From Forficula auricularia (lineage: Eukaryota; Arthropoda; Insecta; Dermaptera; Forficulidae), in assembly GCA_024734495.1 (NCBI GenBank), contig JALMQS010000225.1:10712039-10776038 (forward strand): a stretch of DNA of 64,000 nt, read 5' to 3'. Positions within the stretch are counted from its first letter, which is position 1; every line of letters starts with the position of its first letter. Positions 1 to 64,000 of this stretch are shown here, in pieces. The notes under the pieces were generated by a model. It saw nothing but the letters and a program-made list of their open reading frames with translations, had not been told where the DNA came from and did not search any database. A program made the translations under genes and the position numbers.

Positions 1-917
1 CCTTATCAACTATTTATGGATTTTGAATAAAAAATAAAATTTAATTTACTTGAAAATTTTACTATTATTTTAATTAGTATTTCATATAGAGATGAATGGA
101 AATAATTTCATTGGAATATCTTTAAAATAATTACTTTTTAACCCCTTGAAAAAAACAGAAAATTAGGTAGGATAAGGATAAAGTCTACAGAGCTTAAAAT
201 TTTTTGAACCATTACTTTGTCTGGAATAAATAATTGATCAATGCCAAAAACCCTATGGTATTTAGATGGGAAACTTGCATCGCTGTGCGTCACAGTGGTT
301 AAAATTGAGATAGAGACTTTGAAACTAGGGGAATATTTTTTTTTATTTATTTCGAACCATATGAGTCTCTGTAACTTTGAAAATTCGCAAATACCCAAAA
401 TAAGTACTACCCTTGTATGCAAGAATGAAATTTTGAGCCCTCATAATATGGACATATGTAGGAATTGTGTGTAATCGTATTTTCTAAATATTTCTTTCTT
501 ATTTAGTTCCAACTTACCCATACTATTGTGCCATGTAAGAAGTTCCGATTTTTATTAAACAATTTTGTTGATATTAACGTTTTTTAATGCGTAGTCCGGT
601 CGACGAATGTTTACTTATAATTAGAGACCGGATTCCTATGCACTAGCATATTTTGTTTCCGCCACATACGACCCAGGGGATCAATTATCTATCCGAATCA
701 TGCATCTAGGATACTGTCGGTTAAATTTTATACTGCATATTTTTGTATATTTGAGTAATAATGCATAAAATTGCATATTTGAAGAATATTGCATAAAATT
801 GCATATTTGAAGGATTATTTAGGCAAAATACCGATTTTTTAAAAGTAAATTTTCGGTGAATGAAAAGAATGAAGAAATAAAATTGGGGACATTATTTTTT
901 TTTCAGGCCTTCGGTAA
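1..917. other. AT-rich DNA, no gene seen
   Basis: No convincing coding region. Near 762-822 a short unit ending in TTGCATATTTGAAG occurs twice in tandem. The short open frames here have no recognisable domain. Confidence 0.5.
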
Positions 918-1325
918 CTATAGCCGATTGGACCCTCCATTATGAAAAGAAGAAGAAGAGATTGTATGGGCTGGGCGGGGGTATTTGTGGATACGGGTCT
1001 TAAACAGCTGAAGGTTATAAGTTGCAGGAAAGATGGAGTCTCTGGAGGTCATAGGGATAAAAGAGTTTGCGAAAGCGCTTGTTCGATTTTTGTCCAATTT
1101 GACAGCGAAGGGGCGTTGAGCGTTCGAAAACCGTATGTTTCTCGTAAAGAGGACTTTAGGTGGATAATTGATTTCAGCTCTACTGAACAGACACTACGAA
1201 GTATCTGTAGTACAGGGAAAGGGCGGAAACGGCTCTTCGTTGAGCCAGGGAGTCGAGTGAGTTAGTTAGGGCCGGGTCTCCTATTAGTTTAATTGCTCGT
1301 TTTTTGAATTGCATCCAGTGTATCT
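918..1325 (-). pseudogene. Jockey-like LINE reverse transcriptase, C-terminal remnant
   Basis: Read on the minus strand this is the C-terminal tail of a Jockey-type non-LTR retrotransposon polymerase. Near 1325-1200 it reads IQKRAIKLIGDPAL and then SLAQRRAVSALSLYYRYF. A shift of frame follows, and from about 1165 to the stop at 918-920 one frame runs through FANSFIPMTSRD and YNLQLFKTRIHKY, motifs usual at the end of these polymerases. Catalytic RT motifs are absent, so the copy is 5' truncated as well as frameshifted. A second copy of the same tail lies at 45950-46225 and a related fragment at 41440-41915. The plus-strand open frame across this interval is only a shadow. Family membership is by remembered motif similarity, so the clade name is moderately secure. 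Confidence 0.75.
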
Positions 1326-1329
1326 ACGG

Positions 1330-2104
1330 TTAAAGCGAAACGAATTTTAAAAATTAACCCTATTTTTATTTAGAAAGTTTTTGACAGGAATACTCAACAT
1401 TCCATGATAAATAATATTTTTTTATTTTTAATTTGATTAAAAATGTTAGTGAAATAATAGGATCGCATTTCACTTTTGAACAGGACCCTAAATATAACGT
1501 CATTCACTACGGATACCCCTAATTCTACACTAGTTACAGAATAGATTTTAATTATTTTAATGAATTATAAAAATGATAATTTTTATTTTAAATGACCCTT
1601 CTACACATTTTGATTTCTTAGTTTCTCTATAGTTTAAAAAAAAATTTTTTGAAACCTACGTCTCAATTTTATCCAATTTTTATTATCACCATAATACGTT
1701 TGATGATAAGAAAAAATTGATTATACTATAATTTAGTATAGATTATTCAATCATTATGATGTTCTCAAAAAGATAAGTAAATTAGTATATAATAATAATT
1801 ATTATTTCCATTTTTATACTCTAATTGATCGTTTGATAACTGGCTCTGGATTATCACCTTTCTTTGCAAGTGTTTTAGGCTAAGTTAATTTAATTGTTTT
1901 ATTAATAGACTTGCTGCGACACCCATCTTTAATGAGCCTCTCTTTAGCCAGGGACTATCCTCCTGAACCTCCTCCACTGCCTAAAAACATCCTATAAGAG
2001 GCTTTTATAAAATTTAATTTTTTTTAAATTTATTTATACATCTGTTGTATATTTATTAAAGTGGATCAGCACATCATTCATTACACGTGACTCGTTTATT
2101 ATAT
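1330..2104. other. AT-rich DNA, no gene seen
   Basis: Long A/T runs and no recognisable coding frame, RNA or repeat structure. Confidence 0.45.
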
Positions 2105-3072
2105 GATATTACTTTATTATAGACATGAAACAAATAACATAATTTTTAGAAAAAAAACCGAATTCAAAAAAATTAAATGCAACAAATAAAATAATAAGAA
2201 CTCAAAAATCAAATAAAATGCACTAAAAGCCATAAAATAATTATATAAACAAAACAAATAAACATAAACAGGCTCATAAACAAAGAAGTTATGTGTGAGC
2301 ATACAGAACAAAAAAGGTTCAATACCAATGAGATTTAGTTTTTTAACAATTGGAAACAATACTGAACACAATGCAAAAAAATCATCAAAATCGGTTCACA
2401 ATTGGCGAAGAAATCGAGTAACATAGACAAAAAAAATTCAGTCGAATTGAGAACGTCCTAGTCGGAGAGCCCCATGACCCATTTTTCATGAAGTGTTTGA
2501 TTCAAGTAGATATTTCACCTAGAGGTACAATAGCATAGACGAGAGGAATCGGCTGCTTGATCTGCTACGTGCTACTGCGCATAGGATAAAGTTGTAAAAA
2601 AATGTTCGCCAAAAAAGCGTTTGATTCAAAATCCAACAAATACTATTCGACAGTTAAGTTGATTTTAAATAAAATGAACTAAGCCAGACACTTTTAGGGA
2701 GCAACACTGAGCCAGACAACCCTAAAGTTGCTTTTTTTAAATAAAGCAACTTTAGGGTTGTCTGGCTCAGTGTTGCCCCCCCTAAAAGTGTCTGGCTTAG
2801 TTCATTTTTAATTTAAAATCAACTTAACTGTCGAATAGTATTTGTTGGATTTTGAATCAAACGCTTTTTTTTGGCGAACATTTTTTTACAACTTTATCCT
2901 ATGCGCAGTAGCAGCAGTACCCAGGTAGATCAAGAAAAACAGCCGATTCTCACTCATCTATGCTATTAATACCTCTAGGTGAAATATCTACTTGAATCAA
3001 ACACTTCATGAAAAATGGGTCATGGGCCTTGAACTATCCTCCTTTTTTGAAGTTGGTTAAAAAAAATTAAAA
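2105..3072 (+). repeat. Interspersed repeat A, copy 1, split by a palindrome
   Basis: Segments 2105-2460 and 3031-3072 together match the 3' part of a family also present at 26230-26640 and 47230-47635. Shared landmarks are AAAATCGGTTCACAATTGGC, CATAGACA followed by an A run, and the terminal CCTCCTTTTTTGAAG then TCGGTTAA-like tail. Here the match stops after GAGAAC at about 2454 and resumes at GAAC near 3031, so the palindrome between them is an insertion. The class of repeat A is not known to me. Confidence 0.65.
2461..3030. repeat. Large palindrome (foldback element) inserted in repeat A
   Basis: Two arms of about 260 bp are inverted copies. CCCATGACCCATTTTTCATG near 2470 answers CATGAAAAATGGGTCATGGG near 3007, and GCCAGACAACCCTAAAGTTG (2711) answers CAACTTTAGGGTTGTCTGGC (2746), leaving a loop of about 15 bp. 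Flanks GAACGTCCT (2451) and GAACTATCCT (3031) could be a degenerate target duplication. No hammerhead core or coding frame is seen in the arms. Confidence 0.8.
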
Positions 3073-3334
3073 TAAATGTCCTCAAATAAGTTAACTTACA
3101 GGCGTTGGATTCACATACTTGTACTCAGGTGAATGTGTTATAAGCCGAAATGAATGCTGTAACAATTTTCGCGTGTCCTCAATATGCTCGTGCCATACAA
3201 TATATTTTTTTGTAATACCAGATGAGAAAGAACTATGTGAGAGAGAAAATAATCCATAGCTTTTTCAGTAAGATCTGGTGATATATGGTACCCATGTGTT
3301 TTTTCTAAAGTCTGATCCATTATTTTAGATATAA

Positions 3335-3432
3335 TAATAAAAAAGTGCGTAAAATTGCGAGGTAGGTTTCACTTTTTTCGATTTTTCATTTTTGTGAAAC
3401 CTACCTTGCAACTTTACGCAATTTTTATTATT
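3335..3432. repeat. Short palindrome
   Basis: GCGTAAAATTGCGAGGTAGG on the left answers CCTACCTTGCAACTTTACGC on the right around a T-rich loop. It is followed at 3440 by ATGTTTCACCTAGAACCAAC, a motif that recurs near 20964, 36299, 54817 and 58462 and, inverted, near 23930. Confidence 0.65.
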
Positions 3433-3654
3433 ATATTAAAATGTTTCACCTAGAACCAACACCTATCTCCTTGAAAGTCATTATTTTAGACACTGAGTAT
3501 TGATCACTTTATAGTAAATCAGGTCTGTAAAACCCGTGGACCGCAGGCCGCATGCGGCCCATCACTGCAATGATTGTGACCCAACTTAAAATCATAAACT
3601 TCCTTATAACATTGAGATTTATATGTAGAGATATATTTATTCCCTTTTTTCGAA

Positions 3655-3790
3655 ATATGAATGTACATTTGTACAATACGTGAAGCTTTTTCAAGAATAA
3701 AATTCACTAAAAGCAAAATTATAAGCTCAACTATATAAGATAAAAAAAATAATGAAGTTTCGAATATTTAAAAATTCTTCTTCTCATATT
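3655..3790 (+). pseudogene. hAT transposase C-terminal remnant, copy 1
   Basis: The plus strand encodes a run ending FSRIKFTKSKI. It resembles the hAT dimerisation region, where CEQLFSRMKxxKSKxR is usual. It is the same sequence family as the remnant at 4235-4600, in the same orientation, and is too short and broken to function. Confidence 0.5.
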
Positions 3791-4234
3791 TTCATTTTCT
3801 AAAATATTTATTATTTCAGTAATTTATATGCTACGACACTAACCAAGTCTATATAGTTATCATTCTAGTACAAGGAGACTAGGAATTGGGGTTTTCTAGA
3901 ACAATCACAATTAATTGATAATTTCTCTCCTGGACTAAAATTTGTCAAGACTTGTCTTTTAGATCTTTGCACGTTCTTACATGTCAATAAGCAATGGATA
4001 GTCAGGGATTATTATATCCGTGACCCTTTTAAAAAATAAATTATCATTCCTCATATCCGTTAATCCCATTCGATTTAAATCAGTACTGTCCAACCCGTGG
4101 CCCAATATAAAGTCATAAAATTCTTAAAATATTGATTTATATGTGGATACTGTAAAACACACACTTTGGCCTGATAACTTTTTCTCTAAAATAAGAAATT
4201 TGAAAATCTACTGTGAAGTTTTCGAAAAATAAAA

Positions 4235-4600
4235 GTGGTAATTTTAAATTTTGAATCTGGAACTAGATTTCAAGATTTCCGAAAAAATAATCATCATTTT
4301 GGTTACATATTTTCGACTTCATTTTCATTAGAAATAAATTTTCTACTTGCAAACTTTCTGATTGAATGTTCTAGAACAACAATTAGATACCGATCTGAAA
4401 GAAAAATTGAATATTGTCTCTTTATTAGAATTTTATATTAATTATCTAACCAGGAAAAAATATAAACAAATACTAATACATAATATCACTTTTTGTAAGT
4501 ATGTGTATTTACATGTACGAGAAGCTATTTTCAAGTATAAAATTTACGAAAAGTAAAATTAGAAGCTCACTATGAGCTAAAAAAATAATAAAGTTCTTAT
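4235..4600 (+). pseudogene. hAT transposase C-terminal remnant, copy 2
   Basis: Several frames together give the C-terminus of a hAT transposase of the type found in ZBED5/FAM200-like proteins. RFQDFRKN and FSLEIN come from the frame beginning at 4235. DTDLKEKLNIVSLLEFY and YLTRKKY come from the frame at 4362. LFSSIKFTKSKIRSS comes from a third frame near 4515-4560. This order matches the family: a stretch before the hAT dimerisation domain, then CEQLFS and KSKxR. At least two frameshifts interrupt it. It lies inside the hAT element 3520-4727 and presumably belonged to it. Confidence 0.6.
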
Positions 4601-4735
4601 TTCTACCTTATTAACTCTATTTTTAGAATAACAAATATCAATAGAATTATAATATTTTATCCGCGCTCCGAGACAATATTTTTTCTTCAAATGTGGCCCA
4701 TATAATCCAAAAGGTTTGACACACCTGATGTAAAT

Positions 4736-5690
4736 AATTCTTAATGGCGGCTGATTTCATGGATTGAAGTTGTTTACAAGAATTGACGTTGATGTGAATG
4801 TATAAATAAATAATAAACTTGCGGAATGTAGAGGGGACTATAAAGAAAAGTGCAACTTTACTCACGTCGTGCGAGAAAATTGTATGTACCTACAATCGGT
4901 TTACCCCCACCAAACGTCTTTAGAACATCTCAATTTCGTGATTGGCTTTACAAAAAATACTTTTCGAAAAATGATGATTGATGAATTATTATAGCTTCTT
5001 GGTCTGATCTTATAAATTAAAAAATAAATAAATAAAATAAAATATTTCATTGAAGTAATTTATTTTTCTCTTGCACACTAAATTAAATGGGCCTCAAGCA
5101 TCCAATAAAATGAAATAATTTATAAGTTCAGTTATTTCTTATTTTATTGATTTTCGATAAAAATTTGTCACTGGTAAAATTTCTCAAGGGATCAATACAA
5201 GGTACTTGGTCAGTTACATTTTTAAAACGGCCGTTTCTCTAAAATAAAATAGAAGTAAAAACTCGTGTTCTTGTCAAATGTAACATTAAAATATCCAAGT
5301 TTAATCTGATAAATTCACATTAATTCAATTACGAATCGCGAATGTTTCTTTTTATTTCATTAAAATTTTTTACCTTTTTCCAAATGAAACTCTGTTACCA
5401 CTGTTAGCGTGGTTGTTCATGTATTTTGCTTTGCATATTGATGGGAGGAAAAGAGACTTTCCCAGAATGTGTGTCTTGCTCAGAAACTCGTAAACAAATT
5501 TACTCAAGCCGTAAACATGGGCCATGGGCAATGCAACTTTTTAACAGTCTCGTAAGATAATCAAATTATTATCATGACCGCAGGATGACTTGAGGGAAAA
5601 GAGAACGGGGGCAACAACTAATAGGGATGGTCATTTGGGAAGCATAAACCTGTGATCTGTCCACCAGATATCAGTTCACTGATTTCATTT
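4736..5690. other. AT-rich DNA, no gene seen
   Basis: No coding frame, RNA gene or strong repeat recognised. Tandem GATA units at 5714-5730 mark the end of the next feature. Confidence 0.45.
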
Positions 5691-5693
5691 TCA

Positions 5694-6410
5694 TTTTCGA
5701 TTATTACTTTACTAGATAGATAGATAGATATTTTATTTGTACAGAGCAAATTTGTTATACAAAATAGTTGTGCATTATTTTCCAGATCATTATAACAAAT
5801 AACTGAAAAAAAGTTCATTGAAACAGACACAACACAAAAAATACATATAGATCAACAGCAAGCAAATGGACAATCAGAAAATCAAAAAACAAACCAATAC
5901 AATACATACCGTTATAAAACAAAAATAAACGAACATAATACAAAATGTACACAAATATGAAAAATAAATTAATGTAATATAAATGTGCAAAAAATCCAAA
6001 ATAATTAAATATAAGTAACAGAATATACAAAAAAAAAAACAATATATAAATAAATAAGTCCAATAGAAAATAACAAATAATAAACAAATATACAGAATAA
6101 AGCTTAAATTAATCATTTCATCACTGGAAAGCAAGTCAAAAATCATTCATTAATGACAAATGATCGCAATTTTAAGGCCCCTTCCAAATAGTAATATAGT
6201 CGGTTAACATCATGGTCGGTAAGTGGGTTCATACATCTGTCGCTCATTGAGTTGTCTAGGAAATTGCTCTCTCAGGCCCTCATAGATCGGCCATTCACAT
6301 ATTAGAACGTACAAATTTTCCTTTTTAAAGGTATTGCATAAATTACACAGTTCTTCTGGGTTTATCTTGTATACATTTAAGCTGAAGTATATAATTCTAA
6401 CCATAATCCA
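5694..6410 (-). pseudogene. LINE 3' end: polymerase tail and T-rich 3' UTR
   Basis: On the minus strand the frame 6404-6210 contains ELCNLCNTFKKENLYVLICEWPIY, a C-x2-C followed by a cysteine-containing stretch, as in the C-terminal zinc-knuckle-like motif of several LINE polymerases. After a frame change, NRLYYYLEGALKLRSFVINE follows and then a stop. The next 450 bases read as T-rich non-coding DNA and end with AATAAAATATC and tandem TATC units at 5714-5730, which fits a LINE 3' terminus. The 90-residue hydrophobic open frames at 5815-6146 come from this T-rich tail and are not genes. A second element of the same general design lies at 24960-25865. The clade is not determined. Confidence 0.55.
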
Positions 6411-7255
6411 ACAGTTTGTACATCGGAGTGTACTCTGATTTGATTATCTTGTCTCTATCAATTTTATAGTAGTAAATATTACGTTACTATATCTAATATA
6501 GCGGAAAGTAATCTTTGTATTCGTGTTAAAAATTATTCATGTTTGTGTTTCGAAATTTTTAAATGGAAATAAACGATTTTTTTCACTTAAGAGCGAAGAG
6601 GGCACAGAATAAATAATTTTAATTACCAATTCACAATCACCAGATGTCATTTTTGTCGATTTTTTCCTCTATATCATCTCATCCTCTATGGTATTGCATT
6701 CACTTTCGGAAGGTTCACGTTTCAAAGTATCCTATCTATTGCTTCATTCTCACCTTATCCATGATAAATAAAACTAAATTTGATATCTCACTTATTTTGG
6801 ATGAATAAGCTACGGAACCCTCGCTATGCAGGCCGACTTATCATTAGCACAACTTAGTGGAACACTATAGGAGAATATATTGTTTTGATTTAATTGGATC
6901 CTGGAGAAAAATAATTTTCAATCATGTATCTCTGGATTTCGGTACACACGTTAACTCAAGAATAGAGATTTGTTTTACAGACATGCTCTGTCGATGGTTT
7001 TGCTATTTGGAAACACTTATGAGGCATAAGCCCAGAATTGACAAAGGACCGTCAAAGATAATAGGAGAATATTAAGGGATCCAAAATCTTATAGAGATAA
7101 GAGGAAGAGTTTACTTTTACAAATTCTTACCCTTTTTTGGATTTTGAGTTAATTTTACATATTCTGTACAATTGAATTTAATAAGATCTAAATAATATTC
7201 TTAAATCCTCTACGTCATCTTCTTCTTCTTCTCTTCATCGTCTCTTTTATCTATG
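6411..7255. other. No gene seen; one unrecognised open frame
   Basis: A 72-residue plus-strand frame at 6857-7075 has no motif I recognise and normal AT-rich composition, so it is probably random. Confidence 0.4.
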
Positions 7256-7263
7256 GGTCCCCC

Positions 7264-7428
7264 AGAGGTGGACCGCGATTGGAATTAGGTGTACACCGTC
7301 TTTGGAATTATTTGGAATTACAAAGGAATTCATTAGACAATCTATTGTCATCTATTGTCTTCTACTTGGAAATGAAAGTGGAAGTGGAAATAGATGTACA
7401 GAATTTTAGGTCTCGGTTCACCCCTCGC
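7264..7428. mobile_element. MITE family K, copy 1
   Basis: A 165-bp element with imperfect inverted ends (AGAGGTGGACCGCGATTGG; TCTCGGTTCACCCCTCG). It is inverted relative to copies at 42895-43037 and 61345-61503, sharing TGTACACCGTC and TCTACTTGGAAATGAAAGTG. Flanking GGTCCCCC and GGTCCCCT look like an 8-bp target duplication, which suggests a hAT-like mobiliser. Confidence 0.75.
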
Positions 7429-7436
7429 GGTCCCCT

Positions 7437-8594
7437 ATCCATCCTGTCAATCACCTCAAGAATGTTCCTGTCCACTGGTCCAGTCAATTTTTTCTCCCTA
7501 TCCTATCTGTCAAATTTTGTGTCTGTCTTGATTTCGATGTATATTTTTGCATGGTCAAACAAACTTCTCTTTATCTTTAGTCCACACCATTTACAACACA
7601 ATAGAAAAGAAGAATTTATTGGATATAAAGTTTATTATTCTCTAACAGGTGGGCAGTCTTGAAAAAGTTTCAGCTTTTTCTTCCATTTTTGTTTGGTTTC
7701 ATCAATGACTAAAAAGATACAGAAAGACATGTAGGTATGTTTTTGACATTGAAGTAATTCAGCGCCGCGCCTGTAAAGTGAAGTGTATGCATTTGAATAG
7801 TACGCCCTGCATTGCGGGTTGCGTTGACAGGCGCTGAATATCTCTAGTATAAATTTTATCACTAGCTTTGTATGATGTACAAATAACAAGTGAGAATACG
7901 ATTTACTGATGTTCATTTAGAAAACTGTTTACGTGTAACGACAACATCAGTCAATTTTGATGCACTTAGCTCCTCAAAACAATGTCAGACGTCGTCTCAC
8001 TTTTAAATATTTTTAAATTGACTAATAAATATGTTTGATTCTCAGTAAGGTTTATTTTCTTCAAAAAAATAAATATACCTACCTAATTCTTGTTTTGTTT
8101 TTTTTTTGTCTTTTTTTTACATTAGACCAGGCAAGTGTTTGACCTCGATCTCACCTGCTGGAAAGCGAAGATGTGGTCGCAACTATAGCACACTCGCTTG
8201 TTTGGTTTAGTTAACAAAAAAAAAATTAGGTGCGTGGCCCTACAGGAAATATTATTTCTAAAATTTGGCCCGTCTGCTGTGCGGTTGACCACCCCGGTCC
8301 TAGACCCTTTAATCGATTTGTACGAAATTTAGAGTATGCACCCTTATACAAATATATGATTATGAAAATGACTCACTTTGTAAAATTAATAGTGCCCCTA
8401 GGGGGGGGGGGGGGGGTACAAAAATAAATTTAAAATAATTAAATTTTCAAACAAATATACTAGAAAGCTATTTATCCTAGGAGTTCCATATTTAAAAGGA
8501 GAAATGATTTATTGCAAATAGTCACAAAATTAAGCGTTCTTTCCTTTAAATAAATTAACATTTTTTTAAACATTAGTTTTAATTTTTTCTGAAC
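7437..8594. other. No gene seen; G tract
   Basis: Contains an imperfect inverted pair (TTCAGCGCC at 7758 and GGCGCTGAA near 7831) and a run of about 17 G at 8401-8417. No coding sequence is recognised. Confidence 0.4.
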
Positions 8595-8596
8595 TA

Positions 8597-8807
8597 ATTG
8601 AACCGCGAAAGTTAAATAATATAATCAATAATTTTTAAAAATGTAGAATTAACAAAAGAAATTATTGAATATATTATTTAAGCAAAGCATTGCAGTACAC
8701 ATGCAAAGATCCCGGGTTCGAGCCCCGGCTGATCCTTTTGTCTGTAATAAAAATAAACTTTTCTTCGTTCCCTAAATTTAAATATTATTTAACTTTCGCG
8801 GTTCAAT
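8597..8807. mobile_element. MITE with 26-bp TIRs and an internal tRNA-like arm
   Basis: Left end ATTGAACCGCGAAAGTTAAA (8597) is repeated inverted at the right end (to 8807), and both are flanked by TA (8595-8596, 8808-8809), as in the Tc1/mariner group. At about 8708-8735 the interior holds CCGGGTTCGAGCCCCGG, a perfect T-arm with an RNA polymerase III B box, but no A box or 5' tRNA half is visible. Confidence 0.7.
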
Positions 8808-8809
8808 TA

Positions 8810-9395
8810 CTTCAAGAGTTATTTCGTAATTGATTATAAATTATTTTATTAAACATTATAGAAAAGAGAGTGTACGATAAAGTTAAGTAATTTAAAGGAA
8901 TTTTTCAAAGAATTTAGATTACTAATAAATATATTGTGCAATAGGTCAAACTTAAATTGTAATTCATTCTTTCCATTCAAAGTTATAAATACTAGTATCT
9001 ATTCGAAAATTATAATAATAAACATAAACGAATACGATACATATTGTGTATTATATTATTGTGGAGATATTTCCTGTCATATCGACACTTTTAATATTGC
9101 TTTTGTTTAACGAACATGGGCTTAATTAGAAAATCCATTTTTATGTCCGAAACCGTTATCATGTTGTTATTATTATAAATGTACTGCGGTGTCTGAACCA
9201 AGCTGACTCATAAATGTTTCATCAACTCAATCAAATAGCCAATTTTTTGGCTTTATGTTTGAAATTAATTTTAGAATGAAAAATCATGAAAATAAAATGA
9301 ATTACACCCGTCTCTCGATTTACACGGTAGATTATGTTTCCATGACAAATCGAGTAAATCCAAATCATGTAAAATGAAACAGGTTGCATTTAAAA
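8810..9395. other. AT-rich DNA, no gene seen
   Basis: Nothing recognised beyond short A/T runs. Confidence 0.4.
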
Positions 9396-9535
9396 TAAGC
9401 TGGCGTGTTCTGATGTGGCCATCCACTTGACTTTACCATACAACCTGGCCCCTCACTTATATTTAATATTTAATAAAATTATTTATAATCATGTAGGGAG
9501 GGGGGTTAGTTTTTTGATTTTTAGACCAAGGCTAA
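9396..9535 (+). repeat. Interspersed repeat B, 5' fragment
   Basis: Matches the start of the B copy at 53270: GATGTGGCCATCCACTTGAC, then TTTACCATACAACCTGGCCC. The match is lost after about 140 bp. Confidence 0.75.
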
Positions 9536-9548
9536 TCTTTTGTCTCAA

Positions 9549-9700
9549 TATATATATATATATATATATTTGTAACTCTTTTTAATTTTAATTCCCACAC
9601 ATATTTATAGTATATTTGGTATATTTGTATATTCCGTATATGTTTATTTGCATTAAGCGGAGGACATTCTCATTGATTTCTCTTTATGAATTAAGCTATC
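9549..9700 (+). repeat. TA microsatellite and family M arm
   Basis: A TA run at 9549-9570 is followed by a single arm of palindrome family M, recognised by TTTATTTGCATTAAGC then GGAGGACATTCTCATTGATT. Full M copies are at 37147-37416 and 54928-55190. Confidence 0.55.
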
Positions 9701-9974
9701 TGATTTTGAAATATCCAAATTTTAAAGATATAAAGCAAAGAAAAAACCTTCTAAAATCACGGATTTCTCATAATTTCTTTAGAACTAGATACTTGAGCTA
9801 GCTTGAAATTTGATATGGAGATACTTTTAAGATAGAAAATAAGGATTTTAAGATGAAATTTAAGGTTTTTAATGATTTTTTTATTTGAAAAAATATTAAA
9901 TTCATTTAGTTAAAAAAAAAATTATATTGGTGTTGTTATCATTCATGATGAATATTTTTCTTGGTTATTGAGTA

Positions 9975-10522
9975 CTTGGACTTGAAATAAAATTAGAAGT
10001 TAAAATTCGAAATGTTGCTATGTTTCACAGTATATTTTTCTGCTTGCTCGGGCAATATTTGAACTTAACCTCATCGTTAAAAGTAATATATAGATCATTA
10101 CAACGTATGTCGATCAAAATTCACCAAAGCAATTATATACTTTTCTTTTTTACACTATTTTTAAGAAAAACACAATCGCATTATAAGGCATAACTGATAC
10201 AGATAGATAATAATATTAATAAAAATAAAGAATATTTTTTATTTAATGTATTATCATTGACAAGATTCTTTATTTTTATTAATATTATTATCTATCTGTA
10301 TCAGTTGGGCCTTATAATGCGATTGTGTTTTTCTTAAAAATGGTGTAAAAAAGAAAAGGATGTCATTGCTTTGCTGAATTTTGTTCGAAATACGGTGTAA
10401 TGATCTATATTACTTTTTTCGACGAGGTTAAGTTCAAATATTGCCTAGGGAAGCAGAAAAATATATTTCGAAACGTAGCAACATTTCGAAAATTTAACTT
10501 CTAATTTTATTTCAAATCCAAG
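9975..10522. repeat. Large foldback element, 548 bp
   Basis: Arms of about 260 bp are inverted copies. CTTGGACTTGAAATAAAATT (9975) answers AATTTTATTTCAAATCCAAG (to 10522), and the inner arms meet near 10250. The right arm holds GCAGAAA, then TATTTCGAAACGTAGC, resembling the 3' half of a hammerhead core, but the expected CTGAnGA is missing. No coding frame is seen. Confidence 0.85.
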
Positions 10523-11409
10523 TCAGCCACAAAGAAAAATAAATTTAAATAGTAAAAAAATCATCATATATTTAGATGCAGAGAATTTATATGCGAATGT
10601 ATTTTATTCAGAAAAACAGACCGATATTATATATAGTTTCACTAATAGAGTCACGTTTTACTTTTTAAACGATAGCTTATATTAAGAAGATCCTTTCAGT
10701 AAGTAGATATAGGTATAACAAAACCTTGCTTTGATCTTTCGTATGAACGATAGTTTAATTTTTTAATTTCCTCATTCTGGGATTTAATTACTTTTGAGTT
10801 GTCGCTATCACATACACTCATGCTTAAGCACACATAATAATACAAATAATTTGCTAAAAATTGTCTTTTTGTCTTAATGGAATCATTCTTAAAACTAAAA
10901 TTTCCTAAGCAAATCCAAGTTTTTGATTGTCTCTTACTAGTCGATAAATGAAAGTGAAAAAATGTTTTCAAAACATTATTCTGGAAAAATCAAATAACAT
11001 ATTATTTAAAGGATGTCTTAAGAATAATTGGATGGTTCATTATTCTTCTTTCTACGTCAAGCTGGCTTCAAACATTGAGATTACTAAGGTGAGTATTCTT
11101 TCTCTGCAAGTAATGTCGTGGAAAATTGTTCGCTGGGAGAGTTTACAGTTCGGTGCTTTTCTCTCTATTTGACGAGGCGTCTTTGATTTTTGTGAGCGAT
11201 GAAAATTTGCTAACGACCCAGAATACTATGCGCTATGTACTCATTACTCTGGTTTCTCATTTTAATTAAACTATTATTAGTTATTTTTTCCAATTTCGGC
11301 ATTGTGATGTATTTATTAAAACATTTATATACAAGAGTATTTATTTGTTTATTTTTATTTAATAACGTAACCAGTCAATTTCTGAAGAAAAGTTCTCAAG
11401 AAAATAGCT
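10523..11409. other. No gene seen
   Basis: Two open frames of 74-91 residues (10696-10971 minus, 10948-11172 plus) carry no motif I recognise. Confidence 0.4.
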
Positions 11410-11800
11410 AAAAGCTTTTTTAAACTTTTTAAAACTTTTTAAAACTTTTTTATACTTTTTTAAACTTTTTAAAACTTTTTAAAACTTTTTAATCATCATT
11501 CTCAATTTCTCAAGAAATAGCTAAAAACTTTTTTAAACTTTTTTTAATCATTATTCTCATAGGTAGAAATTTTTTAAAACTTTTTTAAACGTCATTCTCA
11601 ATTTCTGAATAAAATTTCTCAAGAAAATAGCTAAAAACTTTTTAAAACATCTTAAAACATTTTATAACATCTTAAAACCTTTTATAGCATCTTGAAACAT
11701 TTTATAACATCTTAAAACATCTTATAATACCTTAAAAACATATTATAACATCTTAAAATATCTTTAAACATCTTATAACATCTTTTACATCTTATAAAAA
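11410..11800. repeat. Low-complexity tandem tract
   Basis: 11410-11640 is built from irregular units like TTTTTAAAAC. 11640-11800 is built from units like ATCTTAAAACATTTTATAAC. A longer period is suggested by two copies of AATTTCT followed by AAGAAAATAGCTAAAA. Confidence 0.7.
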
Positions 11801-12600
11801 TCTTGGGACAGTGAGCGATGAATTCGGGGAACACTTTCATCACGATATTTCAGATATGGAAAAGAGGTAATAAGGAAAATGGAATCCTAGTATGCTCGCC
11901 GATTATTTTTGGACTATCAACAGGAATGTTGCACAGACGAAATGTAGCATCATTTCTTACTTTCTAAGTGACTCAGACTGTTTGAATATTCTGTAGTTAA
12001 AAATTTAGAAAGTATTAAAATGTTTCATATTATAAATGCCTGTATCGAATATGAAAAACCGATTTCATATTTGAATTAAGGAGAAAAAGTACTATCGAAT
12101 CATATATTTTTCTTTCTAAGACAAAAAAAGAAATTCTTATTTGTTCCTCAGAGTTATTGTTTTTGACTTTAGAGAATTAGGAGACGAAACCAAGTGGATA
12201 ATGCAAGGAAATTGCAATAATTATTGTAATTTCACCATGGAAGATTTTTCTATTAAATATTAATTAATACTACTGTTGTCGTAATATTAATATGCACGAT
12301 TAATTGGTCCATCTAATGGATTGGCGGTTGTCTAAACGTAAGGGGTAATTTCTTACGGTTTTGTTTAATGGATTGAAATGGACCCTTGGCTAATAGAACA
12401 GTGCTACGCAACACAAATACAAATATATTTGAAAAGTCAAAGCGTGTGTGTGTGTGTTTTTATATTTTAAAAAGTTACAACAAGAATAAATTTAAATATA
12501 AAACTAAAGATTTGAGCATCTTTTTTTTTTTAAATATTTGGAATGTTTTTCAAAAAATCAGCTCGGGTTAAAAACCAACGTATACCTATTAAAAAAGAAA
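11801..12600. other. No gene seen; short GT run
   Basis: A GTGTGTGTGTGTG run occurs near 12444. Nothing else is recognised. Confidence 0.4.
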
Positions 12601-12606
12601 GAATTT

Positions 12607-12742
12607 AATTTTTAGGACAAATTCTAGAATTTTGGTAGATATATTTTTATATTGCGATTTCAGATCGTCTCCTGAGGGGATGAATCCCCTCTGATATCGC
12701 AATATAAAAATATTTCTACTAAAATTCTATAATTAAATTAAA
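12607..12742. repeat. Palindrome family G, copy 1
   Basis: Arms TAGAATTTTGGTAGATATAT and the inverted ATATTTCTACTAAAATTCTA enclose a GC-rich centre with CTCCTGAGGGGATGAA. The second copy is 45590-45880, where the equivalent minus-strand centre reads CTGAGGGGACGAAACC. Confidence 0.75.
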
Positions 12743-14624
12743 TTCTTTAATTTTTAATTTTTTTTTTTTTTAATTTTATTAAACCAATTATTTTACATTA
12801 ATTAATGTATACATTGTATTTTTGCTTCGATTCCGGAGATTACTTCTCCACCATCGAGTGTCCTTATTCATCTTTAGTCCTTGTTTTTATTAAGAGGAAA
12901 AATCTAATTAGATAAAAAAACTTCTTTTCCGATAATTATTTCAATTCCATTATTCCCCAATCAAGTCGATTGGTAATCCTCATCCCTCACCAAATCGTCA
13001 TCTTCATTTTTAATAAATTTAAAGTTCAAATAATTAAAAGATTGCAGTTTTCTTCATGCGACATTTTTGAGTGACACTTCAAATCAAACTAGGCATCAAG
13101 GGCCGTCTATTAATTACGTCACACGAATTTCAAGACTTTTAGACCCCCGTGTCACATTCAGTCATATTTTCATTGAGCCCCCCTCCCCCTGTCTTATCTA
13201 TAATTTAATAATTGTATACTTTTTTTTATAAATTAAACTCAACTAAAGAGATTTTTAATAAAGTTTTATAGAAGGCCCGTCATGCCACGGGCATACTTCA
13301 TTTTGGAAGATCGTCAATTTCCATCTCACTGTTGAGTTTAAGTCACAAGATTTAATTTCTGGCTCCTACCCTCACTCACACAAAGCAATATCCGTTTGCG
13401 GTGAAGGTCCCAAAATATATTTTTAAAAATCTAATGTTAAATTTGTAAAAATAACGAAAATGATGCCCTATTGGATGAAATTTACAAAAAAAAAGCGAAG
13501 ATTAAAATAAAATTTCAAAAAATGAAGGATACTTTTTTTGGACAGCATCCCCTGATTGAAAAGTCACCAACGGCCACTGATATATATATTAAATATTTGT
13601 ACAATTCAAATTGTATTTATAAAAATATGCTTAAAATATCTCTGTTTTATAAAGAAAGAAAATTATTAAAAGAAAAATAAAGTTTTTCGTCGTATATTCT
13701 AATTTACTAAGATTAAAGAGATTTTAGGATTCTTTATATTACCATAAAATTCAAATTTTCATTCTAACAAACTTGGCAAATTTTATACATATGTATATAT
13801 TATTTATGTATAATATTCTTTTTTCTTTCATATACATATACCTATATAATACCTAAAATCTGTTCAAATATACCTGGCAAAAAAAAATAACACATAAGAG
13901 GATTTTTTAGGCCTTAGAACGCCTCTTATCGTTTCGGCGATTTCCCGACAACATATCGTATCTGGTTAATAATACATTTTTCTGTATTAGACCAAGACTC
14001 CCTCTAAAATATGAAATGGGATAAAACGCTAGAGCCCAGCTAAGTAGTAAAATATATAAAAAGTCTTATCATTGCTATATACATACTAGTAATTTAATAA
14101 TATACATTTTTTTATATAAATTACAATACATCTATAAGAATTTAGGATTAAGAGCTGATTACATTTTGGTTGCATTTGGTATATAGAAACTTGGAGTTTC
14201 CTTTTGGAATGTTTCTAATAATAGAGAAGAAAGTAGAAATATGGACCGAAACTATGTTTTTAACTAATAAAAACACACTGTGATACATGACTTTCGCTTA
14301 CGACCTTCGCTTATTTTGAAATAACCTACCCAACAAATCGATACGTTAATTTTCCCACTTCAAATTGATCTATTGGGAACCAAAATCGACAGAAGTAACT
14401 AAATGACTACTTCTGGTAGATAATTTTGATCTAATGTCTTGATGTATTCCTTGTATTTAATACCCAATTTAAATTTAAAATTTAATTGCTCTACAACTTA
14501 CCATATAGGCTTTTTGCGTTTTTGCAACATGCATAATCGAATATTTTCAATTTCATTCGGATTAACATTTAGAGATATTAAAGTGCATATAATTCTTGAT
14601 AAGAGCATTGATTAAAAATATTCT
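12743..14624. other. No gene seen; possible transposon end
   Basis: 13098-13170 contains GGGCCGTCTATTAATTACGT then CACACG and a C-rich stretch. This resembles a transposon terminus common in insect genomes, but no partner end was found. The 69-residue open frame at 13471-13680 is lysine-rich and unrecognised. Confidence 0.35.
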
Positions 14625-14925
14625 TATAGCCTTTTTAGAGTTTCGTTTAAAAAGAAAAACCGGATCCTATTAGTGGAGTTACAACGTCTGGCTGTTTGTT
14701 TGTCTGTCAAACCATTGTAGCTCGTAAACTAAATAAAATCCAAAGTTAAAATTCAAAAATTATATGTATTTTCTTTCCCTCATCAAAAATAGTACTAAAA
14801 TTTTAATCAAATTATTATTTTGAGAATAGTAATTTTATGTGGGCCCAAGAATAAAAAATAAATATTTGAATTATTTTACAGGGTGTGAGGTATCATTGCA
14901 AATATCTTTTTAAGGAGGTTCTTTC
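14625..14925 (+). repeat. Interspersed repeat L, copy 1
   Basis: Shares CCATTGTAGCTCGTAAAC and TAATCAAATTATTATTTTG with copies at 47640-48060 and 61277-61700. Non-coding and of unknown class. Confidence 0.6.
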
Positions 14926-16549
14926 ATGACAATCCACACAAAAAGTTTTAGCCTGGTAATCATTCTATAAATATGAACGGAACTAAAATTTTAGGTTATG
15001 TTTTTTTAACGTGACTGTAGCACTCACACTACGAAATCTCTATATGGATACACATACTTGCCGGATCGTTTCCAAGCCATTGTGCTTATATCCCTTCCAC
15101 TAAAAATAATCGCCCAAATCTGTTTGTTTTTTTTGTTTTTTTATCAAAACTACGTGGTAAATAATTTCTATTTTTTTTTTAATTTACTCCGAATATATTA
15201 TTCTATCAAATATTAGTTTTACATCAAGATGGTGAAAGTCCTTCAATGAAAAAAAATAAAATAATTATCATATCCCCTCCCCCCTTTCTCTATCTACCCT
15301 ATGTAAAAAAATGTCAATTTTTAATTGCAACTATTTCATGTTTGGTGTAGTAAATTGTCTTCAAATTTTAACAGTATGTGTATTATGCTTTTAGTGACTT
15401 ATATTCCAAGTTTCAAAGACTTCTTGAATTTTTTCATTTGTGAAAGAACTACCTTAATCTTATTTAGATTTAAAATGACAGTGGATAGAGTCCCAAACTG
15501 GGCATTCATAGGTGATTTTTGTTCTGAATATAGAAACTTCATTTATATTTGTTATTTAGTAATGGAAATAAAATTATATAAATAGCGAAAGTACTGGAAT
15601 ATAATAAAGCATCTGTTGTGCTGAAGTTACACAATTTTCTTATTGAAGCTTTGGTGAACATGTCGACATATTGTAAATAAATGTTTTGTTAATAAATATA
15701 AAGTATATCCCCTAAAGTTTCTAGATAGATTTTTCGTTTTCAGAGGTGTTGAACGGTTGCATATTTACTAGGCGCTTTCTCAACTGCACTCTTAATTCTC
15801 ATTTAAGATCATCATTAACTGATGATTGGAAGAATTTAAGAGAAGTACAAATAGAAAGAGAATAAAAAACAAATTCAAATAAAAATCTAACAAATTAGTT
15901 TTCATCAGTGGCAATTCCAAAACAAAGTTGTCAATTGTTTGTATTTCAAATTGCAGGAACAAGATAGAAATTTTTAAAGGCACAATACAGTCTTTTCAAA
16001 GTCAGGTGATTAGGTATTCTTTGAAAAATTACGAAAGATTGTGTCTATTTTCTTATGTATCCAAGCAGTTGTGAAAAATTTTAATTCATGCGAATATACA
16101 ACACTTCTGATATGTAATAAAAATTATTCATAATTAATTTAGTAGCTTGTAAGCTCTTTGTTTTAAAATACAAACATTTTGGCTCTAGACAGACGATGGT
16201 AAAAAATCTTTCACTCACTTTTCATGGATATGGAAAAAAATCAGGTTGAAAATTATTTGTCTCAACTTTTTTAAGCAGCTCATTGACAATTAAAAATGAA
16301 CTAATTCAATTATTTAGTGTTAGTGTCGCGCTGCAGACTTGCTCGTTTCCCGGGCTTAACGAATAAAAATAAAAAATAAAAATAGTAGAAATATGTGAAA
16401 ATATCCTCCAAGACTTGGTAGGTTCTTTTTTTCGGTGAATTCTTATTCGATATAAATAACTAAACACAAATTACGTTTGATCTGGCCAATATGCTCAAAG
16501 AATCGAAGATCGAAAAAATACTAATTTATTTATTCTAATATACCTAGAT
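14926..16549. other. AT-rich DNA, no gene seen
   Basis: The 86-residue plus frame at 15325-15585 and the 63-residue minus frame at 15792-15983 have no recognisable motif. No RNA gene or ordered repeat is seen. Confidence 0.4.
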
Positions 16550-16631
16550 ATATATTGAAGGAGACAATAAAAGAGTGTGTCTTCTGCTGGAATTATAAAT
16601 TTTATTTATTTATAACGATTCGTTATATATA
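16550..16631. repeat. Family C arm fragment
   Basis: TATTGAAGGAGACAATAAAA and CTTCTGCTGGAATTATAAAT match one outer arm of family C. The hammerhead-bearing inner arm is missing. The fragment is cut at a TA run where a family H element begins. Confidence 0.8.
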
Positions 16632-16646
16632 TATATATACGTATTA

Positions 16647-16922
16647 AGATTGAAGTAATTTTTGGAGAAGGAGTGATAAGTGAAATTGAGTGGATACTGA
16701 TGAGGAAGCCAAAAAAAGAAGAAGATGACTTATATTATCTTTTTATTCATAAACCGACGTTTCAGAGGCTATTCCCTCCTTCTTCAGTGTTTTGGGAGAG
16801 CGGAATGTCCCATTGGATTTCCTTCACTGACTTTTCAAAACCCTGAAGAAGGAGGTTTATGAATAAAAAGATAATATAAATTATCTTCTTCTTTTTTGGA
16901 CTGCCTCATCAATATCCACTCA
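16647..16922. mobile_element. Family H palindromic element, copy 1 (Penelope-like)
   Basis: Arms GAGTGGATACTGATGAGG (16681) and CCTCATCAATATCCACTC (to 16922) are inverted copies extending through TCTTTTTATTCATAAA. The element is flanked by ATATATACGTATTA at 16633-16646 and 16923-16936, a 14-bp target duplication. An unpaired 5' extension of about 35 bp precedes the left arm. The left arm carries a hammerhead-like core; the right arm keeps CCTGAAGAAGGAGG but lacks the rest. Confidence 0.75.
16751..16792 (-). ncRNA. Hammerhead-like motif, family H copy 1
   Basis: Minus strand: CTGAAGA at 16787-16781, one A, stem II GGAGG pairing with CCTCT, then GAAA, C and the GTC site at 16758-16756. Stem I AAACA with GGTTT pairs four of five, with a mismatch next to the core. 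Stem III is a single C-G, so cleavage would need a dimer. Confidence 0.55.
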
Positions 16923-16936
16923 ATATATACGTATTA

Positions 16937-18204
16937 TTTAGTGTTCTGTTGGAAACCCCAGTACAGATATGATCATCTTATTTAAGCAACATATACTTAG
17001 TTATTCCATGAAGATGTGAGTTAGCGTCTCAAAATCAACCCTAGCAAAAATATGATTGGCTATTATTTGACCCCTACATTATCACTCCCTCACACATAAA
17101 CTAATATTGATGGAATATGCAAATTCGATAGACTATTTTTTCGCTAAATCAGTTTGGTTTCTCTTATCTCATCGTGTTAACTTATTCTGAAAATATACTG
17201 AGTTAAGATTGAATGAATTGAATTTGAATGCCCTTTTATGTTCTGAGATCCTTGAGGATAATTATCTTCCGGTCTCTCTTCGTAATATCTAGTTATATTA
17301 GCACATAATTTTGTAAACATCATTATTTTCAAATTCAAACGTGTCATTTGCCGTGACCCAAAAATTACACTGAACAACAAATATTATCCTTTATTTTTTC
17401 ATCCTTGTTGAAAAGTAATTTACTAAGTGGATTCTAGAGCGTTTAATACGATTTTTCTTATTTTTCTTTAATCAGCATTCATAATTTTCAAATTTACGAA
17501 AAGTTCTTTGAGCTTACAAAATAAATACTCAATCAACGGATATTATTTATATTCTTCCATCTTAAAGAGCAGTTAATCACACTACTGACATATATTTAGT
17601 AATTTCAATAAATTAATTTTTACTTATTTATATTAGATTAATTAGATTAACAAATAAACCTTGAGGTTTAAATAATTTTAACTACATAGTCACTTAAGTT
17701 TTGGAAGAGTCTTTGAAATTATTTAGACTTGATTTTGTTGCATTTTTAAATCTAGTAATTGAATTAATAAGTGAAGGATATGATATCATTGGAATGTAAT
17801 ACAATGCAAGTCTTAAAAAATTAATTACTAATATTTTATTGATGACTTCGCTTACATTAGTCATTGGGAAGTATCTTGTTTGACATGTAGTTACGATAAG
17901 CGTTTGCGATTAGGTATTGTGAAAAAATTTGATTGAACTATATTTACATTTGATTTAGATGAATACGTCCAGAGCTCAAATTTGTAGTCCATATTATGGT
18001 CTTATAAAATAAAATTTCATTATCGATGGAGGATGGAGATTTCCTGCTATAGAGCCAATATATTTTATATAAAATATTTTTTTATTTTTTATTAATTTTT
18101 AACTGTATCCCTATACTATTTTTGCTGGATGTGCTTTTTCCAAGTTAACCTGGAGTCTAACTCAAACTCCAGATATTTTACGCAAGAATCATGTGAAATA
18201 GGGG
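16937..18204. other. AT-rich DNA, no gene seen
   Basis: A 67-residue minus frame at 17177-17380 has no recognised motif. Confidence 0.4.
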
Positions 18205-18210
18205 TGGCGC

Positions 18211-18303
18211 TCAAAATCCCGAAAAGTCAAAATCCCGACAGCTAAAATGCCGAAAAGTCAAAATCCCGACAGCCGAAATCCCGAAAAGTCAAAATCCCGA
18301 CAT
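18211..18303 (+). repeat. 32-bp minisatellite, three units
   Basis: Units of about 32 bp contain AAAATCCCGAAAAGTC and AAAATCCCGACAG. An inverted short array of the same unit (GACTTGTCGGGA, GGCTGTCAGGAT) lies at 39116-39172 beside a MITE. Confidence 0.75.
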
Positions 18304-18808
18304 GTTAAAATTCAGGCTAAATTTTGATATTTACAAAAACATATAAATACTATCTATTTGTATTTGACTATATTAACCTAATTAAGTCAAAAAGTAGGCA
18401 CATATCAAATCAAACCCGTGAAATAGGTCTATTATTAATATAAATCGGAGGACTTGCTTGATGTTTTAGATATAATGTTATATGACTATTGAAATGCAGC
18501 CTAACAAATCAAAATTCAGTTAATTCCTCAACAAACTCTAATATCTCACAACAATGACTCAAAAAACTCATAACTAACTTATGCCCAAACTGATCAAAAT
18601 GATGGACATTGTCCTCAACTAAACCATCTAAGAAACCTTATATCCATTAGAAATTGTTTTCAATGAATTTTAAAATATGTCCAATCAAACAAAATATGTA
18701 GTATGATTTTAAACATTCTATCAAAAGTTATTAATAAAATAAAATGAAACACCAAAGAACTTTAAAAATTGGTGGCGGTTTTTGAATAGTAGCATTTATT
18801 AAATTATA

Positions 18809-19058
18809 TTAAATTGAAAGTTTTTGTGCCGAGGGTATCAGATTTTTTATATATTGAAGGAGACAATAAAAGAGTGTGTCTTCTGTTGGAATTATAAATT
18901 TTATTTATTACGAGACTATAGTTTCGAGGGCTTTGCCCCTTCATCAGTCTATTACAATTGATTCACAGGAAAGCAAAGCAAAGCCCTCGAAATTATAGTC
19001 TCGTTATAAATAAAATTTATAATTCCAGCAGAAGACACTCTTTTATTGTCTCCTTCAA
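18809..19058. mobile_element. Family C palindromic element, copy 1 (Penelope-like)
   Basis: Starts with the family's 5' extension TTAAATTGAAAGTTTTTGTG, then the outer arm TATTGAAGGAGACAATAAAA, and ends with the inverted arm TTTTATTGTCTCCTTCAA. The left inner arm has a hammerhead core. The right inner arm keeps GCCCTCGAAATTATAGTC but has lost CTGATGA. Confidence 0.8.
18904..18957 (-). ncRNA. Hammerhead-like motif, family C copy 1
   Basis: Minus strand: CTGATGA at 18947-18941, an A, stem II GGGGC with GCCCTC and loop AAA, GAAA, then CTATAG and a GTC site. Only GA/TC and weak outer pairs form stem I, because the right strand has lost bases compared with copy 2. Confidence 0.55.
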
Positions 19059-19175
19059 TATTAAATTAAAACTTACATAGCTGAGGAAATTAAAGGCAGC
19101 CCAGGAAATTAAATAAAAAGATTACTTCTAATAAAAGAGTATTTATTGTAAAATTTTCCTTTTACAATTTTTTTA

Positions 19176-19215
19176 AACCGATTTTTCGGAGGATCTTTCC
19201 TCCTTCTTCAGGGTT
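19176..19215 (-). ncRNA. Damaged hammerhead-like motif, family H copy 2 left arm
   Basis: Minus strand: stem I AACC/GGTT, CTGAAGA, a perfect stem II GGAGGA with TCCTCC and loop AAGA, and GAAA. The next base is A instead of C and the site reads ATC instead of GTC, so cleavage is doubtful. Confidence 0.5.
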
Positions 19216-19262
19216 CAAAAGGGTCAATGAAAGGCTAAGTGCTTCCTACATTGACCCTTTTG

Positions 19263-19302
19263 AACTCTGAAGAAGGTGAGAAGATCCTCCGAAACGTCGG
19301 TT
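19263..19302 (+). ncRNA. Hammerhead-like motif, family H copy 2 right arm
   Basis: Stem I AACT with GGTT (one G-U), CTGAAGA at 19267-19273, A, a weakened stem II (GG with CC), GAAA at 19291-19294, C, and GTC at 19296-19298. Core bases are intact but stem II is poor. Confidence 0.5.
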
Positions 19303-19330
19303 TTGTAAAAGGAAAATTTTCCAATAAATA

Positions 19331-20585
19331 CATAAAAAAAAATAATAATAATATTTTTATTTATTTCCTGATCCTCAGCTATAAATTTACCAGCCCGTCT
19401 CGAAAGAAAAACGTCTAAAGTATAAAACTTATATAATTGATAAATAACTAAAATAAAACACGCGATCTTTTCCCTTATGTGTAATCTCGCGAGCTTCTGT
19501 GACAAGTGTTTAACAATAATCCACCAGACAAATCATTTTGTTTTTTTTAAATAACTAAAAAAACAAAAAACAAAAATAAATAGAGAAAAGAAAAAAGAAA
19601 CTTGTTTTTGAGCGAACTCTGATCTCGTGAATCCTAATAGTTAATAAGAACATTTTTCAGTGGAAGTAAAATTCATGGGCATTAATGTTTCATCTATTGT
19701 TTACGAAAGAATGATCACTTCTTTTAGAATATAGATATAAAATGCGTGAGAGTCTTTTCAAAGTATATAATATGACCCTCTTTTTCGTTGTTTTCTTTTT
19801 CTTTCCCATTCTCGTTGATTTATTCGAATTACTTTTATTGTTCCTCTGACCCCTTTTTGTATAAAGAAATCGTAATATTTTTTTATAAAATAAACAAAAA
19901 CATATGTTGAGTACATATTGATTCATATCAAAATATTATTTCCATTTTCCAACAAATAAAATCAGTGATCCAGTAAAAACATTTTTCGTTTCAATTTTGG
20001 GTTCTTTTAAATCTTTTTTTATAAAAATCGTTACTGCCGTATTTGATAAATTTTTTGAAAAATCTAGAAAAGTGCTCAAATATACTAGTGCTAAAGATAA
20101 GAGTAAATAAATATTATATGTAATATTCATTTACTATGAGTTAAGGATTCTTGGTGACTTGTTTCACATTAAAATTAAAATAAACTGCAACGGATCGTTG
20201 CTAAACTTTATCCAAATTCATTTAAAATATTAATCAAGCTTGAGTTGTTTACCAAAAAAGAATTTAGTCTTTTTGATTTTAAGTCGATTCTTCCACATTT
20301 TCAGTAGAGGTTGCCATTAATAGTCAAAACATCAAAAATGGAATGCAATAAGGTTATTCCTATAGTATTAGATGAGAATCGATTGTTATTTTTGATTTTA
20401 AGTCGATTCCTCCATGTCTTCAGCATAGGATTAATCCTGGCTCTCTCAGCCACCCGCTCTGAATCTGAATTAATTTGTTCTGAAGGCGAAAGTGTGAAAG
20501 ATTTGTAAATAAATTTGTGTAATGGTCTTTTGTCTTTTAAGAGGCGGCCCGCTCCTCGGAGGCCCAATAAATTAAATAAATGAAT
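19331..20585. other. No gene seen
   Basis: Short frames at 19690-20130 and 20301-20654 are unrecognised. AGATAAGAGTAAATAAATAT near 20095 is the inverse of ATATTTATTTACTCTTATCT near 20937, so a larger imperfect inverted pair brackets the next element. Confidence 0.4.
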
Positions 20586-20700
20586 ATTACATATAATTAA
20601 ATTGAAAGTTTTTGTGCCGAGAGTAGCAGAATTTTTATATATTGAAGAAGACAATAAAAGAGTGCGTCTTCTGCTGGAATTATAAATTTTATTTATTTAT

Positions 20701-20753
20701 TTATAACGAGACTATAGTTTCGAGGGCTTTGCCTCTTCATCAGTCTATTACAA
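20701..20753 (-). ncRNA. Hammerhead-like motif, family C copy 2 left arm
   Basis: Minus strand: outer stem I TTGTAA with TTATAA (six pairs, one G-U), a small internal loop, GA/TC, CTGATGA at 20743-20737, stem II GAGGC with GCCCTC (one bulge), GAAA, CTATAG and a GTC site at 20712-20710. The core is intact. Confidence 0.65.
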
Positions 20754-20814
20754 TTGATTCACAGGAATTAATTTATGAATTAATTCCTGTGATAAATTAA
20801 TTCCTGTGAATCAA

Positions 20815-20868
20815 TTGTAATAGACTGATGAAGAGGGCAAAGCCCTCGAAACTATAGTCTCGTTATAA
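20815..20868 (+). ncRNA. Hammerhead-like motif, family C copy 2 right arm
   Basis: TTGTAA (20815-20820), TA, GA, CTGATGA (20825-20831), A, stem II GAGGGC/GCCCTC with loop AAA (20833-20847), GAAA (20848-20851), CTATAG (20852-20857) giving GTC (20857-20859), TC, G, TTATAA (20863-20868). Stem I is GA/TC plus six outer pairs across an internal loop. ACTATAGT is self-complementary, so stem III could form between two molecules. Confidence 0.7.
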
Positions 20869-20938
20869 ATAAATAAATAAAATTTATAATTCCAGCAGAA
20901 GACACACTCTTTTATTGTCTCCTTCAATTACATATAAT

Positions 20939-21329
20939 ATTTATTTACTCTTATCTTTATCAAAGATGTTTCACCTTGTACCAACACCACAATCTCTACT
21001 AATTATTATACTAGTGCTCATTATTTTGTGCAAAATTTGGTCCAAATTAGACAATTTTAATTTTTTGTAAATATGTATCATGACTCCTACTATATCTACT
21101 GTCATTTGAAAACATATTTTCTGGGTTCCCAAAAACCATTTTATTTCAATTTACATCATGGAATAGAACACAATAATCAATAATGTACATATTTATTAAT
21201 ATTAAAAAAATATTGAAATAAAAGTTATTTTGAATAAAATTTTAGTTGATATTGAAAATTAAATTTTCTTAGATTTACATTTTATCTCTCATATGAATAG
21301 AGGGATAAAATATGGGTTTACACAGTGCT
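20939..21329. other. No gene seen; family E motif
   Basis: 20939-20990 (TTTATTTACTCTTATCTTTA, GATGTTTCACCTTGTACC) recurs at 58428-58505, so copy 2 of family C was inserted in this repeat. Confidence 0.5.
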
Positions 21330-21540
21330 GTAGTCCTAAAATTAGCAGAGGTACACGCTATATGCAGCGTAAAAATCAGAGGGTATACGCTATAAACCGG
21401 GAAGGTGGTATTACTGTAATTTGAAATAAAACGTACAACCTAACACAGGGAATACGCTATTTGCTCAGAAAAAACCACAGGATATATGCCGTAAGCCGCC
21501 GTATATCCACTACAACCCTGGATATACGTTTATAAAATAA
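21330..21540. repeat. Degenerate spaced repeats around TACGCTAT
   Basis: Motifs GGTACACGCTATATGC, GGTATACGCTATAAACC, GGGAATACGCTATTTGC and GGATATATGCCGTAAGCC recur at intervals of about 40-75 bp. CAGTGCTGTAGTCC at 21331 resembles a hAT-type terminus with subterminal repeats; no opposite end was found. Confidence 0.45.
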
Positions 21541-22320
21541 ATCATTAGCGACAGATATTTATTTTTGAATGTTAAAAGAAAAAAATACAAATAATAGTAA
21601 AAAAAATATTACTATTTTGTAGTATCCCTTCACGATTAAAATGCAAAGAAAAAGACTTTATAATGAGTATTTATAGTCATTCAAAATTTAAACAAAAATT
21701 GGAATTAGTATCAGAAGCCGAAATGTTTTAATTAACTAGAAAAATTTGACTAATTTTCTCATTTCACCATGTGCATGTAGTCTTAACTGAGAGAATTTTC
21801 AAGTTACGAATTCTAATAATAGAAAAAAAATCATACTTGTCAAATCAACCAATTAACACTAGAACGCCCGAAGCCGTCAATTTGACGGTTTTCACATTTC
21901 ATTTCTCTTTCATTTCGTTACTATTTAAGTTAGAACTTTGAAACTCGCTGACTTTTAATCATTTTTTAATAGCTTTCTAATAAAAAAAAATAGCACCCTA
22001 TGAATTTTTATTTAGGAGAAAATTATGGATTTATCAAGAACGCCCAAAAGCCGTCAATTTGACGGTAACACTTTTTACCCCAATTTTTATATTTTAAATT
22101 AATTTTTCAAATACGAATAATTCCCATTCTTTTTTGGAACATTTCCATCCTTTTGACCCTCTTATTATTTTTTGTTCTGCCTTTTTTTTAATTTACAATC
22201 TTCCTTGAAAAACTTGGGGTAAAATAAAAAAAATATGTTTCTTTATGTCAATTTTTTTTATCTTTTGATGATTCACTTTATTATTTTACAACATTTCGAG
22301 GGAACCTACTGTTTTGAAAT

Positions 22321-22322
<2 letters not shown>

Positions 22323-22372
<50 letters not shown>
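22323..22372. repeat. (AT)25 microsatellite
   Basis: About fifty bases of uninterrupted AT dinucleotide inside the piggyBac-like element. Confidence 0.95.
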
Positions 22373-22375
<3 letters not shown>

Positions 22376-22500
22376 GAGCCCCTAGTCTTGCCATTTCATT
22401 TTTGTTCTGCCCTTAGAATTATTAACAACAAATTTCTCTCTCAATTTCTCGTGAGTTTTTTTCGTATATTTGTTTTTTTTTTATTTCAATATTATTTATA

Positions 22501-22611
22501 ATGGCACGAGGTCTCAGTGAAGCTGAAATATTAGAAATTTTAAAAAATATTACACCGGATAATTCAGAAGGAGATTCATTAGCTGAATCAGGAGAGGAAA
22601 ATAAAAATTAA
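22501..22611 (+). pseudogene. piggyBac transposase N-terminus, 36 codons
   Basis: ATG at 22501 opens a short frame beginning MARGLSEAEILEILKN, then acidic DNSEGDSLAESGEEN and a TAA at 22609-22611. An N-terminus with a short helix followed by an acidic, serine-rich stretch is usual for piggyBac transposases. The DDD catalytic domain and C-terminal cysteine-rich domain are gone, so it cannot encode a transposase. It sits in the expected orientation between the two TIRs. Assignment rests on its position and composition, not on a catalytic motif. Confidence 0.6.
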
Positions 22612-22811
22612 AATGTACTTTATTAATATGTATTTTTAATATATAAATTGATAATAGAATTATATTTATTATTAGAAAAAAATAAAAAAAATATTAAATA
22701 AAAGGAAACAGAATGATTTTATTTAGTTTGAGTGTTGAAAAATGGAAGTCGTCAAATTGACGGCATCCGGGCGTTCTAGGGGATCTGAAAGTCCGGGCGT
22801 TCTAGTGTTAA

Positions 22812-23830
22812 TTTTGTACAATCTTGATATTAATATATTTAAAAAACTATTAGTTTATATTCTAGTGTTGTCATATAGATTTTATGTTTTCACAAGATGT
22901 TAATTTGGTTATCTATCTTTTAGGGGATCACTGAACTGTTACCTAGTAAATTCATATTTTAACTTTTCTATTCATATATTTAATGTTCATTGGGATTATT
23001 TGAAGAGTTTTTACAATCCTTTGTGAATTTAGAAAATTAATCAAAGGGAGGCCCTAAAAACAATAACAATAATAACATTATGCGTAAATGTCAAGTTTCA
23101 GGAAAATAATTTCAACTAAAACTATGAAATCAATAAATATAGATGAACATTTAAAATGAAAATCATGCGTTTTAATTGAAGTTAATATATTCTCGACTCA
23201 TTTAATAAATTGATGATGGTGAATTTGGCAGCACATTAGGTTTCACTACTTTTGTTGGTTTGGTTTTCTTACACAAGTGTTTTTGTTGGGATTTCACTTC
23301 TTTTTATAACTTAGATGAGAAATTAGCCTCCAAGATTCCTTCTTTTATATTAAGGTGTGATAAAAGGAATGTTTCTGGTTTTTTCTTTTTTTCCCTTTTT
23401 TTCTCTTTATTGGCGTCCCAAACTGAACCACCCTACTTAATTTTATGTAAATTTTGAGTATTTCTCGAAGAATGGAAAGCTTCATTTTAGGTCCTGAAAC
23501 GGGGAAAGTTTCGGTTTTTCAATTTCCTCCTTTATTAATGTGCCAAGCTCTACCAGTATGCCAAAGTTCAGCATTCTAGGGTCATTGTATTTTAACTAAA
23601 GGTAAATTAAGCCTATAAATTGCAGACCTTCCTTTCAGATCCTGAAGAAGGGAATCGGGAATGTCTTAACCCTGATGGCTAAGGGGGCTGCATACATAAC
23701 ATACTCGTAAATCCATGCCCAGTTGCCCAAGACTAAATAAAAAAAGCACATTTTGGTCTCTGGGCGAGACTCTATGTATTCTTTGGCAAATTCAATTGTT
23801 CCTACAATTCAACCTGAATGAATACTGTAA
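22812..23830. other. No gene seen
   Basis: The 65-residue frame at 23260-23457 is unrecognised. AGATCCTGAAGAAGGGAATC at 23638 resembles the start of a hammerhead core but no GAAA partner follows. Confidence 0.4.
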
Positions 23831-23908
23831 TTTGGGGCTTTGGTTGAGACCGCTTGGCGCGAGACCAATTACAATACTTTAACCATGTTTTGCTATGAAT
23901 AAAGTAAT
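23831..23908 (+). repeat. 3'-end fragment with terminal hairpin (B-related)
   Basis: GAGACCAATTACAATACTTT, then a stem-loop ending GAATAAAGT. Related copies are at 46221-46288 (plus) and 50619-50720 (minus). The hairpin resembles the 3' end of repeat B. Confidence 0.6.
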
Positions 23909-23945
23909 AAAAAAAATCTAAAAAACTTGGTGTCGGTTCTAGTTG

Positions 23946-24160
23946 AAACATTTTAAATAAGAGTTAATTAAAATACTAGGTAGCTTTCATATAAATAAAA
24001 CAAACATATTTTGTGTTATTAACCCACCTTCAGGATATACAAAAATAACTATTTCTATCTCCTGAAGTTGGGTTGATTATCCGACATATATATCAAGATA
24101 GAATACAAAATATATTTGTTTTATTTATGTAAAACCTACCTAGTATTTTAATTAACTGAT
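23946..24160. repeat. Palindrome family F
   Basis: Arms TTAATTAAAATACTAGGTAG and CCTACCTAGTATTTTAATTA are inverted copies. The right arm at 24061 reads CTGAAGTTGGGTTGATTATC then CGACATATAT. It aligns with the family J hammerhead core but has two core changes (CTGAAGA to CTGAAGT, GAAA to GACA). Confidence 0.7.
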
Positions 24161-24916
24161 ATGGCCATCCATATGACTTTACCATACACCCTGACCCCTC
24201 TCTTATATTTAATATTTAATAAAATTATTTATAATTATTTAGGGATCAACTCCCCCCCCCCATTTGGGTGGTTAGTTTTTTTCATTTTTAGACTTCTGGG
24301 GACACACTGATTATGTATACAAAATGTGGTTGAGTTTGATACAAGAGCCTAGATTTTCATTATTTGGTCCTACACCCCCTCCTCATTTTGGGAAGGGAGG
24401 TTGTGCATTTTTAGACTTCTAGGCGCCCACTGATTATGTATACAAAATTTCGTTGACTTTGCTCAAATGGCCTAGATTTTTATTTATTGATTCCCCCCCC
24501 GCCCGCCCATTTTGGCCCCAGAATTTTTTTTTCGTTTTTATAGGTTCATTTTTTAGTATATTTCATTTTTATACTTTTTTTTTTAATTTGAAAATATTGT
24601 AATTTTAATTCTTAACCCCCCCCCCCCCCATAAGTTTGTTCACCATGATCTAATCAGTTCTTAATCTCAATGTACCAAAACTACATGTGAAAATTTGGTT
24701 TTGATATTCACGCTAATTTTTGAGCTAGCTCGTCAACAAAAACTTGGTACGCATAGACTAACAGACACTTTGACAAAACAGTTTTTTTGTAGACCGAAAT
24801 TTTTTGAATCAAAATAGTTTAAGTCGTTTTTGAGATATTTCGAAAAAAAGGAAGCAAATAAAACACTTTTTTCATGCACGATTACAATACTTGACCATAC
24901 CCTTTATGGTAAAAGT
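24161..24916 (+). repeat. Interspersed repeat B, full-length copy
   Basis: Begins ATGGCCATCCATATGACTTT and ends TTGACCATACCCTTTATGGT at the terminal hairpin. Inner landmarks are ACTGATTATGTATACAAAAT (twice), C tracts, and AACTTGGTACGCATAGACTA then ACAGACACTTTGACAAAACA. Non-coding; class unknown. Confidence 0.8.
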
Positions 24917-24959
24917 AAAATGCAACACCCTGAATTAATTTAGTGAGGGCTAATACTCA

Positions 24960-25865
24960 GATTGTGTAATTTATTATTTATTTATTTTACATAATACTTC
25001 ATTCTTCACTCTTCTATACATTAAGAAATGAAGAAAAACAGAGAAACAAAACAAAAACCAAAGACAAAGAAACCACAAAAAAAATCAAAATCAACAATAT
25101 AGTCAACACAGAACAACAGAAAAACAAAACCTCCGACAAATAAAATTCCATATACAAAACACACGAGAAATATCTACGATGCAAAAATACATATATGGTA
25201 GGTAATAAAAAATTCAACCAAAACAGATAATAATAAAAATAAGTCGAAATCTGTAATATATTAAATTTGCCAGAAAAACCCTTTTACTTTTAAAAATTGA
25301 AATAGATTGTTAAATTCTTTGGGATCTACCAAAATATTCTTCAAATTTCCCTGAATTTTGAATCTATCTCTGAGGGTATTGTATAAAGGACACTATCAAA
25401 AAAAAGATGGTTTACATTCAATCTCTTATTACAAGAAACGCAGTGAGGCGGGGATGTTGAAAATATATTGAGAGAAGCAAGGGCGGATCTAGGAATTTTT
25501 TATGGGGGGGGGGGGAGGGAAGGTGCCCGATGTATATAAGATATACTTTTTATCTCGGAAGTGTGTCGCGATCGAATTGCCCAAGCGGGGGGGGGGGAGA
25601 CGTCCCCCCCCACACACACACATAGAACTTTATTTTCAATTTTAAAATTAAAAAAAAAATGTTTTTTTTTTTACAAATTTTTTTGCCAGGCGCGGGCCTC
25701 TATGGAGGAGGGGGGCGGTCGCCCCTCCTCCCCCTGGATCCGCCCTTGGAGAGAAGATACAATGACTTATCTCTAGTCTATTTAAAATAATTTGTTGTTT
25801 TCTTGGTAGAGCCATCAGATATCATATTTAGTTAGTAGGTAACGTTTTCTTTAGACGATTATTTA
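24960..25865 (-). pseudogene. LINE 3' end: polymerase tail and T-rich 3' UTR
   Basis: On the minus strand the segment around 25470-25390 encodes PPHCVSCNKRLNVNHLFFDS and then VLYTIPSEID. This C-x2-C plus downstream H/C pattern is like the C-terminal motif of several LINE polymerases. It is followed by about 400 bases of T-rich non-coding DNA ending in AAATAAATAAAT near 24972. Upstream coding continues beyond the MITE at 25478-25748, which interrupts the element. RT catalytic motifs are absent. It resembles the LINE tail at 5694-6410 in design but not closely in sequence. Confidence 0.55.
25478..25748. mobile_element. hAT-like MITE, 271 bp
   Basis: Inverted ends CAAGGGCGGATCTAGG and CTGGATCCGCCCTTG, flanked by a perfect 8-bp duplication GAGAGAAG (25470-25477, 25749-25756). 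The interior has long G and C tracts and a CA run. The open frame across it is not a gene. Confidence 0.85.
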
Positions 25866-25897
25866 CAATTTTGAGCCAGTCCTCTTTCCATTTATTA

Positions 25898-26290
25898 AAA
25901 AAATTTTTAAGAAAAAAATAAAAACGGACTTCAAAAATTAAAATGCAACAAATAAAATACACTAAAAGGTATAAAATAATTATTATCTTATTTAGTTACA
26001 ACTAAACGACGAAATATTAACACGAAATTGCTTTTTGAAGTCGGTGCCAAACATATACCTTTTATGAATCCCACTCGACGGATCTTACTTAGTACGTTTG
26101 GAGGATAAGCTCGCTTATAGGTATAGTTTTTTTGGTACCGAATTCAAAAAGTAATTTCATGTTAATATTTCGTCGGTTAGTTGTAACTAAATAAGATAAT
26201 AATTATTTTATACCTTTTAGTGTATTTTATTTGTTGCATTTAATTTTTTGAAGTCGGTTTTTATTTTTTTCTTAAAAATTTTTATTTTTC
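25898..26290. repeat. Palindrome at the start of repeat A, copy 2
   Basis: AATACACTAAAAGGTATAAA and AGTTACAACTAAACGACGAA on the left answer TTTATACCTTTTAGTGTATT and TTCGTCGGTTAGTTGTAACT on the right. The same structure is at 46945-47290. The arms include ACTTCAAAAA and its inverse TTTTTGAAGTCGG, the sequence that also ends repeat A. Confidence 0.8.
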
Positions 26291-26640
26291 TCTTTTTAGT
26301 GATGTTATTAATAGTGATCATATCATCAGAACTTGACCAAATTAATATGACACCATCCCTAAGACACCCCCTTTCGGATAAAAAAAGAACCATCGAAATC
26401 GGTTCATAAACAAACCTAATAAAAAAGGTCTAATACCTATGAAAAAAAATCGAAAAAAAAATGGGACCAATCGGAAGCTAGACTGGACCCAATGCAAAAA
26501 AAATTTTTTTTTTCAAAATCGGTTGACAATTGGCGGAGATATGAGGTAACATAGGCACAAAAAAAAAAAAAAAAAAAAAATCAGTCGAATAGAGAACCTC
26601 CTCCTTTTTTGAAGTCGGTTAAAAATACATCCATTTATAT
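26230..26640 (+). repeat. Interspersed repeat A, copy 2
   Basis: GATCATATCATCAGAACTTG, ATCGAAATCGGTTCATAAAC and the 3' end CTCCTCCTTTTTTGAAGTCG match the copy at 47230-47635 closely. Confidence 0.8.
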
Positions 26641-27124
26641 AATTTTTTAGGTCGAAATAATTTTTTTTTTTTAAAGGGCGAAGGTTTTTTCCCCCTTCCT
26701 GGCTTTTGGTCTGAACCATTTAGCCAATCACATTCTTTGTATTATTTTATAATTTTAAATATTTACACTAGCCCTAATTCATAACTATGAAAATGTAATT
26801 TAATTTTCGTCTTATTTATCTGAATGTTCACGAAGCACGATAACATCTGTTATTTCACTTTTCCCGGGTGTTCAATGTTATGTGTTCAGCTGCCATCTAG
26901 TGATATCAAATATAAACGAATGTTTTACTTACCCCTTAACTCACGAGATGGCGAGAGCACCGCCCACGTGACAGCTGATCAAAACTGCTGTGAGTCGTGA
27001 ATGAGAGAGAGAATCGACAGTGCGCAAGACTCATAGAGGTTCAACTTGATTCTATTGGTCCCCAGTCCAGCTAGAGGGTAGTTCCTTTTTAGCTGTCATT
27101 TGTTTTGATTGCTCTTCTTATCTT

Positions 27125-27160
27125 TCGTATAAAAGCTAACTTTTCATTTTTGCTCTCCTC
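27125..27160 (+). promoter_or_regulatory. Candidate TATA promoter
   Basis: CGTATAAAAGCTAACTTTT contains a TATA box at about 27128-27134, and a pyrimidine-rich start region CTCTCCTCTCT follows 25-30 bp downstream. Upstream, GCCATCTAGTGA (26891) and its near inverse TCACGAGATGGC (26941) form an unusual arm pair, and GCCCACGTGACAGCTG carries E-box-like sites. It could equally be a retroelement LTR promoter. Confidence 0.4.
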
Positions 27161-27272
27161 TCTAAAGGGCTGAATAATTTTCAAGTGATTCTTAAAATTT
27201 AATTGGCAAAACAGAGATAACCTTTCGGATCAGAACTACCTCCAGTTTAACCTTAGCCCAGATACCAATCAG
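27158..27272 (+). other. Candidate untranslated first exon
   Basis: Lies about 25-30 bp after a TATA box and ends at CAATCAG followed by GTGAGTAA, a consensus splice donor at 27273. No long frame. An intron of about 206 bp with a pyrimidine-rich 3' part would lead to the exon at 27479. Confidence 0.35.
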
Positions 27273-27478
27273 GTGAGTAATTAGATGATCGTCATTTCCA
27301 AAATAGCTTTGCATGTTTTGCTCTTGACTTTGCTGCGTCTTTATTTTGTTCAATTTGAATGATTATTCTTTGTTTTGTTTCAATTTTTTTTATTTTTTCT
27401 TAAGGGTAGTCGCCATTTTTTTTCATTTTTCCCTTTTGTTTTCGTTCTCGTTGTTTTGGCGGTTTGATGCACGTGTAG

Positions 27479-27744
27479 TTGTGCAAGGGCATGCCCGGCC
27501 AAGCCGAGTACCGTTCGCTTCACGGCGCTTCCGATGGGGTCTACCGCCCGACGACCCTATCGGCTCTTGAGCCCAGGACCCCCACAGAGGCTGACAACCC
27601 CGGGGTAGGGCTGCTTGGCTCCGTCAAACGAGTCCTCAACAGGGTGAGCGCCAGCCGAGACCGGGGCGACGCCAACGCTGCACTTGTGACCACCGGGGCT
27701 CCGCCCCGCATCATACCCCGTGCACAACCCCCTTCCCAAGACAG
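27479..27744 (+). CDS. Candidate GC-rich internal exon, unknown protein
   Basis: This segment is strikingly GC-rich in an AT-rich window. A pyrimidine-rich tract and GTGTAG precede it, and it ends in CCAAGACAG followed by GTGAGA, a good splice donor. One frame is open across the whole exon and reads KGMPGQAEYRSLHGASDGVY near its start, then SVKRVLNRVSASRDRGD, and ends PPSQD in phase 2. Its composition is rich in A, G, P, R and S, without membrane segments or a domain I recognise. With the TATA box and donor upstream it could be the 5' part of a host gene whose later exons lie outside the window. Antisense frames over the same interval are shadows. It may also be a retroelement leader. Confidence 0.4.
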
Positions 27745-27780
27745 GTGAGACACCCCAGGCCCCGGCCCTTGACATTATGG

Positions 27781-28133
27781 GAGAAGTACACCACCCACCG
27801 CGAATGCCCTTTCACTCTTCTTTTTCACTATTGCAACGAATTAAGAGAACCCGGAACTTTGGACAAATAGTATTAGTATCTGTTTAAGTCAAAACTATAA
27901 GAATTGAATTAGACTTATCAAAAGAGAAATTTCGCCTGGAACCACCTTGATGACATTGATAACGATAGACACTGAATGCACGACGTTTTGACATATAATT
28001 CTTCAGTCGTTTTCATTTTCAACATTTATACTTTTAATCTTCTTCATAAAATCACTTCATAAGTACTCGAAAACGATTAGAATATAAGGTATGGAAACGT
28101 GCATTTTGATGCAATATCTCATAAAATTGTATA
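27781..28133. other. No gene seen
   Basis: GACTGAAGAATTATATGTCA on the minus strand near 28006 recalls a hammerhead start, but GAAA has become AAAA and stem I fails. Confidence 0.4.
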
Positions 28134-28141
28134 TTCTAGGG

Positions 28142-28900
28142 CAGTGTTTCTCAATTTGGGTTCCGCAGAACCCCAGGGTTCCACAAAGGTAGTTTTGGGT
28201 TTCCCCGCGCCTAGAGGTCAATAAAAGGAAAATAGAAAAACAAAAATTGTAGATAATAGTATCACCCATCAAAAAATTTGTCCTGTAAAGAAAAAATACA
28301 TTAAATTTAGAGTATTATTACCGTATAGTCAAATAAAACCATTAATACTTAAGAATGCGGTGAACATCACTATTATTGTCTCAGTGATACCATTTTTGTT
28401 GATCTAAAGTTCCTTAACTTTCTTAAAATACAATGATTACGTTATATTAGTAATAAAATGAAAACATCATTTAAATTGTTTTATTATTATTTCGTTTTTA
28501 ATGACTTTGAAATAATATTACTTTTCAAATAGATAGGAATATTATTCATGACTATACATTGAATATGTCAAAAAAACCTGTCCGATCCGAAAGGGGCTGG
28601 TATCCCAATGATATTACCAAAAAAATTTAATAATAATATTATTCATGAAAATAAAAATATCAAGTATTGTAATTTAAAACTCACGTTTTTTGTACCCAAT
28701 TTCCCCAAAATCTAACAAATTTTTAAAATGTGGCAACACAGTCATCAGCGGCGGAATGTTATATTTGGAAGCTATAAAAATAACATGATGTTGATATTTT
28801 GACGAAAAATTAAATATCTCATATTTTAGTGCTAGGGGGTTCCTCAGAAAAATATAAATGCTCTCGAGTTCCTCGCTCTACAAAAGGTTGAGAAACACTG
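28142..28900. mobile_element. hAT element, non-autonomous, with perfect 8-bp TSD
   Basis: Terminal inverted repeats CAGTGTTTCTCAA (28142-28154) and TTGAGAAACACTG (28888-28900) are flanked by TTCTAGGG on both sides (28134-28141, 28901-28908). The subterminal GGTTCCGCAGAACCCCAGGG is typical of hAT ends. The 759-bp interior has no transposase motif. Confidence 0.92.
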
Positions 28901-28908
28901 TTCTAGGG

Positions 28909-31545
28909 GATTTTAGCCGAAACTTCTTTTTTGATTAACAGCTCAACGACAGAAGCATCGAATCTGCAAATCAATTAGTTTGTCTGCTTTCCTAATTAGA
29001 AACATTTTAATTCGTGATTAATAGCTATATCTTTAGGAGAATGATAATATGAAGAATCAAATAAAAATATTTCAGATCGGTTTTTTTAAGAACTTTATTT
29101 TGGCATAAGCACGGGTTACCATTATCCAATTAAGATAAAACGTTGTTCAAATTGTAGCAAATTTAATCTAGTTTAAAAAATGTATAGAGTGGTCTTTGTC
29201 GAAAACGTGCTCATTCATGGTCAAATTGAGAAAAAATTTTAAAAAGTGCGAGTTTTTTGGATATTCAAAAGTGATTAGGTGGGCTGTTTTTGGATCCCCA
29301 TAAAAAATCGAACTACTGGACCAATCCTCTATTTGTTTTTTTAATCGGCTCGAAATTTTGTCCTCTTTAAATTACTATAGAACGGTTATTTACAAAATAT
29401 GGACCATTTTCGAGTTATAAGCGAAAAACTGTAAAAGTCCGAAAACTCGAGGTTTTTCGACCACCAAAATTTGTTTTCATATCAAGATCACAATTTTCTA
29501 ATATGTAGACTAATTATTATTAGCTAAACATTCCATTTTTAATTTATAAATTTCATTCATTGTAACTGAAATCCGAAGTTTTCATGTTTTTAACGCTCCA
29601 GGAACTGGACTATAAGCAAAGCTGAAAATTTGTAAATCTACAACAAATTATTATTTATTTTTTTGTTATGCTTTGTTTCTGACACGCATGTGTTTCCGCC
29701 ATAACAAATTTTCTCCAATCACACATTTCTTATGAGATGTATGCACCTATATAAGCAATGATACAACCTTCCATTCCTGATAATAAAAGACTATTTATGA
29801 ACTAGGATGGATCTGAAGGATATGGATGATTGCGGACCCGACTCTTGAAGGGATGAAGGTAAAGAGGGAACAGGAATTTAATTACAGTGTAGAAGTAATA
29901 AAAATAAACGACTTGACGAATGAGATGATCCAACATTTCTCTTATTTAATCACGAAAGAGAGTTGAGCAATTAAGTATTGTTCGCAAAGGGCCTTTCGGA
30001 AGAATTATTGACTTTATTTTATTAAAACATAATTTCTACATACCTATAAAAAAGTCAAAAAGCGAAATCGAAGATTAGCGAAGGAATAAAAAAAATATTT
30101 TATCAATTCAATCCCACGTTTCTGAAATGCAACCAGCATGGCGAGAGAATGCCTGAAGGACCCTCGCCACAGATATGATTCATGATCTAAACAGGACCTG
30201 ATTTGGGCCTTTTAAATTTTGAAAAGATGAATGGGCTTAAAAATACCCCTAGTCTAGTATAGTTTTTTTGGAGGGAAAATTAGCAATTTGTTCATTCTTG
30301 GCATGGAACGAGTTAATTGTGACGCCCAACATATATCTTATCACACATCTTCAAGGTGTTTCACCCAAGAGAAATGTCTGAAATATTTCTTCCACTTAAC
30401 CTATATATTAGACGCGATTGTGCCTTGTTTGCATTAAAATTAACGACATTTTGTGGACCCAATTTTCAAAGGATTGTCAATTTTGATTTGAGCGGTCATC
30501 ATGAAGGGCGCCATCGTGTCAGCCTTGCAATGAACTGTTTCAGAAGACAAATTTGAAAACTACTTCACAATTTCGGGTATAAACCTGATTGCAATATTTC
30601 GACAAATATAATATCTTGGAAGCTTAACTCACAACTTAATCATTCGGTTTATAATCGATATTTGAAAGATATTAATTATAGGTATACTATACCGTATAGC
30701 ATTTTTATCATTTATCGTTGTGGAAAATTTATGAAATTATTTATGAATAATAAATAAATGTATGTTTCGTAAAAATAAAATAATGAAAATACTTGTTTTA
30801 AACGTAACACTAAAAGCTTTGAAACCATACTTGAAACATAAATTATTCCTAAAAGGATACTTTAATATCCTTCATTTATGTCAAAGGAGAAGCGATTTGT
30901 CAATTTGACAGCCAGCACTTTGTACTAACATGTACCTCTTGGTTAAAACCGCAACAGAGGGAAAATTTTCGCAAATGAAAATTTCAATAGAACTCTATTA
31001 TAACAATTTTCCTCAGTGAAATGTTTTAGTACATATCGAAACAATTTCCTTTGACAGCAAACTTAAAGAATTTCGATATATGGAGCAAGAAGTTCGGGAT
31101 TAAAAATTGAAAATTTCGAAAATAATGACTTTTTGATGGGATTTTTTCATAAGTATACTCGGCGTTATAATTACCATAGTTTTATTTACGTGTAATTCGT
31201 AATATTCCCATAGAACAACGTCTCTTTATAAATTAGAAACAAATCAAACAAAGCTCATTTGCAAATTTATTTATCCCTATGATTTCCAGACTTTATGTCA
31301 TCTTCACCTTCGACATAGACATCTTCTGAATATTCCTCTCATACTTTTAGGATGTGATAATCAGTCCTTAGTGATAATTGTCACACCTTGCATTCTCATT
31401 GAAAAAAATTGGATCTATTTAAAATAAAAATTAACTCAAATTGTGAAGAGCTAATAAAAAAATTTTTTTTCCACATTCATCAAAAGTTCTTCACTCTCAA
31501 TGTTTTTTGTAGTCAAGAATGATATGAGTTCACTTAATTTTTTTT
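28909..31545. other. 2.6 kb without a recognised feature
   Basis: AT-rich unique-looking DNA. The 66-residue frame at 30356-30556 has no motif I know. GATGAAGGTAAAGAGG near 29853 is a possible but unsupported splice donor. Confidence 0.4.
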
Positions 31546-31565
31546 ACTTTACCATACAGGGTATG

Positions 31566-31884
31566 TTAAATTCAAAGTTTTTTTTTTGCCGAGATTAGCA
31601 GAATTTTTATATATTGAAGGAGACAATAAAAGAGTGTCTTCTGCTGAAATTATAAATTTTATTTATTTATAACGAGACTATAGTTTCGAGGGCTTTGCTC
31701 TCTTCATCAGTCTATTACAATGGATTCACAGGAATTAATTTATGAATGAAAGGTTAAAATCTTTCATGTGGTTAGGTTAAGAAATTTTTCAGGGTGTGCA
31801 AGTTAAGAATAACTATAGTCTCGTTATAAATAAATAAAATTTATAATTCCAGCAGAAAATACACTCTTTTATTGTCTCCTTCAA
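31566..31884. mobile_element. Family C palindromic element, copy 3, nested in repeat B
   Basis: 5' extension TTAAATTCAAAG, left outer and inner arms, an interior with GAATGAAAGGTTAAAATCTT, and a right arm truncated to AACTATAGTCTCGTTATAAA, ending TTTTATTGTCTCCTTCAA. It interrupts repeat B, so it is younger than that copy. Confidence 0.85.
31667..31720 (-). ncRNA. Hammerhead-like motif, family C copy 3
   Basis: Minus strand: TTGTAA with TTATAA outer stem, GA/TC, CTGATGA, stem II GAGAGC with GCCCTC (imperfect), GAAA, CTATAG and the GTC site. The core is intact. Confidence 0.6.
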
Positions 31885-32470
31885 TACAAGTCAAGTATAT
31901 CGATGAAAAACGTGGTTTTTTTGCTTCTTTTTTTTTTTTTTTTTTTTTGAAATATATCAAAAACGGTTGAAACTATTTTGATAAAAAAAAAATTGGGCGA
32001 AATAATGGTATTTCGGTCTACAAAAAAGCTCCAATAAGTGAACATCGAAAAAATTATATTTTTCGAGATAATAACAGTTTTGTCAAAATGTCTGTTAGTC
32101 TGTTATTCTGTTCGTCTGTGCGTTACCAAATTTTGGACGAGCTAGCTCAAAAACTAGTGTGAATATCAAATCCAAATTTTACACGTAGTTTTGCTGCATT
32201 GAGATTAAGAGCTGATTAGATTTTGATGCATATCGACCCAAAATTAAGGGAGGGGGGGGGGGGGTTAAAATTTAAAATTATAATATTTTCAAACTAAAAA
32301 AAAACAAGAAAATGAAACATACTATAAAATGAACTTAAAATAACGAAAATATTTTTTTTCTGGCGCAAAATTAGGGCGGGGGGGTCAAAAAATAAAAATC
32401 TAGGCCTTGTACCAAACTCAACCAGAAATGTATGGTAAAGTCAAGTGGATGGCCACATCAGAACGTGTCA

Positions 32471-33734
32471 ATTTATTTATTATTATAATATGAACCTTTA
32501 GCTATTTTTGAGATATCTCGTAAAAATTAAACAAAATTAAAATTCCTGCGCATTTTCATTATTTCCCCATTCTATGTTTATTTGTTGTTTTAAAGAAAAA
32601 CACTATAGAAAATGATTTATCAAGCTATCCACTGATAAAGAAATAATTTTTAAATACCATTTAGAGTTCAATCACAGCAAACTTAAGAGATTCGCTAGAT
32701 ATTTCAATTTAACAATTGTATAAATTTTTATAAAATTGTAATTTAATTTATAACTACAATATTTATAATAATGCATATACTCGTATTTTAAATTTTTACC
32801 CATTTTTATTAAAATATTTGTTCAGCAACCAATTTATTTATTCACCGTCTTAATATAAATTAAATTACAATTTCCTCCGTAATTTGGGGTAGGTAAACCC
32901 ATGTTGAAAATAGTAAATATATAAAAAATCCCAATTAAAATAATATACCTTTTAGGCCATTTAGCCATTTGTCAAGTGTTGATAATGCAGCGAACATGTT
33001 TTAATCGCATTTGTTTATCGAAATGGTTAAGTAAATAGAATCCGGTTAATTCTCGATCATGATATGCATTGACTTAAATGATTCTCAAACCCTGCATTTT
33101 CTATTATCACTTAGAAAAAAGCTTCTGAAAAAATTTAATTGATTTCCTATTTACACCATGGATTTAATTCAAAAAATCCATATCTTTTGCCCCACAAAGT
33201 TTCTACTTAAGTTTCGCAATAATTTTAAGTGTAATTTTTTTATTAAGAGGAAATATTATTATTTATTGGACTTGAATTAGTTTAGATAGAAACGAAATTT
33301 TTTGCTGTTGTAATCTTTTTTTTTTACTTAAAATTTGAATTTTTAGTGAAATCACACAATTATTTATAATTATTTATTGAACACGAACAAATAATTCAAT
33401 ACAACTACTTAAACTGTTTTTTACATTATCATTTTTAGCGTGGGGTTTGTAATTTTTACAGTCCCATTGTTAGAAACAGAAAACCCTATTGTGTCATTAC
33501 TAGAAGTCATAGAGATAAATCTATTTCCAAATGCGTTGTATCTACAGATAATTTGATGACGATGGGGTTTCGTATGAATCAGATGTTTCTAGGCAATGAG
33601 GCTTTATAATGACTTTAAATTTCATTAGAATGTTAGTATCTATAAAAAGGAAAAGGGCGGAAAAGGTTCTACGATGGGCTAAGAATTCGAGTGAGATAAA
33701 TAAGGTAGAATCTGTTGAAGCTTTTATTTTTGTG
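32471..33734. other. No gene seen; family D fragment
   Basis: 33342-33415 (AAAATTTGAATTTTTAGTGA, TTATTGAACACGAACAAATA) is an isolated arm of palindrome family D. Nothing else recognised. Confidence 0.45.
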
Positions 33735-33992
33735 ATTAATTTGATTAAAATTTGAATTTTTATTTAAATCACATAAATAATTATACTTATTTATTGAACA
33801 CGAACAAATAATACAATATAACTACGGCGTTTCGATCGACTTATTCTGCGATCGTAAACCTATAATCGGAGTGGGTGCTCATACTTGAGAACGATCGCAG
33901 AATAGGTTGATCGAAACGTCGTATTGTATTATTTGTTCGTGTTCAATAAATTATTATAATAAATGATGTGTGATTTAAACAAAAATTCAAAA
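33735..33992. repeat. Palindrome family D, complete copy
   Basis: Arms TTATTGAACACGAACAAATA and TATTTGTTCGTGTTCAATAA, with inner inverted parts TCGATCGACTTATTCTGCGA and TCGCAGAATAGGTTGATCGA. GATCGAAACGTCG in the right arm equals the 3' half of the hammerhead core in other families, but no CTGAnGA is present. Confidence 0.8.
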
Positions 33993-34152
33993 TTTAAGGT
34001 AGAATCTATTACACAAATCTACAAAAAAAAAATTTTCCTTGTCCTAAAGTTTATTTCATGATTTTTCTATTCATTGTGCTCCAAAATAAAGGAAAAGTAC
34101 CTATATTCCGTATAAAGTTTTATTTTGTAGTAGTTATATTAGTAATAATAAT

Positions 34153-34535
34153 AAACGACGTAAAAGGCCATTTTGACCTATTTTCGAGTCCCATTAGATA
34201 TTAAACAGCAATATTTGAAATAAAAATATTTTGTTGACGTAATAGAAAACAGCTTCCTCTTTGATTTTCAAATTACCACTTGTTTGTAACTCAATTAGAA
34301 CTCGAGCTATAACTAAAAAAGTAAGAACATATGTTTATTATCCTTTATAATCACGTAGTTTTAGTTTTTAGTTATAACTCGAGCTCTAATTGAGCTAAAA
34401 ACAAGGTGTAATTTGAAAATCAAAGAGGAAGCTGTTTTCTATTACGTCAACAAAATATTGTGATCTCAAATATTCCTGTTCAATATCTGGTGGGACTGGA
34501 AAATATGTCAAAATGGCCTTTTTCGTCGTTTTGAT
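34153..34535. repeat. Large foldback element, about 380 bp
   Basis: Arms AAAGGCCATTTTGACCTATT and the imperfect inverse ending ATGTCAAAATGGCCTTT, with inner CAGCTTCCTCTTTGATTTTC and GAAAATCAAAGAGGAAGCTG. The loop is about 50 bp. No coding frame or ribozyme core is seen. Confidence 0.85.
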
Positions 34536-36006
34536 CGACAATATCTCCAAAACAAGAGCTAATCAGTAATTTTTAGGATGATTTTTGAATTCAGCAGGTG
34601 GAAATACATAAGAATCAGATATTTTTGAGCCCGAGGCATTTTCATTGTTGGGCAGTGTTAGTGGTTTTCAATTGGGCTACAGACGCCAGTATTAAATTTT
34701 CAGAATTCATAAACATTCTTTGTGTTATTGGAGTGCATTTTACTGTTGAACAAATAAAACAATTCTAATCAAAATTTAGAAATAAAACTTATCACTTTGC
34801 TTCCTGTTTAGAAATTATTTAAAAATTATTGGATGTGATAAACTGTTAGCCCACTGAACAACTTTTAATTGTAAATTCTTCTAATATAATTTACCCCATC
34901 ACCTTATAGACTAAATTAACACAAAGATAGAGTGTCATCAAATTCCTCTTATAAGAATAAATTTCTCTAATGTTGGAATGTGATAAACTCACCTGTAATG
35001 AAATTCCGGCTCGAACCGCTTCAGAGTGGATGGATTGTTGATCTTTTTGCATTATCAAGGCTGCCTCTCTGGAGTTGTTTTTCTTTCTACATATACAGGC
35101 ATATAATGCATTTGAAATATCGCAAATTCGTGGGGGGGGCTCAATGTATTCCTTCCTTCAAATCCTTCAAATTGATTAAATAATATCTTTAATTATATTT
35201 CGAATCGAACATCAGCTTACCATGTAAACTAATGACATTTTTAAAATTTTTGATAAGGCGTAAATGATTCTTTCTTGTTTATGTAAATGAATGGATTAAA
35301 TTAAATTGCGCAATTTACCTAAATTATTATAAATAATCAAATTCTCAAACATCATTTTTCTAGATAGTTATAAAGTCAAATAATCATATTTAATATGCAA
35401 AAAAAAATTAGATTTCTTTATTACTATACACAAAGAACTTTTCCATTTTGAATACTAATTACTTTCAGAAGATATAGAAGAATGAAATCTCCATAAAAAT
35501 TAAGGGTAAAAAATTAAACTCATCAGTCTTTTTATAATAATTATCTATTTATTTCTAAACCTTTAAAAATATAAAGGATTTTATAGACTAGTATTTATAA
35601 TGATATTAAAAAAATTTCCTAAGACCTAAAAAAAAAGGTAGTTAATATTGACTTTTGCATTGAAGAGGTAAATAGAGTGGGCTTTTTCCGGACTTAGGAG
35701 AACTAATGTCTAATTAATCTAATTAAAAGGACGAATGGACATGAACGTTATTAAACTATTTTTGAAAATCCTGATGAATAAAATTAACGTTTACATCGTG
35801 GGTAGAAAATAGAGAGGACTTTAAAAATGTCTGGAGTTAGGTGGACAAGTCTAATTAATTTTTTGTTGGCTATTTAATTTTGAATAGGACTGAAGCAAAT
35901 TTGTTGATTTTAAGTATGAGATGTTAGTATAATATTAATCATAATTGATAAATGTAATGGGTGGGGGTATAACAAATAATATCCTATAATTTGAGAGTAT
36001 TTATTT
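34536..36006. other. No gene seen
   Basis: The 67-residue frame at 34980-35183 is unrecognised. AT-rich throughout. Confidence 0.4.
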
Positions 36007-36072
36007 TTAATTAATAAAGTAAAGGGAGTGTAGTTTCACAGTGAATGAAATAAAACTCAAAGAGGTTTATAC

Positions 36073-36115
36073 AACCTCAATATATTTCGGATTATTAGTC
36101 CATCATCAGGAGTTT
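36073..36115 (-). ncRNA. Hammerhead-like motif, family J left arm
   Basis: Minus strand: stem I AAACTC with GAGGTT (one G-U plus matches), CTGATGA, T, stem II GGA with TCC around a 7-nt loop, GAAA, TATA, and an ATT site. Core bases are intact. Confidence 0.6.
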
Positions 36116-36183
36116 ACAGATTAAAAACGATTAATTAATCTGTAAACTCCTGATGATGGGTTAAAAACCATTAATTAATCTGT

Positions 36184-36226
36184 AAACTCCTGATGATGGA
36201 CTAATAATCCGAAATATATTGAGTTT
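36184..36226 (+). ncRNA. Hammerhead-like motif, family J right arm
   Basis: Stem I AAACTC (36184-36189) pairs perfectly with GAGTTT (36221-36226). CTGATGA is at 36190-36196, stem II GGA/TCC at 36198-36200 and 36208-36210, GAAA at 36211-36214, then TATA and the ATT site ending at 36220. TATA is self-complementary, allowing an intermolecular stem III. Confidence 0.7.
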
Positions 36227-36470
36227 GTATAAGCCTCTTTGAGTTTTATTTCATTCACTGTGAAACTACACTCCCTTTACTTTATTAATTAATATCATGT
36301 TTCAGCTAAAACCTACACCACTTTCCCTAAGTAAAAAAGTATTTATTTTTTCTAAGCACATTAATAATACACACACTTGTCTGTGTTTACGCGCAGGCCC
36401 TCTTATTTAATGTCAAATTTAAAGGGCTGATAAAATAATAATGTTTAATTTCCATTTTCATTAAATCTTA

Positions 36471-37016
36471 AAAGTTGATGCTGTCTGTTTGGTGGGATTT
36501 TAAAGGAATCGTTTCTTTTGAGCTTTTACCGGATAACACAACGATTAATTCGGAAGTCTACTGTCATCAGCTGGACAAACTGAATGATGCACTTCAACAG
36601 AAAAGGCCAGAACTAATCAACAGGAAAGGTGTAATGTTTCACCAAGACAACGCGAGACCTCACACAAGTTTGGTCACTCGCCAAAAGCTTTTACAGCTTG
36701 AATGGGATACAATGCCACACCCACCATATTCTCCAGACCTGGCACCATCGGATTATTGTTTGTTCCGGTCACTCCAAAATTTTTTAGACGGTAAAACCTT
36801 CACCTCAAATGAGGAGGTCAAAAACCACCTCGATCAGTTTTTTGCCAGCAAAGACCAAAAATTTTATGAGCGTGAAATTATGCTACTACCAGAAAGATGG
36901 CAAAAGGTGTTGGACCAGAACGGCCAATATATAATTTAATAAAGTATTTGTTTATTATACGAAAACTGTCTTTCATTTCCACAAAAAAAAACGAAATTAC
37001 TTTCCGAACAACCCGA
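36471..37016 (+). mobile_element. mariner element, 5'-truncated
   Basis: Contains the last 150 or so codons of a mariner transposase, a short 3' UTR, and the right terminal inverted repeat CGAAATTACTTTCCGAACAA then CCCGA (to 37016), followed by TA. No left terminus is found, so the 5' half is missing. Confidence 0.85.
36478..36939 (+). pseudogene. mariner transposase, C-terminal half
   Basis: The frame covers the C-terminal part of the mariner DDE domain. Near its start is VWWDFKGIVSFELLPDN. HQDNARPH carries the second catalytic aspartate (about residue 57 from the ATG). YSPDLAPSDY carries the third (about residue 92), with exactly 34 residues between them, the D34D spacing that defines mariner. 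The end WQKVLDQNGQYII is also typical. The N-terminal paired-box-like DNA-binding domain and the first aspartate are missing because the element is truncated, so the protein would be inactive. The frame itself is undamaged over its 153 codons, which suggests a fairly recent copy. The in-frame ATG was chosen only for convenience; it is not the native start. Confidence 0.9.
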
Positions 37017-37146
37017 TATTTTCATGACTGTTTACAAATAACACGTTTTATAAAACGATATTTTTGTGCTCTAAAATATTGCAGAAAGTACACCTATCCT
37101 ACAAAAACATAAAATTATACTTCGAAATAAACTAATTTATTTATTC

Positions 37147-37416
37147 ATAAAGAGAAATCAATGAGGTTGTCGATTGTTTGTTATGTGACTTGCTTGCTAT
37201 AACACAAACAACTATAGACAATCGGGTATTGAACTCATGAGAAATAAAAGATAATATATTTTTAATTAAAAGACTAATGATAAAGGTCGTCAAACCTTCG
37301 AAACTATATTCTCAAACAAATAAATTATACATGTAGGTAGATATTTATATTTGGTATATTTATCTAAATGTTTATTTACACCAAGCAGAGGACAACCTCA
37401 TTGGTTTCTCTTTATA
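37147..37416. repeat. Palindrome family M, copy 2 (Penelope-like)
   Basis: Arms ATAAAGAGAAATCAATGAGG and CCTCATTGGTTTCTCTTTAT are inverted copies. The centre has a damaged hammerhead core similar to that of family C. Related copies are at 9600-9700 and 54928-55190. Confidence 0.7.
37268..37315 (+). ncRNA. Damaged hammerhead-like motif, family M
   Basis: CTAATGA (one core change from CTGATGA), stem II AAGGT with ACCTT, GAAA, CTATA and TTC in place of GTC. It is aligned with family C by GAAACTATA and CAAATAAATTATA downstream. Confidence 0.4.
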
Positions 37417-38065
37417 AATCAACATCTCTGCTACTCTCGGCAAAATAAAATCTTTTCAACTAAATTTATTTATTCACTTGTAAAGAAATAGGTATAGTAG
37501 ATTGTTTAACAAGTAAAGAAAAGTGTTCTCTAGAGGGTGTAAAAGTTTAATATCTGAGCGCATTTATTTTATACGAGTATGAAAACCACATTTTTCTTAC
37601 GAGTTGAACATTATCTTTTGGCGTTTTAGACCGAATTGAGATTGAACTTTGCTTTTCCGATGCCTACACCAGCCAATGACCATCCATGTTGATTTCTTTG
37701 CTGGTTTAAATTGATTTTATTTTCAATTTATCGAAGTCAATTTGAAATATGTTGAATGTATTTACTATGAAAAATATGTTGCTCTAAGTAATATATATGT
37801 GGAAAAATGTTACTTTTATCAATGATTAAGAATTGATAATATGATCCATAATATTTTAAAATGGTAAAAACAAATTAAATCTTATTTATTTGTTTATTTT
37901 ACTTCATAAGTGAATCTTGAGTACCTACTATTAGTGTGCATATATCGCACAGACCGGCCAAACTGTTAAAATAATATAAATTAAATCAAATGAAAAACCA
38001 ATTAAACAAATTAAGAAGAAAAAAGTTGACAATTTTAATCAACATGTTTTAGAATCAGAAAAATA
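37417..38065. other. No gene seen
   Basis: AT-rich DNA without recognised features. Confidence 0.4.
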
Positions 38066-38068
38066 ACA

Positions 38069-38257
38069 TTGGTACAGCCTAATTCAACGAATTCAGCATC
38101 TCCAGCGTCATCTTTGGCATTTAGAAGATCATCTGATAATAATTTGTATGAACCCAAAGATGAAAAAAATTTCAAAGCTGTGGAAAAAATGTTTGCGAAT
38201 TTTGATGCCGTAATGCGAGAACATATTCAGGGAATTAGAATATTTAAAATTTCTTAG
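38069..38257 (+). pseudogene. DUF4371-type hAT transposase fragment
   Basis: A 62-codon frame reading SLAFRRSSDNNLYEPKDEKN then FKAVEKMFANFDAVMREHIQ. The stretch NFKAVxxMxxxFDxVMxEH is characteristic of the start of the DUF4371 region in hAT-derived zinc-finger MYM-like transposases. After that the sequence leaves the family and meets a stop. No termini were found nearby. Isolated fragment, certainly non-functional. Identification is from remembered family sequence, and a search would settle it. Confidence 0.55.
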
Positions 38258-39115
38258 CAACGAATACTTCACAAAAAAGATTATCTAACATTATATACAT
38301 TGCGACTATTTATTCAACTTTTGTTTTATTATTTGAATAGGGGCTGCCAATTTCTTGGTACAACCCTGCTATTAGTCCAGTTTTTATGGATTAGGTCCAA
38401 TATACTTATATTGAGTTTTTAAATATATTTTTAACCAGCTGCGAAGCCCGCCGTGGAGGGCCTCTTGTTGGCCAGGGGCTCGAGCCTGGAACTCCGGTAA
38501 AATTTGGGGACGCAGTCCCCCGAATCTTTGTCGATTAGGCCACTTCCACATTACCCAGGAATTTCTTCCTCTTAAACCGAAGAAAAAACAGTTTTCAAAG
38601 TTCTCGCAAAAAACCCCTCCTTAAATACTTAAGATGGTGAAATTCTCACCCAATTATCTTGAATAATGGTAAAATGTAATGACCTAATGACTTGTATTAA
38701 ACTTAGTAGGTGATTTCAAAAAATTGACAAATTTGACAGACGCCAAAGTTCACATGGCCTGATGATACCGCTCCATATATGGAGAAAGCTATATACAATT
38801 TTAGAAAAAAATTAACTTCTATCTGATATTAATTTAAAATTTTGAATATTTGATCAAAAAAATAACAGACAACAACCGAACCATCTAAAAGCCAGCCTGA
38901 AATGAAGGTATACGAACCGAGCCAAACTGAATATATCCTAACCGAACCGGCGTGTATATATATATCATATTCGAAGTTATATGTAAGGGGTGGAATAGGT
39001 CTAAACACCCATTAACAGAAACAATTTTTACTGACTCTTTAGTTCAATCTGATTTTTGATATTGTTAATTAATTTAAATGTAAAAATAACCTTAATTTAA
39101 AATCAATTAATTTAA
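38258..39115. other. No gene; short shared GC-rich motif
   Basis: GCTGCGAAGCCCGCCGTGGA at 38441 resembles TGCTGCGAAGTCTATCTTCG at 56569 over about 40 bp, hinting at an old repeat. Confidence 0.35.
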
Positions 39116-39172
39116 TTTTGACTTGTCGGGACTTTGGCTGTCAGGATTTTGACTTGTCGGGAGTTTGGGGTG
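39116..39172. repeat. Minisatellite, two units
   Basis: GACTTGTCGGGACTTTGGCT then GTCAGGATTTTGACTTGTCG, inverse of the array at 18211-18303. Confidence 0.65.
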
Positions 39173-39184
39173 AACCCTATTTAA

Positions 39185-39395
39185 GGTGCCATTTCGCTGC
39201 TTCTGTCCACCGTCGCGGTCGCCAATCGGCTACTGCTTTCACATAAAACAAGGGAACATATTCAGTTAGAACTGCTCGGCAGTACTGTCCACCGTCGACT
39301 TCCGAGGAATTCCAACCAAATATGTTACTTGTTTTATGTGAACATAGTAGTCGGCTGCGGACCGCGACACTGGGCAGTCGTAGCAAAATAACACC
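39185..39395. mobile_element. TTAA-flanked MITE with long inverted repeats
   Basis: Arms of about 75 bp: GGTGCCATTTCGCTGC at left, and the right end GTAGCAAAATAACACC is its imperfect inverse; ACTGCTTTCACATAAAACAA answers TTGTTTTATGTGAACATAGT. TTAA borders both ends (39181-39184, 39396-39399), which suggests mobilisation by a piggyBac-type transposase. Confidence 0.8.
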
Positions 39396-39399
39396 TTAA

Positions 39400-41439
39400 A
39401 TGAAGCTAATTCAAGTGATGTGGCTTTCATCAGCGGCCACCATTAGCATCTTATTATATGAAGAAGAAAGAAACGATACTATTACACGGTTTTGTCTCTG
39501 TTTAGTAATTTAATTCTTATGGGTGGGTGAAAGACATGAAAATAATTAAAAGGGAATTTTGGAAATTATTACTTGAATTTGAATTTTAAAATAAAATGAA
39601 ACATGGATTAATAATTAAAATTAGTGAAATTAAATTTGCTAATCAATTTGTGTTCGTTTCAATTTCAAGGACAATGGACCTTCGGTACATTGTAAAGATT
39701 TAGATCGATACTTTGACATTTTCTATTATTTATTAGATTACAAATTATTGTGTCCTTTGTTCGTCGCTATAATATGTTTGATAATTTCCTAATTGTTCCT
39801 ATTTGTCCAATGTACCTAAATTTCACTGTCTGTTTTTATTTTTATTGTCCCTGTCCTTTTCGCTTTTGAGTTGCTATTTTACAGCTTTTTTTATTTATAT
39901 TTTTTCATAATATTTGTATCACAAAGTACTTCTCCCATCTAAGGTATAAGTAGAATGTAAAATATTTTTTAAATATTAAATACACTCAAAGAAAAAAATT
40001 AAATAAAAAATATCCCTCATTGACGATTTCGGATCTAATCAATTAAAAAATTATTTATTTTTTATTTACAACATATGAAACTACCACTAATTTTTTATTT
40101 ATTTTATTTTCATTTTTATTTGCTCACGATTGCATTTCGCACACGAATTATTTATTAAACTTAAATAATTTATTAATATGATTTGAGATAATTTTATTTA
40201 TTTCACCTTAGAAAAACACTCTAGGCTAGCAAATAACTCATTTTATTTAGTTTGCAATTAAATTTGATTGATCTCAGTGATTTCTCTGCAGAGAGGAAAT
40301 TTGGATTTTTCTTCTAAAGTCATTTGAAACCATAGATAGATCGACTATTTAGAGAAATTAGCAAAATAGTAATAGTTTGAAATTCAATAAATTATAACCC
40401 AATTATTATTTAAATATTTTTTAAAGACATTATTTATATGAACAGTCAAAATTGAAGTTACCAAGCTGAGATCTCAAACCGGTAATTAGAGTTCAAATTG
40501 ACCGTTGTTACATTGCTGACTGTTGTAGGAACAGCACCATGCCCACTTCAGCATGTCCAGAGGAAACAGCGCTTCTTGGGTAAGCACATCCTATGGGATG
40601 CACTTTTTCCTATACTAATTTAAACAGATTGACTGAACCTCCGACCAACAAAACCTCAGGTGTGTGCTCTTACTAAGGCATGGCTCTAGTGTACGAAAAA
40701 GTATGCTCTCTTAGCTATATTTAACATACCATAATTATGTAGTCTGAATTTTTATTATTATTCTTAGATAATCATTTCATTAATTTATTAAAAAAATTTC
40801 CTTTTTTTTTAATCAAAAATTTGTAATTAAATATTATTAAAATTTAAGCATTCATATTATGTATTCTTAAAAAGTAATACTTTTTTAATATTCTTTTTGA
40901 TCTGGAAGATTCACTCAGGATTTTTTTTACAAAAATTATTATCTAATTTCATCATTAGTGGTCTTAAGAATCTCTCAGATCATTAGTCTGATCACTAACA
41001 ATTTATATATTTTTAAATGATTTTTTGGGGTTTATCCTTCTTTAGAAAACAGCATACAACTAAAATAAATTATGTACTAATATAATATGAATGAAATAAA
41101 AATATTTCACCACATCTCAAAAAATGTATTATTATTATGAACATGTTTACCACCTTCTCTAAAAATTTTCCATTAAGTTTCACCTAAGATTTACTATCTA
41201 TTTACATTCTTTCTTAGAAGAAAACACGACATATATATTTCGACGTAATATTTCTTTGGTGGTTTCAATTTAGGAATCATGACATAAATAATTCCTTGGG
41301 GATTTCATTTTAAATAAATAATCGTGCATACAAATTTGGTATGAATGAATAGAAAATGATGGAATCTTAACCAAGCCAAAATAATTGACAATAATTTTAA
41401 AATACTAGAATATTAAAAGATAGCAAATTTTTTTACGAG
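39400..41439. other. 2 kb AT-rich DNA, no gene seen
   Basis: Nothing recognised on either strand. Confidence 0.4.
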
Positions 41440-41915
41440 ATATGAAATAGTGTAGTAGATCGACGATTCTCATTCGGAGGTAGACATACCACTATTGTGG
41501 CAAATGAAGCCTTTGGAGGGATTATTAATTTTATCTCTTCAGAACAAAAGCCATGGTAGTAACTATAAAAAAGAGAAAGGGCGGAGACAGATCTACGGTG
41601 GGCCAGGGAGTAGAGAGGGTGTTGGATCTCCTATCAGTCTGATAGCCCGCCTCTGAATTGGATCTATAAGGTATTAAGAGAATGCTTGGAGGCTCCTCTC
41701 CACAAATGCTAGCAATATTCGAGACAGGGGCGAATTTGACCCTTGTAAAAGATAAGAAGTTGAGTTGGAGTGAAAAAGCGTTTGGTCCGGGAGAGAAAGC
41801 CAAGCTTACATTCTGCAGCTTTTGCTACTGAGATAATATGGTCATTCCAATAAAGGTCAGAACCTAAGGTGACACCCAACATTGATAATGCTTTTTTTAT
41901 GAATATATTTTTCAT
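41440..41915 (-). pseudogene. Jockey-like LINE polymerase fragment
   Basis: Minus strand. From 41915 the frame reads LGVTLGSDLYWNDHI, KAAECKLGFLSRTKRFFTP and QLLIFYKGQIRPCLEYC, the thumb-adjacent region that follows the RT catalytic core in Jockey/CR1-type elements. A frame change leads to RIQRRAIRLIGDP equivalents (IQRRAIRLIGDPTPS), and another to YSLAHRRSVSALSLFYSYYH and GFCSEE near 41540. At least two frameshifts are needed. It overlaps in family position with the tails at 918-1325 and 45950-46225 and is probably the same or a sister family. The catalytic FADD-type box is upstream and missing. Confidence 0.75.
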
Positions 41916-42886
41916 CTTCAGAATATTGTATTAAGTTTTTGTTTTATATGTTATATTTGAGATGATATTAATTTAATACTACAAAAATTATTTGTTTTAT
42001 TATATTTCACAACTATAAACAGAGGGAAGGGGGGCGTTACAACCAATGTACTTATAGTACTTTCATTCTTCCTGAAAGAAGTAAATTCAATTGATTAAAA
42101 TTCTATTAAATATCTAGTCAAAATCATTATGCTTTTAAGATGAAGGATAGTCTTTGGAAACAATAATCACAATTTTTTTTTTCAAAGATTTATTTTTCTA
42201 TATTAGAATTCAGTTTCTATTTGTAATAATGGCATAAAAAGAAAATTCATTATTTCCTCATTCGTCGAAAATTTTTGCATGCAGACAAAATGTATTTTCT
42301 TTGACTTAATCCAATTTGAATTTTTTCTTCGCTCATAAATTTTTTTTTCTATTTACTATTCTATTTTCAAAAGAGAAGAGTTATTAGATCAAATTATAGC
42401 GAATTTAAATATTTTTTTGAGTCTCAGAGATTTTTTATAATTCGCTTTTGGTATTTCACATTTATTATAGGTTGAAAACTGCTGGCTTATAGGTAACTCT
42501 AAGTTCGTGTGATAACTCTTAAAATATTACATTAGGACTTAGGACTAGGAAAATACTTGAAAGTTGCTGGACTAGGAAACCTACTTATAAGACAAATTCA
42601 TGTTCAAATTTTTGGCATTGGCCTACAGTTCAAGCCAAGTGAAAGTCAAACCACAAAGACAATAGAATAAAAAGCTTCTGTTACTAATTTTGTATCAACC
42701 TATAAGATCTCTTTCAGGTCAGAATTAGTTTTTTGTTTACAGCTGTGATACTCATTTCAAAGTTCTGCAATCCCTGGATCTATGTTTCTTGCAAAATTTC
42801 CAAAAACTAAAAAAAATTTCCAATTCATTGACAATGAGCAATTATAGTCAAATTTAATGATTGAAGTTTCACGTGTTTTTAATATA
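41916..42886. other. No gene seen
   Basis: AT-rich DNA without recognised features. Confidence 0.4.
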
Positions 42887-42894
42887 GTTTTAAA

Positions 42895-43037
42895 CGAGGG
42901 GTGAACCGCGACCTAAAATCGTGTACAATTCCACTTCCACTTTCATTTCCAAGTAGAAGACAATAGATTATCTAATGTATTCCAAAGTAATTCCAAATGA
43001 CGGTGTACACCTAATTCCAATCGCGGTTCACCCCTCG
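42895..43037. mobile_element. MITE family K, copy 2 (complete)
   Basis: TIRs CGAGGGGTGAACCGCGA and TCGCGGTTCACCCCTCG, 143 bp long, flanked by a perfect 8-bp duplication GTTTTAAA (42887-42894, 43038-43045). Confidence 0.88.
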
Positions 43038-43045
43038 GTTTTAAA

Positions 43046-43631
43046 TATTGAAGATATTTGAAAACTCAATTAACACCTTTAATTAGGAAATCATGGAAGT
43101 AAATCCTTCGTTGCTATTGGTACTTAGAATTTTAACGTCATTAAGCAAAAGAAATACAAATATCCCCCTCCGAATATTACACAATTTTATAATGTCGTTA
43201 AATACAGAAAAACTATTAATGAAAAAAAATGAAAAATAAATAAATGTGAATTTTTATGTTATCACCCAGATTTCAATCATAAAATGAATTCAAATTTTCT
43301 TTAATACTGTCAAGTAATTCATTGGCATTAATACATGTTGCTGCACACCCTCTTGCTATTTACAGTTTAACGCGCTCCCGTAAAACGCGAATTTGTATAA
43401 CACGACGAGAAAAATTGCAAGTACAGTAGGTATTCATATAGCGCGATAAACAGTCCCGTATAATACGTAAGAATAGTTTCTGATTTTTGAATCTGGCGAA
43501 GCTTATAAAAAATAGTAATATATACACACCTAAAGATATAAGAGAAAAATAATTTTATTCAACTTTTATTAAAAATAAAAATACATTTGCACGAAATTTT
43601 CTCTGGAGAGACGGACTAGTAGAAATTTTAA
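43046..43631. other. No gene; possible pogo-type terminus
   Basis: TACAGTAGGTATTCATATAG then CGCGATAAAC (43425-43455) resembles pogo/Tigger ends. CATATAACGAGATTTTCC near 44392 may be an opposite end beyond the next palindrome, but the match is weak. Confidence 0.3.
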
Positions 43632-43743
43632 CTTAAAGTAATGGAAGGCAGCCCAGGGGTAGTGAAGAAAGAAAGAATTATCACATATCCAAATAAGGTG
43701 TAATTTATTGAATTTTCATTCCCTTCTTTCCTCCTTTCCTTTC

Positions 43744-43786
43744 AAACCGACTTTTCGGAGGTTTCTTCCTTCCTTCTTCAGGGTTT
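43744..43786 (-). ncRNA. Damaged hammerhead-like motif, family H copy 3 left arm
   Basis: Minus strand: stem I AAACC/GGTTT, CTGAAGA, stem II GGAAGG with CCTCC (imperfect), GAAA, then A instead of C before GTC. One stem III base is changed relative to the right arm. Confidence 0.5.
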
Positions 43787-44042
43787 CAAAGGGCCAATGA
43801 AGGAAACAAACAAAATGCTTCCCTCCTCTCTCCATAGCAGTGTTTAAAATTTCCTTCTTCCTTACTATTATAGAAGCATTAAAATAAAATAAACAATTTT
43901 TTTCATTTTCTTAAACTATAATTAAGAAAAGGAAAAAAATGTTTTTCTATTTTAATGCTTCTGGTAAGGAAGAAGAAAATTGTAAACACTGCTGTGGAGA
44001 GAGGAGGAAAGCATTTTGTTTGTTTCCTTCATTGACCCTTTG

Positions 44043-44085
44043 AAACCCTGAAGAAGGAGGGAAGAATCTTCCGAAACGTCGGTTT
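44043..44085 (+). ncRNA. Hammerhead-like motif, family H copy 3 right arm
   Basis: Stem I AAACC (44043-44047) pairs with GGTTT (44081-44085). CTGAAGA is at 44048-44054, then A, stem II GGAGGG with TCTTCC (six pairs, two G-U, loop AAGAA), GAAA at 44073-44076, C, and GTC at 44078-44080. ACGT across the site is self-complementary, so a dimer can complete stem III. Confidence 0.7.
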
Positions 44086-44201
44086 GAAAGGAAAGGAGGA
44101 AAGAAAGAAGGGAATGAAAATTCAATAAATTACACGTTATTTGGATATGTGATAATTTTTTCTTTCTTCACTACCCCTGGGCTGCCTTCCATTACTTTAA
44201 A

Positions 44202-45589
44202 ATAAAAATACATGTATGCACCTCAGTATTTAACATTTATTCACTATCGGAAAAAGCAATAATATTATACATGTACATGTATATGGTTCCAAACCTGAAC
44301 GAAAAATTTTAATTAAGACATCACCGAAGACAAGTAAGGCTGGGCGTCCTTGAAGTTACATAAATTGGTCTGATAATGTATGTCCCATATAACGAGATTT
44401 TCCTAAAATTTTCAGGGGTTTATCAGTTTTTAGCCGGCCCTGATAAATGACTAAATGGACCTGTCCCGTTGAATTTATATTTTCCGTAGGGAATCACGCG
44501 TGCCCTATGCGTATATATAGGAGGCTAAATTTTCCAATTAGTTATCGCTTTGTTTTTCCAATTAAAATCAGAATACACTTTTAATTGACGAATAACATAG
44601 GAGCATAACGGCCAAATTGAAACAAATCCACCAGGAAACCTGCCCGGTCTTCCGCCAGTCTCCAGGGTTTCCCAAAACAAAAAGGACTAAGAAACACTAA
44701 TTTGAATAGTCATGTCATAAATTTGTAATTTTGAGTTAAGCAGGACTCTTTATGGCATTTTGAACTAAATTCATTACAGATAAACTTTTCCTATGTATAA
44801 AAATGAGATAAATAAATAGATAATGATTAATAATAAAACATGATTCATTTCTATATCTTAATTAACCTATTTATTTCCAATATCACTTGCGCACATTAAT
44901 TCGCCAATAAATATTCTAAATTAATAATCAAAGCTAAATATATGTTGAAAGTAATTTGAATATATGTAGTACATCGATTTTCATTTTAAATATTTTAAAA
45001 CATTTTATAAAACCATTACTCTGCATCTCTAGAGTCCGCATCGCCAACGACACATACTAGGGCCCTGGAGAGAACAACCTAATTTTAATTATTTTGTATG
45101 TGCAAGACTGAAAACATTTAATTGAAATAATAATAGGTATATCTAAAACACAAATATTATTAAATTTTCAGAAAAATAATTTAATATTTTTTCTTATTTA
45201 TATAACTCAGAGTTTAATCCAAAAATTTTAATTTTTTTTCTTTTTTTCGTAAAGCTACTAACTATATGCTCTTCAATTATTTGTTTTTTTGTCCCTTGAA
45301 TTTTGATAAATTTAAAATATCTTATGATATTTATCTAAATCTATGTTTTATAAAAGAATGTAGTATAATTAAGTGTAACTTTCGGGAATCTAGAGCACCC
45401 TGTCGCAAAATCTACACCTCCATCATGAAAAAAATTAATGTTTTTAAAATATTTATTTATTAAAATAATTAACCCTAAGTTTTGATTATCTTTATTTGAA
45501 AATAAGATGGATTTTTTCAAAAATACAACTCACGGTATAAAATAAATTTTTATATTAAGAAAGAATTTAAATTTATGGACCAAAATCTA
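44202..45589. other. No gene seen
   Basis: AT-rich DNA. The 65-residue frame at 45266-45463 has no recognised motif. Confidence 0.4.
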
Positions 45590-45880
45590 AGATTTTAATA
45601 GAATATTTTTTCATTGCATATCAGATGGTTTCGTCCCCTCAGGAGTTTAACCTGAGTACTAACACGCTTGCCGGGCTTGTTAGTTCTACCCTCGAGACAC
45701 AAACACTTTCTGACTTTCGGGCTTCTCTTAAATATATTCCATGTCAGAGTGTGTTTTTGTCTCGAGGGTAGAAATAACAAGTCTGGTAAGCGTGTTAGTA
45801 CTCGGGTTCAACTCATGAAGAGACGAAGCCCTCTGATATCCAATGTAAAAATATTCTATTAAAATCTTGGATTTTGGACC
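45590..45880. repeat. Palindrome family G, copy 2
   Basis: Arms AAGATTTTAATAGAATATTT and AATATTCTATTAAAATCTTG, with inner TACTAACACGCTTGCCGGGC and ACCCTCGAGACACAAACAC inverted on the other side. The two opposing open frames of 61-64 residues over it are nearly the same protein because the DNA is a palindrome; they are not genes. Confidence 0.85.
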
Positions 45881-45949
45881 TTATATATAAATTCTTTCTC
45901 AATATTTGTTTATTATTATTATTTTTTTTTTATGAAAATGATGAGAGAA

Positions 45950-46225
45950 GTAGTTACACCAAAAAGGTGCAACCCCTAAAGGCCTGGGTTGGCCCCTCCA
46001 TCGTGAAAGAAGAAGAAAGAATTTTATGGGCTGGGCGGGGGTCGAACGTATCCGTGGATACGGGTCTTAAATAGGTGAAGGTTATAAGTCACGGGAAAGA
46101 TGGTGGCAGGGAGCGAGTTCCAGTCTCTGGAGGTCATAGGGATAAAAGAGTTGGCGAAAGCGCTTGTTCGACTTTTATCCAATTTGACAGCGAAGGGGTG
46201 CTGAGTGTTTGAAAACTACGTTCCA
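45950..46225 (-). pseudogene. Jockey-like LINE polymerase C-terminus, second copy
   Basis: On the minus strand an undamaged frame of about 64 codons reads FAVKLDKSRTSAFANSF, IPMTSRDWNSLPATIF and PVTYNLHLFKTRIHGY, then VRPPPSP and a stop near 46020. FIPxTSRDWNSLPATxFP and YNLxxFKxRIHxY are the usual closing motifs of this polymerase family. It is the same sequence family as 918-1325 but keeps bases lost there (DWNSLPAT). The 5' part of the element is missing. A B-type hairpin fragment abuts it at 46221. Confidence 0.78.
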
Positions 46226-46288
46226 TAGTCTTTACCTGACGACCCTTTGGCTCGAGACCGGTTGCAATCCTTTTATATGGATAAAGTA
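46221..46288 (+). repeat. 3'-end fragment with terminal hairpin (B-related)
   Basis: CCATAGTCTTTACCTGACGA then GACCGGTTGCAATCC and a stem-loop ending GGATAAAGT. It is the inverse of 50619-50720. Confidence 0.6.
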
Positions 46289-46543
46289 AAAAAAAAATAT
46301 TATATTTATTTATATTACTTTCGACTATATTTCTGTTTTGCTCATCATTTATAGTTTTTTTTTGTTTGTTTTTTTTTATATCATCTTCGATAAATATTAG
46401 TACTTACAATAATTTCAAAAAAAGAGTTAGCTCATTTTTTCAGATTTTCACTTTATTTTCAAGCCGGATTATTAATTAGTTATAAAATCTACAGTGAAGC
46501 AACAAAAAGCTGACCTTGCATGCTTAAAGATAATTAGTCAAAA

Positions 46544-46825
46544 TTAAGTGGTGAAGTTGTGGAGAATTAATTGCCGAAGTATTAATTCTTTGGGATATCC
46601 GTTCGAGAAAAGAGTAGAGTACAGCCGAAGCAATATATTCTTTTTATTTATAGAGAATGACCAAAGTATTGAAAGGGCATATTCGGAAATTGAATTTTTG
46701 TAGTGAAAAGTTTTTAATAATTCATTGAATTTCCTTCCTCCTTCTCTATCTGAAGTCGCTATGAATATAAAATGGTAAATTGGTGAGATATTAAAATTTA
46801 AATAAGTTATAAGTTCAGATTTCAT
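46544..46825 (-). CDS. Unrecognised 93-codon open frame, possible retroelement remnant
   Basis: The frame ends with NKKNILLRLYSTLFSNGYPKEL-like spacing: a leucine-rich helix, NGYPKELI and a short tail. A similar L-x5-NGYP-x2-LI pattern follows the RT domain in Penelope-type polymerases, which would fit the many Penelope-like palindromes here, but no catalytic motif is present and the resemblance is slight. No start context, intron signal or neighbour supports expression. It may be a chance frame. Confidence 0.2.
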   Translation of the reverse strand: MKSELITYLNFNISPIYHFIFIATSDREGGRKFNELLKTFHYKNSISEYALSILWSFSINKKNILLRLYSTLFSNGYPKELILRQLILHNFTT

Positions 46826-46944
46826 ATAAAGATTTTAGTTCAGATTGGCTATTCGGAAATGCTCTTTTCCTTCCGATGTTTTTCATCTTTTTTTCAAAAA
46901 CCTCTCTCACCATTGTTAAGGTTCGGAAAGTACAAACTAAAAAT

Positions 46945-47290
46945 AATTTTTAAGGAAAAATTATTATCTTATTTAGTTACAACTAACTAAACGACGAAAT
47001 ATTAACATGAAATTACTTTTTGAAGTCGGTGCCAAACATATATCTTTTATGAATCGCACTCGACGGATCTTACTTAGTACGTTTGGCGGGTACGCTCGCT
47101 TATAGTAGCTAGGTATGTTTGTTTAGCACCGACTTCAAAAAGTAGTTTTATGTTAATATTTCGTCGTTTAACTAAATTGTAACTAAGTGTAAATTTTAAC
47201 TAAGATGTAACTAAATAAGATAATAATTATTTTATACCTTTTAGTGTATTTTATTTGTTGCATTTAATTTTTTGAAGTCGGTTTTATTTT
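46945..47290. repeat. Palindrome at the start of repeat A, copy 3
   Basis: AACTAACTAAACGACGAAAT and the right arm ATTTCGTCGTTTAACTAAAT are inverted copies. TTTTTGAAGTCGGTGCCAAA answers GCACCGACTTCAAAAAGTAG. Same structure as 25898-26290. Confidence 0.75.
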
Positions 47291-47635
47291 TTTCTTAAAA
47301 ATTATTTTTATTTTTCTCTTTTTAGTGATGTTATTAATAGTGATCATATCATCAGAACTTGACCAAATTAATATGGCACCATCCCTAAGATATCTCCTTT
47401 CCAATAAAAAAAGAATCATCGAAATCGGTTCATAAACAAAGAAGTTAGGCCTGAACAAACCTAACAAAAGGTATAATACTAATGAAAAAAAAACGGGACC
47501 AATCGGAAGCTAGACTGAACCCAATGCAATTTTTTTTTCAAAATCGGTTCACAATTGGCGGAGATATGAGGTAACATAGACACAAAAAAAATTCAGTCCA
47601 ATAGAGAACCTCCTCCTTTTTTGAAGTCGGTTAAT
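47230..47635 (+). repeat. Interspersed repeat A, copy 3
   Basis: Close match to copy 2, including GATCATATCATCAGAACTTG and the 3' end CCTCCTCCTTTTTTGAAGTC. Confidence 0.8.
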
Positions 47636-47732
47636 AACTACTACTATACCTAAGTACAACCCTATTAATGTCGATACAATGGCTGTCTGTCTGTCAAAGA
47701 ATTGTAGCTCGTAAACAAAATAAGATATTAAC

Positions 47733-47916
47733 GTTGAATCATTCGCATCCATAGTAAATTTGTAACAGGAATAGCAGGGAATTGGACAAAATTAAAAACA
47801 CAGAGTTTTTATTAAATGTGCCAGACGTTTCGTCAATTTATTTTGACTTCTTCAGTGGCACATTTTATCACTCTATCAATTTTTAATTTTGTCCAATTCC
47901 CTGCTATTCCTGTAAC
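47733..47916. mobile_element. Family I palindromic element (Penelope-like)
   Basis: Flanked by TAAGATATTAAC at 47721-47732 and 47917-47928, a perfect 12-bp target duplication. A 5' extension of about 28 bp is followed by arms GTAACAGGAATAGCAGGGAA and TTCCCTGCTATTCCTGTAAC. The loop contains the best hammerhead-like motif in the window, once, on the minus strand. Confidence 0.88.
47818..47861 (-). ncRNA. Hammerhead-like motif, family I, fully paired
   Basis: Minus strand: stem I GTGCCA (47861-47856) pairs perfectly with TGGCAC (47823-47818). CTGAAGA is at 47855-47849, then A, stem II GTCAA/TTGAC with a 6-nt loop, GAAA at 47831-47828, C, and GTC at 47826-47824. All conserved core bases are present. 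Stem III is one C-G pair with no loop; ACGT is self-complementary, so a double hammerhead between two copies is the likely active form. Confidence 0.75.
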
Positions 47917-48104
47917 TAAGATATTAACTTAAATTTTACAATTTAAATGTACCTATGTATTTATTTTACCAGAAATAAAAAATCCTATATTAAAATTTTA
48001 ATTGAACAGTTTTTTGAGTTTGGTCAAATTTATACATATAGGGTCAAAAATAAAAAATAACTATGTTTGATCATTGGTATGAAATATCTCTATAAAAAAA
48101 AGGA

Positions 48105-49562
48105 ATTTTTTTATTTTCTTCTTCGAAGTCGCATTCTTCTTTGCAGAAGTTACGTGACCCTATTGACTCCACACGCCCACAGATTTTATTTTGCGGATCA
48201 CTGCTCTCCATTTGGAACGATTGCGGGCCACCGTCGAAGCACCCTGGAAGCTCGCGCCGGTCCCCTCCCTTATTTGATCGGTCCATCTGGCCGGAGATCT
48301 GCCCCTTCTCCGTGAACCCTCAACTCTTCCCTGGATCACGATCCGCTCCAACCCATCACTGGCACGAGTAAGATGGCCAAAGTATCTCATAACCCTTGTG
48401 AGCACAATACTTGACAGACGCTGGTCAGCCCGCACTTGCTTAAGAATCGAGACGTTTGTTCGCCGCGCTGTCCAGGGAATACGTAACATTCGCCTCCAGC
48501 ACCATAGCTCGAAGGCATCAATTTTTCTGCGGTTGACCTTCTTTACTGTCCATGTTTCTGACGCATACAACATGACAGGAAAGACCAGTGATTTAACTAA
48601 TAGTTTTTTAGTATTGATAGTTAGGCTGTTATCCTGCCAATTTTTTTAGTTTCGTCATCACAGATCTCCCCATCTGAACACGCCTGTTGATTTCATCGTC
48701 ACATCCGCCCTTGTTGGTTATCATGGACCCAAGATATATGAAGTGATCGACCACATCGTAACCATCGATTCTTCTAATGTTGGACATGTTGTTATTAGCT
48801 CGGTCGATAATCATGATCTTAGTTTTGGTATGATTTATCTCCAGCCCATACTCTCTGCTTACTTTTTCAAGTCTCCCAAGGAGCTGGACTAATTCTTCTT
48901 CCGAGTTTGCAAGCAGGGCTGTATCATCTGCATATCTCAAGTTAGTCAACTTCACACCCCCCACAGAGACGCCACCATTCCATCCCTCCAAGACCATCCG
49001 CATGACATATTCTCCATATATGTTGAAGAGAGTAGGCGACAAAATACAACCCTGACGCACCCCTCTGCCTATGCTAAACTCATCTGACAAACTGTTTTCA
49101 ATCCGGACCACACCAGAGTTGTTGTCGTATAGACTCTTTATTAATAAAATCAGATGTTGTGGGACTCCCATTTTTCCTAAAATCTCCCAAAGTTTTGGCC
49201 ATTGAAGGCTGTCAAATGCTTTGCAGTAATCTACAAAGCAGAAATAAACTGGAATATAGAACTCCCTTGCTTTTTCAATTATGAGTCTTATGTTCAATAT
49301 TTGTTCGCGAGTTCCTTTACCTTTAACGAAACCCGTCTGGTTAGGTGGGATTTGCCAATCAACGTAGTACTTAAGCCTTTCATGGATGATAGACAACATT
49401 ACTTTACTTGCATGAGGTATCAGAGCAATAAGCCTGTAATTATCACAAATGTTTTGGGGTCCTTTCTTGTGTATTGGGACAAAAACCGAACTCACCCAGT
49501 CATCCGGCCATTTTCCAGTTTCCCACACCCTGCTGCAAATATCACTAATTCTTGATATTCCT
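48105..49562 (-). mobile_element. RTE/BovB-like LINE, 5'-truncated
   Basis: About 1.46 kb of the 3' part of an RTE-type LINE on the minus strand: reverse transcriptase core, C-terminal domain, and a very short A-rich 3' UTR (48159-48105), as usual for RTE elements. The 5' half with the endonuclease is absent. Confidence 0.85.
48160..49562 (-). pseudogene. RTE/BovB-like reverse transcriptase, one frameshift
   Basis: This would copy the element's RNA at a nicked target. Numbering from codon 49528, motif A FVDYCKAFDSLQW is at about 98-110 with its aspartate, motif B GVRQGCILSP at about 156-165, and the catalytic YADD box at 199-202. The C-terminal part (48629-48160) has LYASETWTVKK, LWCWRRMLRIPWTARR, RYFGHL and WRAVIRKI, the characteristic tail of RTE/BovB polymerases. 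A frame change at an A run near 48640 separates the two parts; without it the frame would be open for about 460 codons. The start is lost: at 49562 the coding sequence enters unrelated DNA, and the first codon of the open frame is GTG inside the protein. The endonuclease domain is missing, so it cannot be autonomous. Confidence 0.88.
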
Positions 49563-50618
49563 ATTTTTTTTATTTAATTCACTTTAAAACGAAGGCTTAG
49601 ATGGGCAGACATATGTAGTGTTCATTTTTACACGATTGTTGTACCTAACAGGATTTCCGAACCAGTGAACTTAATAAATTTACGAAAAAATTATACAAAT
49701 ACCTCCTCCATACGGTGTATGGACAACCAAATAAATACGGTTTACTATTTTGTTATCTCTACTACTACTATTTTGAGAGCTATAATCGATTTTCTTATCT
49801 TAACAGAAAAATATAATGACTTAACTTTAGCGTCTTCTTATCTACTAGCTATGCAACCCAGAATGAGAGATTCCCATTTGTACTTATGCGTTTTTTTATT
49901 TATCAAAAACTTCTTTTTTTATAATTTTTATGAAGTTATACCCCCAAAAATTGAAACTCTGTAGCCTGGGATGAACACCTGCACCGTAAGAAGAAGAAAT
50001 TTCAAATATTGGGTCGAAGTTGAAGGTTCCTGTGGATGCTGCTCTTGGAAGCCTGAATTTCTTTTTGTCATTTTGTCTTTTTGTCTTTTAGAATTTTCTT
50101 AAAAACGATTTTAACGATTTCGTTCGATTTCTCTAAGCTTATCGAGAAGTATTAGTTCTTTAATATCCATAAATTTCAATAATATTGAAATTGAGGAATG
50201 GAAGTCGATCGTGTTGCAAACACATGTAAAACCCCAATATCTCAGCAATGCTAGATTTTGGCTTATATTGGTTCAACTGAAGGACTTTAACATATTCGGT
50301 TTCAAGGGTGGAAGGATAATTTTAAAGAAGTGCAAAATGTGTGCTTCACGTCTTTGTTTGTTATTAATTGGAAGGGCCAGGATTCGTATGCAAATGCATA
50401 TTATTTTTGACTATTTTAAAGTCATGCAAAACATTTTTATACATGTTTTGAGCGTCTCCGATGACAAAATCAAAACTTAATAGTGCATATTTCCGGTATT
50501 TCGTAGTTCTTCTGCATATAATACGTTATTGTGCATATTGTGTGGTATATTTAGAGAATTAAATAGCATAAACGCCCAAATTTCCATATTTTGCAAAAAA
50601 AATTAAGATTCTGTTTTT
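49563..50618. other. No gene seen
   Basis: Frames at 49665-49964 and 50211-50480 have no recognised domain. AT-rich DNA. Confidence 0.4.
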
Positions 50619-51060
50619 ACTTTATCCAATGCAAAGCATGGGTAAAGTATTGCAATCGCTCTCGGGGCAAGCGTGGCTTCAAAGGGTCCTCAGGTAAAGA
50701 CTACGGAACCCATGGACTCAATTAAAGTCACAAATTGTAGTATTCAATTAGGTTGAATTTTAGCACGTGACGGTTTTGCCAAAAATTACATGGGGTCTCG
50801 TCGAGAGGCCAAAAAGTGCCATTTTTTCATTTAGTGCGTGCGGATGGATGTATGTATGGATGGATGTATGTATGTTATCGTTTTTTTGGCCCACGATTTT
50901 TTCCACACCGTTGCACCGATTGAAATGAAATTGAAAACCTAGCATTCTTTGAACAAAATGAAGCGCTGATTAGTTTTTGGTACATATCGACCCACAAACA
51001 TTAGTACTTTATTTCAGTACTTTTTTAGTTTTTTCTAAATATCTTGAAAATGACTTAACC
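50619..51060 (-). repeat. B-related interspersed repeat, divergent
   Basis: The left end is the terminal hairpin ACTTTATCCAATGCAAAGCA then TGGGTAAAGTATTGCAATCG. GGTACATATCGACCCA near 50980 matches ATGCATATCGACCCA of repeat B. GGATGGATGTATGTATGGAT is a short tandem run at 50842-50878. Confidence 0.6.
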
Positions 51061-51342
51061 AATTTTGATGAAATTTAATATCCTAATTAAGTACCTTGGG
51101 GACCACAAAAAAGGATAAATAAAGTTTTTAGTAAAATTATATTTTAAAGTACTTTACTTTAGAGTAAGAGAGTACTTTTTTAATTTTTTAAATTCTTTAA
51201 AATTTATTCATTTGAACCTTTTAATATAGCTCATTTAGCCTTGCTTAAATAAGAATGGATAGGCTTCTCTCTGTGAAATGCTAAAAATTTGGGAGGAAAT
51301 TTTATAAGTAACCATAGCAACTGCGTTGTTTTCTTATCCCTT

Positions 51343-52341
51343 ACCTTTGCAGAAGACATAGAGGAATCGACTTTAAACCAAAAATAGCGATTGATTCTCA
51401 TCAAATACTTGAGGAATAACCATTCTATATTGGATTTTTGACGTTTCGGTTTTTATTGGTGACCATTGCTGAAGACATAGAGGAATCGACTTTAAACCAA
51501 AAATAGCGATTGATTCTCATCTAGTACTTGAGGAATAACCATTCTATATTGGATTTTTGACGTTTCGGTTTTTATTGGTGACCATTTCTGAAGACATAGA
51601 GGAATCGACTTTAAACCAAAAATAGCGATTGATTCTCATCAAATACTTGAGGAATAACCATTCTATATTGGATTTTTGACGTTTCGGTTTTTATTGGTGA
51701 CCATTGCTGAAGACATAGAGGAATCGACTTTAAACCAAAAATAGCGATTGATTCTCATCTAGTACTTGAGGAATAACCATTCTATATTGGATTTTTGACG
51801 TTTCGGTTTTTATTGGTGACCATTTCTGAAGACATAGAGGAATCGACTTTAAACCAAAAATAGCGATTGATTCTCATCAAATACTTGAGGAATAACCATT
51901 CTATATTGGATTTTTGACGTTTCGGTTTTTATTGGTGACCATTGCTGAAGACATAGAGGTATCGACTTTAAACCAAAAATAGCGATTGATTCTCATCTAG
52001 TACTTGAGGAATAACCATTCTATATTGGATTTTTGACGTTTCGGTTTTTATTGGTAACCATTGCTGAAGACATGGAGGAATCGACTTAAAATCAAAAATA
52101 GCCATCGATTCTCATCTAATACTTGAGGAATAACAATTCTACATTAGGTTTTTGACGTTTCGATTATTATTGGTAACCATTGCTGAAGACATGGAGGAAT
52201 CGACTTAAAATCAAAAATAATGATCGATTCTTATCTAATACTAGAGGAATAACCTTATTGCATTCCATTTTTGATGTTTTGACTATTAATGGCAACCTCT
52301 ACTGAAAACGTGGAAGAATAGACTTAAAATCAAAAAGACTA
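51343..52341. repeat. 119-bp satellite, about 8.4 units, dimeric higher order
   Basis: GAAGACATAGAGGAATCGAC recurs at 51352, 51471, 51590, 51709, 51828, 51947, 52066 (variant), 52185 (variant) and 52304 (degenerate), always 119 bp apart. Units alternate between ATTGCTGAAG/CATCTAGTAC and ATTTCTGAAG/CATCAAATAC from 51352 to 51947, giving a 238-bp period; units decay toward the right end. Each unit contains GACGTTTCGG, the inverse of the CCGAAACGTC found in the hammerhead families. Confidence 0.95.
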
Positions 52342-52534
52342 AATTCTTTTATGGCAAACAACTCAAGCTTGAGTTGTTTACCAAAAAAATAAAGATTCAA
52401 ATGACAGGACTAATTATAGAATTTACTTAAATAAAATTTCTGGTCTGATCTTTTTCGGACCATAAAAAGAATTAATTACAATTGATTTTATTCATAAATA
52501 TGTGCACATCTGTGTATATCTTAATATTAATCAT
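52342..52534. other. AT-rich DNA
   Basis: Contains CTTGAGTTGTTTACCAAAAA (52372), shared with 20239; nothing else is recognised. Confidence 0.4.
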
Positions 52535-52536
52535 AA

Positions 52537-52595
52537 TCATTGAGACGCCTGATGAAGTCAAAATAAAGTTGGTGAAACGTCGCGTAAATCAATGA
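52537..52595 (+). ncRNA. Hammerhead-like motif, solitary, family I type
   Basis: Outer stem I TCATTGA (52537-52543) with TCAATGA (52589-52595), a small internal loop, inner stem I ACGC (52545-52548) with GCGT (52582-52585). CTGATGA is at 52549-52555, A, stem II GTCAA with TTGGT (five pairs, two G-U), GAAA at 52574-52577, C, and GTC at 52579-52581. Core intact. No palindromic partner arm was found. Confidence 0.7.
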
Positions 52596-52729
52596 CAATT
52601 TTTTGATTTGCTACCTTCCTGTCTAAATACCTGCCAACGTACTTGAGTTATATTAATATTTTGATTTTGCATATTTTTTCATATTTCATATTTGAATTTA
52701 CACATTTTAGACGTTTATTGCGCAAAATA

Positions 52730-52830
52730 TTTTTCTAATTAATATATTAAATGGATATATATCAAAGACAGTTATTTTGACCGCGATTTTTTTTTTAAAC
52801 AAGATATATAATATATTATATCGCTAGACT
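52730..52830. repeat. Direct repeat of 53195-53270
   Basis: TTTTTTTTTTAAACAAGATA preceded by GTTATTTTGACCGCGA occurs here and again just before repeat B at 53215-53262 as GTTATTTTGACCGGGA. Confidence 0.6.
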
Positions 52831-53066
52831 ACTGCTGGTTGAGGCTATAGGAGTCAGCTAAATAATAAATCTGGACCAAGAGAAATGAAAAAGATATGAT
52901 CCATCTAGGTGTGATCCAGCATCATATCGCGATTAGCCCGCATGACGCTTTTTACCAAACACGGATATAGATCACCTAGTGAATTTGTAATTTGAGATGT
53001 TATATACTTCAATCCCCCAGTCCAGCGCGCTCAGTCTATTAAGACGTGTGTAAGGTGTTGCTATCA

Positions 53067-54170
53067 ATTAATCATGAGTTTCCCATATTTGAATCACCCG
53101 CGAATCAAATGCAGGTGATTTTTGTCAGATATTAAGTAATAATAATATCTAAATTTATATATTTCTGTGTAAGAAAAAATGAATTTTTAAATATTTTTCT
53201 AATATCAAAGTGAGTTATTTTGACCGGGAATTTTTTTTTTTAAACAAGATATATAACTATATATTTAATAAGCTGACGTGTTCAGATGTGGCCATCCACT
53301 TGACTTTACCATACAACCTGGCCCCTCATTGAATATTTAATTAAACTGATTATGTAACTTATACAAAATTTGGTTGAGTTTGGTACAAGAGCCTAGATTT
53401 TCATTTTTTGACCATACACCCCCCCTCCCCCATTTTGGGCGGTTAGTTTTTCCATTTTTAGACTTCTGGGTGTCCACTGATTATGTATACAAAATTTGGT
53501 TGAGTTTAGTAAATGGTCAAGATTTTCATTTTTTGACCCCCCCCCATTTTGGGCGGTTAGTTTTTGCATTTTTAGACTTCTGGGGGTCTACTGATTATGT
53601 ATACAAAATTTGCTTGAGTTTGCTCAAATGGCCTAGATTTTTAATTTTTAACCCTCCACTCCCTTAATTTTGGGTCGATATGCACCAAAATCTAATCAGC
53701 TCTTAATCTCAATGGACCAAAACTACGTGTCAAATTTGGTTTCTATATTCACACTAGTTTTTGATCTAGTTCGTCCACAAAAATTTGGTAACGCACAGAC
53801 TAACGAACACCCAACCAGACAACCAGACTAACAGACATTTTGACAAAACAGTTAATATCTCTTAAAATACAATTTTTTCGATGTTCACTTATTAGTGCTT
53901 TTTTGTAGACCAAAGCGTCATGGCTTCGCCCAATTTTTTTTAATGAAAATAGTTTCAGTCGTTTTTTAGATATTTCTAAAAAAACGAAGAAAAAAACCAC
54001 TTTTTTCATGCACCATTACAATACTTGACCATACCCTGTATGGTAAAGTAAAAATTCATTATTTCTTACACAGAAATATATAAATTCAGATATTATTATT
54101 ACTTAATATCTGACAAAAATCACCTGCATTCGATTCGCGAGTGAATCAAATGTAGGAAACTCATGATTAG
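53067..54170. repeat. Foldback with repeat B in its loop
   Basis: Left arm AATCATGAGTTTCCCATATT, GCAGGTGATTTTTGTCAGAT answers right arm ATCTGACAAAAATCACCTGC, GGAAACTCATGATTAG. The arms are about 110-120 bp. The full-length repeat B occupies most of the space between them. Confidence 0.8.
53270..54056 (+). repeat. Interspersed repeat B, reference copy
   Basis: Starts AGATGTGGCCATCCACTTGA and TTTACCATACAACCTGG. Three subrepeats with TTTTGGGCGGTTAGTTTTT and ACTGATTATGTATACAAAAT follow. It ends with the hairpin TTGACCATACCCTGTATGGT then AAAGT. The 97-residue frame at 53374-53667 reflects the subrepeats and is not a gene. Confidence 0.85.
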
Positions 54171-54925
54171 TTTATTGTGCTTATAAATCCTGACCCTATT
54201 AATTAGAGTAAGTGAAAGTCCTGAGATGTTCAATAAAGAGGCCACGGTATTTTTTCTGGGTGTTCGGAAGAGGGTCGTTTGTGATATAGGTCGTCGGCGC
54301 GGCGTGGGCCTAGGGGCTGCGCTTGCGTCCCCCATAGGCTCGATAGACGGGAGTGAAGGCCGAGGTGTCGGCGATCGATCGTCGCCGAGGGCTGCCCTTA
54401 TGGTCTAGATCCCTTCACCCTCCATTCTTGTACCCTTTTGTTGGGTCATCCTCTTCTAACATCCATTCACCATATCATTACATTTTTCTTAGGGAACCAT
54501 TCACCTTAAAAAAAAGTTTCTCTTCCACCTCTAATCTTTCAAGCTGTCCTTTTAATTTTATTACCCTTATAAATTCTAAAACTTCGTAACAGCTGTTTCT
54601 TAAATATTGTATTCAAGTAAAATATCTATAACTTTCACAAATTTCATTAATAATTTATTGTTAAAACAAAAGATAAAGCAATCGTTACGCTATTTTTATA
54701 TTAGTTTTTCATTCTTGAGTCGTGCTAAACAAGCATCTTTTCTTTTATTTTTGTGAAACCTACCTAGTGTTTTATATGTTTTTTAAATTTTTCTAAATTT
54801 TCTTTATTTTATTTAAAATGTTTCACCAAGAACCCACACCATTTTCCCTTAACAAAATTTTTCATTTCTATTTTATTTTTATTTATTTGTTTGTCTTGAC
54901 ACTCTCAATACTAATTCAAATAACT
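54171..54925. other. No assigned gene; GC-rich patch at 54255-54410
   Basis: The patch (GTCGGCGCGGCGTGGGCC, GGCGATCGATCGTCGCC) is far more GC-rich than its surroundings. Short frames cross it on both strands, the longest a 60-codon plus frame at 54226-54408, with no recognised motif. It could be a host exon or an old GC-rich repeat. Confidence 0.35.
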
Positions 54926-54927
54926 TG

Positions 54928-55190
54928 TAAGAGAAATCAATGAGGATATCCTCTGCTTGATGCAAATAAACATATGCATAATATATATAGTTCGTATATA
55001 TAAGTATATATGTATATAATTTATTTGTTAGAGACTATAGTTATAAAGGTTTGAACATCATTATCAGTATTTTTAGAAATACTGGTCACTAAACAAACGA
55101 ATTTGTTTCTATTACAACAAAACGAAAAACTTCTAATCGAGTACTAAATTTCTAAGGAAATCACAGAGATTGTTGCCCTCTAGATTCCAA
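54928..55190. repeat. Palindrome family M, copy 3
   Basis: AAGAGAAATCAATGAGGATA and the imperfect inverse near 55155 flank a central segment with GAGACTATAGTTATAAAGG, the inverse of the family C/M hammerhead 3' part. Confidence 0.55.
55031..55070 (-). ncRNA. Damaged hammerhead-like motif, family M copy 3
   Basis: Minus strand: CTGATAATGATG, a loop with CAAACC, then TATAACTATAGTCTC. The GAAA core is changed to ATAA, so it is not expected to cleave. Confidence 0.35.
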
Positions 55191-55253
55191 ATGGAATGGA
55201 TTAGGTATATTTAAAATTTGAATTTTTAGTGGAATCACACATAATTAATTATA

Positions 55254-55708
55254 TTAAATTGAAAGTTTTTTGCCGAGAGTAGCAGAATTTTTATATATTG
55301 AAGGAGACAATAAAAGAGTGTGTCTTCTGCTGGAATTATAAATTTTATTTATTTATAACGAGACTATAGTTTCGAGGGCTTTGCCCTCTTCATCAGTCTA
55401 TTACAATGGATTCACAGGAATTAATTTATGAATGAAAGGTTAAAATCTTTCATGTGGTTAGGTTAAGAAATTTTTCAGGGTGGGCAAGTTGAGAATTGAA
55501 ATTTATACTTGTTTTATTATTTTGACTGTAGGTGGCGTTCATGAAATTTTTATTTTAGCGGCTATTTTTAAAATAAAGCTTTCGGGAATTTCTATTTTCC
55601 GATTTAAGAATTTTTTTTGGAGAATTATTGTATGATTTTAAAATGTCTAACGATTCGAAAATACTAATTTTTAAGGGATCTAATTCTGATCTTTATTGTC
55701 TCCTTCAA
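55254..55708. mobile_element. Family C palindromic element, copy 4, longest interior
   Basis: Flanked by TAATTAATTATA at 55242-55253 and 55709-55720 (12 bp, perfect). 5' extension TTAAATTGAAAG, full left arm, then a longer interior (55440-55690) including GGTGGCGTTCATGAAAT that the other copies lack, and a right arm reduced to CTTTATTGTCTCCTTCAA. This may keep more of the parent element. Confidence 0.85.
55353..55406 (-). ncRNA. Hammerhead-like motif, family C copy 4
   Basis: Minus strand: outer stem TTGTAA/TTATAA, GA/TC, CTGATGA, perfect stem II GAGGGC/GCCCTC with loop AAA, GAAA, CTATAG, GTC. All core positions conserved. Confidence 0.65.
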
Positions 55709-55854
55709 TAATTAATTATAATTATTTAGTGAATAGTAACAAATAATACAATACAACTATGATAGTTCGATCGGCTTATTCTGCTATCTTTCTCAATTAT
55801 GAGCACCCACTCCGATTTTGGATTATATTTGCCATAATTATATGTCAGAAGTAT

Positions 55855-55920
55855 TTTCACCTCCGTAGGAATCGAACCCGAATGCCAAAATTAGCAATCC
55901 TAGCCAATTGGCTACATTTT
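55855..55920 (-). repeat. tRNA-like sequence (SINE or tRNA remnant)
   Basis: Minus strand: GTAGCCAATTGGCTAGG resembles an A box and D arm, and CGGGTTCGATTCCTACGG is a B box with T loop. The T stem is imperfect and the acceptor ends do not pair, so this is not a functional tRNA. Confidence 0.45.
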
Positions 55921-57090
55921 TAAGTGAACCCTTTTGTTATATGTATGGCACTAAATATTTTGTTTTATTTTTTAAAACTCAGTTTGCATTTATTTAATTT
56001 TTTGTCTGAAAACATTTTATACTAAAAAGTTAAAACTGAGTATAAAAGAGTTGCTTATTAATATAAACTTGTCTGCCAAATTTCTGTTCATTAGCTATAA
56101 TTGATCAACAACTTCACATTATTCAATAAGTAGCCAATACATTCATATTATTTATTTGCCAAAAGTTACGTTCGTTTAATTCTATCATCATCAAAAAGCG
56201 CAATAGTTGATTGTATTAACGCGCAATCAAAATTAAATTGATGATTTAAAAAAATGAACAATTTTTAATCTGTTTTAAAAGCTAATTGTTATTCACTATT
56301 AAATTATTTTTTAAATCGAATTGCCGTGTCTCGCTTATGATTTTTAAAAATAAAAAAAGTGAAAGTAGCTTCCGGATTTAAATTTTTCCAAATGACCGAA
56401 AAGTATAAAAAAAGAGAAAAGAATAAAGAAAAATGACATATATAGAAACTGTAAAGAAATTCTTAACTCGTTCATCATACGAATTACGGAATAATTTATC
56501 TTTAATAATTTTAATTGAAAAGTTAATATTCAGATTTTCTCATTTTTAAATTTATACTTGCTGCGAAGTCTATCTTCGGTGGGCCTTTTACTTTCCAGAA
56601 AGCCTCACGCACAGTAGTTACATATTTTTTAATTAAATAGATTCGTTAAAATAAAAAATAAATTTAAATATACATTATATAGGAAGTGTAAGCTCGGATA
56701 TATATTATTTCTGCTGAACGATAGGATTATCGCTTGTTTTAAAAGTAAATTATTTATTAATGAAACTAGAGAAAGTTATCCAGTTAACAAAAAATAGACA
56801 TTTTTAAAATTCGTACTGATAATAAAATTAAAAATTTAGATTGATAGATTGGACATTTGTTAGTTGAAGAGAAACTCTTTATGGTAGCTCATTATGAAAA
56901 TAAAGGGTTTAGTTAAATTATTAAGGTAATTGTTTCGCGACAATACTAGCAAAAAGTTAATGCTAAAGTATATAGAACAGACTATAAGAATTCATAATTC
57001 ATCAGCCCAAAACTTACTACTAGCCATTCCCGTGCTCGTTTGACAAATCTGGCAACACTGTCCGAGCTTTTATATATTTGATCATAGAAA
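55921..57090. other. AT-rich DNA, no gene seen
   Basis: 56569 carries the short motif shared with 38441. TCTGGCAACACTGTCCGAGC at 57047 resembles motifs often seen near insect transcription starts. Confidence 0.4.
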
Positions 57091-57252
57091 TGTCAGATAA
57101 AGTACATTATAAAGGAAGATTTATAAAACCAAAAGTTCTTAATAAGCGATTGAAAGCTGTTGCTACAATGGCTGAAGCGAAAAAACTACTAGTTAACCCA
57201 CTTTTTAGGTTAAAAAATAAATGCTTTGTTGCCAACTTGTTTTTAGTGTAAA
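57091..57252 (+). CDS. Possible short coding exon, 53 codons
   Basis: ATG at 57091 in context GAAATGT opens a frame starting MSDKVHYKGRFIKPKVLNK, continuing RLKAVATMAEAKKLL, and ending after NKCFVANLFLV. The first 35 residues are basic and helix-like, with ordinary codon variety, unlike the T- or A-rich chance frames elsewhere; the last part is hydrophobic and may already be intron. A CTGGCAACACTG motif lies about 45 bp upstream. It could be the first coding exon of a host gene or the start of a transposon protein. I do not recognise the protein. Confidence 0.3.
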
Positions 57253-57897
57253 TTTTTCATTATTTATTCATTATTATCTCAGAAACTGTTTTGTAACTAT
57301 GAATTAAAATTTCCTTAAAAATATATTAGTTATTGTTTAATGTTGGTTTAGTTTTTTATAACAATGGTAAGAAAAGTTTCTTAATTATAATTGTAATGTA
57401 TGTAAACTTTCCGATATCCCGTATAGTGCAATGTATAAGAGTCTGAAAAACTCTATCTTTGGAATTTAATATCTCCGGAACTATATTGTTCATAAATTTC
57501 GTTTTGCCAACAATCGATGCAGAAGTATTTAAATAATAATCTGTCTAAATTTCAAAAAAATCCTAAGAAAACCCATATGATGAAACCAACTATCTTAAGT
57601 TGCACCATTGTGCCATATTTCAGCTTATTAGCTTAAATCGTCCACATATTATTATTTAATATAATTATATCTTATGTTTTCTTATTATTTTCAGTAAACA
57701 TAAAATGGGTCCCTTATGTAGGTATACAATTATACATTAAGCATAAAATACAAAATACATATTTACATAGTATCCGATAAATAACAAAAATAAATTGAAA
57801 TAACGCTTAATACAATTACGGGCAGGGACTACGAGTACTCCGTTCAGTTGTTCTTCGTAGATCTATCCACTGCGCGACCGAACTCAAGAGCGTGCAT
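57253..57897. other. No gene seen
   Basis: AT-rich DNA without recognised features. Confidence 0.4.
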
Positions 57898-58326
57898 CTT
57901 CAAGAAAGTACAGAATTTTAACATTTTTTTAAAAAAATCTTTGGGTTGGGTGCAGATGTTTGTAGTCGTGGTAGATTAAATTTTTTCTTCAATTGGGTTA
58001 TTTTCTTCTGTTTTTTTAAGTAAAGTGTTTGTCTCAAAATTAATATTTCTTCGCGGATGTCTTGATTAATGTATCAAATTGAATATAATGTAATTCTTTA
58101 GACAAGTTGAAATGTATAGGTTTTAAATGTAAATTTAAAAAATAGCGTGTTCCATACCATTTTTTAATTTCTTCTATGAGTCAGGTAGATTTAGCCAACG
58201 CAACTGCTTTTTGTGCTGATCTGGATGTGGACTTGCATTTTATGTTGATAAATTGAGGACTAAGTTGTAGTTTTTTGCAGGTCGTGAGAAACCTGTTAAA
58301 ATTCTGTACTTTCCTGAAGATGGGTT
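57898..58326. repeat. Inverted pair, Penelope-like, decayed
   Basis: CTTCAAGAAAGTACAGAATT (57898) answers AAATTCTGTACTTTCCTGAA-type sequence at 58300-58317; the rest of the arms is diverged. The right arm carries a hammerhead-like core. Confidence 0.55.
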
Positions 58327-58354
58327 TACAGCCCAAATTATATATATTGAAAAA
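58310..58354 (+). ncRNA. Damaged hammerhead-like motif, family J type
   Basis: Stem I TTTC with GAAA, CTGAAGA at 58314-58320, T, stem II GGG/CCC around TTTAC, then AAA where GAAA is expected (one G lost), TATATATATT with an ATT site. Confidence 0.4.
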
Positions 58355-59095
58355 ATTAACCTCTTTAATTTTTTTAATTTTAATGGGAAACAAGTGACCT
58401 AGAAAACTCATAGTAAATCAATATTCCATATAATATTTATTTACTTTTATCTTTATTAAAGATGTTTCACCTTGTACCAACATCACAATCTCTATTAATT
58501 ACAAAGTTCATACATATAGAAATTAATAAATTAATCTCTGCTAGTCTGAAACAGGTCTGGACTTGAATTTGGCATCTTTATTGCAATGCCTAAAGGAAGA
58601 ACGATCATTCTATCCCCGCCCTTTTTATTCATTTTCCTCGATTAAATTCTAATGAAAGAATTACTCACCTGCAAATTTATTAAATAACAAAAAAGGGAAA
58701 ACTTATAAATAATAATTAATAATAAACATAAATTGTTCATTTCTGCCTATAATATTAATACATCGCCTTAAAATCTCAACATAATTTTTTAAAAAGTCAT
58801 ATTTTCTGTATTTTTTAACCAGAAGCTCTAAAGCTAAGAAAGCCCAAAATTTAATCAGTTCTTCGCATTGGAAATATAAACATTTTAGCAACAAGGACGA
58901 ATTTTTTATGACTTTTCGTTTCTTAAGTTATCGTGGGCATTTGAATCCAAACACAGACAGAAACAATCGATGGTTGAATATTATTTTTCTCCCCGTTCTA
59001 AACATGTTTCAATGAGTAAAAATAAATTATTTTTAATTTTTGAGTTAATTCCCTACTAGGCTCGCCCAGAGGCCATACAGAGTAATAATCCTAAT
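58355..59095. other. No gene; family E fragment
   Basis: 58428-58505 matches the family E sequence at 20930-21000 (AATATTTATTTAC, GATGTTTCACCTTGTACC). Confidence 0.5.
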
Positions 59096-59145
59096 TCACT
59101 GGTTCTCAACCTGTGAGGCGCGTGAAATATCAGATGGGGGAAGTA
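59096..59145. repeat. Possible hAT terminus
   Basis: TTCACTGGTTCTCAACCTGT then GAGGCGCGTG resembles the left end of hAT elements. No matching right end was found. Confidence 0.4.
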
Positions 59146-59982
59146 ATGTTCAAAAACCGAAAAAAGTTATTTACGAAGACAATATCTATCGAACAAATTA
59201 AAGTAACTACAATGATTTGAGCAATTAAAGTCTCCCTTGGGACTGCGTGCTTTAATGGCTGTCTAAGCAGGGTTTTTAGAAAGGGGAGATTAATTGATAT
59301 GAGAAGTGGGTGTGAAAATATGATAACCCGGCAAATGCGCATATATAAATGATAATGATTTACAGATTTTAATTTAAATTTAGTTGATAAACATTTTTAA
59401 ATGCAAAAATTCTTGGTAAAATACCCAATTAATAATATAATTATAATTATTTCCTAATTAAAAAAAATGTATGAGAAATATTTAAATGATTATTTTTTGT
59501 AAATATTGTAGGTATATTGCAAAAAAATAGATACTAAAATTACAGTAAAGAACTTGGAAATTCGAAATACTGACCCTATAATAGCTGTGACATGACACTA
59601 AGCGTTTTTGAAAAAATAAGAATAAAAATAATTTTAAAAATTTTTCAAACTGTATGTTCTACGTGAAAGTCCTATTTGCATCTATGAGTTTAATTTTTAT
59701 TTTTAGGTTATTTTTAGGCCAATGACGACAGTACTTTTCCGGCTTGGTCGAAAAAATTTGATATGACAGCCCATTTTGCTAAGAAAAACGAATATATTTC
59801 CCAAAATACTTAAGATATCAAATTCATTATTATTTGTTATTGATAAGAAATACACGAAGGAACTTGTGGAATTTTTTCATAATTTTAATTTAAGTATTTA
59901 ATTGAAATTGAGCTAGTACAAAAATCCCTTAAAATAGCCACTTTGGTGCTCTCCTAGACCGTCATTTTAAATTTCATACTTA
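59146..59982. other. AT-rich DNA, no gene seen
   Basis: The 70-residue minus frame at 59130-59342 is not recognised. Confidence 0.4.
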
Positions 59983-60060
59983 TACAGTGAAACCCCTCAA
60001 ATCCGAAATCCCGGGAAATCAGAACGAGTTTTTTTTTGGACAAATTTAAGTTTGGGTAGG

Positions 60061-60276
60061 GAGTCGGGTTAGCCGAGCCGGCTAACGCACTCGCCTCGCT
60101 TCGGCATCGATCGATTATGACGATGTTGGAGTGGAAGGCCGGGGTTCGATCCTGGCTGGCAAATAAAACTTCTACCGGCTAAAAACTCGGCTCCCTCACT
60201 AACCCTAATAACACTTTACTTATGTGCTGTCTAAATAGGCTTTGTTCCCTGTGACAATAAATAAAATAAATAAAAA
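60061..60276 (+). mobile_element. tRNA-derived SINE, 216 bp
   Basis: Starts GAGTCGGGTTAGCCGAGCCG with A box TAGCCGAGCCGG (60070-60081) and B box GGTTCGATCC (60143-60152), and ends in an A-rich tail with TAAA units. Flanked by AAGTTTGGGTAGG at 60048-60060 and 60277-60289, a perfect 13-bp target duplication. It lies inside the pogo-like element and is therefore younger. Confidence 0.92.
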
Positions 60277-60289
60277 AAGTTTGGGTAGG

Positions 60290-60475
60290 TGTTTTCTCGA
60301 ACTCGAGGCTAGGCCAAAGCTTCTTCCAACATCTCCGCAGTAATTTCATACTTGTCTTTAGCCACGATTCTTTAACTCAGCAAATAACGTCTTTTATTGT
60401 AACTTTCTTCAGCTTCTCAAGGATAGGAAGAGAACCATTTTCTTCAATAAGATATCCAAACCACCAGCTTTTGGC
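60290..60475 (-). pseudogene. pogo/Tigger transposase C-terminal remnant
   Basis: Minus strand, one frame with a single TGA: KSWWFGYLIEENGSLPILEK, then LKKVTIKDVIC, stop, then VKESWLKTSMKLLRRCWKKL and WPSLEFEKT. The TIKD element followed by a W-x-K-x-W-x-KLWP helix is characteristic of the end of the DDE domain in jerky/Tigger-type transposases. Catalytic acidic residues lie upstream and are deleted. It is correctly placed between the TIRs. The SINE was inserted downstream of it in the minus-strand sense, after or within the end of the gene. Confidence 0.7.
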
Positions 60476-60529
60476 TAATCCGAACAGGCTACAGCCCCAA
60501 TTAGTTCGGATTTGAGGGGTTTCACTGTA

Positions 60530-61276
60530 TATTCTAAATTTCAAGTTTTTACCCTATTTAGTTTAAGAGCTGCAATGTCTGGCAGTTATTGGTGTGAAAC
60601 TAATACGGTCTCGTTCGGTCGATGTACGGAAATCTAAAAATCCTGAGAACCATTATCTTAATCAATTATCTATTTTTAGACAGAATACTATATATTTCTA
60701 TCAAAAAGATGAAATTCTTAATACAATTACTTGGAAATCCCAATTTGTTAACCAAGGGGGTGGTGTACTAATGTAACAAAATCAAAAAATAAACTCATAA
60801 TTATCTTAAATGAAAAAATTTGATACTTGAAAATCATTATCGTGGATCCTTATCAAAAGTTGAGGAGACTTGTAGAAGAATAATTAGCAGGAGAAAGCCC
60901 AAACGTGTCTTCCGGTGACTCATCCTTGGTTGTTCTTCCCGTGACGAGGCCATTGACTTAAATGCTTCACTGACAATCAATAATTTTCCTAATGATATTC
61001 AATATACCTCGATGAAACCTCTAAAATGTATTCTCTTTTGTAGTCATAGAATAAATCATTCCAAATTTACCCCGAAGGAAAGGAAGAAATATATATTTAG
61101 GTTTAATCAATAATTTAAATGTGCAGAATAGAAATAGAAAGTTAACTAATATTTATAGTTTTTTGAATTCTTATATATTCCTATCGACTTTATTCGGCTA
61201 ATTTTAATTGTAGCTCTATATATTACTAGGCATCGTAGCAGGCAGAGAGCTCAATAAAGACGAGAGAGAGATCATT
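60530..61276. other. No gene seen
   Basis: A 60-residue frame at 60594-60776 is not recognised. AT-rich DNA. Confidence 0.4.
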
Positions 61277-61700
61277 ATAATCTTTTTAGAGTTCCTTTTA
61301 AAAAGGAAGTGTCGCTTCAATGTCTTCTGTCAGAGCGTTGTAACCGAGGGGTGAACCGCGACTTAATATCGTGTACACCTACTTCCACTTCCACTTTCAT
61401 TTCCAAGTAGAAGACAATAGATGAAGGGGCATTATTTAATGAATTCCAAAATAATTCCACATAATTCCAAAGACGGTGTACACCTAATTCTAATCGCGGT
61501 TCGGTTGTAACTATAGTAAATTAAATAAGATACAAATTTAAAATTTGTAAGTTATATGTATTCATTTTCCCCGAAATTCAAAATCATATTAACATTTTAA
61601 TCAAATGATTATTTTGGGGAGTACCAAATTTTTTTTTGGATTCAAATATTAAAAATATTTTTTTATCCTACGGTGTGATGTATCCCTATTAATATCTCTT
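61277..61700 (+). repeat. Interspersed repeat L, copy 3, split by MITE K
   Basis: CTTTTTAGAGTTCCTTTTAA at left and AATTTGTAAGTTATATGTAT and TTTTAATCAAATGATTATTT at right match the copy at 14625. MITE K interrupts it. Confidence 0.65.
61345..61503. mobile_element. MITE family K, copy 3, right end shortened
   Basis: Starts CGAGGGGTGAACCGCGA; the right end TCGCGGTTCG has lost most of ACCCCTC. Perfect 8-bp duplication GTTGTAAC at 61337-61344 and 61504-61511. Confidence 0.85.
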
Positions 61701-64000
61701 TAAGTAGAATTAGGCTTATTTGTTTTTTGAAAATGTTATTTGAAAATGACTAACTGAGGGGCTCCAAAATAGCAAATTTTAGGTGATTTTTGTACCTCTC
61801 GACGTTTATAAATAGATTAACTTCATTTTTTTTTAATTTCACAAATTCCCTAATTCGGGGATGCCCCCTTAGCCTCGTGACTCCCCCCCCCCAGTTTCAC
61901 GAAAAGTACCCCAGTTATTCATTTCCAAAGAAAAGAGTTTTTATTATCTTTTGTTTAAGTTATAAGATTTGACCGTTTTTATTTTTAGCATATAATGCTA
62001 AAATGCAACAATTCTCAACCCCCCCCCCCCCCCACCCACTCCAGAAATTTCATTGACGCACTCTTAACCTCCCCCTGTGGATACATCCTTGCCTAATTCT
62101 CTTCAAGAATCACTGACAAATAAGAACGAATTCGATATCTCAAGTATTTTGTAAGTTAAGGTACTCTCTGTCTCAGGTCGGACTCGCACTTGGCTCGTGT
62201 AAGGCTTAAAGCCAACTTTTGCATTGCTGATCGGGACCTGAGTAGTCATCTCCATTACATTGTTGGTCGGAAAACCCTAGCTTGGGCCTAATCAGGTGTA
62301 CATAAATTTTTCTACTCGGGTATATTTCAAAGAATCCTGAATCTAAAATTTTTTTTAATATCTGCGTATTATGTGTTGCCATTTTCTGGCTACACTGTTG
62401 AACTAATAAATATAGAATCTTTAATTCACGCAATTTGGTCCAGTCCCTTTGTCAGAAAAAATAAACAAAATAGGGATCCCCCTCTCTAATCGTGTTACCT
62501 ATTACTTGAACGGTCCCTTATAAAATGAAAATTTGTACCTTGTATGGAGAAGACCCTTTCTATTATCTAAGATCATCACTAAAAATATGAACCCGATTCT
62601 TCTGTTCATTAAGCTGATATTGTATTATACCTACTACAACCTGACCCCTGTTTATTTTTATTAGGCTGAAAATTTAAATTGACAAATTGCAAATTTTATA
62701 AATATTGGCATGATTGCGGTGAAAGAATGACTCGTCTCACTTCTTCTTCTTCTGGTGTCGTGTGCGTATTCGAACTTGGATGACCATCTTGACGAACTCG
62801 TTATACCGTTCTCTATCGATCACCTCACTCTAATCTAATTCCAAAATTGATTTCATTGAAATTTATTTTCAGTATTAAACATGTTTTTTCTGGAATAAAA
62901 AGACGTTTCTATTATTATTATACTGATGATAGCTTAGTAATTTGATAAAAAACTTTGTATAATTACATATTAAATGTATTTACTTTTTTCTAAAGAAAAT
63001 TAAGAATGCCATTAATCATCTTAAAACATAATAATTTTCAATGACTGGTAAAAGCTTATGTCATTTTGAAATTTTTAAAACCTACAAATCAAAATTTGTA
63101 TATCTTAATAGCAAGGCTGTAAGGATGGTCATAGGCTTCCAGGGGCAATAAGTGAACTATAAGTCTAATAGTATGGCGAATATTTCGGCGTGTATGGTGT
63201 AAAAATTTGGGGTTAACCCTTAAGTTCTAAAATATTTTGAGCTACCTAATAATATCACTAAAAATTGCCGATGTCTAATTGTGGGACGCATGGCTTTTCT
63301 GCATAGTTACAACCCTTCTTTCTTAAAAGTATCTCAAAATTAAATGAAAACTTATATAACTCATATCACTTTTGAGTTCTCTTCTTGATCTTTTGAGTTA
63401 AATTTGTTTAATAATTGTTCTCCTTTCTATATTTATGGATTTTTTAAAATTATAATCAATTTCTTTCAATTTCACTCTGGACGGGAGCTTATATGAGAAA
63501 ACTATTCAAAAAATTCATGACGTTTCGTAAAGTTGTTTTTAAGTGATTCAAATTTTGATCAGTTTTCTAATTTTATATTGGCTGGACTAGCCTGAGAGGA
63601 TTCTCCAGGTCATCATCCACAAGCAGATTGTATAAATCAATTATATTAAAATTGAAGGTATGCAATTTTTTGAAAGAATTGGCATCGAATAGAATCAAAG
63701 TAGCTCCATCAAACCAGTCTTTTCATTTTAATATGATAATGATGATGATGAATTAATAAAAAGATAATTTTTTTTCAATAACTTAATAATTACCTTGAGC
63801 TTAAGGGACTTCCACATCCTGGCAATCAAGATCTTAGTTTAATTATACATAATGGGTTTTTATTGATTTTTTCCATATTGGTATGACCTCGCTTAATTAC
63901 TATTATTATATGAAATTGTTGATTACCTTTGTTCTAATATAATCAGACCATTTTATTTATATACTTATATTAAAATGAACAAAATAGTAATTTATTAATT
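61701..64000. other. 2.3 kb without a recognised gene; C tract
   Basis: A C run lies near 62019-62033 and ATGATAATGATGATGATGAA at 63733. The 75-residue minus frame at 62206-62433 is not recognised. Confidence 0.4.

Follow-up and report, generated by a model that had tools for sequence, protein, structure and literature searches.

Hammerhead-bearing palindromes in a Forficula auricularia contig are probably two-armed insertions of Penelope-like elements

A 64,000-nucleotide stretch of the Forficula auricularia genome (contig JALMQS010000225.1, positions 10,712,039 to 10,776,038; hereafter the window) contains palindromes that carry hammerhead-like sequences, which raises the question of why inverted repeats and a small ribozyme should occur together. 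The sequence evidence supports the reading that the palindromes in the window are Penelope-type retrotransposon insertions; their origin as short, two-armed copies of such elements would account for the hammerhead sequences.

The first-pass annotation had described a hammerhead-type core common to palindrome families C, H, I and J and to a solitary copy. Indeed, the pattern CTGANGA-N(5-30)-GAAA matched 24 times in the window, compared with a mean of 4.29 and a maximum of 9 in shuffled sequences (n=100), and 14 of the 24 matches are distinct cores belonging to these families or the solitary copy (Table 1). The remaining ten comprise two nested duplicates (19196 and 43762), one damaged core (58314) and seven matches without further support. 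When stem II, an NUH site and a stem I of at least 3 bp were required in addition, eight matches were found (Markov controls, n=60: mean 0.25, maximum 2), one of which, at 19306-19381, looks spurious. Requiring at least 4 bp in stem I gave six matches, while 714 of 719 cores with permuted letters gave none and the best gave two; the common core thus lies far above both the shuffled and the permuted-core controls. Across the 1.06-Gb genome, one core pattern had 26,063 matches and the reversed pattern 1. Two pattern scans of viral contigs gave 2 and 0 loci, the 2 being judged chance on reading, and a scan of a collection of genome contigs yielded five bacterial loci.

Stem I strands that differ between families and are nevertheless complementary had also been pointed out by the annotation. 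These pairings are correct for H, I, J and the solitary copy, in which stem I closes the core (10 bp in the I core at 47828-47855 (-); first pair broken in the H3 core, 16760-). Stem I is weak in family C, where by eye two pairs are followed by a bulge, and in an element related to C that encodes an 858-aa frame. Among 24 genome copies, chosen for diversity out of 64, stems I and II covary, with 95.5% of cells paired in stem II and 70.8% across the ten positions of stem I; two of five covariation measures gave no clear excess over shuffles (160/500 and 27/500). The covariance-model search proposed along with the annotation came out negative, as Rfam Hammerhead_1 (RF00163) reported no core in the window at the gathering score and none at E<=10 over the whole window. 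A separate scan of I (101 bases) scored 18.3 bits (E 0.027), below the cut-off of 34; even a 111-base scan missed the core of the 858-aa element, and a genome search with RF00163 returned 0 matches, its controls also returning 0.

In each core an extra base follows CUGANGA; among 31 cores unselected for it, this base is U in 19 and A in 12, and an extra A or U after A9 is present in all tested cores with a good stem II. The ribozyme is probably a hammerhead in which stem III is vestigial or very short and a single additional A or U separates A9 from G10.1. Alternatively, the cores might be chance or decayed sequence devoid of catalytic meaning, kept merely as part of a template, in keeping with the low Rfam scores, the weak stem I of family C and the finding that ribozyme mutants of an Anolis element left insertion in vitro unchanged (PMC11167929). 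The covariation of both stems, the permuted-core control and the restriction of the spacer to A or U in the 31 unselected cores render this quite improbable.

The palindromes follow a common plan, with an antisense left arm, a sense right arm and a core wherever the arm is long enough. A clear target duplication (TSD) accompanies 36 of 71 palindromes examined, and all 36 bear an extension of 25-52 nt, a range set by the aligner's boundaries, on exactly one arm, corresponding to the Penelope "tail". An exact TSD of at least 12 bp combined with a one-sided tail was found in 8 of 27 window palindromes (null 6/1388), which are mechanical groups mixed with hand-set boundaries and include C31 and others lacking the signature. 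Likewise, 17 of 29 genome palindromes, hand-picked as well paired and with duplicates removed, show TSD plus one-sided tail (null 17/1616), as do 11 of 15 long copies. The long copies were selected for long frames (L079-L085) or mainly for close "-" and "+" matches (L086-L093), so the share of two-ended insertions is not derivable from these 15. The signature is missing in 19 of the 27, 12 of the 29 and 4 of the 15, respectively. TSDs are mostly 12-19 bp long (8 bp in L088) and absent or unclear elsewhere; they differ between copies, and the tail sequence is conserved within a family. In the window, TSD and one-sided tail occur in H, I, J and K and in two palindromes that the annotation had left unnamed (33745-33997 and 3322-3442), and are absent from palindromes including those at 25899, 34153, 45552, 39179, 46973, 12620 and 2690. 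A further stretch at 9974-10523, from which the TSD signature is also absent, perhaps holds two decayed cores, as judged by eye.

Table 1. Hammerhead cores and insertions in the window (core strands in brackets)
Feature	Position	Strand	Details
Family C cores	18922 (-), 20718 (-), 20825 (+), 31684 (-), 55370 (-)		Pattern scan of window
Family H cores	16760 (-), 19184 (-), 19267 (+), 43753 (-), 44048 (+)		Pattern scan of window
Family J cores	36085 (-), 36190 (+)		Pattern scan of window
Family I core	47828 (-)		Pattern scan of window
Solitary core	52549 (+)		Pattern scan of window
Penelope insertion, short arms	3318..3490	+	TSD 3318-3329/3479-3490; palindrome ~3330-3442; tail ~3443-3478, resembling J and K tails; ribozyme not reached
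H3	16633..16936		TSD 16633-16646/16923-16936; tail 16647-16684; palindrome 16685-16922; core 16760-16787 (-)
C18 (family C, two-armed)	18806..19067		Core 18922-18947 (-); weak 10-bp TSD
H2	19067..19435		TSD 19067-19079/19423-19435 (one mismatch); tail ~19385-19422; cores 19184-19211 (-), 19267-19294 (+)
K	20081..21018	+	TSD 20081-20092/21007-21018; tail 20960-21006; arms unequal; right arm contains nested C20
C20	20586..20938		TSD 20586-20597/20927-20938; tail ~20598-20639; cores 20718-20743 (-), 20825-20851 (+)
C31 (family C)	31570..31886		Tailed arm long, tailless arm short; core 31684-31710 (-); TSD looked for, none found
Palindrome (33745-33997), outside the annotated families	33701..34007		TSD 33701-33713/33995-34007; tail ~33714-33744; decayed hammerhead-like stretch ~33880-33926 (+), by eye
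J	35996..36350		TSD 35996-36008/36338-36350; tail ~36292-36337; cores 36085-36109 (-), 36190-36214 (+); spacer base T
H1	43572..44213		TSD 43572-43586/44199-44213; tail ~43587-43625; cores 43753-43781 (-), 44048-44076 (+)
I	47721..47928		TSD 47721-47732/47917-47928; tail ~47733-47765; one core 47828-47855 (-); second arm too short to reach ribozyme
Solitary hammerhead	52545..52585	+	Stem I ACGC/GCGT; core similar to the I core; element boundaries not found
C55 (family C, one-armed, with tail)	55250..55500	-	Core 55370-55396 (-)
K-family copy with tail	58314..58500	+	Core damaged, GAAA lost

Inverted-repeat shape and target duplications are also what DNA transposons or MITEs with terminal inverted repeats would display, the hammerhead-like core then being a coincidence. 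However, the TSD is not flush with both inverted repeats but abuts one arm only, the one-sided extension occurring in every copy with a TSD of at least 12 bp; arm lengths differ, and RT/GIY-YIG frames are linked to the repeats. This explanation, already contradicted for the 36 copies with a TSD, is extremely improbable. TTAA-targeted MITEs were dropped on account of the long target duplications and one-sided tails.

The Penelope origin proposed in the annotation is supported by frames elsewhere in the same genome. The family C ribozyme sequence lies at L073:1987+, 211 nt downstream of a 133-aa frame homologous to GIY-YIG, and the 858-aa frame of the related element matches RVT_1 (1.5e-16) and GIY-YIG (8.6e-6). 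The order in this element (ribozyme, inner end point B, 43-nt tail, ORF) is the same as in C. A core lies downstream on the same strand at 14 of 20 GIY-YIG loci (L058-L077), and L078 consists of tandem units spaced 2909 bp apart with a core between the frames. Within the window, no RT or GIY-YIG frame was detected among the 10 frames scanned against Pfam (of 86 frames of at least 70 aa). The annotation's figure of at least five lineages is fair when I is grouped with the solitary copy and K with the palindrome at 3322, C, H and J each standing alone. For H, I and J, however, the tie to Penelope consists of insertion anatomy and ribozyme, with no linked frame. The families, described as unrelated in the annotation, are not all so: the cores of I and of the solitary copy reach a string-matching ratio of 0.89, and the H loci form one lineage. 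Retrozymes, which are small and non-autonomous, carry type I hammerheads and spread via circular RNA, would account for short, ORF-less, ribozyme-bearing copies and for one small tandem core array (L053). The copies examined are, however, mostly inverted pairs or single cores rather than 150-450-bp tandem monomers, and the tail and the link to GIY-YIG frames make this origin very improbable.

How, then, do the two arms of a Penelope-type insertion arise? Neighbouring cores within 700 bp, among the 100 matches listed, are arranged "- then +" in 18 cases and "+ then -" in 2. Arm lengths often differ, so one arm is not simply copied from the other. The insertion ends suggest copying into both target strands, with a different start point on each. 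We therefore suggest that the palindromes are probably 5'-truncated two-armed insertions of several endonuclease-bearing Penelope-like lineages, made by two-ended target-primed reverse transcription from sites A and B, with the hammerhead as a passenger. An element RNP would cut both strands of AT-rich DNA, and reverse transcription of the element RNA would start from both target 3' ends. An outer start site A would give the strand with the tail and an inner site B the strand without it. Each cDNA would end at its own point, and a head-to-head junction, often at microhomology, would link the two cDNA 3' ends. The hammerhead itself probably trims tandem transcripts. Some copies speak against this scheme: among the long ones, the ends of L080 look A/A, L085 is one-armed, and L082 and L093 lack ends at A and B; in the window, C31 shows no TSD and C55 a single arm. 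A replicating palindromic master copy was rejected as the source, because family C copies and long copies end at different 5' points.

Self-priming, in which a strand of a Penelope insertion folds back and is copied, was suggested in 2013 in the Discussion of PMC3846280 for Adineta Penelope elements (with an antisense template). It would explain why pairing runs through to the centre in 10 of 25 palindromes and why the arms are nearly equal in the long copies L086, L087 and L091. A tail on one arm only would, however, need a stop at B every time, and a copy cannot exceed its template, yet the tailless arm is the longer one in L083, L084, L088 and K. We consider self-priming unlikely. Two-ended target-primed reverse transcription may also be generalised: endonuclease-bearing Penelope elements would obligatorily integrate from two ends and asymmetrically, with a dimeric RNP that starts at A on one strand and at B on the other, separate RNA templates and head-to-head joining of the two cDNAs. 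If true, the "optional" tail, inverted pLTR and palindromes would be one signature of a single mechanism. We regard the chances of this model as even. In vitro work of 2024 on the Anolis element documented extension of both strands and two start sites, in line with two-ended copying; the start sites showed no difference between strands, which counts against assigning A and B to separate strands (PMC11167929).

For Penelope elements, the literature already describes ribozymes, inverted repeats, duplications and the tail. The regular restriction of the tail to one arm and the unequal arm lengths bear on the open question of how these elements integrate, and in a genome with ribozyme copies in the tens of thousands and numerous readable insertion ends, counting could decide between models. 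It is, moreover, a large natural collection of hammerheads that carry one additional core nucleotide; in the sample of 31 cores this nucleotide is restricted to A or U, in agreement with the expectation from viroid biochemistry (PMC3705267).

In that work, the CChMVd hammerhead likewise carries an extra A between A9 and G10.1, at a position where U is better and C and G are harmful, but it is a viroid ribozyme unconnected to a retroelement. The minimal type I hammerheads of Penelope-like elements (PMC6155905, PMC7229834) share CUGANGA, stem II, GAAA, the NUH site, a missing or tiny stem III and high copy number with the cores described here, which may differ from them in the extra A or U after A9. 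Animal retrozymes (PMC7229834) are also short repeats with type I hammerheads, but their tandem monomers spread as circular RNA, whereas inverted arms, a tail and a TSD are seen here. The closest likeness in layout is to Adineta Pen2a/Pen3a (PMC3846280) and Anolis PAc (PMC11167929), which as here combine an RT and GIY-YIG frame, tandem units and a hammerhead near the ORF start with adjacent inverted pLTR placed head to head, a TSD and AT-rich targets; their tail of ~30-40 bp on one inverted pLTR compares with 25-52 nt here. Unlike those elements, the copies in F. auricularia are mostly ORF-less palindromes of ~150-600 bp in very high number, with a one-sided tail in 36 of 36 copies with a TSD and independently truncated arms in young copies.

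The window holds fourteen CUGANGA...GAAA cores, five each in the palindrome families C and H, two in J, one in I and one in a solitary copy. A loose core pattern gave 24 matches where 4.29 were expected, and six cores remained when stem II, an NUH cleavage site and 4 bp or more of stem I were demanded; under the same stem and NUH demands, 714 of 719 versions with permuted core letters yielded no match in the window, and the maximum was two. The first-pass annotation's stem I pairings proved correct for the solitary copy and for families H, I and J. Family C has a weak stem I; in one H core, the first stem I pair is broken. A suggested covariance-model search did not add support, as the Rfam type I model scored under its threshold in the window. 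For family I, the Rfam alignment explains the low score: CUGAAGA is followed by an inserted base, and the stem III loop has zero length.

Across the 1.06-Gb genome, the pattern CTGANGAAGN{8,24}GAAACGTC has 26,063 exact matches (13,106 forward, 12,957 reverse), the backwards-read core pattern serving as control 0 and 1. In 24 copies picked for diversity out of 64, 78.6% of the cells in stems I and II were paired versus 55.8% in shuffles, and the covariation score was 0.568 versus 0.212 in shuffles and at most 0.237 in slid controls. Stems I and II thus covary in these copies, although two of five measures lack a clear excess over shuffles (160 and 27 of 500). Stem I shows a compensating change between I (GTGCCA/TGGCAC) and its relative L043 (GGGCCA/TGGCCC), and stem II variants include GGAGG/CCTCC, GCCAG/CTGGC and GTCGA/TCGAC, among others. 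On this sequence evidence, we take the cores to be real, structure-constrained hammerheads with putative cleavage activity.

A six-frame GIY-YIG search of the genome gave 150 scored matches, and among the resulting loci an 858-aa frame combines RVT_1 with GIY-YIG. This element forms tandem units of 2909 bp in locus L078, with a hammerhead between the frames (CTGATGA-T-GAAGAC..GTCTTC-GAAACTATAGTC), followed by about 140 nt, an inner point B at which copies end, a 43-nt tail up to the outer point A, and the ORF. Family C of the window matches it in order and in ACTATAGTC, and its tail is similar; over 63 ribozyme bases the two are 81% identical. In L073 the family's own ribozyme sequence lies 211 nt past the end of a GIY-YIG frame, supporting the Penelope link suggested earlier. 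In 14 of 20 loci (L058-L077), the GIY-YIG match is followed by a core in the same orientation; among them is a second GIY-YIG lineage (L060, L061, L068, L074, L075), which carries its own core, CTGAAGAAGCTGC..GTGGCGAAACGTT, 700-800 nt downstream.

The palindromes are asymmetric: the target-site duplication (TSD) touches one arm, and the other arm is extended ahead of the second TSD copy. An exact TSD of at least 12 bp was found in 8 of 27 window palindromes (H1, H3, J, I, C20, K and two designated by start position, 33745 and 3322), each with a 32-52-nt extension on one side only; of 1388 trials with mismatched flanks, 6 attained a score of 12. The same anatomy, with weaker duplications, is seen in H2 (13 bp, one mismatch) and C18 (10 bp). 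Of 29 ribozyme palindromes elsewhere in the genome, 17 have a score of 12 or more, versus 17 of 1616 in the null, and these 17 carry 25-49 nt on one side only (8 left, 9 right). The extensions are conserved within families whereas TSDs differ, and are richer in C than in G (250 versus 108); they thus represent template rather than filler. This one-sided extension is the Penelope tail. In the Anolis element, the tail spans the interval from one reverse-transcription start site to another in an AC-rich stem loop (PMC11167929); in Adineta, it sits on one of the inverted Penelope repeats (pLTRs; PMC3846280).

The anatomy is clearest in long, young copies, of which fifteen loci (L079-L093) were mapped onto one unit. 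Eleven bear a TSD, of 12-13 bp in ten and 8 bp in L088, and all eleven pair an A end with a B end; no clear TSD was found in L080 (A/A by look), L082, L085 or L093, none of which fit cleanly. The two arms end at differing points: they measure 2.6 kb (B) and about 90 nt (A) in L083, about 3.2 kb (B) and 0.2 kb (A) in L084, and 0.8 kb (B) and 2.1 kb (A) in L089; family C in the window is similar, the arm with the tail being about 266 nt long in C31 and the one lacking it 77 nt. At the arm junctions, the two alignments share 2-10 nt in L081, L082, L084, L087, L089 and L091, and 1-8 nt are left between them in L083, L088 and L092.

Among 100 listed places, 18 neighbours within 700 bp are ordered minus then plus, versus two plus then minus. 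Two-ended target-primed reverse transcription would account for this head-to-head order, for the TSD, for the tail on a single side and for the difference in arm length. While the sequences themselves show the anatomy, priming on both target strands, action of a dimer and joining by microhomology are probable steps. They gain support from the Anolis element, in which both strands were extended in vitro (PMC11167929), although start sites there did not differ between strands. Self-priming, proposed as the source of palindromes in the accessible part of PMC3846280, would on its own leave no tail restricted to one arm, nor could it yield a tailless arm longer than the tailed template, as in L083, L084, L088 and, by eye, K. 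Yet the arms are of almost the same length in three long copies (L086, L087, L091), and pairing runs through to the centre in 10 of 25 palindromes, so that self-priming, or cDNA annealing at self-complementary sites, is likely in part a second joining route. We see an even chance that integration of endonuclease-bearing Penelope elements is obligatorily two-ended and asymmetric, one strand starting from A, the other from B, and the cDNAs joining head to head.

Further features of the window and genome
Location	Strand	Feature	Remark
9974-10523		550-bp palindrome; arms with CCGAGCA and CTAGGGA at the CTGANGA place, GAAAC, possible stem I TTGC/GCAA	by eye, may be a hammerhead family in decay
18211-18311; 39115-39167		short tandem repeats, TCAAAATCCCGAAAAG type	
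20234-20425		inverted stretch between the two arms of K, 96% identical to the 119-bp repeat	perhaps captured during K insertion
25899-26283; 46973-47186		related long palindromes without tail and TSD signature	another class of inverted-repeat element
36472-36939	+	mariner-type transposase fragment (Transposase_1, 1.1e-18)	adjoins palindrome J closely on its right
48160-49573	-	LINE-type reverse transcriptase (RVT_1, 7.8e-39), two frames	not Penelope-like in look
51343-52372		119-bp tandem repeat, 7.7 copies	
G000:C4:1021500-1024500 (L053)		tandem array, four to five H-type cores, spacing ~110-125 bp	sole such array among fetched loci
G000:C618:2249034-2269577		858-aa Penelope family in tandem array	seven units listed, ~2.9-kb steps

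Ribozymes in Penelope elements, inverted pLTRs, TSDs and the tail have been published; in the sections of the literature covered, we found nothing to say that two-armed insertions invariably carry the tail on one arm alone, or that the arms are truncated independently, neither being a claim of absence from print. The Anolis hammerhead required added protein to cleave, and mutating it left insertion unaltered (PMC11167929); that the ribozyme serves to trim tandem transcripts is therefore a guess. Its activity within a palindrome transcript seems doubtful, since it would there face its own antisense. The tandem array in L053 resembles a retrozyme in look.

For 57 cores, the spacer base after CUGANGA was set to A by the search pattern itself; 31 other cores from fetched loci, free of that selection, have U in 19, A in 12, and C or G in none. 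Many of the copies are kin and hence non-independent. No spacerless core occurred among those with a stem II of at least 4 bp, and in the window nine cores of this class have A and J has T. The CChMVd hammerhead shares this extra core base with the earwig cores: in the part of PMC3705267 covered, an extra A is present, U at that place is better, and C or G is harmful, and only A or U appeared in the 31 unselected earwig cores.
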